This document shows positions 1 to 64,000 of a stretch of 64,000 nt of DNA, piece by piece. Origin of the DNA: Methylovulum sp. (GTDB taxonomy: Bacteria; Pseudomonadota; Gammaproteobacteria; Methylococcales; Methylomonadaceae); the NCBI GenBank assembly GCA_030653435.1, contig JAURZI010000111.1, positions 62,001-126,000 of the forward strand, given 5' to 3'. The translations under genes were made by a program, and so were the position numbers. Position 1 is the first letter of the stretch. Every line of letters starts with the position of its first letter. The notes under the pieces were generated by a model. That model did no database searches, was not told where the DNA came from, and saw only the letters and a program-made list of their open reading frames with translations.

Positions 1-917
1 ACATGACCTTTTTGCTGAAATTATGGCAGTCGATTTCGGCAAAAATTGCCAATGCCAAGGCTAAAGAATTTATCCATAAAGATTTGCCGCTAAGCGTCCG
101 CACCTTGAGGGATTTATATAAAGAAGGCATAGACCGGGTGCGTGTAGACTCCAGGGAAACTTACCACCGGCTGCTGGAGTTTGCCGAGATTTTTGTCCCG
201 GAAATCGTGCCGGTCATAGAACATTACAGCGGGGAATGCCCGGTGTTCGATATTTACAGCGTCGAAGACGAAATCAGGAAGGCGCTGGAGCGCAAAGTCA
301 AATTAAAGTCGGGCGGACATTTGGTCTTTGACCAAACCGAAGCGATGACTACAGTCGATGTCAATACCGGCGGCTATGTCGGCGGACGCAACCTGGAAGA
401 GACGATCTTCAAAACCAATCTGGAAGCGGCGCAAACCATAGCGCGCCAGCTTAGGTTGCGGAATCTGGGCGGCATCATCATTATCGACTTTATCGATATG
501 AAAAGCGAAGACCATAAGAAACAGGTGTTGCAGGCATTGGAACGTAATCTGGAAAAAGACCGCGCCAAAACCAAAATCACCGAAGTGTCGGTGTTGGGTT
601 TGGTGGAAATGACCCGCAAGCGCACCCGGGAAAGCCTGGAACATATATTGTGCGAACCGTGCAGCGCCTGCGGTGGCCGCGGCGTATTGAAAACAGCGGA
701 ATCCATGTGCCTGGAAATATTTCGCGAGATTATCCGTGAAGTCAGGTTGTATAAAGTCAAAACCTTGCTCGTGCTGGCATCAAATAGCGTGGTCGAAATG
801 TTGCTGGATGAAGAAGCCGACATGCTGGCTGAGCTGGAGACCTTTTTGGGCGTGCAAATCAAGTTCAGGGCCGAGGCGCAATATAACCAGGAACAATATG
901 ATGTGGTGCTGCTGTGA
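1..917 (+). CDS. rng: Ribonuclease G, C-terminal part (5' end outside window)
   Basis: This is the last 304 or so codons of an RNase E/G family endoribonuclease, which matures 16S rRNA 5' ends and degrades mRNA in the cytoplasm. The frame is open to the window edge and the family is about 490 residues long, so the true start lies to the left. The catalytic block is visible: TTVDVNTGGYVGG carries the first metal-binding aspartate and IIIIDFIDM the second. The Zn-link cysteines appear as CEPCSACGGRG. The RNase E C-terminal scaffold is absent, which favours RNase G. The rng-yhdP order that follows is conserved in gammaproteobacteria and supports the call. Confidence 0.93.
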   Translation, partial: MTFLLKLWQSISAKIANAKAKEFIHKDLPLSVRTLRDLYKEGIDRVRVDSRETYHRLLEFAEIFVPEIVPVIEHYSGECPVFDIYSVEDEIRKALERKVKLKSGGHLVFDQTEAMTTVDVNTGGYVGGRNLEETIFKTNLEAAQTIARQLRLRNLGGIIIIDFIDMKSEDHKKQVLQALERNLEKDRAKTKITEVSVLGLVEMTRKRTRESLEHILCEPCSACGGRGVLKTAESMCLEIFREIIREVRLYKVKTLLVLASNSVVEMLLDEEADMLAELETFLGVQIKFRAEAQYNQEQYDVVLL

Positions 918-944
918 GGGCAGATGCTTACGACCACGGTGGCG

Positions 945-958
945 CGCCCTACGCTAAG
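945..958. repeat. Fragment of a dispersed palindromic repeat
   Basis: The 14-mer CGCCCTACGCTAAG in the 51-bp rng-yhdP gap is identical to 39302-39315, the right end of a complete inverted-repeat element. It looks like a decayed right half of the same family. Confidence 0.5.
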
Positions 959-968
959 TATCGTTTAG

Positions 969-3900
969 ATGATCCATCGAATTAAGCGGGCAACGCGGCA
1001 CCTCATTTTCTGGTCCCTGGTCACGATGGCGCTCGGTTTGACCGGTATGCGGCTGGTCTTGTCAGGTATAGAGCGGTATAAGACGGAGCTGGCCGACAAT
1101 ATCAGCGCAACGATAGGCACGCCGGTGACTATTGGCCGCTTAAGCGCAAAAATGCGCGGCTTCAACCCAGAGCTGGTGTTGAAAGATATAGCGATTGCCT
1201 CGGTGGCCCATGAGGATCCTGCCGTTGCCCTGAAAGAAATACGCTTGGGTGTCAATCTGCTCGAACTGTTCGTCAATAGAGATTGGTTGTCGTCGGCGTG
1301 GGTCACGCTGGTGGGCGCGAAATTATCGGTGCAGCGTAAAGCTGACGGCAGTTTTGCCGTTATCGGCTTAAAGGCCAGGGATGGGCAGCCGCTGTGGTTG
1401 TTTCAGGGCAATAAATTTGAAGTGTTGCAAAGTGAAATTATCTGGCAGGATGCCGGCAGAAAAGCGGCGCCGTTGAAATTTGAGTCGGTCAATCTGTCTG
1501 TCATCAACACGGACGGGCGCCACAAGATCAATATGCTGGCGATGTTGCCCAAGCATTATGGCGATAGCCTGACGGTATCGGCTGATATCAGCGGTGATCC
1601 GTTTGCCGCGGCGGCTATGGATGGCCTGGTGTTTGTTGACGGAAAAAATTTACAAGCGGCCCATTGGCTGGCCAGTGGTTTGCCCTGGGGAATGGCGGTC
1701 CAATCCGGCAGCGCTGATATAAAACTCTGGGGCCGGTTGCAGCGTTCGCAACTGCTCTCGGTCAGCGGTGCCACGCAAGTTCGCGGCATCAAGCTGTTGC
1801 GGCCGGGTAAAGGCGAATATGCCGTCAACTCGTTGGGCAGCCGTTTCCATTGGCGTCTGGATGAGGGCAAGGACAACACCCGGCAGTGGCGGCTGGATGT
1901 CAAACAATTAGTCATGGAAACCGCCGACCCGCTTAAGCGTATAAAAAAATGGCCGGATACCGTTTTCAGCGTGTCCGGTAGCCACAGTAGCGTGGCTGAG
2001 CTACAAAAAATGGCCTTGTATATCGAACAGGTCGATTTGCAGCAAGCCGCGCAGATGGCTTTGTTTTTTGCGCCCATTGCCGATGAAACCGCCGCCTTGC
2101 TGGCCCAGGCCGAGGTCAAAGGGAGGCTCAACCGGCTGGCCTTGTTTGCCGATCTGCAAGACCACACGGTAGCGGTGGCCGGCAGTTTTACCGGCCTTAG
2201 TTATGCGCCATTGTTGGCAATACCCGGCATACAAAACCTGAGCGGGCGAATACAAGGCACCGACCGGCAAGGTGTCGTGCGTTTTTCGACTAAAGATGCA
2301 ACGGTAACGTCACCGGCCTTGTTCCGTGAGGCGCTGGTTGTCAAACGCTTAGCCGGGGCGCTCAGTTGGAAACAAGACCAGGACGGCTGGCTGTTGTCCA
2401 GTTCCAGCATGAACCTGGATTTATTGGGCCTGCAAAGCGAAAGCCGTTTGCGGGTCAGCCTGCCCAAAAACCACGAAGCGCCGCTGCTTGATATGCAAAC
2501 AGCCTTGGTTTGCGATGATGCCAGCCAGTTAAAGCATTATTTTCCTACCGGCGTCATGAAACCAGCCGACATCGATTGGCTGGACCGCGCTTTTGTCAGT
2601 GGCCGGGTGCAGCAAGGCCATTTGTCATACTACGGCAAGCTGGGCCCGCTTGCCGCCATGACGGCCATGCCCGGTAAAAAAGCCCGGCCGAATCCCCGCC
2701 CCGACATACTGCCCGGCGAAGAAGGCGCTTACCACGTGCTGGCTAGCGAAATGATCGACGGAGCCTTGTTTGAAGCGTTGCTGGATGTCAGGGAGTTGGA
2801 ACTGGATTATGCGCCTTCTTGGCCGCGCATTACGGATATAGCCGGTGAATTGGTGTTCTTGCAAGGCCGTATGGAGGTCAATGCCTATCAGGGCTACAGC
2901 AAGCAATTGAAGACCGGCAAGGCCGTTGTCATCAATGAGGCGGTAGGGAAAAGCAAAGTGTTATTGGTTCAGGGCGAGGTGGACGGCGAGATTGCCGAAG
3001 CCTTGCGTTTTTTGCAGGAAACCCCGTTGAATTCGCGGATGGGGGCGTTGATAGACGCGATTGCGCCGCAAGGCAGCACCCGAGTTACACTGGATTTGGC
3101 GATACCTTTGGCGCGGGGGGTGGAGCCCAAAGTGGATGGCAGTGCAACGCTCGATCATGCCGGTTTGACGGTCAAGGCGGTGGATGTGACCGTCAGCAAC
3201 ATCGACGGCTTATTACGGTTCAACGAACAAGGCATCTATAGCGATGCTATAGATGCCGCCGCTTTCGACCATCCCATCCGCATCAATATAGATAATGGCG
3301 ATAGCCAGACCCGCGTCAATGTATCCGGCAAGGCCGAGATACATGCCATTGAAAAACAATTCGGTTTACCGGCTTGGGGTGTCGCCGACGGAGCGATGAC
3401 TTACCAGCTCAAGCTGACCTTGCCTTATGAGCACTTGGGCATTGCGGCAGTGCATAATACGGCAGCCAAAGCGGCTGAACTGGCGGTGGACAGCGATTTG
3501 ACCGGCGTCGGTTTGTCGCTGCCCGGTAGCTTGGCAAAGACCAAGCTGGAGTCCAGGCCGTTGTCAGTTGTTTTTAGCCTGGGCGATAAGGCCTTATTGC
3601 CGATGACGGTTGCTTATGACCATAAATTGACTGCGGCGCTACGCTTCGACACCGCTAAACAGCGGATAGCTTCAGGCCATGTCCTGCTGGGTAAAGGCGT
3701 GGCCGTGCAAACAGATGACCCCGGTATAAAACTGGAAATCAATAGCGATAAGCTGGATTTAAAGGACTGGCTGGCAATGCCGACTGCCAAAAACAGCCGG
3801 TCCGACGTGGACATCAGGGAGCTGGCAATCCATAGCGCCGATGCACAGTGGGGGGATACCCCGCTAGGCTTGTTTGATCTGGCGTTAAAACCAGATGGCA

Positions 3901-4940
3901 GCTATTGGGCGGGTAATATCAATAGCGTGTTTGCCAAGGGCAAGGTGCACCTGCCTGTCGCCACGGGCAAAGGACGGATCAGCCTGGATATGGAAATGTT
4001 GGATCTGTCCGCATTGCAGCGTCTGAAGTCCCGACCTGGCGGTCAGCCGTCGGAAAATAGCGGGGAGTTGCTGCCTGACGACATGCCGTTGTTTGATATG
4101 ACCAGCTATAAAACCTTATGGGAATCCGTCGATCTCGGCTTGCTCAGCGTAAAAACCGAACGCATGGCGCATGGTATCGTGCTAACAAAACTGGAGCTGG
4201 ACGGTTTGGCGCAAAAACTGGACTTGTCCGGCAGCTGGAAGCGCAATGCCGGCGTCATGGAAACGTCTGTGGCAGGCCATCTGGACATGCCCAATGCCGG
4301 CACCTTGCTGGCGCAATTGGGTATCAGCCACGATCTCGTGGAAACCAGCGGCGCTGTTGATTTCTCGCTGCATTGGCAGGGTGCGCCGCAGCAATTCAGC
4401 TTAGCCGCGTTAAACGGCGAGATGGATATTCATTTTACCGACGGGCGTATTTTAAGCATAGAGCCTGGCTTCGGACGCATGCTGGGCATATTGGCTATGG
4501 CCCAGTGGATTAAGCGCGTGCAGCTGGATTTTAGGGATATTTACCAGCAAGGCTTGACTTTCAACACGATTAAGGGACATTTCATGGTACTGAACGGCAA
4601 GGCAAGCACACAGAATCTGGTGGTCGATGCCGTTCCGGCAACCATAACCATTACCGGTGATACCGATCTGGTCAATAAAACCATTGACCAGCTGGTCAAT
4701 GTCGCGCCAAAAGGTGCTGATGCCGTTCCTATTGCTGGTACAATTATGGATAAAGTGACCAGCCTGATTGCGCGGACAATAACCGGTGAAGACCAGGAGG
4801 GTTTCCTGTTGGGCTCGCAATATCTGGTCAAGGGCTCGTGGGATGCGATGCAGGTTATTCCGTTACACGACCATGATGGCTTGCTTCAGAAGACGTGGAC
4901 GGGTATCACCGGCTTTCCGTGGCTACCGCAACAGCAATAA
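969..4940 (+). CDS. yhdP: YhdP family AsmA-like envelope protein
   Basis: A 1323-residue protein, close to the roughly 1270 residues of E. coli YhdP. It has one N-terminal membrane segment (about residues 12-33) followed by a very long periplasmic region rich in beta-strand patterns. The C-terminus carries the AsmA-type block (about residues 1150-1290). YhdP/TamB/YdbH proteins are thought to form hydrophobic grooves that carry phospholipids from inner to outer membrane. The gene lies 51 bp after rng and 14 bp before a nitrilase-family gene, as in the conserved rng-yhdP-tldD neighbourhood. The family call rests on length, architecture and synteny. Confidence 0.88.
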   Translation: MIHRIKRATRHLIFWSLVTMALGLTGMRLVLSGIERYKTELADNISATIGTPVTIGRLSAKMRGFNPELVLKDIAIASVAHEDPAVALKEIRLGVNLLELFVNRDWLSSAWVTLVGAKLSVQRKADGSFAVIGLKARDGQPLWLFQGNKFEVLQSEIIWQDAGRKAAPLKFESVNLSVINTDGRHKINMLAMLPKHYGDSLTVSADISGDPFAAAAMDGLVFVDGKNLQAAHWLASGLPWGMAVQSGSADIKLWGRLQRSQLLSVSGATQVRGIKLLRPGKGEYAVNSLGSRFHWRLDEGKDNTRQWRLDVKQLVMETADPLKRIKKWPDTVFSVSGSHSSVAELQKMALYIEQVDLQQAAQMALFFAPIADETAALLAQAEVKGRLNRLALFADLQDHTVAVAGSFTGLSYAPLLAIPGIQNLSGRIQGTDRQGVVRFSTKDATVTSPALFREALVVKRLAGALSWKQDQDGWLLSSSSMNLDLLGLQSESRLRVSLPKNHEAPLLDMQTALVCDDASQLKHYFPTGVMKPADIDWLDRAFVSGRVQQGHLSYYGKLGPLAAMTAMPGKKARPNPRPDILPGEEGAYHVLASEMIDGALFEALLDVRELELDYAPSWPRITDIAGELVFLQGRMEVNAYQGYSKQLKTGKAVVINEAVGKSKVLLVQGEVDGEIAEALRFLQETPLNSRMGALIDAIAPQGSTRVTLDLAIPLARGVEPKVDGSATLDHAGLTVKAVDVTVSNIDGLLRFNEQGIYSDAIDAAAFDHPIRINIDNGDSQTRVNVSGKAEIHAIEKQFGLPAWGVADGAMTYQLKLTLPYEHLGIAAVHNTAAKAAELAVDSDLTGVGLSLPGSLAKTKLESRPLSVVFSLGDKALLPMTVAYDHKLTAALRFDTAKQRIASGHVLLGKGVAVQTDDPGIKLEINSDKLDLKDWLAMPTAKNSRSDVDIRELAIHSADAQWGDTPLGLFDLALKPDGSYWAGNINSVFAKGKVHLPVATGKGRISLDMEMLDLSALQRLKSRPGGQPSENSGELLPDDMPLFDMTSYKTLWESVDLGLLSVKTERMAHGIVLTKLELDGLAQKLDLSGSWKRNAGVMETSVAGHLDMPNAGTLLAQLGISHDLVETSGAVDFSLHWQGAPQQFSLAALNGEMDIHFTDGRILSIEPGFGRMLGILAMAQWIKRVQLDFRDIYQQGLTFNTIKGHFMVLNGKASTQNLVVDAVPATITITGDTDLVNKTIDQLVNVAPKGADAVPIAGTIMDKVTSLIARTITGEDQEGFLLGSQYLVKGSWDAMQVIPLHDHDGLLQKTWTGITGFPWLPQQQ

Positions 4941-4954
4941 TTAAGAGAGACAGT

Positions 4955-5773
4955 ATGAACAAATGTGCAGCCATACAAATGGCTTCCAGCCCCAATATCC
5001 GATCTAACCTGATAGCTGCCGGGCGACTGATAGAAGAGGCGGCAACAGCAGGGGCAAAACTGGTGGCATTGCCGGAAAACTTTGCCTTGATGGGCGACCA
5101 TGAGCTCGACAAGGTTAAGGTGAAAGAAGTTGACGGAACAGGTCCGATACAGGATTTTTTGGCGACGGTAGCGAAACAATATGCCGTGTGGGTGGTTGGC
5201 GGCACGATCCCTATTGCCGGTGATGCCCATAATAAAGTCCGCGCCAGTTGTCTGGTTTATAACGACCGCGGTGAACGGGTTGCGCGGTATGACAAAATTC
5301 ATCTGTTTGATGTCAACGTTCCCGGCACCGATGATGTTTACCGCGAGTCGGATTCGATAGAAGCAGGCCATGAACCGGTTGTCATCGACACGCCTTTTGG
5401 CCGTTTAGGCCTAGCCGTTTGCTACGATCTGAGGTTCCCTGAGTTTTTCCGCAATATGGGCAAGCAAGGCGTCGAGCTCTTGGTCATCCCGTCTGCGTTC
5501 ACGGCAGAAACCGGCGCCGCCCACTGGGAATTGCTGCTCAGGGCCAGGGCGGTGGAAAATCTGTGTTATGTGATAGCGCCCAATCAAGGCGGTTTTCATC
5601 TGAATGGGCGCAGGACTTTCGGGCACAGCATGATTATCGATCCCTGGGGAGTCGTGCTGGATTGTTATAAAACCGGCAGCGGTTTTGTTTGTGCGGACAT
5701 CAATAAGGAGCGGCTGGAAAAAGTCCGTAGCAGCTTTCCGGTATTACAACATAGACGTTTTGCGTGCGAATGA
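4955..5773 (+). CDS. Carbon-nitrogen hydrolase, deaminated glutathione amidase-like
   Basis: A 272-residue cytoplasmic nitrilase-superfamily amidase with the complete Glu-Lys-Cys triad: E41 in LPENFA, K114 in RYDKIHLFD and C156 in AVCYDLRFPE. The sequence around the triad and the length fit the Nit1/NitA branch, which hydrolyses deaminated glutathione as metabolite repair. The exact substrate cannot be proved from sequence. The start at 4955 was chosen because AGAGAGA lies just upstream and the protein then begins MNKCAAIQMAS, the usual family start; a longer frame from 4895 would overlap yhdP. The stop overlaps the next start. Confidence 0.88.
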   Translation: MNKCAAIQMASSPNIRSNLIAAGRLIEEAATAGAKLVALPENFALMGDHELDKVKVKEVDGTGPIQDFLATVAKQYAVWVVGGTIPIAGDAHNKVRASCLVYNDRGERVARYDKIHLFDVNVPGTDDVYRESDSIEAGHEPVVIDTPFGRLGLAVCYDLRFPEFFRNMGKQGVELLVIPSAFTAETGAAHWELLLRARAVENLCYVIAPNQGGFHLNGRRTFGHSMIIDPWGVVLDCYKTGSGFVCADINKERLEKVRSSFPVLQHRRFACE

Positions 5774-6357
5774 TGGAACAGACAATTAAAAGCGTATTGC
5801 TTGCCGTTGCCCTGGTGTCTTGCGGCGTAGGTGAAGATCCCCGTTATAACAGCACCGATATGCTGGAGCGTCCGCCGGTCTTGCCACGTAACCGGCAAGC
5901 GGGTGATGCGGATTGTTGCGATGATGCCGTTATACCGAAAAAACGCCATAAAAAAGGTTTGGAGGATGATGTTTACCTGGGTCAATCAACGCCGCTGCAT
6001 ATCAAGCTCAAACAGCCGTTTGACAACGCTTGGCTGACACTGGGTTTGGCGTTGAAACAAAGCGAAATCAGGATAACCGACCATGAGCGTGATAAAGGGC
6101 TTTATTATGTGGCCTACCATGCCGGCAGCATTTTTGAATCCTTGGGTTCGTTGTTAAAAGTGGAGCCCAAAACCGTCCTCTATGTGTTGAAAGTGGAGCC
6201 GGACGGCGTTGAGACCAAAATCAGCGCGGTGCTGGCCAGCGCCATGGAGCAAAGCAGCGGGCTGGAAAAAGGCCGCTACGATGATGAGGCTGACGACGAT
6301 GCGGAGGAGCTGTTGTATAAGGTGTTTGAAACCTTGCGCGATGACCTTGAAGAGTGA
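5770..6357 (+). CDS. Short BamC/NlpB-like lipoprotein
   Basis: A 195-residue secreted lipoprotein: signal segment followed by lipobox LVSC, with the cysteine near residue 18. The next stretch, RYNSTDMLERPP, resembles the N-terminal linker of BamC. Residues of about 80-120 (AWLTLGLALKQSEIRITD, then KGLYYVAYHA) resemble one helix-grip domain of BamC, the outer-membrane assembly accessory. Full BamC has two such domains and about 340 residues, so this is a half-length version. An acidic tail follows. The start overlaps the previous stop as ATGA, indicating coupled translation. BamC genes usually follow dapA, so this position is unusual. The family call is moderate. Confidence 0.62.
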   Translation: MMEQTIKSVLLAVALVSCGVGEDPRYNSTDMLERPPVLPRNRQAGDADCCDDAVIPKKRHKKGLEDDVYLGQSTPLHIKLKQPFDNAWLTLGLALKQSEIRITDHERDKGLYYVAYHAGSIFESLGSLLKVEPKTVLYVLKVEPDGVETKISAVLASAMEQSSGLEKGRYDDEADDDAEELLYKVFETLRDDLEE

Positions 6358-6539
6358 TTTCGGGCGCGCCGCCCTGAACGTACCCGCAAAACCTAGTGCA
6401 TAAGCCGCCCGTAGCAATCCTTCTGCTGCATAGCATAACATTCGAGGCACTTTGCCGTGCCTTATCCCTTGAACATTATCCTCAGCTTATAAGACTGGCG
6501 GATTTTGCCCGGCCGGTCAGGTCGGGTACGGATTGAAAC

Positions 6540-7979
6540 ATGGAACTATTAAACTTGGCGAGACTAGCGATTCTGATACCTGCCGGTATACAGGATAGTG
6601 CTATTGAAAACATCATGGGCTGTTTGCTCAGCTCACCCGTCGATGCGGCGGATATTTATTTCCAGTCCACACATTCAGAATCCTGGGTCATGGAAGGCGG
6701 CATCATCAAAGAAGGCAGCCACAATATCGAGCAAGGCGCAGGCGTGCGTGCCGTATCCGGCGAAAAAACCGGTTTCGCCTACAGCGACCGTATTGAATTG
6801 CCGGTCTTGTTGGAAGCGGCGAATAACGTCAAAGCCATACTCAGGCAAGGTCAGGACGCCCAGGTCGGGTTGGTGCATGTCGGCAACCCGGTGCGTTATT
6901 ATCCGGTCGTCAATCCGTTAAAATCGCTAGCCGATCAACAGAAAATCGAATTGCTGCAACGGGTGGACAGCGAAACCCGCAAATTGGACAGCCGTATCGA
7001 AGAAGTCATCGTCAGTTTGGTCGGTGTCCATGAACACATCCTGGTCGCCAACCAGGATGGTACCTTAGCCGCCGATGTCAGGCCGCTGGTGCGTATGAAT
7101 GTCAGCGTTATCGTGGTCGAAAATGGCCGGCGTGAACAAGGCAGCATGGGCGGCGGCGGGCGTACCGATTACCGTTATTTTCTGGAAAACGACCGTGCGC
7201 TGGATTTCGGACGGGAAGCCGTGCGGCAAGCCTTGGTTAATCTGGATGCCGGCGAAGCGCCGGCCGGCAATATGACCGTCGTGCTGGGGCCGGGATGGCC
7301 GGGCATTTTGCTGCATGAAGCGATAGGCCACGGTCTGGAAGGCGATTTCAACCGCAAAGGCACCTCGGCGTTCAGCGGCAGGGTCGGCGAACGGGTGGCA
7401 TCGGATTTATGCACGGTCGTCGATGACGGCACGTTGCCCGGACGGCGCGGCTCTTTAAGCATTGATGACGAAGGTACGCCGACCGAACAAACCGTCCTGA
7501 TAGAAAAGGGTATCCTCAAAGGCTATATGCAGGACAAGCTCAACGCCCGTTTGATGGGCGTCAAACCCACCGGTAACGGGCGGCGCGAGTCCTATGCCAG
7601 CCTGCCGATGCCGAGGATGACCAACACCTATATGTTGCCCGGCTCGCATGACCCTGAAGAGATCATCAAATCCGTCAAAAAAGGCTTGTACGCAAAGAAT
7701 TTTGCCGGCGGGCAAGTGGACATCACCTCCGGCAAGTTCGTGTTTTCCGCCAGCGAAGCCTATTTGATCGAAGACGGCAAAATCACTCGTCCCGTGCGGG
7801 GTGCAACCTTGATAGGCAACGGCCCGGATGTGTTGACCAAAGTGTCTATGGTCGGTAATGATCTGGAGCTGGACAGCGGTGTCGGCACCTGCGGCAAGGA
7901 CGGGCAAAGTGTGCCGGTGGGCGTCGGGCAGCCAACCTTGAAGATAGACGGGTTGACGGTTGGAGGGACGAGTGTTTGA
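6540..7979 (+). CDS. tldD: Metalloprotease TldD
   Basis: A 479-residue protein matching E. coli TldD (481). It is the catalytic half of the TldD/TldE heterodimeric zinc protease, which digests unfolded peptides, matures some ribosomally made peptides and degrades the CcdA antitoxin. The metal site [11 protein letters not shown] is present (H259, E260, H264). From 6540 the N-terminus gives the normal distance (about 40 residues) to the DIYFQS motif, although the ribosome binding site is weak. The 182-bp gap upstream shows no clear hairpin. The partner tldE follows 69 bp downstream. Confidence 0.95.
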
Positions 7980-8048
7980 TGGGAATTTATTAATTATTAA
8001 CGTCATTTGAGTTTCGGATAGTCAACCAACCAAAATAAAGAGAACACC

Positions 8049-9380
8049 GTGCAAAATCAGGAACAAATCGCCCGATTAAAAAACACCGTCCAAACTTTGC
8101 TGGACGAAGCCACACAACAGGGCGCGAGCGCAGCAGAAGCGGGTCTGAGCCAGGAAAACGGCTTGTCGGTATCCGTGCGTTTAGGCGATGTCGAAACCAT
8201 AGAGCACCATTGCGACCAAGGCTTAGGCATCACCGTTTATTTCGGCCAGCGCAAGGGTTCGGCCAGCACTACCGATTTATCGGCGGAGTCGATCAAAGAA
8301 ACCGTCAGCGCCGCCTGTAGCATCGCGCGTTACACCAGCGCAGACGATTACGCGGGCTTACCCGAACCAGCGTTGTTGCAAACCGAATTCCCCGATCTGG
8401 ATCTTTATCACCCCTGGTCTGTCACTGCCGATCAGGCCATAGCATTGGCGCTGACCTGCGAAGACGCCGCGCGGGCTTATCATGCCGAAATCAGTAATTC
8501 CGAAGGCGCGACCGTTAACACCCATCAGGGCATACGTGTGCTGGGCAATACCCTGGGCTTTTTACACGGTTATGCGTCCACCCGGCATTCCTTGAGCTGT
8601 TCGGTTTTGGCGCAACGCGGCGACAGCATGCAGCGCGATTACTGGTATACCGTCGCCAGAAATGCCGATTTTATGGAAGACGCCCTGGCGGTGGGCAATA
8701 AAGCCGCCGAGCGCACGTTACGTCGTCTGGATGCGCGTAGTTTAAGCACGCGGCAGTGCCCTGTGCTGTACAGCGCCGAAATTGCCACCAGTTTGCTGGG
8801 TTCATTAATTGGCGCAGTCAGCGGCGGCAATTTATACCGCAAATCCTCGTTTTTGCTGGATGCGCTGGATACGCCTATCTTCCCCGAATTTATCCATATT
8901 TACGAGCAGCCGTATTTGCTGGGCGCACTGGGTAGCGCGGCTTACGATGGCGAAGGCGTGGCGACCCAAACCCGCGATATCGTCAGCGACGGCGTGTTGC
9001 GTAGTTATGTATTGAGCACATATTCGGCGCGTAAGCTCGGCCTGCACAGCACCGGCAATGCCGGCGGCGTGCATAACCTGACTATCACGCCAGGTCAACA
9101 GGACTTTGAGGCGCTGTTAAAGCAGTTGGATACCGGCTTGTTGGTCACCGAACTGATGGGGCAGGGCGTTAATATGGTCACCGGCGATTATTCGCGCGGC
9201 GCGGCGGGTTTTTGGGTGGAACGCGGCGTGATCCAATACCCGGTCGAAGAAATCACGATAGCCGGTAATTTGCGGGATATGTTCAAACACATCGTTGCGG
9301 TTGGCAATGATGTGGATTATCGCGGTAATGTCCGCACCGGGTCGATACTGGTTGAACGGATGTCAATTGCCGGGGAATGA
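8049..9380 (+). CDS. pmbA: TldE/PmbA, partner of TldD
   Basis: A 443-residue protein with the PmbA/TldE fold; E. coli TldE is about 450. As expected for the non-catalytic partner, it lacks the HExxxH zinc motif. It pairs with TldD to form the protease that trims short peptides such as microcin B17 precursor. A GTG start at 8049 is preceded by AAAGAGAA. The C-terminal VDYRGNVRTGSILVERMSIA matches the family end. The stop overlaps the next gene as ATGA. Confidence 0.93.
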   Translation: MQNQEQIARLKNTVQTLLDEATQQGASAAEAGLSQENGLSVSVRLGDVETIEHHCDQGLGITVYFGQRKGSASTTDLSAESIKETVSAACSIARYTSADDYAGLPEPALLQTEFPDLDLYHPWSVTADQAIALALTCEDAARAYHAEISNSEGATVNTHQGIRVLGNTLGFLHGYASTRHSLSCSVLAQRGDSMQRDYWYTVARNADFMEDALAVGNKAAERTLRRLDARSLSTRQCPVLYSAEIATSLLGSLIGAVSGGNLYRKSSFLLDALDTPIFPEFIHIYEQPYLLGALGSAAYDGEGVATQTRDIVSDGVLRSYVLSTYSARKLGLHSTGNAGGVHNLTITPGQQDFEALLKQLDTGLLVTELMGQGVNMVTGDYSRGAAGFWVERGVIQYPVEEITIAGNLRDMFKHIVAVGNDVDYRGNVRTGSILVERMSIAGE

Positions 9381-10183
9381 GCCGTCTTCAGATCATAGCG
9401 CTGGCATGGCTGGTATGGTCAACAGGGGGGGCCGCCCAGCCGCTTATCGTCCTGGATGCCGGGCACGAACCGTCCAGGCCCGGGGCAACGGCGCGCTGTC
9501 GGCTAAAGGAAGTGGCATACAACGATGCGGTTGTGGCCGAGCTGGCAATGGCGCTCAGCGCTTATCGGGTCATATTGACGCGTACTGCACAGGCAGAGAT
9601 ACCGCTGCAACAGGGTGTATTACGCCAGTATCTTGGCTCCGATGCACAGGCGTTGTGGGATAAAAATCCGAGCTTGCTGGCCCGAGCGGCTTTGGCGAAT
9701 GAAAAGCAGGCGGATCTATTTATTTCGATACACCACGATTCCACAGCCGAACGGCATCAGATTAGCGACCCCCAGCTATGTGGCGGTCAGGGCGGGGAAA
9801 AATTGCACGAGGCATTCAAGCGGCAATACCGGATAGGCTTCAATATTTTTATAGATAATAATGCGGCGGAGCCGCGCCGCAGCTTATCGCTAAGAGTTGC
9901 CAAACTGATAGGCAAGCGCCTGCGGGCCTCAGGAAGGGTGGCATCGGATTACCATGATGATGATTGTCTGTCTTGTCGCATGATAGACGGCGATCTAGGC
10001 TTGTGGCATCAGGATTTGGCGGTGTTAAGGCATACCCGCATGCCTGCCGTGCTGATTGAAGTCGGCAATCTGATTGATGTCGAAGACGAAACTTTTATTA
10101 GCACCGCCGCTTTTCGCAGGCAGTTTGCCGACCTTATCAAATCAGCACTGGCGGAGTATTTTGCGACCCACTATCCCGAGTAG
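9377..10183 (+). CDS. N-acetylmuramoyl-L-alanine amidase (Amidase_3)
   Basis: A 268-residue protein with a predicted signal peptide (about residues 1-20). The zinc amidase fold is marked by VLDAGHE (H30), a downstream RLKEVAYND glutamate (E45), SIHHDS and the catalytic-type EVGN. These enzymes cut the amide between MurNAc and the stem peptide in the periplasm. No AMIN domain or LysM repeat is present, so it lacks the septal targeting of AmiC and the LysM of AmiB. Two cysteine clusters (DPQLCGG and DDCLSC) are unusual insertions. The start overlaps tldE by 4 bp. Confidence 0.88.
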   Translation: MSRLQIIALAWLVWSTGGAAQPLIVLDAGHEPSRPGATARCRLKEVAYNDAVVAELAMALSAYRVILTRTAQAEIPLQQGVLRQYLGSDAQALWDKNPSLLARAALANEKQADLFISIHHDSTAERHQISDPQLCGGQGGEKLHEAFKRQYRIGFNIFIDNNAAEPRRSLSLRVAKLIGKRLRASGRVASDYHDDDCLSCRMIDGDLGLWHQDLAVLRHTRMPAVLIEVGNLIDVEDETFISTAAFRRQFADLIKSALAEYFATHYPE

Positions 10184-10196
10184 AAGCTCAAACGCT

Positions 10197-11138
10197 ATGT
10201 TTTTCCCTAAAGATTTTGTAGAGACCGCCGAAGGGCTTATGTTCGCGCTTGTGGCGCAGGGTACGGAAGCGCATGCCGGTCAGGATAAGGTCTTGTGTTT
10301 TTTACGCTATGTAAAAGAGGCGTCTGGCTGGAAAAAATATTCGACCGAACCCGCCAATGCTTTTTTGCAACAGCATCACCCCGATTACCTGCATTACTCG
10401 CCGGTACTGGCCGCCAGCCTGCATGCGGTAGGCCTGCCCAAGATCGTCAAACATCACCAACCTAAGCAACGCTTGCGGGCGATGATGCAAGACGGCCCCA
10501 AAGATGCGGTGGAACAGGATGTGTTCCATTTGTGCTCGTTGTTGCAACAGGAAGGCCTGGATCTGGCGCAAACCGGCATTACCGGCTCAGTTTTGGTCGA
10601 TGTGCAAAATCAGGCCTCGGATATCGACTTGGTGTGTTACGACCGCGATGTGTTCCATGCTTGCCGGGCGATCACCCGCGACTTGATTAAGCAAGGCTTG
10701 TTGCAGGATCTGGACGGGCAAGACTGGCAGCAGTCCTATCAGCGTCGTTCGTCGGCGTTAAGCATGGCTGATTATGTTTGGCATGAGCGGCGCAAATACA
10801 ATAAGGCCGTCATTAACGGGCGAAAATTTGATTTGAATTTTATTGACTGCTCGCCGCATCCCGAACCCGGCCAGTATCAAAAATGTGGGCCGGTCACCGT
10901 GCAATGCCGGATTATCGACGATCATCGGGCATTTGATTATCCGGCTGAGTTTACGCTAGACCATGAAGACATAGGGTCGGTCGTCAGTTTTACGGCGACC
11001 TATACCGGGCAGGCGATCAGCGGGGAACGGGTCGAAGTCTCCGGCGTGCTGGAGCAAAACCAGCATGGCGTCAAACGTATTGTCGTCGGTTCCAGCCGCG
11101 AAGCGCACGGTGAATATATCAAGGTGGTGCGTGCTTAA
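10197..11138 (+). CDS. Predicted nucleotidyltransferase-like protein
   Basis: A 313-residue cytoplasmic protein. GSVLVDVQNQASDIDLVCYD (about residues 130-149) has the G-S then D-x-D pattern of DNA polymerase beta-type nucleotidyltransferases (G130, S131, D142, D144). KFDLNFID (around residue 220) may provide the third acidic residue. The C-terminal 80 residues look like a separate beta-rich domain. It resembles predicted nucleotidyltransferases common in archaea (assigned from memory). The start at 10197 follows the amidase stop; an upstream in-frame extension would overlap it. It overlaps the HAD gene by 8 bp and sits two genes before mptG. The substrate is unknown. Confidence 0.65.
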   Translation: MFFPKDFVETAEGLMFALVAQGTEAHAGQDKVLCFLRYVKEASGWKKYSTEPANAFLQQHHPDYLHYSPVLAASLHAVGLPKIVKHHQPKQRLRAMMQDGPKDAVEQDVFHLCSLLQQEGLDLAQTGITGSVLVDVQNQASDIDLVCYDRDVFHACRAITRDLIKQGLLQDLDGQDWQQSYQRRSSALSMADYVWHERRKYNKAVINGRKFDLNFIDCSPHPEPGQYQKCGPVTVQCRIIDDHRAFDYPAEFTLDHEDIGSVVSFTATYTGQAISGERVEVSGVLEQNQHGVKRIVVGSSREAHGEYIKVVRA

Positions 11139-11787
11139 TCCAGGCGCTATTGCGGCAGTCATTTTTGATATGGATGGTCTGGTGCTGGATACCGAGAGCA
11201 CCTATTGCCTGGCTTGGCAACAGGCCGCAGCGGCTATGGGGCACGATCTGCCGGATGAGTTTTGCAGGTCGCTGTCCGGGCTGCATCACCGCGAGGTGGA
11301 GCAAAAACTGCTGACCGTTTGCGGCGCGGATTTTAAGCTGTCTGTCTTCCACCAAGCCGCCGGTAGGTTGTGGCGCGACTATGTCAACACCCACGGCATC
11401 CGCATCAAGCCCGGATTTGTAGAATTGCTGGACATGATCAGGCAACGGCAGCTGCCTTTTTGTCTGGCGACCAACAGCCATGCCGTCAATGCGCTTGAAT
11501 GCCTGGAGCTGGCGGGTTTAGACGGTGTGTTTGCAACACGGCTCACGCGTGATGATGTGGCCTGCGCCAAGCCTGCCCCGGATATATTTTTAAAGGCCGC
11601 CGAAGTTATGCGAGTGGATATTCGCCAGTGTCTCGTGCTTGAAGATTCTTATACCGGCATTGTTGCCGCACACCGGGCAGGGGCATTTCCGGTTTATGTG
11701 CCGTCGGTGCGCCCTGCCGATCCGGCAGCCATTGCCTTATGCAGCATGATGGCGGATGATTTGCGGCAGCTGCTGGCTATCATCTGA
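11131..11787 (+). CDS. HAD-superfamily hydrolase (phosphoglycolate phosphatase/beta-PGM type)
   Basis: A 218-residue protein from a GTG start at 11131 that overlaps the previous gene by 8 bp. HAD motifs are all present: IFDMDGLVLDTE (nucleophile D13, acid D15), LATNSHA (motif II threonine), KPAPDIF (motif III lysine) and VLEDSYTG (motif IV). The helical cap between motifs I and II fits subclass IA. Such enzymes dephosphorylate small sugar phosphates or act as phosphomutases. Position between a nucleotidyltransferase-like gene and mptG hints at a role linked to cofactor synthesis, but the substrate cannot be read from sequence. Confidence 0.85.
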   Translation: MLNPGAIAAVIFDMDGLVLDTESTYCLAWQQAAAAMGHDLPDEFCRSLSGLHHREVEQKLLTVCGADFKLSVFHQAAGRLWRDYVNTHGIRIKPGFVELLDMIRQRQLPFCLATNSHAVNALECLELAGLDGVFATRLTRDDVACAKPAPDIFLKAAEVMRVDIRQCLVLEDSYTGIVAAHRAGAFPVYVPSVRPADPAAIALCSMMADDLRQLLAII

Positions 11788-11831
11788 GCATTCCGGCAGG
11801 CGGATATCGCAAGACTGACATTGCGCCTTAG

Positions 11832-11862
11832 TTCACCCTTGGCGGGAACGATCAGGTATAAT
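11832..11862 (+). promoter_or_regulatory. Putative sigma-70 promoter upstream of mptG
   Basis: A perfect TATAAT lies at 11857-11862, 41 bp before the mptG start. The best -35 candidate is TTCACC at 11832-11837 with a long 19-bp spacer, so the -35 assignment is weak. Confidence 0.4.
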
Positions 11863-11903
11863 TCCGCCATGCCCCTGCCATCACTTTTCAACAGCACATT
11901 AAC

Positions 11904-12887
11904 TTGATAGATCAACATTCCACAGTCTCCGTTGTTGCACCTGCCAGATTGCACATGGGTTTTTTTGATTTAAGCGGCTCACTGGGCCGCCATTTCGGAA
12001 GCATCGGTATCGCGCTGAACGAAATCAACACCCGCTTGGTGGTGACGCGCGCCGATACCTGCCGTATTACCGGGCCTTCCGCTGAACGGGCAAAACAGTG
12101 TTTGACACAGCTATGCCGGGCATTAAATGTATCCGACAACCTTAATATCGAAATTGAAGAAGCGATACCCGAACATGTGGGCCTGGGCTCTGGTACACAA
12201 ATGTCTTTGGCCATTGGTTCTGCGCTTAATGCTATATACAGTTTGGGCTTGACGGTGCGGGATATTGCCGCAGTGACTGAGCGCGGGTTGCGCTCCGGCA
12301 TAGGCATCGGTATTTTTGAGCAGGGCGGTCTGGTGGTCGATGGCGGGCGCGGTGAAAAAACCATTACCCCGCCGGTGCTGGTGCATATGGAGATACCCGA
12401 CAACTGGCGTTTTATCCTGGTTTTTGACCAGCGCGGTCAAGGTTTGCATGGTTTGCAGGAAATTCAGGCGTTTAGTGAGTTGCCGCCTTTCCCGCAACAG
12501 GAAGCTGCGCGATTGTGCTATTTGCTGCTGATGCAAGGTTTGCCTGCCGTTGCCGAACATGACCTTGCCAAATTCGGCGATGTGATTACCCAGTTGCAAC
12601 AGTCGGTGGGCGGACATTTTGCAGCTGCCCAGGGCGGCGTATTCACCAGTCCCGAAGTGGCGGCAGCCATGCAATGGTTGGCCCGGCAAGGCGCTGTGGC
12701 AATCGGGCAAACCTCATGGGGGCCTACCGGTTTCTGCGCGGTGGCGGGTGCGGATGTGGCAGAAGCGCTTAGGCACCAGCTACAGCAACAGTTTGCCCAT
12801 TTTGATAAATTGAGTTTTGTCACCGCCAGCGCCAGGAATAGCGGTGGTTATATCCGTATCGTCAAGGGGCAGGGTGCGCTATGTTGA
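11904..12887 (+). CDS. mptG: Beta-ribofuranosylaminobenzene 5'-phosphate synthase
   Basis: A 327-residue enzyme that condenses p-aminobenzoate with PRPP, releasing CO2 and PPi. This is the first committed step of (tetrahydro)methanopterin synthesis. The N-terminal APARLHMGFFDL then GRHFGSIGIAL is the family signature, and EHVGLGSGTQMSLAIG is the GHMP-like glycine-rich loop. A second conserved stretch is ERGLRSGIGIGIFEQGGLVVDG. In bacteria this gene marks the H4MPT formaldehyde-oxidation pathway of methylotrophs. The start used is TTG at 11904; alternatives a few codons in are possible. No other C1 pathway gene was seen nearby, so it is separated from fae, mch and mtd genes. Confidence 0.93.
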   Translation: MIDQHSTVSVVAPARLHMGFFDLSGSLGRHFGSIGIALNEINTRLVVTRADTCRITGPSAERAKQCLTQLCRALNVSDNLNIEIEEAIPEHVGLGSGTQMSLAIGSALNAIYSLGLTVRDIAAVTERGLRSGIGIGIFEQGGLVVDGGRGEKTITPPVLVHMEIPDNWRFILVFDQRGQGLHGLQEIQAFSELPPFPQQEAARLCYLLLMQGLPAVAEHDLAKFGDVITQLQQSVGGHFAAAQGGVFTSPEVAAAMQWLARQGAVAIGQTSWGPTGFCAVAGADVAEALRHQLQQQFAHFDKLSFVTASARNSGGYIRIVKGQGALC

Positions 12888-13075
12888 AGCACTGCCCGGT
12901 CTACAAATATAGCGATAACAAGCACTGAAGAAACGACGTTTTTACTGGTTTACCGTTTCGTGCGCCTTACTGTCCTCGGGCAATTGCCCCCACATGGCCT
13001 TCTACCTAACATCCATGCAGTCGTCCGCAGCAATTACGGTTATCAATATGGATGGGGTTTAACACGAGAATTGAT

Positions 13076-14671
13076 ATGAATAAACACTACCAACCCGCGT
13101 TACCTCAAACCGGCTGGGCCGGTTTGCAAGAAAACTGGCGTAGCGATTTACGCTCAGGCTTGCTGGTTTTTTTGCTTGCTTTGCCTTTGTGTTTGGGTAT
13201 CGCGGTCGCTTCCGGCTTCCCGCCGTCGGCAGGCATCATCACAGCGATAGTTGGTGGCGTATTCGTTTCGCGTATCAGCGGATCTTACCTGACCATCAAC
13301 GGCCCTGCCGCCGGTTTGATCGTTGTCGTGTTGGCTGCGGTGCAAGCCTTGGGTCAGGGCGATGCGCCGGCGGGTTACCGATATACGCTGGCGGCGATTG
13401 TCGTGGCCAGCGTGTTGCAGATTATGATGGGTTTTTTTAAGCTGGGACGCTGGGGCGCATTTTTCCCCGCTTCCGTGGTGCATGGCATGCTGGCGGCGAT
13501 AGGGTTGATTATCATTGCCACGCAAAGCCATGTCATGTTGGGTGTAACGCCGCAGCCCGGAGGCTTGCTGTCGGTTATCGCCCAGATTCCGCATAGCCTG
13601 TTGGCGATGAATACCGAAACGGTATTGATCAGTTTTTTAGGTTTGGAAATCATGCTGGTTTGGCCGTTGCTGAAGAGCAGAATTCCGGCACCGCTTATTG
13701 TCGTGCTGATAGGCGCGCTGTTTGCCTGGCATTTCGGCCTGGACCGGCAAACCATGCTAGGCGGGGCGGGCTATTTGGTGGCTATTCCCGATAATTTTTG
13801 GGCGGGTTTCGCTTTTCCCGATTTCTCCAAAATCAACACGCCAGCTTTTTGGGAGGCCGTGCTCAGCATCAGCTTAGTGGGTAGTCTTGAAAGTTTGCTG
13901 AGCGCGGCGGCGGTCGATAAACTCGACCCTTATAAGCGGGCTTCCGACTTAGACCGTGATTTGACGGCAGTCGGAATCGGCAATCTGGTGTGCGGCCTCA
14001 TCGGCGGCTTGCCGATGATTGCCGAAATCGTCCGCAGTTCGGCCAACATCGATAACGGCGCAAAAACGGCCTGGGCCAATTGTTTTCACGGCTTGCTATT
14101 ACTGTTGTGTGTCGTCTTGCTGCCGGGGCTAATCCAGCATATCCCCTTGGCATCATTGGCGGTGTTGCTGGCCTATACCGGTTTTCGGCTGGCTTCGCCC
14201 GACGCCTTCGCCAGGGTAAAGCTCATCGGTAACGAGCAGTTGCTGATGTTTGTCGTCACCATTATCGGGGTGTTAGTCGTAGACTTACTGACCGGTGTCA
14301 TGTTGGGCATAATTGTCAAATTGGCGATTAATCTGCTGCGTGGCGTTTGGCCCGGCAATTTGTTCAAAATCCATTTCACTATCGAGCAACAAGACGACGA
14401 TACGCTGGTTATCAAACTCTTGGGTTCGGCGCTGTTTTCTAATTTTCTGCCGTTAAAGCAGGCGCTGACCACTGTGGCGGCAGGCAAGACGATAATATTC
14501 GATTTTACGGGAGGTTATCTGATCGACCACACCGTTATGGAGTTTATTCATGACTTTAGCCTTAATTACGAGGCACAAGGCGGACTTTGCCGGCAAACAG
14601 GCTTGGCGTTGCAGACGTTTTCCGACCATGCGCTGGCAGCGCGGCTCATGACGGCGGATGATAGGAAATGA
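13076..14671 (+). CDS. SulP family anion transporter, copy 1
   Basis: A 531-residue inner-membrane protein with about 10-12 transmembrane segments and a C-terminal STAS domain (about residues 435-525). The core motifs GWAGLQENWR, LPLCLGIA and SGFPPSAGI define the SulP/SLC26 family, which moves sulfate, bicarbonate or other anions with Na+ or H+. Copy 2 directly downstream is strongly similar along its length. ATG 13076 was chosen because ACACGAGA precedes it as in copy 2; ATG 13052 is a less likely alternative. Association with an Ehr complex and DabAB downstream favours bicarbonate, but this is inference. Confidence 0.9.
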   Translation: MNKHYQPALPQTGWAGLQENWRSDLRSGLLVFLLALPLCLGIAVASGFPPSAGIITAIVGGVFVSRISGSYLTINGPAAGLIVVVLAAVQALGQGDAPAGYRYTLAAIVVASVLQIMMGFFKLGRWGAFFPASVVHGMLAAIGLIIIATQSHVMLGVTPQPGGLLSVIAQIPHSLLAMNTETVLISFLGLEIMLVWPLLKSRIPAPLIVVLIGALFAWHFGLDRQTMLGGAGYLVAIPDNFWAGFAFPDFSKINTPAFWEAVLSISLVGSLESLLSAAAVDKLDPYKRASDLDRDLTAVGIGNLVCGLIGGLPMIAEIVRSSANIDNGAKTAWANCFHGLLLLLCVVLLPGLIQHIPLASLAVLLAYTGFRLASPDAFARVKLIGNEQLLMFVVTIIGVLVVDLLTGVMLGIIVKLAINLLRGVWPGNLFKIHFTIEQQDDDTLVIKLLGSALFSNFLPLKQALTTVAAGKTIIFDFTGGYLIDHTVMEFIHDFSLNYEAQGGLCRQTGLALQTFSDHALAARLMTADDRK

Positions 14672-14694
14672 GGGTTGCACCGCGTTGATGGGTG

Positions 14695-14727
14695 GTGCAA
14701 AACAACCGCTTGGTGGTTGTTTTGCAC
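14695..14727 (+). terminator. Perfect 13-bp hairpin between the SulP copies
   Basis: GTGCAAAACAACC and its exact reverse complement flank a 7-nt loop (14708-14714), 24 bp after the stop of copy 1. The T-rich tract comes about 12 bp later (14740-14749), so this is an imperfect intrinsic terminator or an mRNA-stabilising stem. Confidence 0.6.
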
Positions 14728-14866
14728 ATCACGGCTGGCTTTATTTTTTAGGTAATCAGGAAATATTGTAAATAAGCATTGTAAATCAATTTATTATAAT
14801 TCATTGCGCTCTTGGCATGGTTATCGCTTGTTATAAGTTACAGGCTTTACACGAGAGGATAGATTA

Positions 14867-16522
14867 ATGAGTGGAATGAACTTACCCGCTTTACCAAAAA
14901 CCGGCTGGGCCGGGTTAAAAGAAAACTGGCGCGGCGATTTGCTGTCAGGTTTTCTGGTTTTTCTTATAGCAATGCCCTTATGTTTGGGCATTTCAATGGC
15001 GTCCGGCTTTCCGCCTTCTGCCGGTATTATTACGGCAATTATCGGAGGCGTGCTGGTTTCGCGCATCAACGGTTCATTCGTCACGATCAACGGCCCGGCG
15101 GCGGGTTTGATAGTGGTCGTGCTGGGCGCCGTGCAAGAATTGGGTGAAGGCGATGCCATGGCCGGTTACCGTTATACCTTGGCGGCCATCGTGGTTGCCA
15201 GCGTGTTTCAAATCCTGATGGGTTTTTTTAAGGCAGGACGCTTGAGCTCGTTTTTCCCGGCATCGGTTGTGCACGGCATGCTGGCGGCTATCGGCATTAT
15301 TATCATGGCGAAACAGATCCATGTTGTCTTAGGTGTTGCGCCGGTCAAAGGCAGCAGTTTGATCTCAACCATCGCCCAGATTCCGCACAGTATACTCAAT
15401 CTTAACCCGGAAATAGCCATCATCGGTTTTTCAGGGTTGGCGATATTGATTATCTGGTCCATGGTGAAAAACCCGGTATTAAAAATGATTCCGGCACCGT
15501 TGATAGTAGTGTTGGTCGGGATGGCTTTTGGCCGGTATTTTGATCTGGATCATGAGCATATTTATCTGTTCTTACCGGATGCGACTTTTTTACCGCATCA
15601 TGAAGAAACCGTAGGGCCAAAATTTTTAGTGTCTATTTCTGAAAATTTTATGTCCAGCTTTTATTTTCCCGACTTTTCAAAATTGGCCACGGTAGAGTTC
15701 TGGGAAGCGGTAGTCAGCATCTGTTTGGTAGGCAGTCTGGAAAGTTTGTTGAGTGCGATGGCGGTGGACAAACTGGATCCGCATAAACGGCATTCTAATT
15801 TGGATAAAGATTTGACCGCCGTCGGCGTGGGCAATCTGGTGTCTGGATTGATTGGCGGCTTACCGATGATTGCCGAGATTGTCCGTAGTTCGGCTAACGT
15901 CAATAATGGAGCAAAAACGCAATGGGCCAATTTTTTTCACGGCTTGTTTTTATTATTGTTCGTCGCGTTGTTTCCTCGCCTGATTCATAGCATTCCGTTA
16001 GCGGCGTTAGCGGCCTTGCTGGTGTTTACCGGTTTCCGCCTGGCTTCGCCGAAAGAATTCGCCAAGGTGATGGGCTTCGGTAAAGAACAATTGTTTATGT
16101 TCGTCGTGACGATAGTCGGCGTGATAGCGACCGATTTCTTAGTCGGCGTGGCTATCGGCATAGCGACCAAGTTTACGATACACCTGATTCGCGGCGTCAA
16201 ACTGAATAATTTGTTCAAGATTAATTTTGAGATTACCCGTCAGAATAACGGCACGATTTTGGTTGCTATTTGCGGTGCGGCTATTTTCTCGAACATGATG
16301 GCGTTAAAAGAGGCGCTGATGGGTTTGGAGCCAGGCAAGACGGTGGTCTTCCAATTGAACGACGCTTATTTGCTGGATCATACGGTCATGGAATTCTTCC
16401 ATGACTTCCAGCATGACTATGAAGTGCGGGGCGGGCAATGTCAGTTTATGGGCATGGAATACCACGAAGCCTACGCAGACCATCCGTTGGCCGCACGGCG
16501 CATGAAGCAAGATTGGGCTTAA
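14867..16522 (+). CDS. SulP family anion transporter, copy 2
   Basis: A 551-residue paralogue of the gene just upstream, with the same start context (ACACGAGAGGA before the ATG) and the same motifs GWAGLKENWRGD, MPLCLGIS and SGFPPSAGI. It has multiple transmembrane segments and a C-terminal STAS domain (about residues 450-545). It carries an extra loop at about residues 228-250 with several acidic and histidine residues (HHEETVGPKF) that copy 1 lacks. The two copies probably arose by tandem duplication and have diverged. Each has its own hairpin after it, suggesting separate expression levels. Substrate likely bicarbonate or sulfate; not decided by sequence. Confidence 0.9.
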   Translation: MSGMNLPALPKTGWAGLKENWRGDLLSGFLVFLIAMPLCLGISMASGFPPSAGIITAIIGGVLVSRINGSFVTINGPAAGLIVVVLGAVQELGEGDAMAGYRYTLAAIVVASVFQILMGFFKAGRLSSFFPASVVHGMLAAIGIIIMAKQIHVVLGVAPVKGSSLISTIAQIPHSILNLNPEIAIIGFSGLAILIIWSMVKNPVLKMIPAPLIVVLVGMAFGRYFDLDHEHIYLFLPDATFLPHHEETVGPKFLVSISENFMSSFYFPDFSKLATVEFWEAVVSICLVGSLESLLSAMAVDKLDPHKRHSNLDKDLTAVGVGNLVSGLIGGLPMIAEIVRSSANVNNGAKTQWANFFHGLFLLLFVALFPRLIHSIPLAALAALLVFTGFRLASPKEFAKVMGFGKEQLFMFVVTIVGVIATDFLVGVAIGIATKFTIHLIRGVKLNNLFKINFEITRQNNGTILVAICGAAIFSNMMALKEALMGLEPGKTVVFQLNDAYLLDHTVMEFFHDFQHDYEVRGGQCQFMGMEYHEAYADHPLAARRMKQDWA

Positions 16523-16545
16523 AGCGCACCATCGGGATGGGGCTC

Positions 16546-16585
16546 ACATTACGGGCGGTCTGGTTTGCCGTCCGCTCCGTAATGT
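16546..16585 (+). terminator. Hairpin after SulP copy 2
   Basis: ACATTACGG (16546-16554) pairs with CCGTAATGT (16577-16585), with further inner GC pairing. No T-run follows, so it may be a Rho-assisted or weak terminator separating the transporters from the Ehr genes. Confidence 0.45.
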
Positions 16586-16700
16586 TTCAGGCCATGTCGC
16601 TGATAAAATGAGGGACGGACAACCCGCGTCCTGCTTTGAAAGCCACGAAGATGGGCAAAGTTTTGCCCGCTTCTTGGCTTTACCCATTTAGGAATTTTTA

Positions 16701-18830
16701 ATGATCCTTCTATTAGCCTATTGCGCGGTATTACTGAGCTTTGTTTCCGGTTTGCTGGCGCTGTTGATGAATCAGCGACACGCTTTGTTGGCGCTGTGCC
16801 AAACCTGTTTTAAAAAATTTCCGGGTAGCCGTAATCAGTGCCGGGCATTTGTTTTTGGCAATCTTGATGAGCAGCGTTTCCCGGTTTTTTTACGGCAGGC
16901 GGTGTTTGTTATATTGGGTTTATCCGGGCTGTTTGCCGTGCTGGCAGGTTTAAGTGTGTTGGTCAGTAAAGATGTTATCACCGACCAAATCGGTTTGGGT
17001 TTGCCCTGGTTACCCTGGCATGTCCGTTTCGATGGTCTTTCCGGTTTCTTCTTTTTAATTATTGGCATAGCGGTTGGTGCGGTCAGCCTTTATGGGCCGG
17101 GTTATGTCAGTGGCTACCAAGAAAGTCGGCATCCTTTTGCGGTTTTAGGTTTGTTTACCGGCTTGTTTGTTGCCGGCATGTTGTTGGTTTTATTAGCCGA
17201 CGATGCGTTCATGTTTATGATCGCCTGGGAACTGATGTCGGTGGCTAGTTATTTTCTGGTGGCGTTTCAGCATGAAAATGCGGCTAACCGCCGGGCGGCT
17301 TTTCTCTATTTACTGATGGCGGAGGTCGGTGCGTTGGCGATTATTTTAGGCTTTGGCGTCCTGGCCAGTTTTGCCGATGGTTTTACCTTTGATGCGCTCC
17401 GTGAATCACACTTATCGGCAACCTGGGCGAGTATCGCTTTTGGGCTGGCATTGCTGGGTTTCGGCATGAAGGCGGGGATAGTCCCTGTTCATGTCTGGTT
17501 GCCGGAAGCTCACCCGGTCGCGCCGTCGCATATTTCCGCATTGATGAGCGGGGTCATGCTTAAGGTGGCCTTGTATGGCTTGATACGTTTTAGTTTTGAT
17601 TTACTCGCTGATATACAGTGGCAATGGGGCGTGGTGCTATTAATCCTGGGGACGGTTTCGGCATTGGGCGGTATTCTTTATGCGATGGTGCAAGCCAATC
17701 TAAAACGCTTGCTGGCTTACAGTTCCGTCGAAAATATAGGCATTATTTTTATGGTGCTGGGTTTGGCGATGATTTTTATGGATAACGGTCACCCCCAACT
17801 GGCCGCATTAGGCTTTCTGGCGGCTTTGTTTCACGCCTTCAACCATGCCTTGTTCAAGAACTTGCTATTCCTGGGTGCCGGCATACTCCATCATCAGACC
17901 CATGAATTGAACATCGACATGATGGGCGGGCTGATTAAAAAAATGCCGCAAACCAGCCTGCTATTTTTGATAGGTTGCATGAGTATCTCTTCGCTGCCGC
18001 TATTTAACGGCTTTGTATCCGAATGGCTAGCTTTTCAAACCGCGTTACAGGCCGATGTGTTGGATAACGGCGTTTTGCGAAGTTTAATTCCGGTCGCAGC
18101 AGCGGCTTTGGCCTTGACGGCGGCCTTGGCGGCGGCGTGTTTTGTCAAAGTGTTCGGGCTGATATTCCTGGGGCAATCGCGCTCGCAGCATAGTGAAAAA
18201 GCGCGTGAAGTCGCCGATAAAACCATGCTGGCAGGGCCTATGCTATTAGCTGCATTATGCTTTTTAATAGGCATTTTCCCAGGGCTGGTCATTAACTTAA
18301 TCAACAGCGTTTCGGAACAGTTATTAGGGCAGACCATGCCCAATGATTCGGCTTTGGGTTGGTTGTGGCTGGCGCCGGTTTCTGCCCAGCAGGCCTCTTA
18401 TTCGCCGGCATTAGTGCTGATAGGCGCGCTTATCGCAGGTTGCGTCAGTTTTTGGTATTTGCGCCGTGACCCTGTCCTGAAAACCATGCGTAGGGCAGCG
18501 CCCTGGGATTGCGGTTTCGGAGGTTTAACGCCGCGTATGCAATATAGCTCCAACGCTTTCAGCATGCCTATACGACGGATTTTCGCCAAAGTATGGCTGA
18601 TAGACGAACGCATCGACAAAGACATGCAAGGTGCGATGGACCAGGATGTGGCGGCCGTGCATTATCACATTGATATTCAGGATCATAGCTGGCCGCTTTT
18701 GTATCAACCGATAGGGCATGGGATTAACACGCTGGCCAAACAGGTCGGGCGCATACAAACTGGGAATATCCGCACTTATTTAGGCTATTCGTTTGTCACG
18801 TTGGTATTGATGTTATGGGTGATTAGCTGA
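16701..18830 (+). CDS. Ehr complex antiporter-like subunit (HyfB-type)
   Basis: A 709-residue integral membrane protein related to HyfB/HycC and NuoL/MrpA-type proton-translocating subunits. The ion-channel block is recognisable: MIAWELMSVASYFLVAF (conserved glutamate of TM5), LPEAHPVAPSHISALMSG, and NLKRLLAYSSVENIG with its key lysine. The C-terminal 130 residues (from about 580) form the HyfB-type extension. TAGGAATTTTTAATG gives a good start. It opens a tight run of six genes, hyfB-C-E-F-G-I-like, with gaps or overlaps of 25 bp or less. Its predicted role is to move H+ or Na+ across the inner membrane. Confidence 0.88.
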   Translation: MILLLAYCAVLLSFVSGLLALLMNQRHALLALCQTCFKKFPGSRNQCRAFVFGNLDEQRFPVFLRQAVFVILGLSGLFAVLAGLSVLVSKDVITDQIGLGLPWLPWHVRFDGLSGFFFLIIGIAVGAVSLYGPGYVSGYQESRHPFAVLGLFTGLFVAGMLLVLLADDAFMFMIAWELMSVASYFLVAFQHENAANRRAAFLYLLMAEVGALAIILGFGVLASFADGFTFDALRESHLSATWASIAFGLALLGFGMKAGIVPVHVWLPEAHPVAPSHISALMSGVMLKVALYGLIRFSFDLLADIQWQWGVVLLILGTVSALGGILYAMVQANLKRLLAYSSVENIGIIFMVLGLAMIFMDNGHPQLAALGFLAALFHAFNHALFKNLLFLGAGILHHQTHELNIDMMGGLIKKMPQTSLLFLIGCMSISSLPLFNGFVSEWLAFQTALQADVLDNGVLRSLIPVAAAALALTAALAAACFVKVFGLIFLGQSRSQHSEKAREVADKTMLAGPMLLAALCFLIGIFPGLVINLINSVSEQLLGQTMPNDSALGWLWLAPVSAQQASYSPALVLIGALIAGCVSFWYLRRDPVLKTMRRAAPWDCGFGGLTPRMQYSSNAFSMPIRRIFAKVWLIDERIDKDMQGAMDQDVAAVHYHIDIQDHSWPLLYQPIGHGINTLAKQVGRIQTGNIRTYLGYSFVTLVLMLWVIS

Positions 18831-18855
18831 TGGTTAGGTATCTAGGGGTAATACG

Positions 18856-19800
18856 ATGAACGGCTTGATCGCAGCCATACAAACGCTGTTATTTGTCGCG
18901 CTGGCGCCATTGTTGGCAGGTTGGCTTAAAGTGTGCAAATGTCGGTTACAAAACCGCAAGGCGCCGCCCTTGCTGCAACCTTATCGGGATTTAATCAAAC
19001 TTACCCATAAACAACCGGTAGTCGCCGGACAGGCATCGTGGATATTCACCAAGGCGCCGTATATTATCTTTTCGGCAACCATGCTGGCGGCATCGGTGGT
19101 GCCGTTGTTTGCCGTTGATTTACCGACTTCGGCCAGCGCCGACGTGATCGTCATGGTGGGGTTTTTTGCTTTTGCACGGTTTTTTCTGGCGTTGGCGGGC
19201 CTCGATATCGGCACCGCATTCGGCGGCATGGGTTCGTCCAGGGAAATGACGATTTCATCATTGGCGGAACCTGCAATGCTGATGGCGGTTTTTACGCTGG
19301 CCATGACGGCATCAACGACCAACCTGTCGATTGCCATTACGCATGTATTAAATGAAGGGCTGGTGCTAAGGCCGTCGTTTTTATTTGCGCTGTTTGCGTT
19401 AATACTGGTTGCTGTCGCCGAAACAGGCAGGATCCCCATTGATAATCCGGCAACGCATCTGGAACTGACGATGATTCATGAAGCGATGATCCTTGAATAC
19501 AGCGGCCGCCATCTGGCGCTGATTGAATGGGCAAGCCAATTGAAACTGATGATTTACGGCGTATTGATAGCCAATATCTTTTTGCCCTGGGGGATTGCCG
19601 AAAACTTTTCTGTCGAAGCGTTGGGCTATGGCTTGCTGGCGATTTTAGCCAAGCTCGCCGTATTGGCGGTTTTGCTGGCACTATCGGAGACCCTGGTTGC
19701 CAAAATGCGCCTGTTCCGGGTGCAGGAATACCTGAGCTTCGCCTATTTATTAGGCTTGTTGGGCATGTTGAGCCACATCATTTTGGAGGCGTCACGCTGA
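18856..19800 (+). CDS. Ehr complex membrane subunit (HyfC/NuoH-type)
   Basis: A 314-residue protein with about eight membrane helices. It belongs to the NuoH/HycD/HyfC family, which anchors the peripheral arm and forms the quinone or ion-coupling site. Family-typical stretches are GWLKVCKCRLQNRKAPPLLQ near the N-terminus and ETGRIPIDNPATHLELTMIH with conserved acidic residues (about residues 192-211). It begins 25 bp after the HyfB-like gene with TAGGGG upstream. Its last base is the first base of the next start. Confidence 0.9.
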   Translation: MNGLIAAIQTLLFVALAPLLAGWLKVCKCRLQNRKAPPLLQPYRDLIKLTHKQPVVAGQASWIFTKAPYIIFSATMLAASVVPLFAVDLPTSASADVIVMVGFFAFARFFLALAGLDIGTAFGGMGSSREMTISSLAEPAMLMAVFTLAMTASTTNLSIAITHVLNEGLVLRPSFLFALFALILVAVAETGRIPIDNPATHLELTMIHEAMILEYSGRHLALIEWASQLKLMIYGVLIANIFLPWGIAENFSVEALGYGLLAILAKLAVLAVLLALSETLVAKMRLFRVQEYLSFAYLLGLLGMLSHIILEASR

Positions 19801-20549
19801 TGAATATTGAGCTACAGGATATCTATACGCAGGCCATTTTATCAATGGCTGCCCTGGTGGGTCTCACTTCATTTTTAATGTTGGGACAAAGCCGCTTGTT
19901 ACGGCTAATTTTTGTGTTTGCGTTTCAGGGCTTGTTATTAACCATGACGACAATGGTCGCGGCTTACAGCACGGACAATCAGCATTTGTACATTTCAGCC
20001 GTGTTGACTTTGGCGCTGAAAGTCGTGTTTATTCCATGGATGCTAAGGCGTGAAGTGTTGAAGATGAATTTGCACCGGGATATTCAGGCATTAAGCAATC
20101 AAACGACATTGATGCTGGGCGGCGCCAGCTTGATGGTGTTCAGCTATTATGTCTTGCATCCTATTGTACAAACAACATCGCCTGTCATGCTGAATGCGCT
20201 GGCGGTAAGCCTTTCTGTCGTGTTATTAGGCATGTTGCTGATGATTTCACATCGTCAGGCTATTGCCCATGTGGTCGGTTTCATGTCGATAGAAAACGGT
20301 TTGTTTTTTGCCGCCATCGTCGCTACGAATGGCATGCCTATGGTGGTTGAGCTCGGCGTAGCCTTCGATGTATTGGTGGCTGCGGTATTGTTCGGCATTT
20401 TCTTCTTCCATATCCGTACCAGCATTGATTCACTGGACGTGGATCTGTTAAACCGTTTGCATGAGGTGGATGAACAGGGGGCAAGGCATGACAAAAACCG
20501 GTCTGCCGTTATCAATCCCCATACTGCCGACTACGAGGTGAACCGATGA
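19800..20549 (+). CDS. Ehr complex membrane subunit (HyfE-type)
   Basis: A 249-residue membrane protein corresponding to HyfE, whose N-terminal part resembles NuoK/MrpC. About six helices; the conserved acidic region is HVVGFMSIENGLFFAA (glutamate about residue 166). The soluble tail is polar and longer than in E. coli HyfE (216 residues). The start at 19800 overlaps the HyfC stop by one base (TGATG); a longer in-frame extension upstream lies wholly within hyfC and is not credible. It overlaps the next gene by 4 bp. Confidence 0.85.
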   Translation: MNIELQDIYTQAILSMAALVGLTSFLMLGQSRLLRLIFVFAFQGLLLTMTTMVAAYSTDNQHLYISAVLTLALKVVFIPWMLRREVLKMNLHRDIQALSNQTTLMLGGASLMVFSYYVLHPIVQTTSPVMLNALAVSLSVVLLGMLLMISHRQAIAHVVGFMSIENGLFFAAIVATNGMPMVVELGVAFDVLVAAVLFGIFFFHIRTSIDSLDVDLLNRLHEVDEQGARHDKNRSAVINPHTADYEVNR

Positions 20550-22012
20550 TAGCCGCCTATCTCGTCTTAGTGATCCCTTTTTTGGGTATCATTCTTTTTG
20601 CACTGTCAGGGCATAAAACCGACACCGGACGAATCAATATCCGCTTAAATGCAGTCACGTTGCTGGCGACGCTTTGGCTTGCGGTTAACGTGCTGGATGC
20701 AGGGACGTTGCTGTCAGCAAACAAAGCTATTTTGGTAGACTCGTTTAACGTTTATTTAATTGTGCTGACGGCTTTTGTCGGTTTAACCACATCAATTTTT
20801 TCTTCGCCTTATATGGCGCATGAAAAAGAACTGGGCAAGTTGACTGACCAGCGCCTGAAACTGTATTACTCCATGTATCAGGGGTTTATGCTGGCGATGT
20901 ATCTGGTGTTGACCACCAATAATATGGGGGTTATGTGGGTGGCTATGGAAGGTGCGACACTGGCGACCGTCTTGCTGGTCAGCTTGTATCGCACCCCTGA
21001 ATCTATTGAAGCCGCCTGGAAATATTTTATTCTCTGTGGGGTGGGCATTGCCCAGGCCTTGTTTGGCACAATTCTATTATATTACGCCGCCGCCCAGCTG
21101 GGTGACATTGGCGATGATGCGTTGCTGTGGTCGGTACTGTACCAACAGGCTGCCAACTTAAATCCGGAAATCCTTAAAATCGCCTTTGTGTTTTTATTGA
21201 TAGGCTATGGTACAAAAATTGGCTTGGTGCCTTTGCATAACTGGTTGCCCGATGCCCATTCGGAAGGGCCCACGCCGATGTCGGCGATATTGTCAGGATT
21301 GTTATTGAACGATGCCTTGTACGCCGTCGTGCGTAATAAAATGCTGGTGGATGGGGCAACGCATAGCCCTATCGCGGGGCATTTGATGATGGGTTTCGGA
21401 TTGCTGTCCTTTTTGGTAGGGGCGTTATTTCTGCATCGGCAAAAAGACATTAAACGGCTGTTCAGTTATTCGTCCATCGAACACATGGGGTTGATGACTT
21501 TTGCCTTTGGTATCGGCGGGCCCATGGCGACTTTCGCGGCATTGCTGCATATGACTGTGCATTCCTTAACCAAATCAGCCATTTTTGTCACCGTCGGCCA
21601 TGCGGCGCAAGTGGCCGGCACACAAAACATGAGTAAAATTCGCGGCCTGATCAAAACCCAACCGAGGATAGGCTGGGGTTTATTGATCGGCACGATTGCC
21701 ATTGCCGGGTTTCCGCCCTTCGGCGTATTTACCAGTGAATTCCTGGTCTTGCTTGCCACGATGCACAGTTATCCCTGGTTAACGTTGCCGCTGTTATTGG
21801 GCATCGGTATCGCCTTTGCCGGTTTGTTCAGGCACATACAGCCGATGGTTTATGGTGACAAACCCGAAGGCCAGATGCCGGTTAAAGCCAATTTATTGCC
21901 GGTCATGATCCATCTGGGTTTGGTGTTGTGGTTAGGTCTGGCCATCCCCGGCTTTCTGGCTAATTGGTTTTCGCAAGCGACGTTATTGATTTCAGGGAGT
22001 ACGCCGTTATGA
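20546..22012 (+). CDS. Ehr complex antiporter-like subunit (HyfF-type)
   Basis: A 488-residue integral membrane protein of the NuoN/NuoM/HyfF antiporter family. Signatures are WVAMEGATLATVLLV (conserved glutamate), LPDAHSEGPTPMSAILSG and DIKRLFSYSSIEHMG (conserved lysine). With the HyfB-like protein it gives the complex two antiporter modules; the third one of E. coli Hyf (HyfD) is absent. ATGA overlaps with both neighbours point to coupled translation and a stoichiometric complex. Confidence 0.9.
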   Translation: MIAAYLVLVIPFLGIILFALSGHKTDTGRINIRLNAVTLLATLWLAVNVLDAGTLLSANKAILVDSFNVYLIVLTAFVGLTTSIFSSPYMAHEKELGKLTDQRLKLYYSMYQGFMLAMYLVLTTNNMGVMWVAMEGATLATVLLVSLYRTPESIEAAWKYFILCGVGIAQALFGTILLYYAAAQLGDIGDDALLWSVLYQQAANLNPEILKIAFVFLLIGYGTKIGLVPLHNWLPDAHSEGPTPMSAILSGLLLNDALYAVVRNKMLVDGATHSPIAGHLMMGFGLLSFLVGALFLHRQKDIKRLFSYSSIEHMGLMTFAFGIGGPMATFAALLHMTVHSLTKSAIFVTVGHAAQVAGTQNMSKIRGLIKTQPRIGWGLLIGTIAIAGFPPFGVFTSEFLVLLATMHSYPWLTLPLLLGIGIAFAGLFRHIQPMVYGDKPEGQMPVKANLLPVMIHLGLVLWLGLAIPGFLANWFSQATLLISGSTPL

Positions 22013-23580
22013 ATGCTTGCTGGACAATAGAGTTTTTGAACCGACTCAGTACAGACATTACCGTCGCGCAAAGCGAAGCGGCATCAACGACTATATGGCA
22101 AATCGAAAGCCGGCATTGGCAACGGTTTGCTGAACTGGCCAGCCAATGCCAGGTTCGTTGGGTTGCAGGATGGGCGGAGCACCTTGATGCCCGGTTTCTG
22201 GTCAACGCCTGTTTTGAAAACGCCGGCGTTTATATTGTGCTGAGAACGGCCATCAGCTGCGCCACTCCAGAGTTACCCTCACAAGCCACCGTTTATCCGG
22301 CCGCCAATCGTAGCGAACGCCATACCCAGGATATGTTTGGCATCCACTTTATAGGGCACCCCGATAAACGCCGGTGGACGCGTCACCAGGCTTGGGACAA
22401 ACACAGCTATCCCTTACGCAAAGACTTCCCTGTACACGGCAAGCCGCAAGACATTACGCCGCCCGATATGGATTATCCCTTTATAAAATCCCACGGCGCC
22501 GGCGTTTATGAAATTCCAGTTGGCCCCGTACATGCGGGGATTATTGAGCCCGGACATTTTCGCTTCCAGGCGGTCGGCGAGCTGATTTTAAATCTGGAAG
22601 AACGCTTGGGTTATGTACACAAAGGCATAGAAAAAATTGCCGAGGGCAGGGCGCCGGAAGCTTTAGCCCGTTTAGCAGGGCGGGTTTCCGGTGATACTAC
22701 CGTCGGACACTGCTGGGCGGCGTGCCGGGCCATGGAACAAGCGGCAGGTATTGAAATTCCGGTGCGCGCATCCTTGCTGCGCGGAATTTTGGCGGAGCGC
22801 GAACGCATTGCCAACCATCTGGGCGATATAGGCGCACTTTGTAATGATGTCGCGTTTGTCTTTGCACAAATGCAGTTTACCCGTTTGCGGGAAGGGTGGT
22901 TGCGCGGCAATGCAAGCTATTTCGGCCACCGTTTATTAATGGACAGGATTATTCCAGGCGGGGTTGCGTGCGATGTGTCGGACTCGGCTTGTAGCTTGAT
23001 TAAACAGGAGATTGTTCAGTTACGCGCGGAGCTGTCCGAGCTTGTCCCCGCGCTGGATTTGAACTCGTCACTGGAAGACCGGTTTTATACCGCAGGCTTG
23101 CTGTCCACAGAAATCGCCGCCGCTTTCGGTACGCTGGGTTATGTGGGTCGCGCCAGCGGACAGAATTTTGATGTGCGCCGCGATGCCGCTTACCCGCCCT
23201 ATACTCAGGTAAGGGTTAGGGTTCCGGTGGAAGCGCAAGGTGATATTGCGTCAAGGTTCTGGGTGCGTTACAAGGAAATCAATGCGTCCTTGCATTTGAT
23301 AGAAGATTTTATCGATTTGCTTGCTGCCGGTGATATTCGTGCCGAATGGCAAACACCACAGGCGGATAGTGAAAGTTTGGGCATTGTTGAAGGCTGGCGC
23401 GGTGAGATTACGGCTTACATCCGTTTCGGCAGCGACAATAAAATTGCCCGTTATTATCCGCGCGACCCCAGCATCCTGAATTGGCCTGCGCTGGAAAAAC
23501 TGGTTCTTAATAATATCGTGCCGGATTTTCCTGTTTGCAACAAATCCCTGAACGGCTCTTATTCAGGCAACGATTTATAG
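22009..23580 (+). CDS. Ehr complex large subunit (HyfG-like, lacks NiFe site)
   Basis: A 523-residue fusion of an N-terminal NuoC-like domain (about residues 1-145, with RSERHTQDMFGIHF) and a NuoD/[NiFe]-hydrogenase large-subunit-like domain (about 165-523). Aligning by eye to HycE, the first nickel motif RICGICGFAH is here RVSGDTTVGH, so the cysteines are S227 and T230. The second motif SLDPCYSC is SLNGSYSG, giving S517 and G520. All four nickel-iron ligands are lost, so it should not make H2. This is the hallmark of energy-converting hydrogenase-related (Ehr) complexes. It overlaps hyfF by 4 bp. Confidence 0.9.
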   Translation: MNACWTIEFLNRLSTDITVAQSEAASTTIWQIESRHWQRFAELASQCQVRWVAGWAEHLDARFLVNACFENAGVYIVLRTAISCATPELPSQATVYPAANRSERHTQDMFGIHFIGHPDKRRWTRHQAWDKHSYPLRKDFPVHGKPQDITPPDMDYPFIKSHGAGVYEIPVGPVHAGIIEPGHFRFQAVGELILNLEERLGYVHKGIEKIAEGRAPEALARLAGRVSGDTTVGHCWAACRAMEQAAGIEIPVRASLLRGILAERERIANHLGDIGALCNDVAFVFAQMQFTRLREGWLRGNASYFGHRLLMDRIIPGGVACDVSDSACSLIKQEIVQLRAELSELVPALDLNSSLEDRFYTAGLLSTEIAAAFGTLGYVGRASGQNFDVRRDAAYPPYTQVRVRVPVEAQGDIASRFWVRYKEINASLHLIEDFIDLLAAGDIRAEWQTPQADSESLGIVEGWRGEITAYIRFGSDNKIARYYPRDPSILNWPALEKLVLNNIVPDFPVCNKSLNGSYSGNDL

Positions 23581-23588
23581 GAGCAGCC

Positions 23589-24098
23589 ATGTTGAGACTT
23601 TTTAGCAAAATCCTGAAAACAGGCGTCATCACGGAACGCTGTAAAACACCCAAGAACGATGAATTGGAACAACTGGGCATTGAGATCAAACGCCGTATCG
23701 ACAAGAAATTTTCCGGCAGCATCGCCATCAGGGAAGTCGATGCCGGTTCCTGCAACGGTTGCGAGTTGGAAATCCATGCCTTAAATAACCCCTATTATGA
23801 TATTGAACGCTTTGGCATCCATTTTGTGGCGTCGCCCAGGCATGCCGATGTGTTATTGGTGACGGGCCCGGTATCTCGGCATATGCAAACAGCGTTACTG
23901 CGTACTTACGAGGCGACGCCAAACCCGAAATGGGTGGTGGCGGTTGGCGATTGCGCGGTCTGCGGGGGAGAATTCGGAGTGTCTTATGCCAGCTGCGGCG
24001 CGGTTTCCAATGTGATTCCGGTCGATGTGACGATTCCAGGCTGCCCGCCGACGCCGCTGGCCTTGATGAAGGGATTGCTGGGGTTGATTAAAGCATAA
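23589..24098 (+). CDS. Ehr complex Fe-S subunit (HyfI/NuoB-like)
   Basis: A 169-residue subunit of the NuoB/HycG/HyfI family carrying the N2-type [4Fe-4S] cluster. Ligands remain intact: CNGCE (C55, C58), GDCAVCGG (C122, C125) and GCPP (C152). So the proximal iron-sulfur cluster is kept although the partner large subunit has lost its nickel site. It lies 8 bp after the large subunit with AGGAGCAGCC just upstream. No ferredoxin-like subunit (HyfA/HycF/NuoI) follows, so the electron donor or acceptor is not obvious. Confidence 0.9.
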   Translation: MLRLFSKILKTGVITERCKTPKNDELEQLGIEIKRRIDKKFSGSIAIREVDAGSCNGCELEIHALNNPYYDIERFGIHFVASPRHADVLLVTGPVSRHMQTALLRTYEATPNPKWVVAVGDCAVCGGEFGVSYASCGAVSNVIPVDVTIPGCPPTPLALMKGLLGLIKA

Positions 24099-24132
24099 CG
24101 GCAGCTCAGGATAGGCTAGCTGTTGTCTTGTG

Positions 24133-24168
24133 AATCCTAATGGTGACCTAAGCCATTAGGATTTTTTT
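24133..24168 (+). terminator. Intrinsic terminator of the Ehr gene run
   Basis: An 11-bp perfect stem (AATCCTAATGG with its complement, 9-nt loop at 24144-24152) is followed directly by a run of T. It sits 35 bp after the last Ehr stop. Confidence 0.85.
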
Positions 24169-24174
24169 ATGTAG

Positions 24175-24238
24175 GGTAGGCATCGCCTATCAGAACAGAA
24201 TGATGGTAAGGATCAACATAAAAACTGCGATGCGTACC
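24175..24238. repeat. Imperfect inverted repeat (GTAGGGT/GCATCGC type)
   Basis: GGTAGGCATCGC (24175-24186) and GCGATGCGTACC (24227-24238) are complementary at 11 of 12 positions around a 40-nt loop. It resembles a small palindromic repeat unit, distinct from the GGGCGTGC family elsewhere in the window. Confidence 0.45.
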
Positions 24239-24246
24239 GAAAGCAG

Positions 24247-24280
24247 TGCTGTTTCCCAAGTCGCAACTTGGGAAACAGCA
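24247..24280. repeat. Perfect 15-bp hairpin with 4-nt loop
   Basis: TGCTGTTTCCCAAGT (24247-24261) is followed by the loop CGCA and then its exact reverse complement (24266-24280). No T-run follows on either side, so it does not look like a terminator. It may be a REP-like element, an operator or an RNA structure. Confidence 0.7.
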
Positions 24281-24704
24281 TCAACACGCCAAATGCCTGT
24301 ATATAGCCGTGCGAACTATTACTCCCGGCCTGAAACCCAATCTTTGTTGCTATGGCAGCTGTAGCGCATGATACAGCTAAACAACCGTTATATTTATTGC
24401 ATATTAATAGCTTTAATAATCAATTGGTTGGATGGTCTGTTCGATCGATATTTCAGGCGCGTCGGCAAACGGCAATTTATTGTCGGTATGCTTAAGTCCG
24501 GGCCATTGCTTGAGTAAGCCCAACCGGTTCAAATCAACCACTGATGGGTGGTTTTCGCTATGATCTTCTTAGTGCAGGATATCAATAATTTAAATACCAT
24601 TATAAATCAATATGCTATAAAAAATATAACATGGCGTATTAATTGCTTATACACAATAAAGCACGTTAGGTTTAACTGCCGGCAATTAATCGAGATTAAA
24701 TTCC

Positions 24705-27290
24705 ATGACTAAAGCATCGCCAAAAATAAATTTACAAGACTATCCAGAGTTGCACGCGTTTGATCTGGATGAAAGCATCGCTCATATCGCCCATTGGCTA
24801 CCCACACAAGGGCCTATCAAGGATTTTATCCACCACAATACCCTGCATGCCGTCCAGCATCACCCGTTCCATAAAGGTGTTGCCATAGCGGCAAAAGTGT
24901 TTGGCGCACGCAGTTACCTGCCGGCAGCCGATTATCAGGCCCTGTATCGGCAAGGCAGGATCAAGGATTTTGCCGTAGATTGGGCCATCGCACATGCCGG
25001 TTACGGACTGGAGCAGCATTCGGCATTACGTGAAAAGTTATTTGTCGTGGATAGTAATGAGCATTATCCGCCGGTTTCGCTAGCTAACCACGGTATCCGC
25101 AATAGTTGGTTGACGCATTTGGAAATTGATTTGAATTCCCAGGTGCATCCTGTTTTGTTTCGCTTGTTGGCCAACTTTTTGGATCAGGGCATCAGTCGTT
25201 GGACGTTGTCTAAAAACGGTGAGTCCTTCTGGAATTGCGTCTGGCGCTTGGCGCAAAACAGCCTGCTGCCGCTTTATCCTTTCGATGATGTGGTCGTGCG
25301 CGAATTATTAAACCAGAGCCCAAATGAAGTCATTCTGGCTTGTCTGGAACGGATAGTCGGTGCTGAAGACCTGTATGAACAGTATCTGTTGGAGATGATA
25401 TTGGCCCATCCCGGCTGGTCGGGCATGGTGCGGCTTATCGAGCTTGACCCTAAATCCCTGCTGGAACGCCGGGACATTTCGCTGAAAGAAATGATCGCGG
25501 TGGAGATGCTTGCCGAGCTCGCTATCCTGCGTAAAAAACGTGGCGCTGGGTTTGCTGCGGTTGCCGCCATGCCGGATACCGACGACATCCCGCTGTTGCA
25601 CGATTATGAAGACAAAGCGGTCGTGCCGTTAACACTGAAAATATGGCATGAAGCCATGGAATATTCGCTGCATGCCGAATTGTTGGCAGCGCTAAAGGCC
25701 CAAGATGCCCCGGCAAAACCTAAGGCTGCGCCGATTGCACAAGCCTTCTTTTGTATCGACGACCGCGAATGTTCGTTGCGCCGTTATTTGGAAGAACTAA
25801 ACCCTGCTATTGAAACCTTTGGTGCCGCCGGTTTTTTTGGCATTGATTTCCTGTACCAGGGGTTTGACGATGCTTATCCGGTTGCCCAGTGCCCCAATAT
25901 CTTGACTCCTAAGCACTTGATTATGGAGTCAAACCTGAAGCCTGAAACAGAGAAGGACGATTTGGCGGAGGGTTTTTCCGATTTGCATATCATGCCGCAT
26001 TCCTTATTTCGGGGTTGGCTGTTTACACAAATCTTAGGTATGGGCTATGCGGCACGCATGCTTTGGGATGTGTTCCGCCCTGGTTCACAGTTGTTGAAAA
26101 TTAAGAAATTAAGCGAAGTGGAAGCGCATACCCATTTGCATTTGTTGCGGGAAAACGATGAGCCGGATGCAGACGGGCGCTTGCTGGGGTTTTCATTTAC
26201 CGAGATGGCCGACAAGATTGAAGGCTTGTTGCGTAATATCGGCTTGACTAAAAATTTCGCAGCACTGGTCGTTGTCGTTGCCCACGGTTCCAGTAGTGTC
26301 AATAATCCGCATTTTGCCGCTTATGATTGCGGCGCTTGTTCGGGTAAGCCGGGTGCGCCTAATGCCCGGGCGTTTGCCTGGATGGCCAACCACGCGTCGG
26401 TGCGGGAGATTTTGCGGGAGCGCGGCATAGATATTCCAGACAACAGCTATTTTGTCGCCGCTTTGCATAATACCAGCCGTGATGAAATCACTTATTTCGA
26501 TAAACATCTGTTTGCACAGTATCCGGCCGAGGCCTTGCAGGCTTTCCAGGGGACTATGCGGCAGGCTTTGCAGAAAAATGCGCTGGAGCGTTGCCGCTGG
26601 TTCGAACTGGGGCCGCAGTCCAATGCCCATGACGAGGCGCACGAGCATGTTATCGCCCGCGCATCGTCGATATTCGAGCCGCGGCCTGAGCTTAACCATT
26701 CCAATAATCTGTATTGCGTGGTTGGCAGACGGTCATTGACCCGGGGATTATTTCTCGACCGGCGCTCATTTCTGCATTCTTACGATCCAGGTTCCGACCC
26801 TGACGGTAAGCTCATCGTTAAAATTCTGTCGGCGATTATTCCGGTTTGCGGCGGCATTAATCTGGAATACCTGTTCTCGCGCATCGACAACTCGATTTAT
26901 GGCGCCGGGACCAAGCTGCCCCATAATGTTATCGGCCTGTTAGGCGTTGCCAACGGTGTCGAAGGCGATTTACGCACCGGCCTGCCATCGCAGATGATAG
27001 AAGTTCATGAACCTGCACGGTTGTTGATCGTGATCGAACAAACGACGGCGCTGCTGGATAAGGCTTTTGCAAACCTGGGCGGACCATTGAGGGCGTGGCT
27101 GGATAACGACTGGGTCAGATTAGCCGCATGCCATCCCGATAACCGTGGGCTGTTTTTTTACCACAGCACGGGTTGGGAGCCGGTTGAGCTGCCTGAAGAC
27201 TGTGCCGTACCCTCGGCTAACCGCTCGGAAACCATTATCGTCGGCCAACGCGCAACGATTCCGGTGCATTTATTAAGGAGCCATGCATGA
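24705..27290 (+). CDS. dabA: Inorganic carbon uptake subunit DabA (DUF2309)
   Basis: An 861-residue protein of the DUF2309/DabA family, the cytoplasmic zinc subunit with a beta-carbonic-anhydrase-like site that hydrates CO2 vectorially. Expected zinc and active-site residues are present: C350 and D352 in FCIDDRE, H527 in VVAHGSS and C542 in YDCGACSG. Their spacing closely matches the C351/D353/H524/C539 set described for Halothiobacillus DabA2. It partners with the NuoL-like DabB, which follows with a 4-bp overlap. Together they accumulate bicarbonate using the ion gradient. In a methanotroph it could supply bicarbonate to anaplerotic carboxylases or a Calvin cycle. Confidence 0.93.
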   Translation: MTKASPKINLQDYPELHAFDLDESIAHIAHWLPTQGPIKDFIHHNTLHAVQHHPFHKGVAIAAKVFGARSYLPAADYQALYRQGRIKDFAVDWAIAHAGYGLEQHSALREKLFVVDSNEHYPPVSLANHGIRNSWLTHLEIDLNSQVHPVLFRLLANFLDQGISRWTLSKNGESFWNCVWRLAQNSLLPLYPFDDVVVRELLNQSPNEVILACLERIVGAEDLYEQYLLEMILAHPGWSGMVRLIELDPKSLLERRDISLKEMIAVEMLAELAILRKKRGAGFAAVAAMPDTDDIPLLHDYEDKAVVPLTLKIWHEAMEYSLHAELLAALKAQDAPAKPKAAPIAQAFFCIDDRECSLRRYLEELNPAIETFGAAGFFGIDFLYQGFDDAYPVAQCPNILTPKHLIMESNLKPETEKDDLAEGFSDLHIMPHSLFRGWLFTQILGMGYAARMLWDVFRPGSQLLKIKKLSEVEAHTHLHLLRENDEPDADGRLLGFSFTEMADKIEGLLRNIGLTKNFAALVVVVAHGSSSVNNPHFAAYDCGACSGKPGAPNARAFAWMANHASVREILRERGIDIPDNSYFVAALHNTSRDEITYFDKHLFAQYPAEALQAFQGTMRQALQKNALERCRWFELGPQSNAHDEAHEHVIARASSIFEPRPELNHSNNLYCVVGRRSLTRGLFLDRRSFLHSYDPGSDPDGKLIVKILSAIIPVCGGINLEYLFSRIDNSIYGAGTKLPHNVIGLLGVANGVEGDLRTGLPSQMIEVHEPARLLIVIEQTTALLDKAFANLGGPLRAWLDNDWVRLAACHPDNRGLFFYHSTGWEPVELPEDCAVPSANRSETIIVGQRATIPVHLLRSHA

Positions 27291-29158
27291 ACGCATTATT
27301 ACTGGCCTGCCAGTTTTTACCCTTATTAGGTTTTTTAACCATCGCTTTATTCGGCAATACTGAGAAAAAAATCGCGGCCCTCAGCTTCTGGACAACCCAT
27401 GCCATGGGGCTGAGTATTATTGTGTTGTTGGCGATTTGGGCTTACAGCGGCTTTTCTGCCCATGAATTTGAATGGTTCACATTGTACGAGCGCGGTAGTT
27501 ACCGGTTCCCTCTCCTGTTCTTTCTCGACAAAGTCAGCGCCGTTTATCTGTTCGCCGTATGGGTCATCTTCTCGGTTATCGTCCGTTATTGCAGGAATTA
27601 TTTGCATAGGGAAAGCGGCTATAAACGGTTTTTTATGACTATTTTCAGCTTTGCATTCGGCTTGAATATGGTTGTGCTGTCCGGTTCGATAGATATGTTG
27701 TTTGCCGGCTGGGAAATTGTCGGTGTTTCATCATTTTTATTGATTGCTTTTTATCGGCACCGTATCCAGCCGGTACGCAATGCCTTGCGGGCGTATACGG
27801 TTTACCGGTTTTGCGACATCGGTTTATTGCTGGGTGCGTGGATGGGCCATTTACTGTTCCACGAGAGCGACCACTTCAGCCAGTTATCGCTGTTGTTTGA
27901 ACACAATGCGTCGCCAGCCAGTTTTCCGGCTTTATTGCTGATGTCGTTGCTGATTTTTATCGCTGCATCGGGCAAATCCGCGCAGTTTCCTTTCTGTTTC
28001 TGGCTACCCAGGGCGATGGAAGGGCCGACGCCGTCCAGCGCGATTTTTTACGGCGCGCTGTCGGTGCATTTGGGGGTGTTTTTATTACTGCGTACCTCGC
28101 CGATCTGGAGCTATCACATCCTGACCCGGACGTTGTTGTTTGGTATTGGTTTGCTGACCGTGCTGATTGCGAGTTTCGCGGAGCAAACCCAGTCGAATAT
28201 CAAAGGCCAAGTGGCTTATGCGTCAATTACCCAGGTAGGCTTTATGTTTATGGAGCTGGCATTGGGATTGGAAACCTTGGTATTGGTGCATTTTTTGGGC
28301 AACGCGTTTCTGCGTTGTTACCAGTTGCTGGTGTCGCCGTCTATCGTCGCCCACATGTTACGTGTCGAAGGCGCCATAGATACGGCTATTGATACTAAAA
28401 AACCGTCTTTGCAAGCCTATTTACCGGTCTCGATACGCGACACGTTGCCGGAAGTCTTGCAAAACACGCTGTATGTGTTCGCGTTGCAGGAAGGTAACCT
28501 GGAGTTGTTAGTCCGTTCGATACTCTGGACACCGCTAAAACAAATGGGCGCGAATATTAACCGCGCTAATGTCTGGTTAAAACTGGCGATTGGCGCGGGT
28601 ATTATCATGGTGTTTATGCTGGCGGTATTGACGGGTGTGATGGATTTCACTTATCTGGCTGTGCCTGCCGTGCTGGCTATGGTCATGGCATCGTTAAGCG
28701 CGTTTAGCCAGAAACACAGTTTTATCAGCATATGGAACGCCGTTGCGTTGAGTTGTTTATTAGCTGCCAGTGCGGTCTGGTTTTTACACCCCAGCGACTG
28801 GTCGTATATCTTGTTATTTGCTACGGGTATCATCCCTTCCTGGCTGCTGGGCATCCTGGTACTTGGCAAATTGCCTAAAAATGAGAACTTCCGGGATTCC
28901 CCCTTTGCCTATCGCGCCATGGCGGAAACCAATCCCGGCTTATCGCTGCTATTGTTCCTGAGCTTTTTGGGTCTGGTCGGTTTTCCGATCACGCCGGCTT
29001 TTATCGGCGAAGACTTGCTGCTTTATCATGCCAGTAGCCACCAGCATTCGTGGGTTGCGGCATTAATTGCCGTATGTTTTGTTATTAACGGCATTGCCGC
29101 AGCACGCGTATTCCTGCGTATCTGTATGGGCAGGCCATCTGAAATTTCCGAGGCTTAA
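27287..29158 (+). CDS. dabB: Membrane subunit DabB (NuoL/MrpA-like)
   Basis: A 623-residue integral membrane protein with about 14-16 predicted helices, related to NuoL and MrpA. Typical motifs are MLFAGWEIVGVSSFLLIAFYR (about residues 135-155, conserved glutamate), LPRAMEGPTPSSAIFYGALS and NIKGQVAYASITQVGFM. In DAB complexes it is the ion-translocating partner that drives DabA. Start and dabA stop overlap (ATGA), the standard DAB arrangement. It lacks the NuoL C-terminal lateral helix pattern and complex I neighbours, so it is not a complex I gene. Confidence 0.92.
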   Translation: MNALLLACQFLPLLGFLTIALFGNTEKKIAALSFWTTHAMGLSIIVLLAIWAYSGFSAHEFEWFTLYERGSYRFPLLFFLDKVSAVYLFAVWVIFSVIVRYCRNYLHRESGYKRFFMTIFSFAFGLNMVVLSGSIDMLFAGWEIVGVSSFLLIAFYRHRIQPVRNALRAYTVYRFCDIGLLLGAWMGHLLFHESDHFSQLSLLFEHNASPASFPALLLMSLLIFIAASGKSAQFPFCFWLPRAMEGPTPSSAIFYGALSVHLGVFLLLRTSPIWSYHILTRTLLFGIGLLTVLIASFAEQTQSNIKGQVAYASITQVGFMFMELALGLETLVLVHFLGNAFLRCYQLLVSPSIVAHMLRVEGAIDTAIDTKKPSLQAYLPVSIRDTLPEVLQNTLYVFALQEGNLELLVRSILWTPLKQMGANINRANVWLKLAIGAGIIMVFMLAVLTGVMDFTYLAVPAVLAMVMASLSAFSQKHSFISIWNAVALSCLLAASAVWFLHPSDWSYILLFATGIIPSWLLGILVLGKLPKNENFRDSPFAYRAMAETNPGLSLLLFLSFLGLVGFPITPAFIGEDLLLYHASSHQHSWVAALIAVCFVINGIAAARVFLRICMGRPSEISEA

Positions 29159-29229
29159 TAAAGCCTTAACTCATACGGTAAGCCTTGTTGGGCGGCTCCG
29201 TTACTTCACATATCTTAAAGGGATAAAAA

Positions 29230-29949
29230 ATGATTAAGAAAAAAATAAAAGCCTTGGGCGGAGCGATGCTGCTGTTAAGCTCTGCTTTTATCCTGGCTGA
29301 TGCGACGGCTGATGACGACGTGTTTCAGGATTCCGGCAGTTGGTTGCAAGTTGTCGGTGAAGGCAGTCTGAAAACTATCGACCCTAGCCTGGAAAAAGGC
29401 CGGATCTGGGTGGAAGGCCAGTCCCGGTTCGATAACGATTGGAATCACTGGTATCAGGGTATGGTGCGGGCGGCGGTTGGCTATTCGCTGAGCGACAGAG
29501 CAACGGTATGGGCAGGCTATACTTGGTTGCCCACGCAAAATCTGGGCAAGAGCTATGTATCCCAGCAGGATGTTTGGCCCGCTTTCCGTTATGTCATGCC
29601 CACCCGTTTAGGCACGCTGTCTTTCAGGACGATGGTCGAAAGCAATTTCCTGCAGGGTAGCGAGGTGCGTGTCCGTCCGCGCCAGATGATACGCTTTATG
29701 CACCCATTGCAAGCCGAGCCGCGCTTAAGCCTGATTGCCTGGGATGAATTTTTTGTCCGATTGAATTCAACACCTTATGGTGGGCAATCGGGATTCGACC
29801 AAAACCGCGCCTTTGCCGGTTTAGGTTGGTCTTTTAATAACAATATCCGGGCCGAAGCGGGGTATATGAACCAGTATCTCGATGATGCCACCCATACCAA
29901 TAATACAATGCGGAACTTGATCATGGGTTCGGTGTTTATTAATTTTTAA
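29230..29949 (+). CDS. DUF2490 outer-membrane beta-barrel-like protein
   Basis: A 239-residue protein with a signal peptide (cleavage near ADATADD) and repeating amphipathic strands rich in W, Y and F, ending in aromatic F-I-N-F as outer-membrane barrels do. The WYQGMVRAAVGYSLSDRATV and GYTWLPTQN stretches fit the DUF2490 family, whose function is not established. AAAGGGATAAAAAATG gives a strong start 71 bp after dabB, so it is probably transcribed with dabAB. A passage for anions or another exchange role beside dabAB is only a guess. Confidence 0.72.
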   Translation: MIKKKIKALGGAMLLLSSAFILADATADDDVFQDSGSWLQVVGEGSLKTIDPSLEKGRIWVEGQSRFDNDWNHWYQGMVRAAVGYSLSDRATVWAGYTWLPTQNLGKSYVSQQDVWPAFRYVMPTRLGTLSFRTMVESNFLQGSEVRVRPRQMIRFMHPLQAEPRLSLIAWDEFFVRLNSTPYGGQSGFDQNRAFAGLGWSFNNNIRAEAGYMNQYLDDATHTNNTMRNLIMGSVFINF

Positions 29950-30041
29950 GCGCGGGCAATAAACGGCGCGTGAGTTTCTCCGATTATTTTTTGTACAATC
30001 ATCGGCTTCAGATAAGCTTGTCGCCGATTGATGGAGCCAGT

Positions 30042-30191
30042 ATGCGTATTTTGTGCCTTATAGTCCTTATCGTGATTACTCTTCTTGAGATAGGCCCGAT
30101 TCCTATTTCCGGCCTCATTCTGATTTGGGTCGTGCTGTTTCGGCCGTTGTGGTTTTATCAATTGGTCGCCAAAATCTACGACAAAAACTAA
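30042..30191 (+). CDS. Small membrane protein, 49 residues
   Basis: Two hydrophobic stretches (about residues 2-16 and 21-35) form a hairpin-like membrane protein with a basic C-terminal tail (WFYQLVAKIYDKN). GGAG at 30033-30036 stands 5 bp before the ATG. An extension to 29970 is possible but lacks a ribosome binding site. Similar very short proteins are, from memory, seen as conserved hypotheticals in related bacteria. No function is known. Confidence 0.55.
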   Translation: MRILCLIVLIVITLLEIGPIPISGLILIWVVLFRPLWFYQLVAKIYDKN

Positions 30192-30227
30192 TGTGGCACG
30201 CCTGACGATAGAAAAATCAAGGCAGGC

Positions 30228-31622
30228 TTATCGGGATGCTGAGCCATGAAACCAGTTCAGCCGGTCATGAAGCGTCACTACCGTGCCGATGATGATTAAG
30301 GTCGGCGGGTTGATTTGTAGGCCGGCCACTTTCGCCGGCAAGGTTGCCAGCGTGCCGGTTACGACACGCTGGGTCGTCGTCGTGCCTTGTTGTACCAATG
30401 CTATCGGCAAATCTTTGGGGCTGCCGTGCTCGATCAAGGACAGACAAATTTTTTCCAGACCTACCAAGCCCATATAAACCACGATGGTTTGTTGTGGCGC
30501 CGCCAGTTGGGTCCAGTTTAGGTTGATGGAGTTGTCTTTTAAATGCCCGGTGACAAAAGTGCAGGATTGTGCATGGTCTCTATGCGTTAACGGGATTCCG
30601 GCGTATGCCGCGCAACCGGAGGCGGCGGTAATGCCGGGTATCACCTGAAACTGGATGCCTTGCTGCATCAGCGTTTCAATTTCTTCACCGCCACGCCCGA
30701 AAATAAACGGATCGCCGCCTTTTAAGCGCGCCACCCGTTTACCGGCCTTAGCCAGATCGGCCAGCAGGATATTGATGGATTCCTGCGGCAAAGTATGGTT
30801 TTTGCGCTGTTTGCCGACATAGATTTTTTCAGCATCGCGGCGTGCCAAGTCGATAATCTCCGGCGATACCAAATGGTCATAAACGACGACATCGGCTTGC
30901 TGCATCAGCCTTAATGCTCTGAACGTCAGCAAATCCGCAGCCCCCGGCCCTGCACCTATCAGATAAACTTCGCCGGTATGGGTAAATGCGTGTTGTTCGT
31001 CCAGACGTTGTGTTAATTGCTGTTCGGCTTGCTGCTCATTGCCGGAAAAAACCAGCTCGGCAATAGGGCCTTGAAATATATTTTCCCAGAATACCCGACG
31101 TAGGGCAGGTTCTTTAATATGCTGCTTGACGGCAGGCCGAAATTTTTCCGCAAGCTGCGCCAATCGTCCGAATGCCGGGGGGATCACGCTTTCTATTTTC
31201 GCTCTGAGCAAACGCGCAAGAACCGGCGCCGCGCCGCCGGAGGATACTGCGGCGATGATCGGCGAGCGGTCGATAATCGCCGGAAATATAAAGCTGCATA
31301 GCGCCGGGTTATCGACCACGTTGACGGGGATATTGTGCGCTTCGGCGGTTTGGGCGACTAATTGATTGGTTGGCTCGTCATCCGTTGCCGATACGACGAG
31401 CCGGAACCTTTGCATATCAGATGCTGTAAACGCTTTTTCGATAAGCGTCAGTTGGTGGGTCGTCTGCATTTGGCTGACAGCCGGGCTAATGGTTTCGGCT
31501 ATGACGGTAATGCGTGCACCTGCCCGTGCCAGCAATTCAATTTTTCGTGCGGCAACTTCGCCAGCACCGACTACCAGACAGTTTTGTGCGTGGAGTTTGA
31601 TAAAAACGGGGAAATAATCCAT
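30228..31622 (-). CDS. cysG: Siroheme synthase CysG
   Basis: A 464-residue trifunctional enzyme; E. coli CysG has 457. The N-terminal NAD-dependent precorrin-2 dehydrogenase/ferrochelatase part (about residues 1-205) begins with the Rossmann motif [15 protein letters not shown]. The C-terminal uroporphyrinogen III methyltransferase part (about 215-455) has [15 protein letters not shown] and [16 protein letters not shown]. It makes siroheme for sulfite and nitrite reductases. It is transcribed away from the tusA-type gene, with a 75-bp shared upstream region. Confidence 0.95.
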
Positions 31623-31697
31623 TTTCTTGCGATGTCGTCGATTTGAGGGGATGCTATTATAAGCACCCTGGGTTAATTAAGAAAATTTGAGCAAACG

Positions 31698-31928
31698 ATG
31701 ATTGAGTTTAATATAGAAGTGGATGCCAGCGGCCTGATCTGCCCGCTACCTTTATTACGTCTGAAAAAAGCCTTGGTGGCGATGGACAGTGGAGACATCG
31801 TCAAAGTGATAGCGACTGATCCTGCGGCGCATCTGGATTTTGGCGTTTATGTCGATCAGGCCGGCCATCAGATCATTGAGTTTATAAAATACCCGGAGTC
31901 ACAGATTTTTTACATTATGAAGAAATAG
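31698..31928 (+). CDS. TusA-family sulfur carrier protein
   Basis: A 76-residue protein with the family CPxP motif (GLICPLPLLRLKKAL, cysteine about residue 15). TusA-type proteins receive persulfide sulfur from a cysteine desulfurase or rhodanese and pass it on, for tRNA thiolation or sulfur oxidation. The divergent neighbour is cysG, so a general sulfur-metabolism context is plausible. It could also be a YeeD/YedF-type paralogue instead of true TusA. Confidence 0.85.
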   Translation: MIEFNIEVDASGLICPLPLLRLKKALVAMDSGDIVKVIATDPAAHLDFGVYVDQAGHQIIEFIKYPESQIFYIMKK

Positions 31929-31930
31929 CA

Positions 31931-31973
31931 TCCACGAAAAAACACCGCAAGAACCGTATCGTTTTTGCGTGGA
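31931..31973. terminator. Bidirectional hairpin between convergent genes
   Basis: TCCACGAAAAAAC (31931-31943) pairs with GTTTTTGCGTGGA (31961-31973) at 12 of 13 positions around a 17-nt loop. A and T tracts are within the stem. It lies between two convergent stops, fitting a shared terminator. Confidence 0.6.
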
Positions 31974-31992
31974 CGGGCTTAAGCACTAGCCG

Positions 31993-32415
31993 TTATTTGT
32001 CCTTCGCATCCGCTTCAGTTTCCGAAACGACTGCGGCATAGCAGTCCATCATGCTTTCTGTAAAATTGGCATTGGCTTCTGCCAGCGCTTTTGCCGAACC
32101 GAACTCAGTACGCAATTCTTCCAAGGTTTTTTTAGGGTCGGCAGACTTAGATAAGGTCAGCATCTTGGTATAGTTACGGTAAGCGGTCAGGCGGGTAGGG
32201 TCCAGCGGAAAAATACCCGGCATGTTTTTCGCGCTGGTGTCGACGACGCACTTGGCCAAATGTTCAGGCTCTACGGCGTAATCCTTAAGATGCTGCTCTT
32301 TTTGTAATTGTTGGTCTTTTTGTATTTGTTCCATGACAGCTTGTTGATATTGTTCTTTATCTGCACAAGCCGGCAGCAATAACACAGATAGCGCGATAAG
32401 CAGTTGTTTTTTCAT
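31993..32415 (-). CDS. Predicted lipoprotein, unknown function
   Basis: A 140-residue protein with a signal peptide and lipobox LLPAC (cysteine about residue 17). The mature part starts with a strongly charged, Gln-rich helix (residues of about 20-50, likely coiled coil). Two further cysteines (KCVVD, MDCYAA) could form a disulfide in the periplasm. No family was recognised. Confidence 0.7.
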   Translation of the reverse strand: MKKQLLIALSVLLLPACADKEQYQQAVMEQIQKDQQLQKEQHLKDYAVEPEHLAKCVVDTSAKNMPGIFPLDPTRLTAYRNYTKMLTLSKSADPKKTLEELRTEFGSAKALAEANANFTESMMDCYAAVVSETEADAKDK

Positions 32416-32490
32416 GTGTGGGTTTACCGTGGTTGGGTTAATTCTGAAAGTTGCGCCATTATACGCATAAGTTTTTAAGTTTAGGCTTTG

Positions 32491-33249
32491 TCACATATCC
32501 AGCATGGCCTGTGCTATCCATTCCGCCGCTTCAGCATTGATGTCGGCTGCCTTGCGGCCTTTGCTGTTGATAACAGGGCCTATTTTTACCGTGATGGTTC
32601 CAGGATATTTTAAAAAACTGTAACGCGGCCAACAATGGCCGGCATTGTGAGCCACCGGAATAACCGGATAACCGGATTTCTCCGCCAATATGGCGCCCCC
32701 GGCATTGAATTTTTTGACTTCGCCAGGCGCCGTCCGAGTGCCTTCAGGAAAGACCAACACCCATATGCCTTCGTTTAAACAGGCTTTACCCTGCTTAACC
32801 AGGGATTTAAGAGCTTCGCGGCGTTTTTTCCGGTCTATGGCTATCGGTTTCAGCGTTGCCAGCGCCCAGCCCCAAACCGGCAGCCATAGTAGCGAGCGTT
32901 TTAGCAGCGCAGTCTGCGTCGGCAATATCAGCCTTAAGGCGATGGTTTCCCAGGCGGATTGATGCTTGCTGAGCACAATCGCGGCCTTAATCCCCTCAAT
33001 GTGCTCCAGTCCCTGGACTTCATGGCGGACGCCGCAGAAGATCCTGGCGATGTACATGACAAAACGAACCCAAAGGCAGGCTAGGCGATAGCGCACCGAG
33101 AAAGGAAATACGACGCTGCATAATAGCACTAAGGTGCCGAAAACCAGCGACGACAGCATCATGCTGACCAATAATACGGTAGAACCCAGGTACAGCTTAA
33201 TTTTACTGCCCTGATACGATATGTTTTGCGGCGTCATAGAGAGTGTCAA
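32491..33249 (-). CDS. plsC: 1-acyl-sn-glycerol-3-phosphate acyltransferase
   Basis: A 252-residue membrane-bound acyltransferase that converts lysophosphatidate to phosphatidate. An N-terminal membrane segment pair (about residues 20-60) is followed by the acceptor/donor motifs. Motif I reads KHQSAWET, so the usual aspartate of HxxxxD is glutamate; this variant occurs in related proteobacterial PlsC-like enzymes. FPEGTRTAPGE is motif III. The start at 33249 overlaps gmhB by 47 bp; ATG 33237 is an alternative. The gmhB-plsC order behind glyS is a common proteobacterial arrangement. Confidence 0.88.
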   Translation of the reverse strand: MTLSMTPQNISYQGSKIKLYLGSTVLLVSMMLSSLVFGTLVLLCSVVFPFSVRYRLACLWVRFVMYIARIFCGVRHEVQGLEHIEGIKAAIVLSKHQSAWETIALRLILPTQTALLKRSLLWLPVWGWALATLKPIAIDRKKRREALKSLVKQGKACLNEGIWVLVFPEGTRTAPGEVKKFNAGGAILAEKSGYPVIPVAHNAGHCWPRYSFLKYPGTITVKIGPVINSKGRKAADINAEAAEWIAQAMLDM

Positions 33250-33751
33250 AAACGGGAATGTTGAGATAGGGATAGTCGATCAAGGTTTTTTTGCCTTTAC
33301 CGGTTTTAACCAGCATAGGTTGCGCCCTCGCCGCCAGACCGGCTTGGATGTCACGGATTGAGTCGCCGATAAAATAACAGCGGGATAAATCGACTTGGTG
33401 TTCGGTGGCGAATTGTTCCAGCAAGCCGGGTTTCGGTTTGCGGCAGCAGCATTTGCTATCCGGGCCGTGCGGGCAAAAATAAATGGCGTCAATATTGCCG
33501 CCATGTTCGCTGACCAGTCGGCGCATCTTGTCATGGATTTGTTCCAGCATGGCGGCATCTAACAGGCCACGAGCGAGTCCGGATTGGTTAGTGATTACGG
33601 CAACCCGGTAACCCTGCGCGCCCAATAACGCAATGGCTTCCAGGCTGCCTTCTATGGGCAGCCATTCTTCCGGGGATTTGATGAAATCGTCGGAGTCTTC
33701 GTTGATGACACCGTCCCTATCCAACAAAACGTAGCGCTGTTTGTCCATCAC
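33203..33751 (-). CDS. gmhB: D-glycero-beta-D-manno-heptose 1,7-bisphosphate 7-phosphatase
   Basis: A 182-residue HAD phosphatase of lipopolysaccharide heptose synthesis. It removes the 7-phosphate from heptose 1,7-bisphosphate. Motif I LLDRDGVIN (D11, D13) and motif II VITNQSG are present. The GmhB zinc loop appears as CPHGPDSKCCCRKPKPG. The start overlaps the glyS stop by 4 bp, so it is coupled to glyS. Confidence 0.93.
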   Translation of the reverse strand: MMDKQRYVLLDRDGVINEDSDDFIKSPEEWLPIEGSLEAIALLGAQGYRVAVITNQSGLARGLLDAAMLEQIHDKMRRLVSEHGGNIDAIYFCPHGPDSKCCCRKPKPGLLEQFATEHQVDLSRCYFIGDSIRDIQAGLAARAQPMLVKTGKGKKTLIDYPYLNIPVFDTLYDAAKHIVSGQ

Positions 33752-35817
33752 GATTGCAGTTTGGAAATGTCGGCGCAGGTTAAAAACTGCCCCGATAACA
33801 GGTTTAGCAAGGCCAGGCGATTTGCACGCAGTTCCAGGTCGTCGCTCATGACCATGACGTTATCGAAAAACGCATCGACATCATGCCTTAATTGCGCCAA
33901 GCGATTGAGCGCCCCTTGATAATCACGTTGCGCCAATAGCGGTTCAATGTCTTGTTTCGATTGTCGCGCGGCGGCTAATAGCTGTATTTCCTGGGGTTCT
34001 ACCAGCGCGCCTATGCTATCGGTTGCTGCGGTGGCGGATTTTTTCAGGATATTGCCTATTCGTTTATTGGCGGCAACCAGCGCTTCCGCTTCGGGTTTGT
34101 GCCGGAAGTTTTTAACGGCTTGCAGGCGCTGCATGAAATCCAGCGGTTCATCGGGTTTTACCGTCATGACCGCATCAAACTCATCGGCGCTATAGCCCTG
34201 ATCCAGGCAGTAGCCTTTCAGCCGATCAAACACGAAATCGACAACCGCAGTCTGCGTGGCGGCCCTATCGAAGTCGTGCGAGAAGGCGGCTAGCGCCATG
34301 CCAAGCAAGCTGCGGATGTCGAGGTTTAGTTTGTTTTCTATAACTGTCCTTAGCGTACCCAGGGCCGCTCTTCTCAAGGCATAGGGGTCTTTATCGCCGG
34401 TCGGTATCAAACCCGCGCTGAAAATGCCCGCCAGCGTATCGAGTTTTTCGGCAATCGCCAGGATTTGTCCGGTCGTGCTGCTAGCCGTCGGACTGCCGGA
34501 TTGTTTGGGGAAATACTGCTCTTCCAAAGCCAGCGCGACTTCCGGCGCTTCGCCTTCGGCCAGCGCATAATAACGCCCCATAATACCTTGCAAATTGCCG
34601 AATTCACCGACCATTTCGGTCATTAAATCGGTTTTAGCCAATAATGCGGCGCGTTTGGCGTAGTCGATATTGGCGCACAATTGCGTGGCGATGGTTTCTG
34701 CGAGTTGGCCTACGCGCTGTGTTTTAGCGGCGACAGTGCCGAGTTTTTCCTGGAAAACGATAGAGTCCAGACTGGCAACACGCTCTGCCAAGGTTTTTTT
34801 GCGGTCCTGGTTCCAGAAAAACTCGGCATCGGCAAGGCGCGGCGTGACGACGCGCTCATTGCCGTGCTGTATCGACTCTGGACGGGTGCTTTCGATATTA
34901 CTGAAGGTGATAAAGTGCGGGAGCAAGCCGCCGTCGGCATTTTTGACCGGAAAATATTTCTGGTTGGTCTGCATCGTCGTAATCAGCACTTCGGCAGGCA
35001 AGGCCAGGAAACGCGGGTCAAAGTTGCCGGTGACCGGCACCGGCCATTCATTTAGTGCGGCAATTTCTTCCAGCAAATCGTCTTCAATATGGGCAATGCC
35101 ACCCACATTGGCGGCCGCTTGTTCGGCCTTTACGCGGATAATGGCTTGGCGTTGGTCAATATCGGCAATTACTTTGCCTGGGTTGAACAATGCTTTTTCA
35201 TAATCCTCCGGCTTGGCGATAGTGATTTTCTGCGGCGCGTGGAAACGGTGGCCTAGCGTGGTGTTGCCGGTGGTCAGACCGAGGATTTCCGTTTCGATAA
35301 CCTTGTCGCCAAACAGCAATACCGCCCAATGCACAGGCCGGACAAATTCCGTTGCAAAACTGCCCCAGCGCATCCGCTTGGCAATCGGCAACGCAGCGAT
35401 GGCGGCGCGGATAATGTCGGGGATAATTTCTGCGGTGGTTAGTCCTTTCACGGCTTGTGTATAGCTTAACCACTCGCCCTTGTCCGTTTTCAAGCGATCC
35501 AACTGATCGAAGGTCGTATCGCAACTGGTCGCAAAACCCAACGCCGCCTTGCTGGGCGAACCATCGGGCGCAAACGCCGCCTGTATCGCCGGGCCGCGTT
35601 TTTCCACGGTTTTGTCCGGCTGCGCGGTCGCCAGATTTTCAATCAGCACCGCCAAACGGCGCGGTGTGGCATAGGCTTTGCCGACGGTGAACGTCAATTC
35701 GGCGGCGTTAAGGCCTTGTACGATGTTGTTCAATAAAGCGTTGCTGAGTTTCAGCAGGGTTTTAGGCGGCAGTTCTTCGGAGCCTAATTCGAAAAGTAAG
35801 TGTTGTGTGTCTGTCAC
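33748..35817 (-). CDS. glyS: Glycyl-tRNA synthetase beta subunit
   Basis: A 689-residue protein, the same length as E. coli GlyS. It forms the alpha2beta2 glycyl-tRNA synthetase with GlyQ and binds tRNA-Gly. The N-terminal LLFELGSEELPPK is the family start, and RMRWG followed by FVRPVHW is typical. In most gammaproteobacteria glyQ lies immediately upstream; here three foreign-looking genes stand between. The 28-bp leader before the start is short, so expression likely depends on read-through from upstream. Confidence 0.96.
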   Translation of the reverse strand: MTDTQHLLFELGSEELPPKTLLKLSNALLNNIVQGLNAAELTFTVGKAYATPRRLAVLIENLATAQPDKTVEKRGPAIQAAFAPDGSPSKAALGFATSCDTTFDQLDRLKTDKGEWLSYTQAVKGLTTAEIIPDIIRAAIAALPIAKRMRWGSFATEFVRPVHWAVLLFGDKVIETEILGLTTGNTTLGHRFHAPQKITIAKPEDYEKALFNPGKVIADIDQRQAIIRVKAEQAAANVGGIAHIEDDLLEEIAALNEWPVPVTGNFDPRFLALPAEVLITTMQTNQKYFPVKNADGGLLPHFITFSNIESTRPESIQHGNERVVTPRLADAEFFWNQDRKKTLAERVASLDSIVFQEKLGTVAAKTQRVGQLAETIATQLCANIDYAKRAALLAKTDLMTEMVGEFGNLQGIMGRYYALAEGEAPEVALALEEQYFPKQSGSPTASSTTGQILAIAEKLDTLAGIFSAGLIPTGDKDPYALRRAALGTLRTVIENKLNLDIRSLLGMALAAFSHDFDRAATQTAVVDFVFDRLKGYCLDQGYSADEFDAVMTVKPDEPLDFMQRLQAVKNFRHKPEAEALVAANKRIGNILKKSATAATDSIGALVEPQEIQLLAAARQSKQDIEPLLAQRDYQGALNRLAQLRHDVDAFFDNVMVMSDDLELRANRLALLNLLSGQFLTCADISKLQS

Positions 35818-35845
35818 AGGGCGACCTTTTTTGATTTAGTTGTTG

Positions 35846-36397
35846 CTACAGGTTTTGTAACATGGTTTTGTCGGCGTTATAAGGGTTTGCTTTCAGATGC
35901 TCAATCCATTTGGCTAATAGATTGATGCCGCTGGTGTTTTGTGCTTTTAAATCTCGAAATAAATTTTTAAACCGCTGATCGGTTTTGATGGATTCACGTT
36001 TTGATATTTTTGTGAGTTCTTTTAGGGTCGCTGGTAAATCATGGCTTACCAAAGAGATTCCATAAAACACGGCTTCATCAAGTAACCATTGTTCAATCGG
36101 TTTGTGAAATATTAAATAATGATTTTTATTGTTTCGGACATGGAGTTCTAAATTTGGTTTGGATACCCATAATTCAAAATCGTCGGTATGCTCCAGTTTC
36201 CGTTTATCCCTATCAACAATGCCAACTGCGAAATTGTCGTTCAATTGTGTCCTGATTAATTTAACAACATCATTGCAAGTGTGCTGGTGATTGTATCCTT
36301 GAGAACCTTTAAACTTTTGCGGTGGAACAATCGTTTCAACCAAATTGGTATCTAAGTAACACTCTGGGATGATGTGGTAATTAATGTTCTTAATCAT
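35846..36397 (-). CDS. Small protein with Toprim-like acidic motifs, ATPase partner
   Basis: A 183-residue AT-rich gene with no confidently known family. IIPECYLDTNLVETIV (E12, D16, E21) followed by FAVGIVDRDKRK (D62, D64) resembles the conserved glutamate and DxD of Toprim nuclease folds found beside AAA ATPases in OLD-, PARIS- or AbiL-type systems. It is shorter than the DUF4435 effector of PARIS. It overlaps the ATPase gene by 8 bp, which supports a functional pair. A nuclease role is inference from motif spacing only. Confidence 0.5.
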   Translation of the reverse strand: MIKNINYHIIPECYLDTNLVETIVPPQKFKGSQGYNHQHTCNDVVKLIRTQLNDNFAVGIVDRDKRKLEHTDDFELWVSKPNLELHVRNNKNHYLIFHKPIEQWLLDEAVFYGISLVSHDLPATLKELTKISKRESIKTDQRFKNLFRDLKAQNTSGINLLAKWIEHLKANPYNADKTMLQNL

Positions 36398-37412
36398 CCG
36401 TAAATAATTCGTGGTTGAAAAATAAATCTATACCGTATTGGTAAACATCGTTTACTTCTTCATCGGTTAAACGCCTAATGACTGTTTCGCCATTTTTAAA
36501 GTTGGCGATAAAAATAGCCACGTCATTGCGCTCATATTCCAAGAAGTCATTTAACACATAAGGGCTGTGAGTGGCGATGAAAAATTGGTTGGTTTCTGAA
36601 TCGATAATGTCTTGGGTAATTTGCCTTATGTAAGGCGGAAAACAATGGGCTTCGGGTTCTTCAAAAAGAAGGATTGATTCTTGATTTGAGGCGATCGCTG
36701 CTTTGAAAAAGAGAATACGTTGCAAAGTATCCGCTATCGAGTGATAAGGAAATGAAATAATGTTATCTTCTTCTAAAGTCTTTATTAGCCTCAGCGCATA
36801 GGTTGCATTATCAAACAGAAGTTTTAACCCATATTGAGAAAATATGTGTGACAATTCCGTTTTCAACTCTTTATGGAATTGGATAACATCAAATAAATTC
36901 GTGCCATAAGGAGGCAATAAATAAGGCATAAAGAATTTTTGTTTTTCAAAAATAAATGGCTGAGGAAATTTATAAAACTTAACCTTAGAAAATAAATTTT
37001 TATTTTGTTTATGAGAAGGTACAAGCTCTTCCTCTACGTCAATTGAATACGATAAATTAAAACTTTCATCTTTTGAATTCTTAGATTTTTGCTTTATTTC
37101 TAGATCTAACCAACCCACATCATTGTAATAAATCGAGCAGTTACTACTATCAGTTGTAATTGTTATTTTTTTATACACATCGCCATTAAAAAACAATTCG
37201 GCTAAGTTCTCAAATCTGAGAAACAGCGATATTTTTTTGCTCTTGTTATATTTCAAATAAGGCAAACCAAACAACCCAATCGCCTCCAAAATATTAGACT
37301 TACCCAAATTCGGCCTACCAATCAGCAAATTAATGCGCTTGCAATCGCTTAAGGTCACATCCTTAAGTGATTTGAAGTTAGTAATTTGAACTGAGTTGAA
37401 AAAAATTTCCAT
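36390..37412 (-). CDS. AAA-family (OLD-like/AAA15-21) ATPase
   Basis: A 340-residue SMC/ABC-type ATPase. It begins FFNSVQITNFKSLKDV, typical of RecF/OLD-like proteins. Walker A is GRPNLGKS (G32-S39), Walker B with catalytic glutamate is ILLFEEPEAH, and the H-loop is IATHSPYVL. Between them is a variable, lysine-rich middle. There is no nuclease domain in the chain, so the small downstream protein may be the effector. Such pairs are often anti-phage systems. Codon and base use are visibly AT-rich against the glyQ and glyS flanks. Confidence 0.8.
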   Translation of the reverse strand: MEIFFNSVQITNFKSLKDVTLSDCKRINLLIGRPNLGKSNILEAIGLFGLPYLKYNKSKKISLFLRFENLAELFFNGDVYKKITITTDSSNCSIYYNDVGWLDLEIKQKSKNSKDESFNLSYSIDVEEELVPSHKQNKNLFSKVKFYKFPQPFIFEKQKFFMPYLLPPYGTNLFDVIQFHKELKTELSHIFSQYGLKLLFDNATYALRLIKTLEEDNIISFPYHSIADTLQRILFFKAAIASNQESILLFEEPEAHCFPPYIRQITQDIIDSETNQFFIATHSPYVLNDFLEYERNDVAIFIANFKNGETVIRRLTDEEVNDVYQYGIDLFFNHELFTDD

Positions 37413-37440
37413 GTGTAGTTGTCTAAGATTTGATATGTTG

Positions 37441-38184
37441 TTACGAATTTATGAAATGATTTAAATTACCAATAGCTTGATCAATAAGACTTATTGGGTA
37501 TTTTGTTTCAAATCTATTGCTTGACTTCAAGCATGGATAACTCTCTTGAAAGCGAATCTTTTCGCACCAAGCCCATATAAGTTCAATTCTCATATTCATA
37601 TCAAGGTCGTTTAATCGATTCTGAATAGTCATATAACCATCTTCATTAGCAATAATTTTTTCAAGCTTATTGATTCTATTGTCGTAATTTTCAAATTGTT
37701 CATGGACTTGTTTTTCTAAAGCCTCTCTTTTCTCAATTTCTTTTACAAGTAAGCTAACATTGCTTTGTAATAGATTTGCTAAGACTTTTAATTCTGATTC
37801 TCCAGATTGTGAAGGAGGTGGATAAAAGCCATGTCTTCTAATAGAAGGGAGAACTTCATGAAATATCCAACGTTGAAATTTTTTTGAGGCGGGACTTAAG
37901 TCCCGCGAAACGACCCTATACAGCCCTGGTTCAGTGACAAAAAAATCATGGTCTCCAGAATCACTATGAGCAAGATATTTTTCATCCTCTTCCAATGCTT
38001 CCATTGAAGCTTTTAATAATCCTTTAAAACCTTGAGTTTTACCTTGTTCATTAAAGGCTGAATTTTCTTTTGCTAAGATTTGGACAACATCAGGCAATGA
38101 AAATAAAACCTCTCCATCACGGTGCATTGTTTTAATTTTTAAATCGCCAGAGAACCCTGAATAAGAGAGCGTTAATTCAGACAT
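37441..38184 (-). CDS. Bro-N (antirepressor-like) protein
   Basis: A 247-residue protein. The first 110 residues fit the BRO family N-terminal domain (VLFSLPDVVQILAKEN, then FFVTEPGLYRVVSRDLSP and KFQRWIFHEVLPSIRRHG), a DNA-binding fold common in phage antirepressors. The rest is a coiled coil (about residues 125-190) and an unrecognised C-terminal region. ATG 38184 was chosen because AGAAGG precedes it; an upstream ATG at 38214 lies inside glyQ. Bro-N genes travel with phages and defence islands, which supports horizontal origin of this cassette. Confidence 0.8.
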   Translation of the reverse strand: MSELTLSYSGFSGDLKIKTMHRDGEVLFSLPDVVQILAKENSAFNEQGKTQGFKGLLKASMEALEEDEKYLAHSDSGDHDFFVTEPGLYRVVSRDLSPASKKFQRWIFHEVLPSIRRHGFYPPPSQSGESELKVLANLLQSNVSLLVKEIEKREALEKQVHEQFENYDNRINKLEKIIANEDGYMTIQNRLNDLDMNMRIELIWAWCEKIRFQESYPCLKSSNRFETKYPISLIDQAIGNLNHFINS

Positions 38185-38201
38185 AGCTATACCTTCTATT
38201 T

Positions 38202-39107
38202 TTAGCTTTGGCACATCGGAAAACCCAACGACTCACGCCGCGCATAATAAGCTTCAGCCACGGCACGCGATAAAGTCCGCACCCGCAAGATATACCGTTG
38301 CCGTTCAGTAACGGAAATCGCGTGGCGTGCATCCAGCAAGTTGAAGGTATGCGAGGCTTTTAAGACCATTTCGTAGGCTGGCAACGGCAGACCTAACTCA
38401 ATCAACTTGACGCATTCCTGTTCGTAAGTGTCGAAGCATTGGAACAAGAACGGCACGTTGGCGTGCTCGAAGTTAAACGCGGACATTTCCACTTCGTTTT
38501 GGTGGAACACATCGCCGTAAGTCACGACACCGTGCGGGGTTTTGGTCCAGACTAGGTCGTAAACGCTTTTCACGCCCTGTAGATACATCGCCAGCCGCTC
38601 CAGGCCGTAAGTGATTTCACCGGTGACCGGACGGCATTCCAGGCCGCCGACTTGCTGGAAGTAGGTGAACTGCGTGACTTCCATGCCGTTCAGCCACACT
38701 TCCCAGCCCAAGCCCCACGCGCCCAGGGTGGGTGATTCCCAGTTGTCTTCGACGAAACGGATATCGTGTTCCAGCAGGTCGAAACCCAGAGCCGTCAACG
38801 AATCCAGGTATAAATCCTGGATGTTATCGGGCGACGGTTTCAGCATGACTTGATATTGGTAGTAATGCTGCAAGCGGTTGGGGTTTTCGCCAAAACGGCC
38901 GTCGGTCGGGCGGCGCGACGGCTGCACGTATGCGGCATGCCAGGGCTCAGGGCCGATGGCGCGTAGGAAAGTCGCAGGATGGAAGGTTCCGGCACCGACT
39001 TCCTGATCCAAAGGCTGCAATAATATGCAGCCTTGATCTGACCAGTAAGCTTGCAGTGCAAGGATGAGTCCCTGAAAAGTTGAGGTATCGATGTTTGTAC
39101 TGGACAC
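38202..39107 (-). CDS. glyQ: Glycyl-tRNA synthetase alpha subunit
   Basis: A 301-residue class II synthetase subunit; E. coli GlyQ has 303. It holds the glycine and ATP sites. Signature stretches are [19 protein letters not shown] and [20 protein letters not shown]. It works with GlyS, which here is 2.4 kb downstream on the same strand, separated by the Bro-N/ATPase cassette. Confidence 0.97.
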
Positions 39108-39221
39108 GGCGGCTACTTTTAAGATGCGTAAAAAGGGCGCAATTATAGCTTAAAAATAGGTTTTCAGTAGCTTTGCATGGTGTTGTGGCTGTGATTAAAA
39201 GTGCGGTGGCTATGCAGCTGA

Positions 39222-39309
39222 GTAGGGCGTGCTGCGCGCGCCTTCTGTGTAGCTTGGTATTAATCAACGCTTAATTTTGACTCCCTCTGGCGCGCGCGGC
39301 ACGCCCTAC
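39222..39309. repeat. Palindromic repeat element, nearly complete copy
   Basis: A left arm (39222-39242, starting GTAGGGCGTGCTGCGCGC) and a right arm (39289-39309) are complementary at 20 of 21 positions, the exception forming a G-U pair in RNA. The loop is 46 nt. It sits in the spacer between glyQ and the GGDEF-EAL gene, and shares its core with 57189-57241 and 49999-50017. Confidence 0.75.
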
Positions 39310-39378
39310 GCTAAGATAATCAATGTTGCTTATACCCAAACAAATAACAACAGCTTACACAGGCTTGTAAGTAACCGA

Positions 39379-41649
39379 TCATAAATCCTTTAACATCATT
39401 AGGGTAGGAGCGGCCCCTTGGCCGCTACGGTCCCCCAACAACAATTCAAACGCCGCCAGCGGTATCGGCTTGCTGAACAAATAGCCTTGGCATAGCGGGC
39501 AGCCGTGCTGTTCCAGAAAAGCCCGTTGTACTTCCGTTTCGACGCCCTCGGCAATCACTTCAATACCCAGGGTTTTGGTCATCGCAATGATGGTTTGTAC
39601 GATGACCGCATCGGAGGGTGCACGGCTGATATGTTGCACGAACGATTTGTCGATCTTGAGTTGGACGAGCGGTAATTGGGTCAGGTAGGACAGCGAGGAA
39701 TAGCCGGTGCCGAAATCGTCCATTGAGAAATGGACGCCGATTTTTCTGAGCTCATCCATTTTGGTGATCGTGTCATCAATATTGCTTACTAACACACTTT
39801 CCGTCAGTTCAAGCTTGAGTCGACCGGGGCCAATGGCGTTTTTTCCGACCACGGCAACGACTTGCTGCACAAAATCAGGTTGGTAGAACTGGCGTGCGCT
39901 GACATTGACGGCAAGCTGTAAATGGCGGGTCAGGGCCTGGTCTGCCCATGTTTTGAGTTGGGCGCAGGCTGTTTCCAGCACCCATAGCCCGATAGGCACA
40001 ATCAGCCCGGTTTCCTCCGCCAAGGGGATAAAGTCCAGCGGTAAAATGAGCCCATGTTCCGGGTGTTGCCAGCGTATTAACGCTTCGGCGCCGACAGCTT
40101 GACCGTCGTGGGTGTTCTGTAGCTGGTAATAGAGCTGGAACTGGTTTTGCTCCAGGGCTCGCCGCAAATCCATTTCCAGGGCCGCGCGTTCGGTCAAGGT
40201 TGTCTGCATGGCCTGGTCAAAAAAGCATAAGGCGTTGCGTCCCGCGTGTTTGGCCTGATACATGGCGATATCGACGTGTTTCAACAAATCATCATGGCTT
40301 AGCAAATGGTCGAAAAACAGCGTGGCGCCGACGCTGGCCGTGCATTGGAATTCCAGGCTTTCCAGCTGATAGGGATAAGTTAATGCCGCCAATATTTTTT
40401 TGCCGGTAATCTCGGCATGAATGGCGGCGTCCTGGGCATGCTCACCCAGGCTTTCCAGCATCACGATAAACTCATCCCCCCCTAAACGGGCCGCCGTATC
40501 ACCTTCGCGCAAGCTGTTTAAGAGCCGTTGTGCGACGTGTTGCAGCAAGAGATCCCCCATGTTATGGCCTAAGGTGTCATTCAGGATTTTGAAATTGTCC
40601 AGGTCAATAAAAAATAACGCACCGTATTGTTTATTGCGCGCACTGTAGTTTAACGCTTGATGCAACCTGTCTTTTAACAATCGCCGGTTAGGTAAATTAG
40701 TCAACGGGTCGTAGAACGCCAGCTGGTCGATCTGCTCGGACGCCAGCTTTTGCTCGGTAATGTCAGTCAACGTCGTCACGCAATGGAATTCGATGCCCTC
40801 AAACTCTGGTACTGCCGTGATAATCTGCCATTCGGGATAGATTTCGCCGTTTTTGCGCCGGTTCCAGACTTCACCGTGCCAGCTGCCTGTCGTTTTGACA
40901 CTATCCCGCATGGCCTTATAAAAGGCAGCATCGTGGCGTCCAGACTCGAACAGGCGCGGTGTCTGCCCGACCGACTCTTCGGCGCTGTAGCCGGTGATTT
41001 TAGTGAAGGCCCGGTTCACCCTTAGGATCACATTGTTGGTATCGGTAATGAACATGCCTTCTTGTGATTCAAAGGCGATAGCGGCGATACGCAATTCTTT
41101 TTCAGTCAACTTGATTTTGCTGATGTCCGTCAATGTGACCCGCACTATCGGCGCCATATCCCAAGTCTCCCGGTATAGGCAGTCGAGATGGGCGTCAAAC
41201 AACGCTCCATCGGCATGGCTCATCTTCAGCTCGAACGCTTGCTTTTCGCCGTTGGCGTGCTGCATCAGGTTCAGGAACAAGCGATGCCAGCGGTCCTGAT
41301 CCTGAGGTGCAACAAGCTGCGAGAAACGGTGATTGATTAGTTTAGCGCGGTCGGCGCCCAGCAACACCGTGCCGGTCAGGTTGATTTCACTGATCAGGCC
41401 TGCCCGGTTGATAGTGATGTAACTGACCGGGGCAAACTCGTACAGATCCACGTAGCGGTCCCGCGACTCTTCCATGGCGGTATGGATCCGCCGCAATTCT
41501 TCATTCTGCATCTCCAATTCGATTTTATGCACGATGAGTTCATGCAGCAATGCTTCGGCAGGTTGGGCGGTCGGTGATAATAAATTGGCAACCAGAGCCT
41601 CGGCTTCTGCCCGTAGGGTCTCGCGTGTCTGTTCCTGTTTCTGGCTCAT
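39379..41649 (-). CDS. PAS-PAS-GGDEF-EAL c-di-GMP signalling protein
   Basis: A 756-residue cytoplasmic protein with no membrane segment. An N-terminal coiled coil (about 1-60) precedes two PAS domains (about 60-185 and 190-305). The diguanylate cyclase domain has intact GGDEF near residue 391, and the phosphodiesterase domain has AEALIRWQHPE near 521 with DDFGTGYSSLSYL. Both catalytic motifs look functional, so it may make or degrade c-di-GMP. Its start overlaps the CheB-CheR gene stop by 4 bp, so the two are co-translated and probably share a signal. Confidence 0.93.
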   Translation of the reverse strand: MSQKQEQTRETLRAEAEALVANLLSPTAQPAEALLHELIVHKIELEMQNEELRRIHTAMEESRDRYVDLYEFAPVSYITINRAGLISEINLTGTVLLGADRAKLINHRFSQLVAPQDQDRWHRLFLNLMQHANGEKQAFELKMSHADGALFDAHLDCLYRETWDMAPIVRVTLTDISKIKLTEKELRIAAIAFESQEGMFITDTNNVILRVNRAFTKITGYSAEESVGQTPRLFESGRHDAAFYKAMRDSVKTTGSWHGEVWNRRKNGEIYPEWQIITAVPEFEGIEFHCVTTLTDITEQKLASEQIDQLAFYDPLTNLPNRRLLKDRLHQALNYSARNKQYGALFFIDLDNFKILNDTLGHNMGDLLLQHVAQRLLNSLREGDTAARLGGDEFIVMLESLGEHAQDAAIHAEITGKKILAALTYPYQLESLEFQCTASVGATLFFDHLLSHDDLLKHVDIAMYQAKHAGRNALCFFDQAMQTTLTERAALEMDLRRALEQNQFQLYYQLQNTHDGQAVGAEALIRWQHPEHGLILPLDFIPLAEETGLIVPIGLWVLETACAQLKTWADQALTRHLQLAVNVSARQFYQPDFVQQVVAVVGKNAIGPGRLKLELTESVLVSNIDDTITKMDELRKIGVHFSMDDFGTGYSSLSYLTQLPLVQLKIDKSFVQHISRAPSDAVIVQTIIAMTKTLGIEVIAEGVETEVQRAFLEQHGCPLCQGYLFSKPIPLAAFELLLGDRSGQGAAPTLMMLKDL

Positions 41650-44597
41650 GTCGTATGCTCCTTAGCCGGCTCAGCGCCGATTTCTTCCGTCGTCAGCAAA
41701 ATTAACGACGGGTTGTTGTTCTTACCATCAATGCGGCGGGCGTTCAGTATCATTTTGTGATAGCCGATGCCGGGAAAATCATGTGCTACCACATAGCCTT
41801 CAACCGTCCGGTCACGGGGCAAGATGATTTCCAGCAGTTCGCGCAAGGCGGGGATATTCCACTGCTTGTTGCCCAGGTCGTAAACCTTGCGTCCCACCGT
41901 GTCTGCAACCGTGACTTGAAAATACTGGTAGAAGGCGCGGTTGGCGGAAACCGCTCGCAAATCGCCATCCAGCACCAACAACGGTTTGCTTAAGGTATCG
42001 ACAACACTCTCGGCCAGTTCGCGCGCCAGCTGCACCGCCGTTTCCGCCGCCACGCGCTTGCTGATGTCGGTGAAGGTCAGCACGACACCTTCAATGACAT
42101 TGTCCAGGGTGCGGTAGGGTTGGATACGGACGAGATACCATGCGCCGTCATGGATATGCACCTCCTGTTCAAACGGCGCCAGCGTGTCCAGCACGGTCTG
42201 CGCCTTGGTCAGCAGCTCTTCGCCTTCGAGATTGGATTTGATGTCGCCCAGCGGACGGCCCACGTCCGAAGGCGCCAATCGATAGATATGGGTGGCCTCG
42301 CGCGTGAAGCGCCGAATCAGCATGTTTTCGTCCAGGAACACGGTACCGATATTGGTGTTGTCGAGCAGGTTTTTCATGTCATTCTGCATGCTGGCCAGTT
42401 GCTCGATTTTGGCTTGCAGTTCCGAATTGACGGTGATGAGTTCTTCATTGACGGATTGCAGCTCTTCTTTGGAGGTCTCCAATTCTTCGTTAGTCGATTG
42501 CAACTCTTCATTGGTCGATTGCATTTCTTCGTTAGTCGACTTGAGCTCTTCGTTAGAGGCTTGTTGTTCTTCCATCGTGGCTTGATAGCTTTCTTTCAGA
42601 TACGCCAGATCACGCTCCAGTTCTTCTATACGTCCCCGTTCGGCGGGTTTTGCAGCCCGCTTACGTGCCGACGCGGCGGCTGTGCCGACAATGTCCTGAA
42701 AGCTTATCAGCAGCAGGTTCTGGCTGCCATCCGAGCCGGATAGCGGTCGGACGCTCAGGTGGATGCCGGTAAAATCGCCGTTGGTCTTGACTTGCAAGGC
42801 CTTATCCAGCGTTGGTATTCCCTCGTTGGCTGCCGCGCGTATTGCGGAGCGCAGTTCCAGTTCCAAACCTTCGCGGGCCATTTCAATGACGTTAAGACTG
42901 GCTTGTCCGGGGGCTGGGCGCAAGTATTTGCCGGTTTCGCTATGCACATAAAGGATATCCCCTTTAAGATCGGTGATGACCGAGGCGGGCGCAAAGTATT
43001 GCACCAGCACCCGGCGAGTGAGTTCGGCAAAATTGGTTTCCTTGGGTTTAAGCATGGCTGCGTCGGGTGTTTTGTCGCCGGTTTCTGCGGCCCAGGACGC
43101 AACATGCGCCATTACTGCACGGGAAGATGTCGCGGAATGGATGGCGCGGTAAAATTTCCATTTACGGTTAAGCGATGAGAACAGGTCGGTATAGTTGCTG
43201 ATGCTTTCCGATGGTGACAGGAACAACACCCCGCCCGGCTTGAGCGCGTAGTGGAACGCCGGAATCAGCCGGTTTTGCAGTTCCGCTTCCAGATAAATCA
43301 TCAGGTTGCGGCAACTCAGCAGATCCAGCTTGGTAAAAGGCGGGTCTTTAATGACGTTTTGGATGGCGAACACGACCATCTCGCGGATTTCTTTTTTGAC
43401 CCGATAGCCTTTATCTTCCTTGATAAAGAAACGGCGCAAGCGTTCCGGGCTGACATCCTGGGCGATATTGGGCGGATAAAACCCTGCACGGGCAATGGCG
43501 ATGGCATCATCAGCCAAGTCGGTACTGTAAATCTGCACCTTGAATGCCTGATGAGTCTTGTCCATCAGTTCGCGCAGCAGTATGGCGATAGAATAGGCTT
43601 CCTCGCCGGTAGCACAGCCTGCCACCCAGACCCGGAATGCCATGTCGTCCGGCCTGTCTTTGCACAGTTGCGGAAGAATATCCGCTTCCAGCACGGCAAA
43701 CGCCTCCGCATCGCGGAAGAAGCTGGTGACATTGATCAACAGTTCCTTAAACAAGATTTGTATCTCGGCCGGATTTTCCTTCAGATAACGGGCGTAAACG
43801 TCGGTGTCTTCGATGTTGTGTTGCGACATGCGGCGTTCGATACGGCGGCCAATCGTGCTTTTTTTGTACAGCGCGAAGTCATGGCCGGTGCTGCTACGCA
43901 ATTGCATCAGGATGCGATTTATCCCGCTTGCTGTCTTGGGCGTAGCGGGTATGTCGAGGTGTGCGGAAGCCCTGCGGGTATCGGTCAGCAGGGCTTCCGG
44001 CATGTGCTCGACGGTCAGTATGTGGCTGGCATAACCCGCTTGTATGGCGCTAGTGGGCATGCCGTCGTATTTGGCCGAGGCCGGTTCCTGCACCAAGGTG
44101 ATTCCGCCTGCGCCGAGGATGGCGCGCAAGCCCAGCGTACCGTCGGTGCCGGTGCCGGACAGGATGATGCCGATGGCGTTGTCTTGTTGGTCTTCAGCCA
44201 GTGAACGCAGGAACGCATCAATCGGCATGCGCTGCCCGCGCGGCTCATTGGGTATGCTCAGTTGCAGCTTGCCGTGGAATATCGCCATATCCCGGTTGGG
44301 CGGGATGACATAAACTCCGTTAGGCTTAACAGGGATTTGATCCTGCGCCTCGACCACCGGCATCGTTGTGGTGCGTTGCAGAATTTCTGTCAGCAGGCTG
44401 GGGTGACTGGGGTCGAGATGTTGTACCAGCACGAAAGCCATGCCGCTATTTGTCGGGGCATGGCGGAAGAATTCTTCCAGGGCTTCTAAACCACCTGCGG
44501 AAGCGCCGATACCGACTATCGGGAAGGCCACGGCTTTTTCAGTAGCGCTCTTGGGCTGCATGGGTAGAGGGCGGGGTGGTGTTTTTTTATTTTGCAC
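41646..44597 (-). CDS. CheB-CheR-PAS fusion protein
   Basis: A 983-residue protein. Residues of about 25-205 form a CheB methylesterase domain with the Ser-His-Asp set in GIGASAGGLEAL, LVQHLDPSH and SGTGTDGT. Residues of about 215-480 form a CheR methyltransferase with NVTSFFRD and the SAM motif WVAGCATGEEAYS. A PAS-like region follows, then a long coiled coil of SNEELKSTNEEMQSTNEEL-type heptads (about 645-735) and two more PAS domains. No CheB receiver domain and no chemoreceptor or CheA gene are nearby. Its partner appears to be the overlapping GGDEF-EAL protein. Confidence 0.92.
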   Translation of the reverse strand: MQNKKTPPRPLPMQPKSATEKAVAFPIVGIGASAGGLEALEEFFRHAPTNSGMAFVLVQHLDPSHPSLLTEILQRTTTMPVVEAQDQIPVKPNGVYVIPPNRDMAIFHGKLQLSIPNEPRGQRMPIDAFLRSLAEDQQDNAIGIILSGTGTDGTLGLRAILGAGGITLVQEPASAKYDGMPTSAIQAGYASHILTVEHMPEALLTDTRRASAHLDIPATPKTASGINRILMQLRSSTGHDFALYKKSTIGRRIERRMSQHNIEDTDVYARYLKENPAEIQILFKELLINVTSFFRDAEAFAVLEADILPQLCKDRPDDMAFRVWVAGCATGEEAYSIAILLRELMDKTHQAFKVQIYSTDLADDAIAIARAGFYPPNIAQDVSPERLRRFFIKEDKGYRVKKEIREMVVFAIQNVIKDPPFTKLDLLSCRNLMIYLEAELQNRLIPAFHYALKPGGVLFLSPSESISNYTDLFSSLNRKWKFYRAIHSATSSRAVMAHVASWAAETGDKTPDAAMLKPKETNFAELTRRVLVQYFAPASVITDLKGDILYVHSETGKYLRPAPGQASLNVIEMAREGLELELRSAIRAAANEGIPTLDKALQVKTNGDFTGIHLSVRPLSGSDGSQNLLLISFQDIVGTAAASARKRAAKPAERGRIEELERDLAYLKESYQATMEEQQASNEELKSTNEEMQSTNEELQSTNEELETSKEELQSVNEELITVNSELQAKIEQLASMQNDMKNLLDNTNIGTVFLDENMLIRRFTREATHIYRLAPSDVGRPLGDIKSNLEGEELLTKAQTVLDTLAPFEQEVHIHDGAWYLVRIQPYRTLDNVIEGVVLTFTDISKRVAAETAVQLARELAESVVDTLSKPLLVLDGDLRAVSANRAFYQYFQVTVADTVGRKVYDLGNKQWNIPALRELLEIILPRDRTVEGYVVAHDFPGIGYHKMILNARRIDGKNNNPSLILLTTEEIGAEPAKEHTT

Positions 44598-44971
44598 AAT
44601 GGCCTCTGGGTGTGATTAACCCGGTTATGGCTGGGTCGTTCGGCATTCTAGCATCCATACCTCAGTTGGTAGAACAATTGCATAGGCTGCCGGGGGTTTA
44701 TCCCGTAAGGTTTTTCATGCGCGGGTGCTGGTTGAACGTTTATAACACGATTTCGGGTTATGCTTATGTACGGAGCCGCACAGAGTAGCGGCTATCAACA
44801 GTATAATCTTTGTCATACGGGCAAAAGCGCTAAGAGGCTTTGCAGAGGGCTTATCCATGTAGCATACATCTAAAGTCCGAACCCCATTAAGGTAAGGTGT
44901 TCAAAAGCCGCCTGAATGATCCAGTAGCCTTATCACCACGCCTTGCTCGTTGAGCAGGCAGGAGAAAAACA
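44598..44971. other. 374-bp intergenic region, no gene
   Basis: This separates divergent genes and so should hold two promoters, but none is clear. A degenerate tRNA-like patch is at 44655-44712 (rejected as a tRNA). A short stem (GCCTTGCTC / GAGCAGGC, 44940-44959) ends immediately before the AGGAG of the DUF2171 gene. Confidence 0.5.
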
Positions 44972-45217
44972 ATGATTAATCCTGACCAGATCCAGCCTGA
45001 CATGCCCGTTGTCTGTTCCCAAGACGGCCAGTTCGCCACTGTAGAACAGATGGAGGAGGGCACTATCAAACTGAAGCCGGATGATGCCGGTCGGCACCAT
45101 TACATTCCGTTAAGGTGGGTGGTTTCAATCGAGGACGGCAAGGTAAAAATAGACCGCACGGGAGAGCAAGCCATGCAGGAGTGGTCGACAACTTCGCCGG
45201 ATTATATAGACGATTGA
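44972..45217 (+). CDS. DUF2171 small protein
   Basis: An 81-residue soluble protein: PDMPVVCSQDGQFATVEQ, then HHYIPLRWVVSI. This fits the DUF2171 family, a PRC-barrel-like small protein of unknown role often seen in stress-related contexts. AGGAGAAAAACAATG is a very good ribosome binding site. A stem-loop abuts that site and could influence translation. The next gene is 305 bp downstream, so it seems to be a single-gene unit. Confidence 0.78.
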   Translation: MINPDQIQPDMPVVCSQDGQFATVEQMEEGTIKLKPDDAGRHHYIPLRWVVSIEDGKVKIDRTGEQAMQEWSTTSPDYIDD

Positions 45218-45522
45218 CTTTTCTACCAAAGAAGCTAGCCCGTAAACAGGGTCGTAGTGAGAGAGCCGCAATAATGGAACATGCAGTGCGTCTGCAACCC
45301 ATACCGGGTAAAGCAGGCCTGCCGCAATAAAATTTAGTGAAATTGGGGGAACTAGGGAAGCCAAGGTTAATTTTGATTTATTCAGCAAGGCTCCGTATAC
45401 TGCAAACCTTATTTGTTAAGGAAGGCGCCCACCAGCTTGATTTATGGCTAAACACTGTCACAGGATAGGGCATGCGCTGTTTACGGGGCTGCCGATTCTG
45501 GTTAAGAAGTGACGAAAGATCA
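45218..45522. other. 305-bp intergenic region, nothing recognised
   Basis: No gene, strong hairpin or known riboswitch core was found. A c-di-GMP riboswitch was looked for because a GGDEF-EAL gene follows, but no convincing match was seen. Confidence 0.45.
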
Positions 45523-48500
45523 ATGAAACCCTCACGTAATCTGTCCTTATTCTCGCGTAGCCTCTGGTTAACATTGGCGATATTTATCGCTTTTGCTTCG
45601 GTTTTCGGCATTTACGTCCGCTCGGAAAAACAAGTTGATCGCGCCAATAAGTTGCGCTTGCAATCGTTTTTGCTGGCTAATGAATTGCGCCAGTCTTCCG
45701 ATGACCTGACTCGCATGGTGCGTACTTATGTGCTTACCGGCGAGCCCATCTACAAACAACATTTTCTGGAAATCCTCGCGATCCGCGATGGCAAGCAACC
45801 CCGTCCGATCGATTATGACGATATTTACTGGCATCTGGTGCTGTCCGACGACCAGCGCCCCCGTCCTGCCGGGCAAGCGGTTGCACTGCTGGAGCTTATG
45901 CGGCAAAGCGGCTTTACCGAACAGGAGTTCGCCAAATTGGCGGAATCCAAAGCCCATTCCGATGCGCTGACCCGCACCGAATTTGCTGCAATGAGGCTGG
46001 TTGAATCCAGCCAGCCGCCTACCGATGCCGACCGTTTGCAAGCTAGCCTGATGTTGCAGGATGCAGCCTACCATCAGGCCAAGGCCGCGATCATGCGGCC
46101 GATCATGCAGCTCTACGAGTCGATGGACCGACGTACATTCAACATCGTCCATGCCGCCGAAACCAATGCCCTGTTGTTGCGTGTGCTGTTCATTGGCTTT
46201 GGTGTGTTGCTGGTGGTCATGCTCTGGCGCGTTTACCGGGCATTGCATACTACGCTAGGTTGCTCGCTGGGCGAGCTGCACGGGCATATTACGCGTATAG
46301 GCAGCGGGGATTTATCAACATCCATCCCTATCGCCAAAGGCATGGAGCATAGCGTGATCGCCTGGCTATCGGAAACACAGGTAAAACTTGCCGAGCTGGC
46401 GGCTGAGCGCAAGGCATCGGAAGAGGCCACGCAAAGGCTGACCCAGCTTTATGCCGCATTGAGCCAATGCAACCAAGCCATCGTGCGTTGCGACAATGAA
46501 GCGGATTTGTTCAGGCAAATCTGCCTTAATGCCGTGGCCTTTGGCGGTATGAAGCTCGCTTGGATAGGCCTGCTGGATGAGCAAAGAGAACGCCTCAGGC
46601 CTGTCGCGTCTTATGGCAATGGTGTCGACTATCTGGAAGGCATACACATTTCTATTAATGGGGACGAGGTGGCGGGGTGTGGGCCTACTGGAACAGCCAT
46701 ACGGGAAGACCGTCCCTATTGGTGTCAGGATTTTCAGCATGCCACCGCTACTGCGATATGGCACGAGCGCGGCGCTAAATTTGGCTGGAAAGCGTCTGCT
46801 GCATTACCTTTGCACAGGAACGGGGTGGTCATCGGCGCGTTCACGTTATACGCCTCGGTGCCCCATGCCTTTGACGAATCCGCACGCAACCTGCTGGTGG
46901 AAATGGCCTCCGACATCGATTATGCACTGAACAATTTTGAGCGCGAGGCTCAGCGCAAGCAAGCGGATGCGGCATTGGCAGACGCCCATAAATTGCTCAT
47001 GACGGTTATTGACACCGCACCCATGCGTATATTCTGGAAAGATAAAGCATTACGTTATCTGGGTTGTAACCCTGTTTTTGCCCACGATGCCGGGGAGGCT
47101 TGTCCCCAGGATTTAATCGCTAAAGATGACTACCAGTTGGCATGGCATGAGCATGCCGATAGATATCGCGCGGATGACCATCTAGTCATGGATTCAGGCA
47201 TCCCAAAACTTTTCTATGAAGAACCGCAGGCCACACCTGATGGCAATACGATTTGGCTACGGACATCTAAGGTGCCGTTACGCAATGAAGCGAATGACAT
47301 TATTGGCGTTTTAGGCATTTACGAAGATATAACCGAGCAAAAGCGCAATGAAGCGCGTATCCAGTATCTGGCAAATTATGATCCGCTCACCGGATTGCCG
47401 AACCGCTCCCAGCTGGACGAGCACGTCAAATACGCTATTAGTTTAGCGAAACGCAACAGCGGGCAATTGGCTTTGATGTTCCTCGATCTCGACCATTTTA
47501 AAGACATCAACGATACGCTCGGACATAGCATAGGCGATGCCCTGTTGATCGAGTTGGCCCGACGTTTGCGCTTGACGTTGCGTGAGGAAGACACCGTGAC
47601 GCGCTTGGGGGGGGACGAATTCATTCTGTTGCTGCCCGGTGTCGGTGCAGACGATGCGGCAAAAGTGGCGCAGAAAATGTTGGATGTCATTGCCCAGCCT
47701 TATCAGATTAATCAATACGATATGACGCTGACGGCATCCATCGGTATTGCCATTTATCCGAATGATGGCGAAGATCTGGAGACGCTCTCCAAAAACGCCG
47801 ACGCCGCCATGTATCGGGCTAAACAGGAAGGCAGGCACGCTTCCCGTTTCTTTACCCCGGAAATGCAGGCGCGTTCGACCCGCAATTTGCAATTGTTGAA
47901 TGCCTTGCGCGGTGCCTTGGAGCAGGGGCAATTGCATGTGTGTTACCAACCGCAAGTGGCCATAAAAAATGGCTTTATCATAGGCGCGGAAGCCTTGTTG
48001 CGTTGGCATCACCCCGGATTCGGCATAGTGTCCCCGGCAGAATTTATCCCGATAGCGGAAGACAGCGGACTGATCTTACCGATAGGGGAGTGGGTGCTCA
48101 GAACCGCCGTGCGGCAGGTAAAAACCTGGATAACGGATGGTTTTACCCCGTTGATCATGGCTGTCAACCTGTCGGCGGTGCAATTCCGTCACCCTAACTT
48201 GCCTGGATTAATCACGCGGATACTCGATGAAGAGGGCTTGCCGCCCGAATATCTGGAGTTGGAGTTGACCGAAAGTGTCGCGATGCACAACCCGCTAGAC
48301 GCCATCGCGGTGATGAATAACCTGCACGGGCGTGGCATCCGCATGTCGATAGACGATTTCGGCACGGGCTATTCCTCGCTGAGCTATCTGAAGAAATTTA
48401 AAGTGTACAAGCTTAAGATCGACCAGTCCTTTGTGCGCGACATCAGCACCGACCCGGAGGATAAAGCCATCGTCAGCGCTATTATTAATCTGGCGAAGAG

Positions 48501-48663
48501 CCTGGGCCTGAAAACGATTGCCGAAGGCGTCGAAACGGCGGAGCAACTGGCGTTTTTGCACGAACAGGATTGCGGGGAGGCGCAGGGTTATCTATACAGC
48601 AGGCCGGTTCCGTTTGGTCAGTTTGAGGCGCTGCTGAAGCGGAGTCCTGGCGGGTTGTTGTGA
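45523..48663 (+). CDS. Membrane sensor GAF-PAS-GGDEF-EAL protein
   Basis: A 1046-residue inner-membrane protein. TM1 (about residues 10-30) and TM2 (about 214-237) bracket a helical periplasmic sensor domain. Then come a HAMP-like linker (about 238-290), GAF (about 310-475), PAS (about 490-610), GGDEF (motif near 696, intact) and EAL (AEALLRWHHPG near 822, intact, with DDFGTGYSSLSYL). It likely controls c-di-GMP in response to an external cue. ATG 45523 with GAAAGATCA upstream gives a standard signal-anchor N-terminus; ATG 45472 is an alternative. Confidence 0.92.
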   Translation: MKPSRNLSLFSRSLWLTLAIFIAFASVFGIYVRSEKQVDRANKLRLQSFLLANELRQSSDDLTRMVRTYVLTGEPIYKQHFLEILAIRDGKQPRPIDYDDIYWHLVLSDDQRPRPAGQAVALLELMRQSGFTEQEFAKLAESKAHSDALTRTEFAAMRLVESSQPPTDADRLQASLMLQDAAYHQAKAAIMRPIMQLYESMDRRTFNIVHAAETNALLLRVLFIGFGVLLVVMLWRVYRALHTTLGCSLGELHGHITRIGSGDLSTSIPIAKGMEHSVIAWLSETQVKLAELAAERKASEEATQRLTQLYAALSQCNQAIVRCDNEADLFRQICLNAVAFGGMKLAWIGLLDEQRERLRPVASYGNGVDYLEGIHISINGDEVAGCGPTGTAIREDRPYWCQDFQHATATAIWHERGAKFGWKASAALPLHRNGVVIGAFTLYASVPHAFDESARNLLVEMASDIDYALNNFEREAQRKQADAALADAHKLLMTVIDTAPMRIFWKDKALRYLGCNPVFAHDAGEACPQDLIAKDDYQLAWHEHADRYRADDHLVMDSGIPKLFYEEPQATPDGNTIWLRTSKVPLRNEANDIIGVLGIYEDITEQKRNEARIQYLANYDPLTGLPNRSQLDEHVKYAISLAKRNSGQLALMFLDLDHFKDINDTLGHSIGDALLIELARRLRLTLREEDTVTRLGGDEFILLLPGVGADDAAKVAQKMLDVIAQPYQINQYDMTLTASIGIAIYPNDGEDLETLSKNADAAMYRAKQEGRHASRFFTPEMQARSTRNLQLLNALRGALEQGQLHVCYQPQVAIKNGFIIGAEALLRWHHPGFGIVSPAEFIPIAEDSGLILPIGEWVLRTAVRQVKTWITDGFTPLIMAVNLSAVQFRHPNLPGLITRILDEEGLPPEYLELELTESVAMHNPLDAIAVMNNLHGRGIRMSIDDFGTGYSSLSYLKKFKVYKLKIDQSFVRDISTDPEDKAIVSAIINLAKSLGLKTIAEGVETAEQLAFLHEQDCGEAQGYLYSRPVPFGQFEALLKRSPGGLL

Positions 48664-48705
48664 TGGACGGCATGGCTCTTTACCCGATAACGCGCAACTA
48701 TTGGC

Positions 48706-49860
48706 TTACCTGAAATCAAAAGGCATCATGCCGCCAAAAAATAAATCATCAAAATCATCTTGGCGGGTGTTTTTCGGGATTTTATAGGTTTTAAGCCATG
48801 CCTTAAATGCGGCAGGATTTTCCAGTGAATCAATGTCTTGTTTAATGGACACTATATCGGCCTGTAGCTGGCGGATGTCGTTGTTCAGGCTTAGCAGCAA
48901 TTTTTGTGGTGATAAGCGATCATAAAAACGCATGTTTAATTGTAATGTGAACATGTGTTCAATTTGATAAATTTCCTGGCCTAGTTCGGCCAATTGGTCT
49001 TTGAGGATTTTATTGAAATATTTCAGACGGCTGTCCGCCATTTGACTGAGTTGTGCGGCATCTATTTGTTCAACTTCCAGCTGTAATTCCAGCAATTGCA
49101 ATAAGTCTTTTTTGTCGTAAGCGGTATTGACGCGCTGCATCAACTCGGTCTTGCGCTCCCGTTCCTGTGCATCCGGTTCACGGTCAGGATGCAGTACGGC
49201 AACTAATTTGCGGTAAACTTCCTGTACCGATTTGCTCGCAAGCGCATCTTCCTCTTGTTGACGGGCTTCTTTTGCCAATTGTTTTTTGGTTTTTTTACGC
49301 GGTTTAACGGCTGCTGCTGGCTGTCCTTCTGCTTTTTCGCGCAGTTTTTCCTGTAAATGAGCCTGGAATTTCTCCGGCGAACTGATATCGAAATCGTCAC
49401 CCAAATCCACGTCAAACATGTTTTTGGCAATACCTTTCATGAGTTCGCCAATCGCCGACTCAGTTTCTTCGTTAATGGTATCGTAATCGTCATCGCTGTA
49501 TTTATTGAACAACGATTTCACCTCCTCGGAGTTCTGTCCGTGGATTAAGTCTTCGCAGATATCGCAAATCAGATGTTTGATTTTTAATTTATCGGTTTTT
49601 TTAAACAGCGGTTTGTCATAAAACTGATCCAAGGTCTGTATCCACGTTAACCTGAGATTGTTAAACGTATCCAGCAACACATTGTGCTCATGGTCAACTT
49701 TTTGATGATAGATAGGAATGGTTGCTTGCCATTCCAGCAATAGCTTTTTTTGCCGGTCAATTTGCTTAGTCAGGCTATTAAATTGTTTTTGGGCTGCCGA
49801 TAAGGTTTTCTTTTCCGCTTTGGGATCAATGCGGACTATTTTGCTGGTGTTTTGGGTCAT
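48706..49860 (-). CDS. J-domain-like coiled-coil protein
   Basis: A 384-residue cytoplasmic protein. A DnaJ-type segment lies in the middle (about residues 210-262, YRKLVAVLHPDREPD with HPD at 224-226), not at the N-terminus. Flanking regions are charged helices likely to be coiled coils (about 15-60 and 265-355). A basic lysine-rich linker (PRKKTKKQLAKEA) precedes the J-like part. It may recruit DnaK to a particular substrate, but the target is unknown. The gene is convergent with the GGDEF-EAL gene. Confidence 0.68.
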   Translation of the reverse strand: MTQNTSKIVRIDPKAEKKTLSAAQKQFNSLTKQIDRQKKLLLEWQATIPIYHQKVDHEHNVLLDTFNNLRLTWIQTLDQFYDKPLFKKTDKLKIKHLICDICEDLIHGQNSEEVKSLFNKYSDDDYDTINEETESAIGELMKGIAKNMFDVDLGDDFDISSPEKFQAHLQEKLREKAEGQPAAAVKPRKKTKKQLAKEARQQEEDALASKSVQEVYRKLVAVLHPDREPDAQERERKTELMQRVNTAYDKKDLLQLLELQLEVEQIDAAQLSQMADSRLKYFNKILKDQLAELGQEIYQIEHMFTLQLNMRFYDRLSPQKLLLSLNNDIRQLQADIVSIKQDIDSLENPAAFKAWLKTYKIPKNTRQDDFDDLFFGGMMPFDFR

Positions 49861-50297
49861 GGTGTTAATCTCGTTAGGTAGCTAAATGTAAAAGGAGGTG
49901 ATCAGTTAGCGCTAGTACAATGGCATCAGGCCTGACCGGTAACTATTTAAAATTTATTTTTAGCCATTAATCAGCTTACTATCAAGCGGCCTGATGTACG
50001 TGCTGCGCGCGCCTTCTTTGGGTTGCCTTACAGCACAGGGTTTTACCCGGAGACTGGGCAGTTATAAAAATTATCACTTAATTTGGGGAATTTTGCGACA
50101 CAATCGTGGAAAACACACTCAAAAACAGCAGGTCGTCAATGATTTTTTAGGGATGACTATCTATACTATGAGCTTCGTTCTTCGCGCCGATGATGATGGT
50201 AAAATTGATCCCGCAGCCAATGGAAACCATTTTTGTGTTGGTGAAGCGGATGTTGCACTTTGAATGTAAGGCTTTATTTTGATCGGGGAGACAGGTT
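49861..50297. other. 437-bp intergenic region with repeat fragment
   Basis: It separates divergent genes. It contains one arm of the palindromic repeat (49999-50017) and an 89-codon open frame judged not to be a gene. The rest shows nothing recognisable. Confidence 0.5.
49999..50017. repeat. Single arm of the palindromic repeat
   Basis: CGTGCTGCGCGCGCCTTCT is identical to 39228-39246, the left arm plus loop edge of the fuller element. No matching right arm is nearby, so this is a truncated copy. Confidence 0.6.
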
Positions 50298-51065
50298 ATG
50301 AATATGAATTGGACGCAAGTCTATGCGGCTATATGGAGGCAGCAAACCAGCACGTTGCGCCCAGTCAAGGCTATCGACCCTATTACGCTCGACGCGTTGA
50401 TAGGTATGGATAGGCAAAAAGCGGAACTGGTAAAAAATACTGAACGGTTTCTTGCCCATAAACCAGCCAATAATGCGTTGTTGTGGGGCGCCAGAGGCAC
50501 AGGGAAATCATCCCTGGTTAAAGCGATGCTCAATGCTTATAAAGTGGAGGGCTTACGCTTGATTGAAGTGTTCAAGGGTGACTTGTATAACCTGCCTTAT
50601 ATTGTTGATGGCATCAGAGGCTTGCCGCAGCGTTTTATCATTTATTGTGATGATTTTTCATTCGAAGCCAATGAGAGCTCTTATATGGCGTTAAAAACCG
50701 TGCTCGAGGGCTCCATAGAACAGCCGCCGGAAAATGTGCTGTTGTATGCAACATCTAACCGCAGACATTTGCTGCCCGAATACATGAAAGATAATCTTGA
50801 CTCAAAATTGATAGACGGCGAGCTGCATTATTCCGATGCGGTTGAAGAAAAAATAGCGCTGTCCGACCGTTTTGGCTTGTGGTTGTCATTTTATCAGGCC
50901 AACATGGATGGCTATCTGGACATCGTGGACAGTTATTTTCCGGATTATCGCGGCGACAAAAACGTATTGCACGAAGCGGCGAAAATGTTCGCGATGTCCA
51001 GAGCTTCCAAAAGCGGCAGGACCGCGAAGCAATTTTATAATTATTATGCGGAGACAGGCTTATAG
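50298..51065 (+). CDS. DUF815 AAA ATPase
   Basis: A 255-residue AAA-type ATPase of the DUF815 family. Walker A is LLWGARGTGKSSLVKA, Walker B-like IIYCDDFSF, and an arginine/sensor region is LLYATSNRRHLLPEYM. Members are widespread predicted ATPases of unknown task. The chain lacks added domains. It is convergent with the hydrolase gene that follows. The start at ATG 50298 has GGGGAGACAGG upstream. Confidence 0.88.
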   Translation: MNMNWTQVYAAIWRQQTSTLRPVKAIDPITLDALIGMDRQKAELVKNTERFLAHKPANNALLWGARGTGKSSLVKAMLNAYKVEGLRLIEVFKGDLYNLPYIVDGIRGLPQRFIIYCDDFSFEANESSYMALKTVLEGSIEQPPENVLLYATSNRRHLLPEYMKDNLDSKLIDGELHYSDAVEEKIALSDRFGLWLSFYQANMDGYLDIVDSYFPDYRGDKNVLHEAAKMFAMSRASKSGRTAKQFYNYYAETGL

Positions 51066-51099
51066 GCGGTACGGGGTTAAACAGCAGGTTTGCGCGCCA

Positions 51100-52167
51100 C
51101 TACAATCCCAACACCTGCTGTGCATATTTATCAGCCCCCGAAGGCAATGGTGCCGACGGGGACTGGATCCAGGCAATAATATCCTGCCATAGCACCGGTG
51201 CCTGAAGGTCGCGTAACAGCATGTGATAGCCGTTTTTATATAGGGCGACCATTTTTTTCTGTTGTTGCGCTTGCAGCATGTGTTGCACAAATTGGTAAGT
51301 CGGTTGCCTAGGAATAATCTCATCCCTGTCGCCGTAAAGCACCAGCGTTTTTTCATTGATTCGGCCGGCGTTTTGCTGGGCTATGTCCATCAAATCAGCC
51401 AAGCCATAAAGCGTTTCTACGCGCGTGGCTTTTATAACCAGTGGATCTTTGCCCAAGGCCCTGAGCATGGCGATATTGTCGGAAGGCATGACCTTGATCC
51501 CTTTGCCGGTCAAAGTCAGCCACGGCAAGGTGTGCGCCAATGTCCATAACAGGCCTTGTTGGTACCAGGGCATCGTCGCCCTGGCCCATACGGCCGGGGC
51601 GGCCAGTATCAGCCCGTTCACGCGGATTTTTGCGGTTTTCGTCATTGCGGCAATAATAACGGCGCCGCCCATGCTTTCGCCCAACAAATAAACCGGTAGT
51701 CCAGGATGTTTGTCTTTAACCAGTTGGACAAATACATCCAGATCCTGGATATAGGCATCAATGCCGCTCCATAAGCCCCGTAACGGACTGCCGCCGAAGC
51801 CGCGTTGGTCATAAGCATAACAGGCTATGCCCCGTTGCTGGAAATAGTCGCCGGGCTGTTGAAAAAAATGGTTGTAATCGTTAAAACCATGTATGGCAAC
51901 CAATACGGCGCTTGTTTTGTCCGGCTGGGGCAACCATTGTGTAACCGGTAAGTGGACGCCATCAGGCGTGATATATTGCTTTGCCAGCAATTGCCCTGCG
52001 GTGATGGTTGCGCCCGGTTTATGGATGCCCGGTAAACAACCGCTGAGTAAAGTCAGCAGCAGGCTGCACAGCCACAGCCGCGTTGTAAATACAGGGCTAG
52101 CGTAGCGGTGACGGTTACTGCCATTGATAATCCGATTGGAGCGGCTCAGCCGTTTATGGGTTGACAT
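51100..52167 (-). CDS. Lipoprotein alpha/beta hydrolase (lysophospholipase-like)
   Basis: A 355-residue hydrolase. A signal segment ends in lipobox LLSGC, so it is probably lipid-anchored in the envelope. The nucleophile elbow GESMGG, the acid in YGDRDEII and the histidine in NGYHMLLRD form the triad. LVAIHGFNDYNHFF is the oxyanion strand typical of monoacylglycerol lipase/lysophospholipase types. The start at 52167 follows the preceding stop by a few bases; an upstream TTG start would overlap it. Confidence 0.85.
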   Translation of the reverse strand: MSTHKRLSRSNRIINGSNRHRYASPVFTTRLWLCSLLLTLLSGCLPGIHKPGATITAGQLLAKQYITPDGVHLPVTQWLPQPDKTSAVLVAIHGFNDYNHFFQQPGDYFQQRGIACYAYDQRGFGGSPLRGLWSGIDAYIQDLDVFVQLVKDKHPGLPVYLLGESMGGAVIIAAMTKTAKIRVNGLILAAPAVWARATMPWYQQGLLWTLAHTLPWLTLTGKGIKVMPSDNIAMLRALGKDPLVIKATRVETLYGLADLMDIAQQNAGRINEKTLVLYGDRDEIIPRQPTYQFVQHMLQAQQQKKMVALYKNGYHMLLRDLQAPVLWQDIIAWIQSPSAPLPSGADKYAQQVLGL

Positions 52168-52172
52168 CAGGC

Positions 52173-52763
52173 TTACCAAATTGCCGGTATAAAGTGCTGG
52201 ACGTTGCGTATGATCAAATGATCCCCGGTTTGGGCAATAACATACAAGCCTTGGCGATAAGCATAGTGTGCGACATTATCCGGTAACACCATTGCCGTCA
52301 CTGCGCCCATAACGCGTTTGTTTGCATAGGCAGGCAGTAACCGTTTCAGTTTTTCCAGACGTTTGACATGCTCGTCGATATCGTCAACGCTTAATGTACT
52401 TTTGCATTCAACGGCAATGACATCGGTATCATTGACTACTAATAAATCTATTTCAATACCTGCACCATCCCGTTGGGCGCTCACATTTTGATGGACTTCA
52501 TGGACATCTATGCCGCGCTCCTGGAATAAACGCACTGCCGCAGGCCGTACCATTTCTTCAACAAAATCCCCCAGCTTGTTACCCAAACGGCCTATGCTTT
52601 CGGTGACTTGTTTTATTTTTCGATCAGTCTCCTGCATTTTTCTGTCAGTCTCCTGCATTTTCCGATCTGTTTCCTGCATTTTCCGGTCGGTTTCCTGAAA
52701 TCTTCGGTCAGTCTCTTGAAATAATTTCCAAACATCAGCTAATGTCGGTTGGGATAAGCTCAT
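52173..52763 (-). CDS. DUF3782-type PD-(D/E)XK nuclease-fold protein
   Basis: A 196-residue protein. After a short N-terminal segment it has a coiled coil made of five near-identical heptapeptides of the RKMQETD type (about residues 13-50). The C-terminal half has the nuclease-fold pattern GIEIDLLVVNDTDVIAVECKS, that is, D, then E-x-K. Such proteins are common in bacteria with expanded heptad repeats, and their role is unknown. The repeat is encoded by 21-bp units, so length variation by slippage is likely. Confidence 0.75.
   Translation of the reverse strand: MSLSQPTLADVWKLFQETDRRFQETDRKMQETDRKMQETDRKMQETDRKIKQVTESIGRLGNKLGDFVEEMVRPAAVRLFQERGIDVHEVHQNVSAQRDGAGIEIDLLVVNDTDVIAVECKSTLSVDDIDEHVKRLEKLKRLLPAYANKRVMGAVTAMVLPDNVAHYAYRQGLYVIAQTGDHLIIRNVQHFIPAIW
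52621..52725. repeat. Five tandem 21-bp units inside the DUF3782 gene
   Basis: Five consecutive 21-bp units encode the RKMQETD-type heptads. The middle three are most alike, the outer ones diverged. The unit length keeps frame, so copy number can vary without frameshift. Confidence 0.85.
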
Positions 52764-52822
52764 AAGTTACCTCGGTGAGTGAACAACAGTGACCTGTAAA
52801 TCGCCATTAAGTTTAATGGCTC

Positions 52823-53542
52823 TCATAAGCCGCGCATCAAATGGCCGCCATGCTGTTTTAACCAGAGCCGTTGGTTATGAAAATCCGGCAAATGCTCTGC
52901 AACTAACTGCCAAAAACGAGCAGAATGGTTTCTGACCTTGATATGGCACAATTCATGCACGACGACATATTCCAGCACTTCGGGCGGTGCCATGATCAGC
53001 AGCCAGTTGATGTTGATGTCGTTATGGATGCCGCAACTGCCCCAGCGGCTTTTTTGGGTTTTGATGATGACCGAACGCGGCATTAATTGCTTTTTCCCGG
53101 CATGTTGCCGTACCCGTTGTTCCACTTGCAAGCGCGCCTGTTGTTTCATCCAGTGCGTCAATGCGGTTTTGATCGCGTCGCTGTGTTCGGTTGCGGGCAG
53201 GCTTTCCGGCACATGGGCTATCAGCGTGTCGGCAAAACTTATTTTTACCCGCTTTAGTTTAGATGGCAGTACCCCCAGCTTATACGCCGCGCCTTGGTAA
53301 GCAATCGCTACGCCTTCGCGGTAGAACACCGGGCTAACAGGTTCAGGCTGTTGGCCGACGACTTTGTTTAATGCGGACATGATCCATTGCTGTTTGTCGC
53401 TGACAAATTGATGCAGCTTATGTTCGGCAACTTGCGGCGGCGCGACGACTTCGATCTTACCCGTCGTGACAATAATTCGTGTCCTGGTCGCCCGTGGGCT
53501 GCGTCGGATGCTATATGAAAACGGCAGGCCGGGCATCGTCAA
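52823..53542 (-). CDS. YgjP-type metallopeptidase (DUF45)
   Basis: A 239-residue protein with the zinc motif HELCHIKVRNHSARFW, matching the HExxH and distal histidine of the DUF45/YgjP family. The adjoining SRWGSCG motif is also typical. These are WLM-like metallopeptidases thought to act on protein substrates, often near restriction genes. It begins with an ATGA overlap of the eutC stop. Confidence 0.88.
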   Translation of the reverse strand: MTMPGLPFSYSIRRSPRATRTRIIVTTGKIEVVAPPQVAEHKLHQFVSDKQQWIMSALNKVVGQQPEPVSPVFYREGVAIAYQGAAYKLGVLPSKLKRVKISFADTLIAHVPESLPATEHSDAIKTALTHWMKQQARLQVEQRVRQHAGKKQLMPRSVIIKTQKSRWGSCGIHNDININWLLIMAPPEVLEYVVVHELCHIKVRNHSARFWQLVAEHLPDFHNQRLWLKQHGGHLMRGL

Positions 53543-54345
53543 TCCAGTAAAAAATTGCTGGGCTGCCTGTCATCCAGTGCCGCATCAGTGGTTTCGTCCT
53601 TTAAATTGACGCCGGAAAACTGTAAGGTTTCGGCTTCCTTGACTAAAAACAGCAGTTTTTTTAAAGCCTGACCATAACTCAAACCGTGGCTGTGGATATT
53701 GGAAATGCAGTTGCGGTCGGCATCGGTGCTAAGGCCTGATTTGGCCTGATATGTGAAATAAATGCCCAGGCTGTCTGGCGAGCTAAGGCCTGGACGTTCG
53801 CCGATCAACACGATGCACAGCCGCGCGGCAAAATGCTCGGCGATAGCATCACCGACGGCCACCCGCCCGTGTTTGACTAGGCATACGGGCGGCAGCCGGT
53901 AACCCAGGGCAAGTAATTCAGGCAGCAATAAAGCCAGCAACGGCTCGGCATGATGGGCTATGGCAGTAGACGATAAACCGTCGGCAACCACGACCACCGC
54001 ATCAACTGTCCGGCTTGGACTCTGCCGTAAACAGTCCATGGCCGAGGCGTTTAACAAACGGCCCAGATCAGGCCGTTGCAAATACATGCGCTGGTTTTCT
54101 GCCTGCGTTTGCAAGGCCAGCGTAGGGAAACCCAGCGCCTGTATGTGTTGGGCGACGCTGCTAAAATCCAGCGGGATATTGACGGCATCGCGCGCCCAGG
54201 CGTGTGCGAGGGAAAACTCCAGACAGGCACGGGTCGGCAGGCTCATGCCGGCCCGACCTAAGGCGATGCGCGCCGGCGTGAACTGCGTCAAGCTGTGCCA
54301 GGGATCGGGCGTAGCCGCAGGTGCTGGTTTATCGTTGATGCTCAT
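53539..54345 (-). CDS. eutC: Ethanolamine ammonia-lyase small subunit
   Basis: A 268-residue light chain of the adenosylcobalamin-dependent ethanolamine ammonia-lyase. It forms part of the B12 cleft with EutB. Recognisable stretches are FTPARIALGRAGMSLPT and VVVADGLSS then LIGERPGLSSPDSLG. ATG 54345 was chosen; it overlaps the eutB stop by 17 bp. A longer frame upstream lies inside eutB. Confidence 0.93.
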   Translation of the reverse strand: MSINDKPAPAATPDPWHSLTQFTPARIALGRAGMSLPTRACLEFSLAHAWARDAVNIPLDFSSVAQHIQALGFPTLALQTQAENQRMYLQRPDLGRLLNASAMDCLRQSPSRTVDAVVVVADGLSSTAIAHHAEPLLALLLPELLALGYRLPPVCLVKHGRVAVGDAIAEHFAARLCIVLIGERPGLSSPDSLGIYFTYQAKSGLSTDADRNCISNIHSHGLSYGQALKKLLFLVKEAETLQFSGVNLKDETTDAALDDRQPSNFLLD

Positions 54346-55756
54346 CGGCGGAAGCCTGTAGTTGTTGTAAAGCCGGTTTAAATAAGGCGGGTATATCCGA
54401 CAGCGGCTGCAATTGGTTGTCAGTGTTGAATATCTGGTGTTGTTGCAGCCATTGCTCAAATTCAGGGGCGGGCCTCAGCCCCAGCACTTGGCGTAAATAA
54501 AGCGCATCATGGAAAGATGTGGATTGGTAATTGAGCATGACATCATCGGCGCCGGGAACACCCATGATAAATGTGCCGCCAGCCACGGCAAACTGGGTCA
54601 GCAGCATATCCATATCATCCTGGTCGGCTTCGGCGTGGTTGGTGTAGCAGACATCGCAGCCCATAGGCAGGCCCAATAATTTGCCGCAGAAATGGTCTTC
54701 CAGCCCGGCGCGGATAATCTGCTTGCCGTCGTAAAGATATTCCGGGCCGATAAAGCCGACCACGGTATTGACCAGCAACGGTTTAAATTTTCGGGCGACG
54801 GCATAAGCACGGGCTTCACAGGTTTGTTGGTCCAAGCCTTCATGGGCATTGGCGGATAACGCACTGCCTTGTCCGGTTTCAAAATACATGCAGTTGTCGC
54901 CTAAGATCCCGTTTTCAAACAGGCTGCCGCGCCCCAGTTCCTGTACGGCGGCGTGGGCTTCATGTAATAAATTGAGATTAATGCCGAAGCTGTCATTGGC
55001 TTTTTGGGTTCCGGCTATGGATTGGAAGACCAAATCGACCGGCGCGCCTTGCGCGATAGCTTTCAAGGTGGTTGTCACATGCGCCAGGATGCAGGCTTGG
55101 GTAGGGATGTGATACCGCTCGATGACCTCATGCAGCATGTGCAGCAAGCGGCTCGTTGCTTCCAGATTGTCGGACGCCGGGTTGATACCGATAACGGCAT
55201 CGCCGCAGCCGTACAGCAATCCGTCCAGTAGGCTGGCAGCCACTCCGGCGGGATGGTCGGTGGGATGGTTGGGTTGCAAACGCGTGGACAAGCGGTTTTC
55301 CAGGCCGATGGTGTTGCGGAAGCGGGTAATCACGCGGCATTTTTTAGCGACCAGGATCAGATCCTGGATACGCATGATTTTCGATACGGCAGCGACCATC
55401 TCCGGCGTCAAGCCGGGGGCCAATACGCTGAGCGCTTCGGTGCCGGCTGCATCGGACAACAGCCAGTTGCGGAAATCGCCGACGGTCAGGTGGCTGACCG
55501 GCGCAAACGCCGCGCTATCATGCCCGTCGATAATCAAACGCGTGACTTCATCCTGTTCGTAAGGCACCAGTGCTTCATTAAGGAATTGTTTGAGCGGCAC
55601 ATCGGCAAGCACCCATTGCGCGGCGACGCGTTCAAGATGGTTGGCGGCAGCCACACCGGCCAGATAATCACCGGAACGCGGCGGTGTCGCCTTAGCCATC
55701 AGATTACGCAGGGTTTTAAAATCGTAGGCTTGGTGGGTTATGTGGGTTTTATACAT
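54329..55756 (-). CDS. eutB: Ethanolamine ammonia-lyase large subunit
   Basis: A 475-residue catalytic chain (E. coli EutB 453). With EutC and adenosylcobalamin it converts ethanolamine to acetaldehyde and ammonia. Conserved blocks are RSGDYLAGVAAANHLERVAA, FETGQGSALSANAH, NTVVGFIGPEYLYDG and GLEDHFCGKLLGLPMGCD. There are no microcompartment shell, reactivase (EutA) or aldehyde dehydrogenase genes in the window. It is followed by eutC and a metallopeptidase in an overlapping set. Confidence 0.96.
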   Translation of the reverse strand: MYKTHITHQAYDFKTLRNLMAKATPPRSGDYLAGVAAANHLERVAAQWVLADVPLKQFLNEALVPYEQDEVTRLIIDGHDSAAFAPVSHLTVGDFRNWLLSDAAGTEALSVLAPGLTPEMVAAVSKIMRIQDLILVAKKCRVITRFRNTIGLENRLSTRLQPNHPTDHPAGVAASLLDGLLYGCGDAVIGINPASDNLEATSRLLHMLHEVIERYHIPTQACILAHVTTTLKAIAQGAPVDLVFQSIAGTQKANDSFGINLNLLHEAHAAVQELGRGSLFENGILGDNCMYFETGQGSALSANAHEGLDQQTCEARAYAVARKFKPLLVNTVVGFIGPEYLYDGKQIIRAGLEDHFCGKLLGLPMGCDVCYTNHAEADQDDMDMLLTQFAVAGGTFIMGVPGADDVMLNYQSTSFHDALYLRQVLGLRPAPEFEQWLQQHQIFNTDNQLQPLSDIPALFKPALQQLQASADEHQR

Positions 55757-55981
55757 GATTGACTATCCAGATATGTGGAATGTCCAAATTAGCATACCAT
55801 TATGAAAGCGGTGTTGTTATACACGGTTACCGGATAGGAATCCATAGCCTGGATAGGCCGCGATAATTGAATTCATGATGGTGGCATGGACCGCTCCATC
55901 TTAAATTTTCTTACCAAGACTCAGGAAACTCTAGTAATATTCTATGCGTTAATGCTGTTAATTACTCTCAAGGAGACTACC

Positions 55982-56650
55982 ATGAAATTAAATACTGCTA
56001 TATCCCGTCCAGAAGCCAGTATTCTGGCGACCAACAAAATGTTGCGTAACACTTACATGTTGTTGTCGTTGACCTTGCTGTTCAGCGCGGTGACTGCTGG
56101 CGCGGCCATGTACCTTAATCTACCTCATCCGGGTCTGATCCTGACTTTGGTGGGCTTTTACGGCTTATTGTTTTTAACGACAAAATTCCGTAACAGCGCC
56201 ATAGGGCTGGTCTGTGTGTTTGCGTTGACCGGCTTTATGGGCTTGACTTTAGGGCCTATTTTGTCCATGTATATCAAAGCGTTCAGCAATGGTCATGAGT
56301 TGATCTTGATGGCGTTGGGTGGCACAGGCGTGATTTTCCTGGGGCTTTCTGCTTATGCACTGACCACGCGTAAAGATTTCAGCTTTATGGGCGGATTTTT
56401 GATGGTTGGCATACTGGTCGCTTTTCTGGCGGGTATCGGTGCCGTTGTTTTTGCCATTCCCGCGTTATCGTTGGCGGTTTCTGCGATGTTCATCCTGTTG
56501 ATGTCCGGCATGATTTTGTTTCAGACCAGCGCAATGGTCAACGGTGGTGAAACCAACTATATCCTGGCGACGGTGAATTTATACGTGTCTATCTACAACT
56601 TGTTCCTGAGTTTGTTGCAGATACTGGGCGTTTTTAGCGGCAGGGAATAA
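55982..56650 (+). CDS. Bax1-I (BI-1/YccA) family membrane protein
   Basis: A 222-residue protein with seven predicted membrane helices. TNKMLRNTYMLLSLTLLFSA at the start and a final Y-L/Y-N-L-F-L-S-L-L-Q-I stretch are typical of the BI-1/YccA family. E. coli YccA modulates FtsH protease. AAGGAGACTACCATG is a strong start; a longer frame to 55886 has no site. Confidence 0.92.
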   Translation: MKLNTAISRPEASILATNKMLRNTYMLLSLTLLFSAVTAGAAMYLNLPHPGLILTLVGFYGLLFLTTKFRNSAIGLVCVFALTGFMGLTLGPILSMYIKAFSNGHELILMALGGTGVIFLGLSAYALTTRKDFSFMGGFLMVGILVAFLAGIGAVVFAIPALSLAVSAMFILLMSGMILFQTSAMVNGGETNYILATVNLYVSIYNLFLSLLQILGVFSGRE

Positions 56651-56660
56651 CTGATTAGCG

Positions 56661-56692
56661 TATCGGGCGCACCCGCCGGATTGCGCCCGATA
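56661..56692. terminator. Hairpin between convergent genes
   Basis: TATCGGGCGCA and TGCGCCCGATA form an 11-bp perfect stem with a 10-nt loop, 10 bp after the Bax1-I stop. Only three T follow, so it may be a weak terminator for either strand. Confidence 0.6.
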
Positions 56693-56701
56693 GGGTTTAG
56701 C

Positions 56702-57067
56702 CTAACGCAATTGCCACGTCGAACGATAGCTGGTTTCTTTATCAAAATCTTCCCAGACATAATCCGGGGTGACTATCGGTTTGGTAGGGATCATAAAAGT
56801 CACCAAATCGTATGCCCCGCTCAATGTACGGCCCATCATATGCACCAATCCCGTCACTAATCCGGCTGTCGCGGCATACGCAGGGCCGTGTGCTTGATTA
56901 GCCACCATAATGGTTTTGGGGATCTCCACGATGCCTGTCGCTGCGTTGGCGATGCCGTTCCCCAGTTTTGCGCCTAACCGGGCAGGGTAACTTGATGCCG
57001 TCGCATCGTAAGATATGGAAAAGAAGAGCGTTGATACTATCAACACTGTTTTTAATAGCTGTTTCAT
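56702..57067 (-). CDS. Exosortase-associated small protein (TIGR04073-like)
   Basis: A 121-residue secreted protein with a signal peptide (about residues 1-25). ARLGAKLGNGIANAATGIVE, then RTLSGAYDLVTFMIP and DYVWEDFD, fits the TIGR04073 family that co-occurs with exosortase systems. No exosortase gene is in this window. The start at 57067 was chosen because it gives a normal signal peptide; an extension to 57235 would run through the palindromic repeat. Confidence 0.78.
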   Translation of the reverse strand: MKQLLKTVLIVSTLFFSISYDATASSYPARLGAKLGNGIANAATGIVEIPKTIMVANQAHGPAYAATAGLVTGLVHMMGRTLSGAYDLVTFMIPTKPIVTPDYVWEDFDKETSYRSTWQLR

Positions 57068-57188
57068 CAGTGACTCCAGAAAATGATACAAAATAAAACC
57101 GGTTTCAGGTTTAGGATAGTATACCGTAAATGCGCTGTATGGATGAGTTGCAATGGCAGGTGTTTGCTGTACAGTTGTTGCAGACATG

Positions 57189-57241
57189 TAGGGCGTGCCA
57201 TGCGCGCCTTTGCTCTCAAAATGCGCGCATGGCACGCCCTA
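57189..57241. repeat. Palindromic repeat element, perfect copy
   Basis: TAGGGCGTGCCATGCGCGC (57189-57207) and its exact reverse complement (57223-57241) form a 19-bp stem around a 15-nt loop. It lies between divergent genes. It is the most intact member of the family also seen at 39222-39309, 49999-50017 and 945-958. Confidence 0.8.
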
Positions 57242-57341
57242 GGTCGGATTTAAAACCGAGAGCATCCCACTTGGGCGCCGGGTTGTTTTTATGTGAATCT
57301 ACAGGAAAAATACTCTGAAAAAAAATTCAGCGGCAGCGAAA

Positions 57342-58655
57342 ATGAGCTTGCGCTCACAAATTAATGCCAGAATCTTCCTTACCAGTGTTGCGATACTGAT
57401 TTTAGGAGGCTCTGTTGCGGTTTGGCAAGCCCGTAGCGCGGTTAGCAAGGAAATTGATTCATCGCTGAATCTGGCCGCACAGCTTATTAAACTGAATTTT
57501 CCGCAATCGCAGCAAAGCGCTGTGGATGTCAGCGCCTGGTTGCCGCGTTTTGTGTCATTGGAACAAACCCGGCATTTGAAAATTCAGCTCAAAGAACCTA
57601 CTGGCGAAGTCGTTAAATTTACTGCCGATCATAAACGCGTAGCTGATGCCGAGATGCCGCCGCGTTGGTTTATCGGGCTGGTTTCCAGCCAATATCCCGA
57701 TGTTGAGCAACAGTTGACGACAGCCGACGGCAAGCAACTGACGCTGATTATCGAGGCTGACCCGCTGGATGAAATCACCGAAGTCTGGGCAGAAAGCTGT
57801 GTATTTTTTATGTCCTTGCTGGTTATGGCCTTATTGACCTTTGTTGCCGTCAATCTGGTGTTCAACAAGGCGTTAAATGCGATAGCGCAGATTGTGGACG
57901 GTTTGAAGACTATCGAGCAAGGTGATTACCAGCAAAAATTACCGGATTTTAAGACCCAGGAATACGACCATATCGCCAAGGCCATTAACCATATGACGGC
58001 TGTGTTGGATGCCGCACACCAGGAAAACAGCGCGTTGACCTTGCATTCTTTGGAAATACAGGAAGAAGAGCGGCAGCATTTGTCCCAGGAACTGCATGAT
58101 GAGCTGGGACAATCGTTGACGGCCATTAAAGTCATGGCGGTGACGGCGAAAAACCAGAATGCTGATACCGAACAGCTCACCGATGCCATTATCGGCATTT
58201 GTGATCATCTGATAACCGTCGTGCGTTCGATGATGCGTAATTTACATCCTTTGGTGCTGACTGAGCTGGGCTTGAAGGCAACCTTGGAAGATTTGTTAAA
58301 TCACTGGGCCGGCAGAAATCCGGAATTGGTGCTAACGCTATATTGTGCTGATGAGGTTGACAGTCTGGAGCAGAAGATAACGATCCAGATATTCAGGATC
58401 GTGCAGGAATGTATCACCAATATCGTCCGCCATGCCCAAGCTACAAAAGCGACGATTACGCTCGGCATTGCCCCCGCAAACTTATTACAACTACAGGTTA
58501 GCGATAACGGTCGCGGCTGTGAGCAAGCAACCATAACAACCGGCTTTGGCCTATTGGGCATGCGGGAGAGGGTCAACAGCCTGGGCGGCGTATTGACCAT
58601 TCAAACTCGTCCCGGTCAAGGTATGAGCATAAGCGCGAGTATTCCATTACCATGA
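57342..58655 (+). CDS. MoxY-like sensor histidine kinase
   Basis: A 437-residue membrane kinase. TM1 (about residues 8-30) and TM2 (about 150-172) enclose a periplasmic domain of the LapD/MoxY N-terminal type. A HAMP-like linker precedes the HisKA_3 dimerisation domain with phospho-acceptor H252 in LSQELHDELGQSL. The ATPase domain has VQECITNIVRHA (N-box) and VSDNGRG (G1). MoxY with MoxX regulates methanol dehydrogenase genes in Paracoccus; in a methylotroph a similar role is likely, but inferred. The stop overlaps the response regulator start by 4 bp. Confidence 0.85.
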   Translation: MSLRSQINARIFLTSVAILILGGSVAVWQARSAVSKEIDSSLNLAAQLIKLNFPQSQQSAVDVSAWLPRFVSLEQTRHLKIQLKEPTGEVVKFTADHKRVADAEMPPRWFIGLVSSQYPDVEQQLTTADGKQLTLIIEADPLDEITEVWAESCVFFMSLLVMALLTFVAVNLVFNKALNAIAQIVDGLKTIEQGDYQQKLPDFKTQEYDHIAKAINHMTAVLDAAHQENSALTLHSLEIQEEERQHLSQELHDELGQSLTAIKVMAVTAKNQNADTEQLTDAIIGICDHLITVVRSMMRNLHPLVLTELGLKATLEDLLNHWAGRNPELVLTLYCADEVDSLEQKITIQIFRIVQECITNIVRHAQATKATITLGIAPANLLQLQVSDNGRGCEQATITTGFGLLGMRERVNSLGGVLTIQTRPGQGMSISASIPLP

Positions 58656-59296
58656 AAGAGACCATTAAAGTCATATTGGTCGATGACCATGCTGTAGTGC
58701 GCGCCGGTTTCCGTCTGTTGCTGGCCTCGGTTGACAGCATTGACGTTATTGCCGAAGCCGAGCGTGGCGAGGCTGCTTGCCAGCTTTATCTCGAAAAACA
58801 GCCGGATGTGATGGTGTTGGATTTATCCATGCCTGGTATCGGTGGGCTGGAAACCCTGCGACGGATTTGTAACCGCGATAGTCATGCAAAAATACTGGTC
58901 TTTAGCGTACATGACGAAGCGGTATATGTGCATCGTGCGATGAGTGCAGGCGCTAAAGGCTATATCACCAAAAGCACCGCGCCCGATATTCTTCCGATAG
59001 CGATACAAACAATAGCCGCAGGCGGTATCTATGTCGAAGATGGCTTGATTGGCACTAGGCCGGCAAGCGCTAATAGCATGGCCTATCGGGCCATTATTGA
59101 GGGTTTGACGCCTAGGGAATTCGACGTTTTTCTGCTCTTGGCAAAGGGTTTGACGGCACACAAAGTGGCCGATGAATTATGTCTGGGCTATAAAACAGTC
59201 GCCAATTACGGCACGCAAATTAAAAATAAACTTAATGCGTCTACGGCCGCCGAGTTGGCGCATATTGCGATGGTTTCAGGGGTGATAAAAGGCTGA
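58652..59296 (+). CDS. MoxX-like NarL/FixJ response regulator
   Basis: A 214-residue regulator. The receiver domain has D11, D12 and phospho-acceptor D57 in VMVLDLSMPG, and a conserved lysine in GYITKSTA. The LuxR-type helix-turn-helix is LTPREFDVFLLLAKGLTAHKVA. It is the evident partner of the overlapping kinase. The target promoters are unknown; methanol oxidation genes are the expected targets by analogy to MoxX. Confidence 0.9.
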   Translation: MKETIKVILVDDHAVVRAGFRLLLASVDSIDVIAEAERGEAACQLYLEKQPDVMVLDLSMPGIGGLETLRRICNRDSHAKILVFSVHDEAVYVHRAMSAGAKGYITKSTAPDILPIAIQTIAAGGIYVEDGLIGTRPASANSMAYRAIIEGLTPREFDVFLLLAKGLTAHKVADELCLGYKTVANYGTQIKNKLNASTAAELAHIAMVSGVIKG

Positions 59297-59420
59297 ATAT
59301 TGCTGGAACCGCCTGCTTGCCGGGCTTTCCCGGTTAACCTATGGCAATATCAACGGCCTGTTCTACCTATCCTAACTGAGCTAAACTTATCCTTTTCCAT
59401 CATGAACCAGGAGTTTCCGC

Positions 59421-59900
59421 ATGAATGCACACACTGAAGCGCGCCCCCCATTTCCGCCCTTTACCCGTGAGACGGCAATCCAAAAAGTACGCATGGCTGA
59501 AAATGCCTGGAATAACCGCGATCCGGAGCGTGTCGCGCTAGCCTATACGATGGGCAGCCGTTGGCGTAACCGCGCCGAATTCCCAGTAGGCCGTGAGCAA
59601 ATTATTGCGTTTTTGACGCGTAAATGGGCTAAAGAACTAGAATATCGCTTGATAAAAGAACTCTGGGCTTTTGACGGCAACCGGATAGCTGTCCGTTTTG
59701 CTTACGAGTGGCGTGACGAAAACGACAGCTGGTGTCGTTCTTACGGTAATGAGAACTGGGAGTTCGACGAACAGGGCTTGATGCGAACCCGTTATGCCAG
59801 CATCAATGATTTACCGATTACGGAAGCCGAACGAAAATTTCATTGGCCACAGGGCAATCGCCCTGATGATTATCCTGGGCTAAGTGATTTGGGATTGTAA
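59421..59900 (+). CDS. DUF1348 (NTF2-like fold) protein
   Basis: A 159-residue soluble protein. The pattern [34 protein letters not shown] and [20 protein letters not shown] fits the DUF1348 group of SnoaL/NTF2-like proteins. No enzymatic role is known. AGGAG lies 7 bp before the start. It seems to be a single-gene unit. Confidence 0.88.
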
Positions 59901-59939
59901 AGTTTAGGCCGCCGTCGCAAACAACATCTTATTAAACAT

Positions 59940-60353
59940 TCAAACAACTATTTTCCCCCGTAAGGCCTTAACCCGGCCTTGCCGGATTTTATTGTCCAGG
60001 CGTTTCAGCTTGGCGCTTTTCGTCGGTTTGGTCGCTTTACGTTTTTTATGCACGACAGTCACATGTGTTATTAAATCCTGTAGTCGGCGGTAGGCGTCCT
60101 GTTTGTTTTTTTCCTGGGTACGGTACTGTTGCGCCTTGATGACCACCACCCCCTCTTTTGAAATGCGCTGGTCATTTAAAGCCAACAGCTTTTCTTTATA
60201 AAACTCGGGCAGGGATGACGCATGAACATCAAAACGTAAATGCACGGCCGTAGACACTTTATTGACATGTTGGCCGCCAGCGCCTTGAGCGCGAATGGCA
60301 TAGACCTCGATTTCATGGTCTGGAATGCAAAGCTGGGCGGATATTGGCAACAT
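59940..60353 (-). CDS. arfB: Alternative ribosome-rescue factor ArfB
   Basis: A 137-residue release-factor homologue with GAGGQHVNK (GGQ at 26-28), which hydrolyses peptidyl-tRNA on stalled ribosomes. The C-terminal basic tail (KKRKATKPTKSAKLKRLDNK) that enters the mRNA channel is present. The length matches E. coli YaeJ (140). It lacks the stop-codon recognition domain of RF1/RF2. Confidence 0.95.
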   Translation of the reverse strand: MLPISAQLCIPDHEIEVYAIRAQGAGGQHVNKVSTAVHLRFDVHASSLPEFYKEKLLALNDQRISKEGVVVIKAQQYRTQEKNKQDAYRRLQDLITHVTVVHKKRKATKPTKSAKLKRLDNKIRQGRVKALRGKIVV

Positions 60354-60496
60354 GGCGGGCTATCCTTTGAAAAATGGGGCGGGCTGCAAACCCGTCCCAG
60401 CAACGCATATACTCACGGTTTAACAAAGCGCCAGGATCCAATGCGTACTTTTCAGCAGTCATTGTCCTGTCCAGGGAAGAGTACGCGCTATGTAGC

Positions 60497-63103
60497 CTAT
60501 TCCTCGTCCAAATCTTCCGCCAGTAACTTGCCTTTTTTGCCGTAGCTCGGCGCGATGCTGATTAATAAGGTAATGAACGTAGCGACATAAGGCACGGCTT
60601 GTACCGACAATACCGAGATCCAGAGTTTTCCGCTCAAATTGTCGAAATGTTCCAGGGTTGCCATGGCGGCAATGGCTGAACCCAATAAGATTAACAGCAA
60701 CAGTTCTTGCCGGATAATCATCAGCCCGGCAAACAACGGGCCCTGTTTTTCATACTTAGGGGTACGCATGAACGGCTTGCCGGATGTGAACAGACCTTGT
60801 ATCGTGCCTTTGGCGACGGTATGCGTCAAAGCCAAGCCCGATAGCGCCGCGCCCAGCGACTGCCATACCGAACAAGGGACCCGCGCTTGATAAAGCCATA
60901 AACCGCGCAGAATTTTGAAACTGAACAAGCCAATAGTGGGCAATAAGAAGGCGTTGACCGGCAATTCACTGTGTATCGGGTCATAGACGATGACTGCGGT
61001 CAACAGTAAACTGGTGCTGGTGAACAATAAGGCTAACGCATCTGAAAACCACGGCAACCAGCCCGCCACAAAATAGTAGCGTTGGGCTGCCGTCAGCGGT
61101 GATTTTTTAGTCGGCAAAAAGCTCCGCCAATGGCCTTTAATGATCTGCATGGCGCCATAAACCCAGCGGAAGCGCTGCGTCATATAGCCTGAGAAAGTGT
61201 CCGGCATCAAGCCGCGGCCAAATGAATCCTTGACATAGACTGAGTCGTAACCGGCTTCATACAAGCGCAAACCGAGTTCGCTGTCTTCGCAAATACACCA
61301 TTCCGCCCATTTACCGACTTCCAGCAACGCCGATTTCCTGATCATCGTCATCGTGCCATGCTGGATAATCGCGTTGTATTCGTTGCGCTGTACCATGCCG
61401 ATATTAAAAAATCCGGCATATTCCCAGTAGCATATATTTTTAAACGTGCTTTGATGACGGTCTCGATAATCCTGCGGTGATTGCACAAAGCCGACGTTTT
61501 CATTATCAAAATACGGCACCATGCAGTTGAGCCAATCCGGCGACAAAATATAGTCGCTGTCAATCACGGCAATGATTTCGGCATCAGGGGCGGTTTGTTC
61601 CAGCGCATGGTTAATTGCACCGGCTTTAAAGCCCGGCCAGTTTTCCAGATGAAAGAACCGGAACATCGGCCCCAAGCGTTCGCAATCGTCACGCACCGGC
61701 TCCCAGATGGCAGGATCTTTGGTGTTATTATCCATCACCAGCACTTCCAGATGGGGGTAATCAACTTTTGCCAAGGCTTCTAAGGTCTTACGCACCATGG
61801 CTGGCGGTTCGTTATGGATAGGCAGATGCAACGATACTTTGGGATATTTGAATGCGGATGTCGGCGTCAAGGGTTGGAACGTTCTTGCGCTTTTCCGGTG
61901 CCAGATTACCTCGGCGATCTCCAAGCTTTCTATCATCAGGATAAATGCAGCCAGTATCTGCATCAAGATCAGGATGACCCAAAAAGCGATGGTCAACGGC
62001 GTCTGGTATTGCTGGGCGCCGACCGACACCGACCAGAATATGGTTGATGCCGCCAAATTGGTTATCACGCCAAAAAACACCACGCCAGGCAGTTTCAGGC
62101 TTCTGCGCGTGAACAAAAACAAGCCCATTACGACAATGCTGAAAATTCCAGCGCCCGTGGCCCAATGCTCCCAGTTCGGCAAGGTCAATACATCGCCGTC
62201 CATAGGGTACTTGGCGATGCGGTCGGCATTAAAGATGCCCCAATACGCGCCTGCCGAGCCTTCTATTGATTGTTTCCAAGGCTGGTCGAACGCTTCAACG
62301 ATGTAATAAGTAACTTTTTCCTGGTCGGCTCGGTTTAAAAAATCACGTAATACTTTGGCCTGATTAGACACCGATGCTGTGGCATGTTTGGCGGGTTGAC
62401 CATCGGATGGCCAACCGATTTCAGTGATGATAACGGGTTTGTTCGGATAAGCTTTCTGGACATCGTGATAACGGTCGAAAATGTAATCAACAGCATCTTC
62501 CGCGGCAATCCCTTCCCAGTAAGGCAGGATATGCACGGCTATAAAATCGACTTCCTCCACCAGTTTGGGGTGTTTAAGCCATTCGGCCCAGGTTTCCGAG
62601 GTGCTGACTGGCCGCCAATTGCGTTTCTTCACTTCGCGTATATATTCAATCAGCGCGGCTTCAGGAATATCATTACGCAACAGCACCTCGTTGCCGACCA
62701 TGAGCCGGATAATTTTCGGATTATTCTGGCGACTGATGTCCAATAAGGTTTCAATTTCCTGGCGGTTCTTTTCCAGGTTGCCGTCAATCCATGCCCCCAA
62801 GGTCACATTCAGGTTGTGCTTGGCAGCTATCTCCGGGATTTTATGTTGCCCTCTGAGCATGCTATAGGTTCGGATGGCATGGACTTTGTTTTCGAGGAGC
62901 GCCAAATCCTTGTCAATATCCGCTTCATTGACGAAGATATTATCCCTGGGGTCATCCGTTTTACGGGTAGGGTCGTAAGTCAGCCCCATCGTGGTTTTTG
63001 TCCAGGTTTGTAATTGCAGCGGGTTGTTAACATAGCTCCAAATGCTGAAATTAATCATAACCAGCAATGCGAGTGCAATTAAAGTAGCTATCTTTGTTTT
63101 CAT
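60497..63103 (-). CDS. GH17-GT2 beta-glucan synthase-like membrane protein (NdvB-like)
   Basis: An 868-residue inner-membrane protein. After TM1 (about residues 4-25) a periplasmic GH17-like domain (about 39-310) has the two glutamates in LMVGNEVLLR and VITEIGWPSDG. Several helices lead to a cytoplasmic GT2 domain (about 430-660) with VSLHLPIHNEP, IDSDYILSPDW (DxD) and QRFRWVYGAMQ. More helices follow. This architecture matches NdvB-type synthases of cyclic or linear beta-1,3/1,6-glucans, with GH17 trimming or branching the product. It likely makes periplasmic or secreted glucan. Confidence 0.9.
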   Translation of the reverse strand: MKTKIATLIALALLVMINFSIWSYVNNPLQLQTWTKTTMGLTYDPTRKTDDPRDNIFVNEADIDKDLALLENKVHAIRTYSMLRGQHKIPEIAAKHNLNVTLGAWIDGNLEKNRQEIETLLDISRQNNPKIIRLMVGNEVLLRNDIPEAALIEYIREVKKRNWRPVSTSETWAEWLKHPKLVEEVDFIAVHILPYWEGIAAEDAVDYIFDRYHDVQKAYPNKPVIITEIGWPSDGQPAKHATASVSNQAKVLRDFLNRADQEKVTYYIVEAFDQPWKQSIEGSAGAYWGIFNADRIAKYPMDGDVLTLPNWEHWATGAGIFSIVVMGLFLFTRRSLKLPGVVFFGVITNLAASTIFWSVSVGAQQYQTPLTIAFWVILILMQILAAFILMIESLEIAEVIWHRKSARTFQPLTPTSAFKYPKVSLHLPIHNEPPAMVRKTLEALAKVDYPHLEVLVMDNNTKDPAIWEPVRDDCERLGPMFRFFHLENWPGFKAGAINHALEQTAPDAEIIAVIDSDYILSPDWLNCMVPYFDNENVGFVQSPQDYRDRHQSTFKNICYWEYAGFFNIGMVQRNEYNAIIQHGTMTMIRKSALLEVGKWAEWCICEDSELGLRLYEAGYDSVYVKDSFGRGLMPDTFSGYMTQRFRWVYGAMQIIKGHWRSFLPTKKSPLTAAQRYYFVAGWLPWFSDALALLFTSTSLLLTAVIVYDPIHSELPVNAFLLPTIGLFSFKILRGLWLYQARVPCSVWQSLGAALSGLALTHTVAKGTIQGLFTSGKPFMRTPKYEKQGPLFAGLMIIRQELLLLILLGSAIAAMATLEHFDNLSGKLWISVLSVQAVPYVATFITLLISIAPSYGKKGKLLAEDLDEE

Positions 63104-63295
63104 CAGGGTGCTCGAAAGTTTTCGCTTAATGCGAAGAAGTATTGGGTTTGTTGAGGATTTTATTAAGATTGTGCAGCCATCATGCGATGATTTTCACAGA
63201 AACATTAGAATACGGCCAGCCCTTTATTTTACACGGGTTATAACACTAACAAGAAATTATTTAACAGCTGGCCTGTGTTAAGATGCAGGCGCAGA

Positions 63296-64000
63296 ATGCT
63301 ACAATTACTCTTTAACAAAACATCTTCCCGTTCATCCGTGCAAACAAAACAGGCCGTCCCCGTTTATACCTGGAACACCATTTATAACATCGCGCTGGAA
63401 CACAAAAAGCAGCTGGTCTATTCGCATATCATTGCGATCCTGGCGACTGTCGCCAGTGTGCCGGTGCCCTTGCTGATGCCGCTGCTGGTCGATGAAGTCT
63501 TGCTGCATCAACCCGGCGCCGTCATCAATGCTTTGAACCGGGTCTTTCCCGTGGCCTGGCAACAGCCGATGTTTTATATCGGTGTCGTGCTGTTCGCCAG
63601 CCTAGTGTTGCGTATTGTCGCCATTGCCTTCAACATCATCCAGTCGCGCCAGTTTTCCTGTATCGCCAAAGATATTGTGTTCCGTTTCCGTAAGGACATG
63701 ATAGGCCATCTGCAAAACATTTCGATGGCTGAATACGAAAGCCTGGGCACAGGCACGGTGGTCACGCATCTGGTCACCGATCTCGATACGATTGACAATT
63801 TTATCGGCAACACCATCAGCAAGTTGCTGATCGCGGCGCTGACGATTGTCGGCACGGCGGCCATTTTGCTTTGGATGAACTGGCAGTTGGGCTTGTTTAT
63901 CCTGTTGCTGAATCCGGTCGTGATTTATTTTACCCGCGTGGTGGGCTCCAAAGTAAAACACCTTAAGTCTAAAGAAAACTCAGCTTATGAAGTCTTCCAA
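63296..64000 (+). CDS. ABC exporter, transmembrane domain (3' end outside window)
   Basis: The reading frame runs to the window edge: 235 codons of an ABC exporter with a type I (MsbA/ABCB-like) transmembrane domain. AILATVASVPVPLLMPLLVDEVL is the first long helix region, and MAEYESLGTGTVVTHLVTDLDTID is the typical coupling-helix stretch. The nucleotide-binding domain would lie to the right. ATG 63296 gives a leader before GTG 63338, the alternative start. It is divergent from the glucan synthase gene, which suggests, but does not prove, an export role for a related product. Confidence 0.82.
   Translation, partial: MLQLLFNKTSSRSSVQTKQAVPVYTWNTIYNIALEHKKQLVYSHIIAILATVASVPVPLLMPLLVDEVLLHQPGAVINALNRVFPVAWQQPMFYIGVVLFASLVLRIVAIAFNIIQSRQFSCIAKDIVFRFRKDMIGHLQNISMAEYESLGTGTVVTHLVTDLDTIDNFIGNTISKLLIAALTIVGTAAILLWMNWQLGLFILLLNPVVIYFTRVVGSKVKHLKSKENSAYEVFQ

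Follow-up and report, generated by a model that had tools for sequence, protein, structure and literature searches.

Energy-converting hydrogenase related complexes (Ehr) are recognised by having lost the CxxC motifs to which the NiFe centre is bound, and the accessible sections of a 2023 paper call their function unknown (PMC10284858). Energised capture of inorganic carbon is described for other assemblies. In the DAB2 pump of Halothiobacillus neapolitanus (PDB 9rd0), the available part of PMC13144422 sets out the roles of the zinc-site residues (section 8) and describes the finger residue Glu444 as essential for activity (section 11). Section 4 of the same source also names the cyanobacterial NDH-1MS complexes, which serve CO2 capture and have, like Ehr, a complex I-like membrane arm, a comparison that holds for the way of working only. 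The SulP family includes bicarbonate transporters, i.e. BicA and, in the accessible text of PMC12628692, SulP-CS of Thiomicrospira pelophila. We describe a locus in which relatives of several of these systems stand side by side, and propose that Ehr and DabAB are alternative cores of one regulated SulP cassette.

Gene content and layout of the locus

The window, i.e. the whole stretch of 64,000 nucleotides that was analysed, comes from a Methylococcales methanotroph of the genus of Methylovulum miyakonense. ORF calls and profile searches place the following features on its + strand; the starts of EhrE, EhrCD and EhrI are chosen ATGs inside longer ORFs.

13052-14671, + strand: SulP1, predicted inner-membrane anion transporter (PF00916, 200 bits)
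14693-14708, + strand: weak copy of the TGGTT-N6-AACCA dyad, two mismatches
14813-14828, + strand: candidate sigma-54 type -24/-12 site before SulP2, TGGCATGGTTATCGCT (21 of 24 points)
14867-16522, + strand: SulP2, predicted inner-membrane anion transporter (PF00916, 212 bits)
16701-18830, + strand: EhrB, HyfB/NuoL-like ion-channel subunit (NF005086, 818 bits, cut-off 667)
18856-19800, + strand: EhrH, NuoH/HyfC-like (PF00146, 127 bits)
about 19800-20549, + strand: EhrE, HyfE-like (NF008556, 78 bits, under the cut-off of 136, over ORF residues 104-311; ORF opens at 19527, likely ATG at 19800)
20546-22012, + strand: EhrF, HyfF/NuoN-like ion-channel subunit (NF005045, 771 bits, cut-off 543)
22009-23580, + strand: EhrCD, NuoC+NuoD / hydrogenase large-subunit like (PF00346, PF00329; ORF opens at 21964, likely ATG at 22009)
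23589-24098, + strand: EhrI, NuoB/HyfI-like (PF01058; NF005012, 131 bits, cut-off 116; ORF opens at 23535)
24132-24164, + strand: intrinsic terminator-like hairpin 3' of ehrI, 13 pairs (4 G-C), then a T run
24525-24540, + strand: dyad CGGTTCAAATCAACCA, where the activator of the dab unit would presumably bind, one mismatch to TGGTT-N6-AACCA
24632-24647, + strand: candidate sigma-54 type site before DabA, TGGCGTATTAATTGCT (21 of 24 points)
24705-27290, + strand: DabA, short type (PF10070, 752 bits; aligned to DabA2, 9rd0_A)
27287-29158, + strand: DabB, predicted NuoL-like proton conduit (PF00361, 133 bits; matches DabB2, 9rd0_B)
29230-29949, + strand: DUF2490 beta-barrel, probably of the outer membrane (PF10677, 165 bits)

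The gene set, its order and its strand are as the initial annotation had given them, and no other gene was spotted between SulP1 and DUF2490, in keeping with its statement that no unrelated gene intervenes. Its starting point, 13076, is the second in-frame ATG of SulP1, whose longer form we adopt. The 606-base gap between EhrI and DabA contains the 13-pair hairpin with its T tail, and Ehr and DabAB are therefore probably on separate transcripts; a second promoter-like region lies in the same gap, and the locus looks like two transcription units. The terminator scan returned 38 sites where shuffled sequence gave 26 (sd 4.7), and only the hairpin 3' of ehrI is used here; the sigma-70 scan gave no excess (20 sites against 21 in shuffles). 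The studied DNA contains no tRNA and no match to Rfam. A cysG-like gene follows DUF2490 on the opposite strand.

The Ehr operon encodes NuoL-type, NuoH-type, NuoCD and NuoB subunits, and the NiFe-binding CxxC motifs are lost. Aligned to subunit 5 of FHL (7z0s_E), EhrCD is without all four NiFe cysteines, RVCGIC being replaced by RVSGDT and DPCYSC by NGSYSG, and the complex thus falls outside the group 4 [NiFe] hydrogenases (Hyf), whose large subunit carries the four ligand cysteines. In EhrI, four cysteines (C73, C76, C140 and C170 of the ORF) are conserved in 97% or more of 74 copies and are predicted to bind one [4Fe-4S] cluster.

DabA shares with DAB2 the Cys2His zinc ligands C350, H527 and C542 and the Asp-Arg dyad D352-R354, each kept in at least 97% of 60 sequences, and the NuoL-like DabB is encoded alongside, the two genes overlapping by 4 bases. 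DabA differs from DAB2 in having Gln442 at the place of the essential Glu444 (60 of 60), and DabB in having Glu143 at the place of Ile151 (52 of 52). Because of the glutamine, we label the pair as DAC-like only. The structure model of DUF2490 (pLDDT 85) has 11 strands and a low-confidence N-terminal helix; its porin-like matches, PcoB and NanC, are weak, with none at E 0.001 or better.

The two SulP proteins score 154 and 133 bits against the BicA equivalog of NCBIfam, far below its cut-off of 880 bits, and the DauA cut-off is also missed. The best solved-structure match of SulP2 is 6ki1, titled low-affinity sulfate transporter, which we take to be BicA. On the SulP tree, SulP1 groups with SulPs that stand second in SulP-SulP-Ehr loci (three in the tree set, all Ehr-linked) and SulP2 nests with SulPs located 5' of DabAB in two genus-mates.

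Recurrence and exchange of the cores in Methylococcales

Ehr occurs at 95 loci in 91 of the 201 Methylococcales genomes. Among the matches listed, a SulP gene is no more than 10 kb away from Ehr at 41 of the 95 loci and from the short DabA at 33 of 66, against 1 of 82 for the longer DabA type, which served as a control. The pairing of SulP with Ehr, and with the short DabA, is beyond chance. The SulP counts cover 133 genomes among the matches listed, of 162 with a match. The Ehr counts leave out two half-length pieces of one genome, short pieces of two others, five matches at 35-40% and all matches at 32% or less; the DabA counts, also among the matches listed, leave out one truncated gene and one second piece.

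Ehr and DabAB are more often alternatives than partners. The 133 genomes for which a SulP is listed divide into 57 with Ehr only, 43 with the short DabAB only, 17 with both and 16 with neither, and across all 201 the figures are 72, 46, 19 and 64, neither set being corrected for kinship. Ehr and the short DabA come within 20 kb of each other in 3 of the 201 genomes (among the matches listed). As a full set, the synteny is nearly confined to the host, an outcome that the initial annotation had named as refuting its proposal; SulP-Ehr and SulP-DabAB, taken separately, do recur.

In addition to the window, regions were retrieved for 80 of the 94 other Ehr loci and for 60 of the 65 other DabA loci (places in two genomes are present twice). 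SulP was found in 55 of the Ehr and 34 of the DabA regions, the remaining 25 and 26 including some that end at contig ends; DUF2490 in 29 and 24; a histidine kinase in 23 and 12; and a sigma-54 activator in 21 and 15, two of these 15 being distant in the tree. In its fullest form in relatives, the cassette runs SulP, core, DUF2490, histidine kinase, sigma-54 activator, and it occurs with either core, Ehr or DabAB; examples with Ehr are Methylobacter luteus, M. marinus A45 and M. sp. BlB1. Methylobacter tundripaludum SV96 carries SulP-Ehr-DUF2490, and Methylovulum miyakonense HT12 possesses both cores. At 3 of the 80 Ehr loci, a full-length SulP is inserted between ehrF and ehrCD.

On the gene trees, the Ehr and DabAB cores have been exchanged for one another. 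The partner label needs nine changes on the SulP tree, eight on the activator tree and six each on the kinase and DUF2490 trees (FastTree), and a single Ehr-only clade is rejected for the activator (p-AU 3e-51) and the kinase (p-AU 1e-40; quick IQ-TREE, two long-branch activator rows left out), which indicates that the core was swapped more than once. The labels nevertheless cluster strongly on all four trees when compared with shuffles, so that exchange appears to be occasional and not free.

Beyond the order, a sample of 398 genomes of the phylum yielded 61 more with Ehr relatives at 39% identity or above (11 of 72 dropped: our own, one with a half-length piece and nine at 33-34%). A SulP relative (E 1e-30) was present in 8 of these 61, and SulP stood beside Ehr in one, so a wider SulP-Ehr pairing was rejected; the Ehr cluster on a Burkholderia stagnalis plasmid has no SulP annotated nearby. 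This failure of the pairing outside Methylococcales in most cases, and the 17 of 133 genomes that hold both cores, are counterpoints to reading the two as versions of one cassette.

Regulators and promoter elements

The kinase/activator pair of the host sits on another contig, and is 73%/87% identical to copies from Ehr cassettes and 70%/85% to copies from DabAB cassettes. The cassette activators carry PF00158 and are of the NtrC type. Both versions of the cassette have candidate sigma-54 type sites and a TGGTT-N6-AACCA dyad upstream. Such sites were found before SulP at 36 of 56 Ehr loci and 23 of 27 DabA loci, and before DabA at 23 of 54, against 21 of 503 for other genes. In the host, a score of at least 21 was reached in 56 of 2000 shuffles of the region upstream of SulP2 and in 13 of 2000 for DabA; the region upstream of SulP1 has no sigma-54 type site.

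The dyad is present in 18 of 48, 13 of 26 and 19 of 52 regions of the three cassette-gene sets, on which it was also discovered, against 9 of 404 in the background; the exact dyad fell there from 10 of 444 to 2 of 404 once genes lying in one region with a cassette gene had been removed. The excess peaks at spacing 6, and spacings 3 and 10 show lesser ones. In both SulP sets the dyad is phased to the promoter at 11 bases (two outlying distances, 214 and 237, were left out of the DabAB-locus set), and phasing in the EhrB set (10) is weaker, 33 of 2000 random sets being as strong. Among 16 held-out SulP regions, 2 had the dyad and 14 a sigma-54 type site. A composite search of the host genome gave 12 matches, one of them the dyad at 24525-24540, against 6 in the reversed control (4 and 8 against 5 and 1). 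We therefore claim no further regulon members.

Proposed model and comparison with known systems

On balance, we favour the reading that Ehr and DabAB are alternative cores of one regulated SulP cassette and that the host region joins both versions: SulP1/SulP2-Ehr, followed, past a terminator, by DabAB-DUF2490, which has a sigma-54 type site of its own. In most relatives just one of the two cores accompanies these transporter and regulator genes. This points to a shared task, most likely inorganic-carbon supply. An anion would pass the outer membrane through DUF2490, and SulP would carry bicarbonate, the substrate we infer, or a related anion over the inner membrane. DabAB would hydrate CO2 to bicarbonate at the expense of the proton gradient, and Ehr would be an alternative energised complex to the same end, in which ion movement through EhrB, EhrF and EhrH is coupled to inorganic-carbon capture. 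What the sequences show is the gene content, the swapping of cores, the kinship of the regulators, the promoter elements in common, the conserved zinc-site residues of DabA and the absence of NiFe ligands; that Ehr acts on CO2, which partner it exchanges electrons with and that the genes respond to CO2 are inferred. The host genome has no match to the RuBisCO large subunit, and RuBisCO-linked carbon concentration was rejected; this, the glutamine of DabA and the low BicA scores of the SulPs are further counterpoints to the cassette reading. Complementarity with carbonic anhydrase was uninformative, a beta-carbonic anhydrase being present in 197 of the 201 genomes, with five matches in the host.

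The strongest alternative, which we consider unlikely though serious, accepts the cassette and gives it another task, i.e. the handling of pH, ions or other anions (sulfate, formate, oxalate etc.), with DabAB ion-coupled as proposed for MpsAB and SulP not carrying bicarbonate. The mixed substrates of the SulP family, the missed BicA and DauA cut-offs, the NtrC type of the regulator and the substitutions at Glu444 and Ile151 agree with it, as does the near-universal carbonic anhydrase, because of which an additional CO2-hydrating system is not plainly needed. Against it, DabA retains the zinc-site residues needed for DAB2 activity, SulP2 finds 6ki1 as its closest solved structure, and in Klebsiella a distant SulP relative (35%) overlaps an annotated carbonic anhydrase.

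The initial annotation had proposed a combined SulP-Ehr-DabAB system in which Ehr sets or uses the gradient for carbon uptake. Recurrent partnerships of SulP, Ehr, DabAB and DUF2490 and the conserved zinc site of DabA bear out part of this. One machine, with Ehr pumping ions for DabAB and SulP to spend, appears improbable: Ehr does contain two NuoL/NuoN-type subunits and a NuoH type, and shares a strand with DabAB in the host and in M. miyakonense, but genomes with a listed SulP hold one core more often than both, the terminator-like hairpin lies between the two, and respiration by itself supplies a cell with a proton gradient. Chance neighbourhood of a hydrogenase-like operon and a DabAB operon beside two SulP genes is very improbable; the rarity of Ehr-DabAB linkage fits it, and it may apply to that junction alone, but for SulP-Ehr and SulP-DabAB it is contradicted by a recurrence of SulP with each core that greatly exceeds that in the long-DabA control and by the DUF2490, kinase, activator and promoter elements common to both. 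That Ehr is a decaying hydrogenase left beside useful transporters is hardly credible despite the loss of all four NiFe cysteines, since some 70 EhrCD positions with charged, Cys, His or Tyr residues show at least 97% conservation among 81 copies, and the cluster cysteines of EhrI the same among 74.

Among the matches listed from the open PMC literature, we found no report of SulP with Ehr or of Ehr exchanged with DabAB; in their accessible text, two open papers naming both SulP and energy-converting hydrogenase concern sulfate reduction. A hydrogenase-4-like/SulP carbon operon supposed for Acidithiobacillus was set aside, the available text of PMC6458275 containing neither 'hyf' nor 'hydrogenase'. 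A cassette that takes either core makes the question of Ehr function directly testable in culturable methanotrophs. Should Ehr serve carbon supply, another energy-driven way of capturing inorganic carbon would be added to those described, and complex I, hydrogenases and DAB would gain one more system for comparison.

The locus has in common with Ehr as known the hydrogenase-4-like six-subunit set, the absence of NiFe ligands and one predicted [4Fe-4S] cluster, and Ehr in Methylococcales differs in being often tied to SulP, a barrel protein of the outer membrane and a sigma-54 regulator of the two-component kind, and in its exchange with DabAB. In contrast to the DAB/DAC pump, DabAB of the locus type stands in a SulP/DUF2490/sigma-54 cassette able to hold Ehr instead. 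The locus SulPs are of the same family as BicA and differ from it by their scores, their substrate being predicted. CupA and CupB are subunits of NDH-1MS, and the Ehr operon has no subunit able to stand for them or for the ferredoxin-docking part. We tentatively suggest that Ehr could join NDH-1MS and DAB as a third type of energised machine for inorganic carbon. It would be a NiFe-less hydrogenase descendant in which the accumulation of CO2/bicarbonate, together with SulP, is coupled to ion translocation of the complex I type, and it would be interchangeable with DabAB under one sigma-54 two-component regulator.

Recurrence of the cores and their companions

The initial annotation had read SulP, Ehr and DabAB as one combined carbon and ion system. 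Across the order (201 genomes), this arrangement is rare as a full set. A total of 91 genomes carry Ehr (at least 56% identity) at 95 loci, and 65 carry short DabA, the window's type (at least 60% identity), at 66 loci among the matches listed; the two lie within 20 kb of each other, among the DabA matches listed, only in the Methylovulum sp. of the window, M. miyakonense and G153, a genome in which DabAB is oriented opposite to Ehr. What stands is that SulP recurs with each core. Among the SulP matches listed, one lies within 10 kb at 41/95 Ehr loci and 33/66 short-DabA loci, and at 1/82 loci of long DabA, which serve as an internal control and indicate that SulP is not a companion of every DabA. 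In the fetched regions, SulP is present at 55/80 Ehr and 34/60 DabA loci (loci cut by contig ends included) and DUF2490 at 29/80 and 24/60, and gene clustering places a HisKA histidine kinase near the core at 23/80 and 12/60. Response regulators carrying a sigma-54 activator domain were clustered at 21/80 Ehr and 15/60 DabA loci, the latter including two (L116, L144) that are distant in the activator tree.

The fullest Ehr cassette, SulP-Ehr-DUF2490-kinase-activator, is found at L048, L053, L058, L060, L064 and L068; among the 80 named loci, the Ehr cassette is present in Methylobacter luteus, M. marinus A45, M. sp. BlB1 and others. Its DabAB counterpart reads SulP-DabA-DabB-DUF2490-kinase-activator, with two genes between at L114, a divergent SulP at L129, L170 and L172 (DabA being split over two ORFs at L172) and DUF2490 missing at L115. 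At 3/80 loci (L089 in G064, L095 in G055, L096 in G045), the ehr operon itself contains a full-length SulP, which separates ehrF from ehrCD; at a fourth, SulP is cut by the contig end directly 5' of ehrCD, and a fifth holds a SulP remnant. In the one cassette kinase scanned (L055, 16506-17969), no Pfam domain was found N-terminal to HisKA.

Ehr may move between replicons: on a plasmid-listed record of Candidatus Methylocalor cossyra (L273, OZ026885.1), an ehr operon at 6248-14034 is flanked on both sides by transposase genes, with no SulP annotated within the 25-kb stretch. On a Methylomagnum ishizawai plasmid (L272, NZ_AP019784.1, 6788-13593), a SulP 59% identical to SulP2 of the window sits about 2.4 kb downstream of an amoABC-annotated operon.

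Exchange of cores and shared promoter elements

At the level of sequence, both the exchange of Ehr and DabAB and their sharing of promoter elements are shown. On FastTree trees of SulP, DUF2490, the kinase and the activator, the Ehr/DabAB label requires 9, 6, 6 and 8 changes respectively (at least 7, 4, 6 and 4 being forced by well supported branches), all below the means for shuffled labels (28-30, 17, 10 and 12); core exchange is thus occasional, not free. A single Ehr-only clade is rejected by IQ-TREE for the activator (p-AU 3.5e-51, 33 rows) and the kinase (p-AU 1.3e-40, 35 rows), and within genus g2 the activator from the Ehr cassette of G167 shares 91% identity with that from the DabAB cassette of G125. 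Counting genomes as independent despite their kinship, the 133 with SulP among the matches listed comprise 17 with both cores, 57 with Ehr only, 43 with DabAB only and 16 with neither (odds ratio 0.11, p 1e-8), and all 201 comprise 19, 72, 46 and 64 (odds ratio 0.37, p 0.002).

Promoter elements 5' of cassette and other genes. Sites score at least 21/24 against the sigma-54 consensus; the dyad is TGGTT-N6-AACCA with at most 1 mismatch. Counts are not independent, given the relatedness of the loci and the many cases in which SulP and DabA have a common upstream region.
Gene; sigma-54 type site; dyad
SulP, Ehr loci; 36/56; 18/48
SulP, DabA loci; 23/27; 13/26
DabA; 23/54; 19/52
EhrB; 10/34; 5/31
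DUF2490; 2/34
Kinase; 3/25
Unrelated genes; 21/503
Other genes; -; 9/404

The dyad excess peaks at spacing 6, with smaller excesses at spacings 3 (7/48 Ehr-locus SulP vs 7/404 others) and 10. Dyad-promoter distances show phasing with a period of 11.2 bases for SulP of Ehr loci (n=22) and 11.3 bases for SulP of DabA loci (16 of 18 used), 0/2000 random sets being equally strong in either case. Held-out SulP regions (n=16, all from Ehr loci) contain the sigma-54 type site in 14/16 and the dyad in 2/16. The Methylovulum sp. genome carries an orthologous kinase/activator pair on contig C127, 73% and 87% identical to the Ehr-cassette copies and 70% and 85% to the DabAB-cassette copies; an activator search of this genome gave a best match of 82% identity to the query and a next of 36%. 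A composite search for dyad plus promoter returned 12 matches, including the dabA site, vs 6 for reversed controls.

The window locus

All eleven genes (sulP1, sulP2, ehrB, ehrH, ehrE, ehrF, ehrCD, ehrI, dabA, dabB and DUF2490) lie on the + strand, in agreement with the single strand that the initial annotation had described. With the starts chosen, ehrH and ehrE overlap by 1 base, and the ehrE/ehrF, ehrF/ehrCD and dabA/dabB joints by 4 bases. Ehr and DabAB are probably separate transcription units, divided by a gap of 606 bases between ehrI and dabA.
24132-24164, 13-pair hairpin and downstream T run, within this gap
24705-29158, + strand, dabA and dabB
Sigma-54 type sites lie 58 bases upstream of dabA and 39 upstream of sulP2, and the scan found none upstream of sulP1; such sites are not unique, with 14 at this score across both strands of the window and 21/503 unrelated upstream regions having one. 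In trees, SulP1 groups with SulPs from Ehr loci, and SulP2 with those preceding DabAB in the genus-mates G158 and G072. The locus looks like a merger of two cassettes, with Ehr placed between SulP2 and DabA.

Profile matches give the Ehr complex a hydrogenase-4-like subunit set: EhrB (NF005086, 818 bits vs cut-off 667), EhrF (NF005045, 771 vs 543), EhrH (PF00146), EhrE, below its cut-off, EhrCD and EhrI. All four NiFe-ligand cysteines are replaced in EhrCD (aligned to formate hydrogenlyase subunit 5, 7z0s_E), and EhrI retains its four cluster-site cysteines (at least 97% of 74 copies); this identifies an Ehr complex and rules out a hydrogenase. No ferredoxin-like electron-entry subunit is encoded within the operon.

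With M. miyakonense HT12 as a genus-mate, the host is presumed to be a Methylococcales methanotroph living aerobically. Its genome (4.66 Mb, 161 contigs) has two more DabA genes, of the long type, on other contigs, and gave no match to the RuBisCO large subunit. Within the window, a 2-kb stretch (36001-38000) of G+C 0.34, against a background near 0.5, may have been acquired; ORFs on the minus strand lie there at 35846-36397 and 36390-37412.

Proposed working and comparison with known systems

The best match of SulP2 among solved structures is 6ki1, presumably BicA, and both SulPs score far below the BicA cut-off. The DUF2490 model is an 11-strand beta structure (pLDDT 85) with a low-confidence N-terminal helix and a C-terminal Phe; among solved folds PcoB and NanC come closest, with no match at E <=0.001, and PMC4827864 lists the family as putative porins with no established function. 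Aligned with DAB2, DabA retains the zinc ligands and the Asp-Arg dyad, residues shown to be essential there (PMC13144422). From these features we infer that DUF2490 would form an outer-membrane anion pore and SulP an inner-membrane transporter, with DabAB or Ehr alternating as the energised core.

Given the known activity of DabAB, we lean slightly towards inorganic-carbon supply as the cassette's task; that Ehr is a new energised carbon machine appears rather doubtful. Against carbon supply count the carbonic anhydrase found in 197/201 genomes of the order, the rarity of SulP beside Ehr outside it (1/61 Ehr-bearing genomes, and none annotated next to the ehr genes of a Burkholderia stagnalis plasmid) and the still putative substrate of SulP; together these set our confidence in both readings. 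Of two SulPs from Thiomicrospira pelophila, one passed a test for transport of inorganic carbon and the other failed it (PMC12628692). The comammox paper PMC10284858 terms Ehr function unknown.

Ehr, DabAB and SulP are known as families; among the matches listed from the open PMC literature, none presents Ehr and DabAB as alternative cores of one cassette. Compared with DAB2, these DabA carry Gln442 at the position of Glu444 (60/60 copies), a finger residue essential in DAB2 (PMC13144422), and these DabB carry Glu143 where DAB2 has Ile151 (52/52 copies). Proton coupling in the window's type of DabAB is therefore possibly different from that of DAB2.
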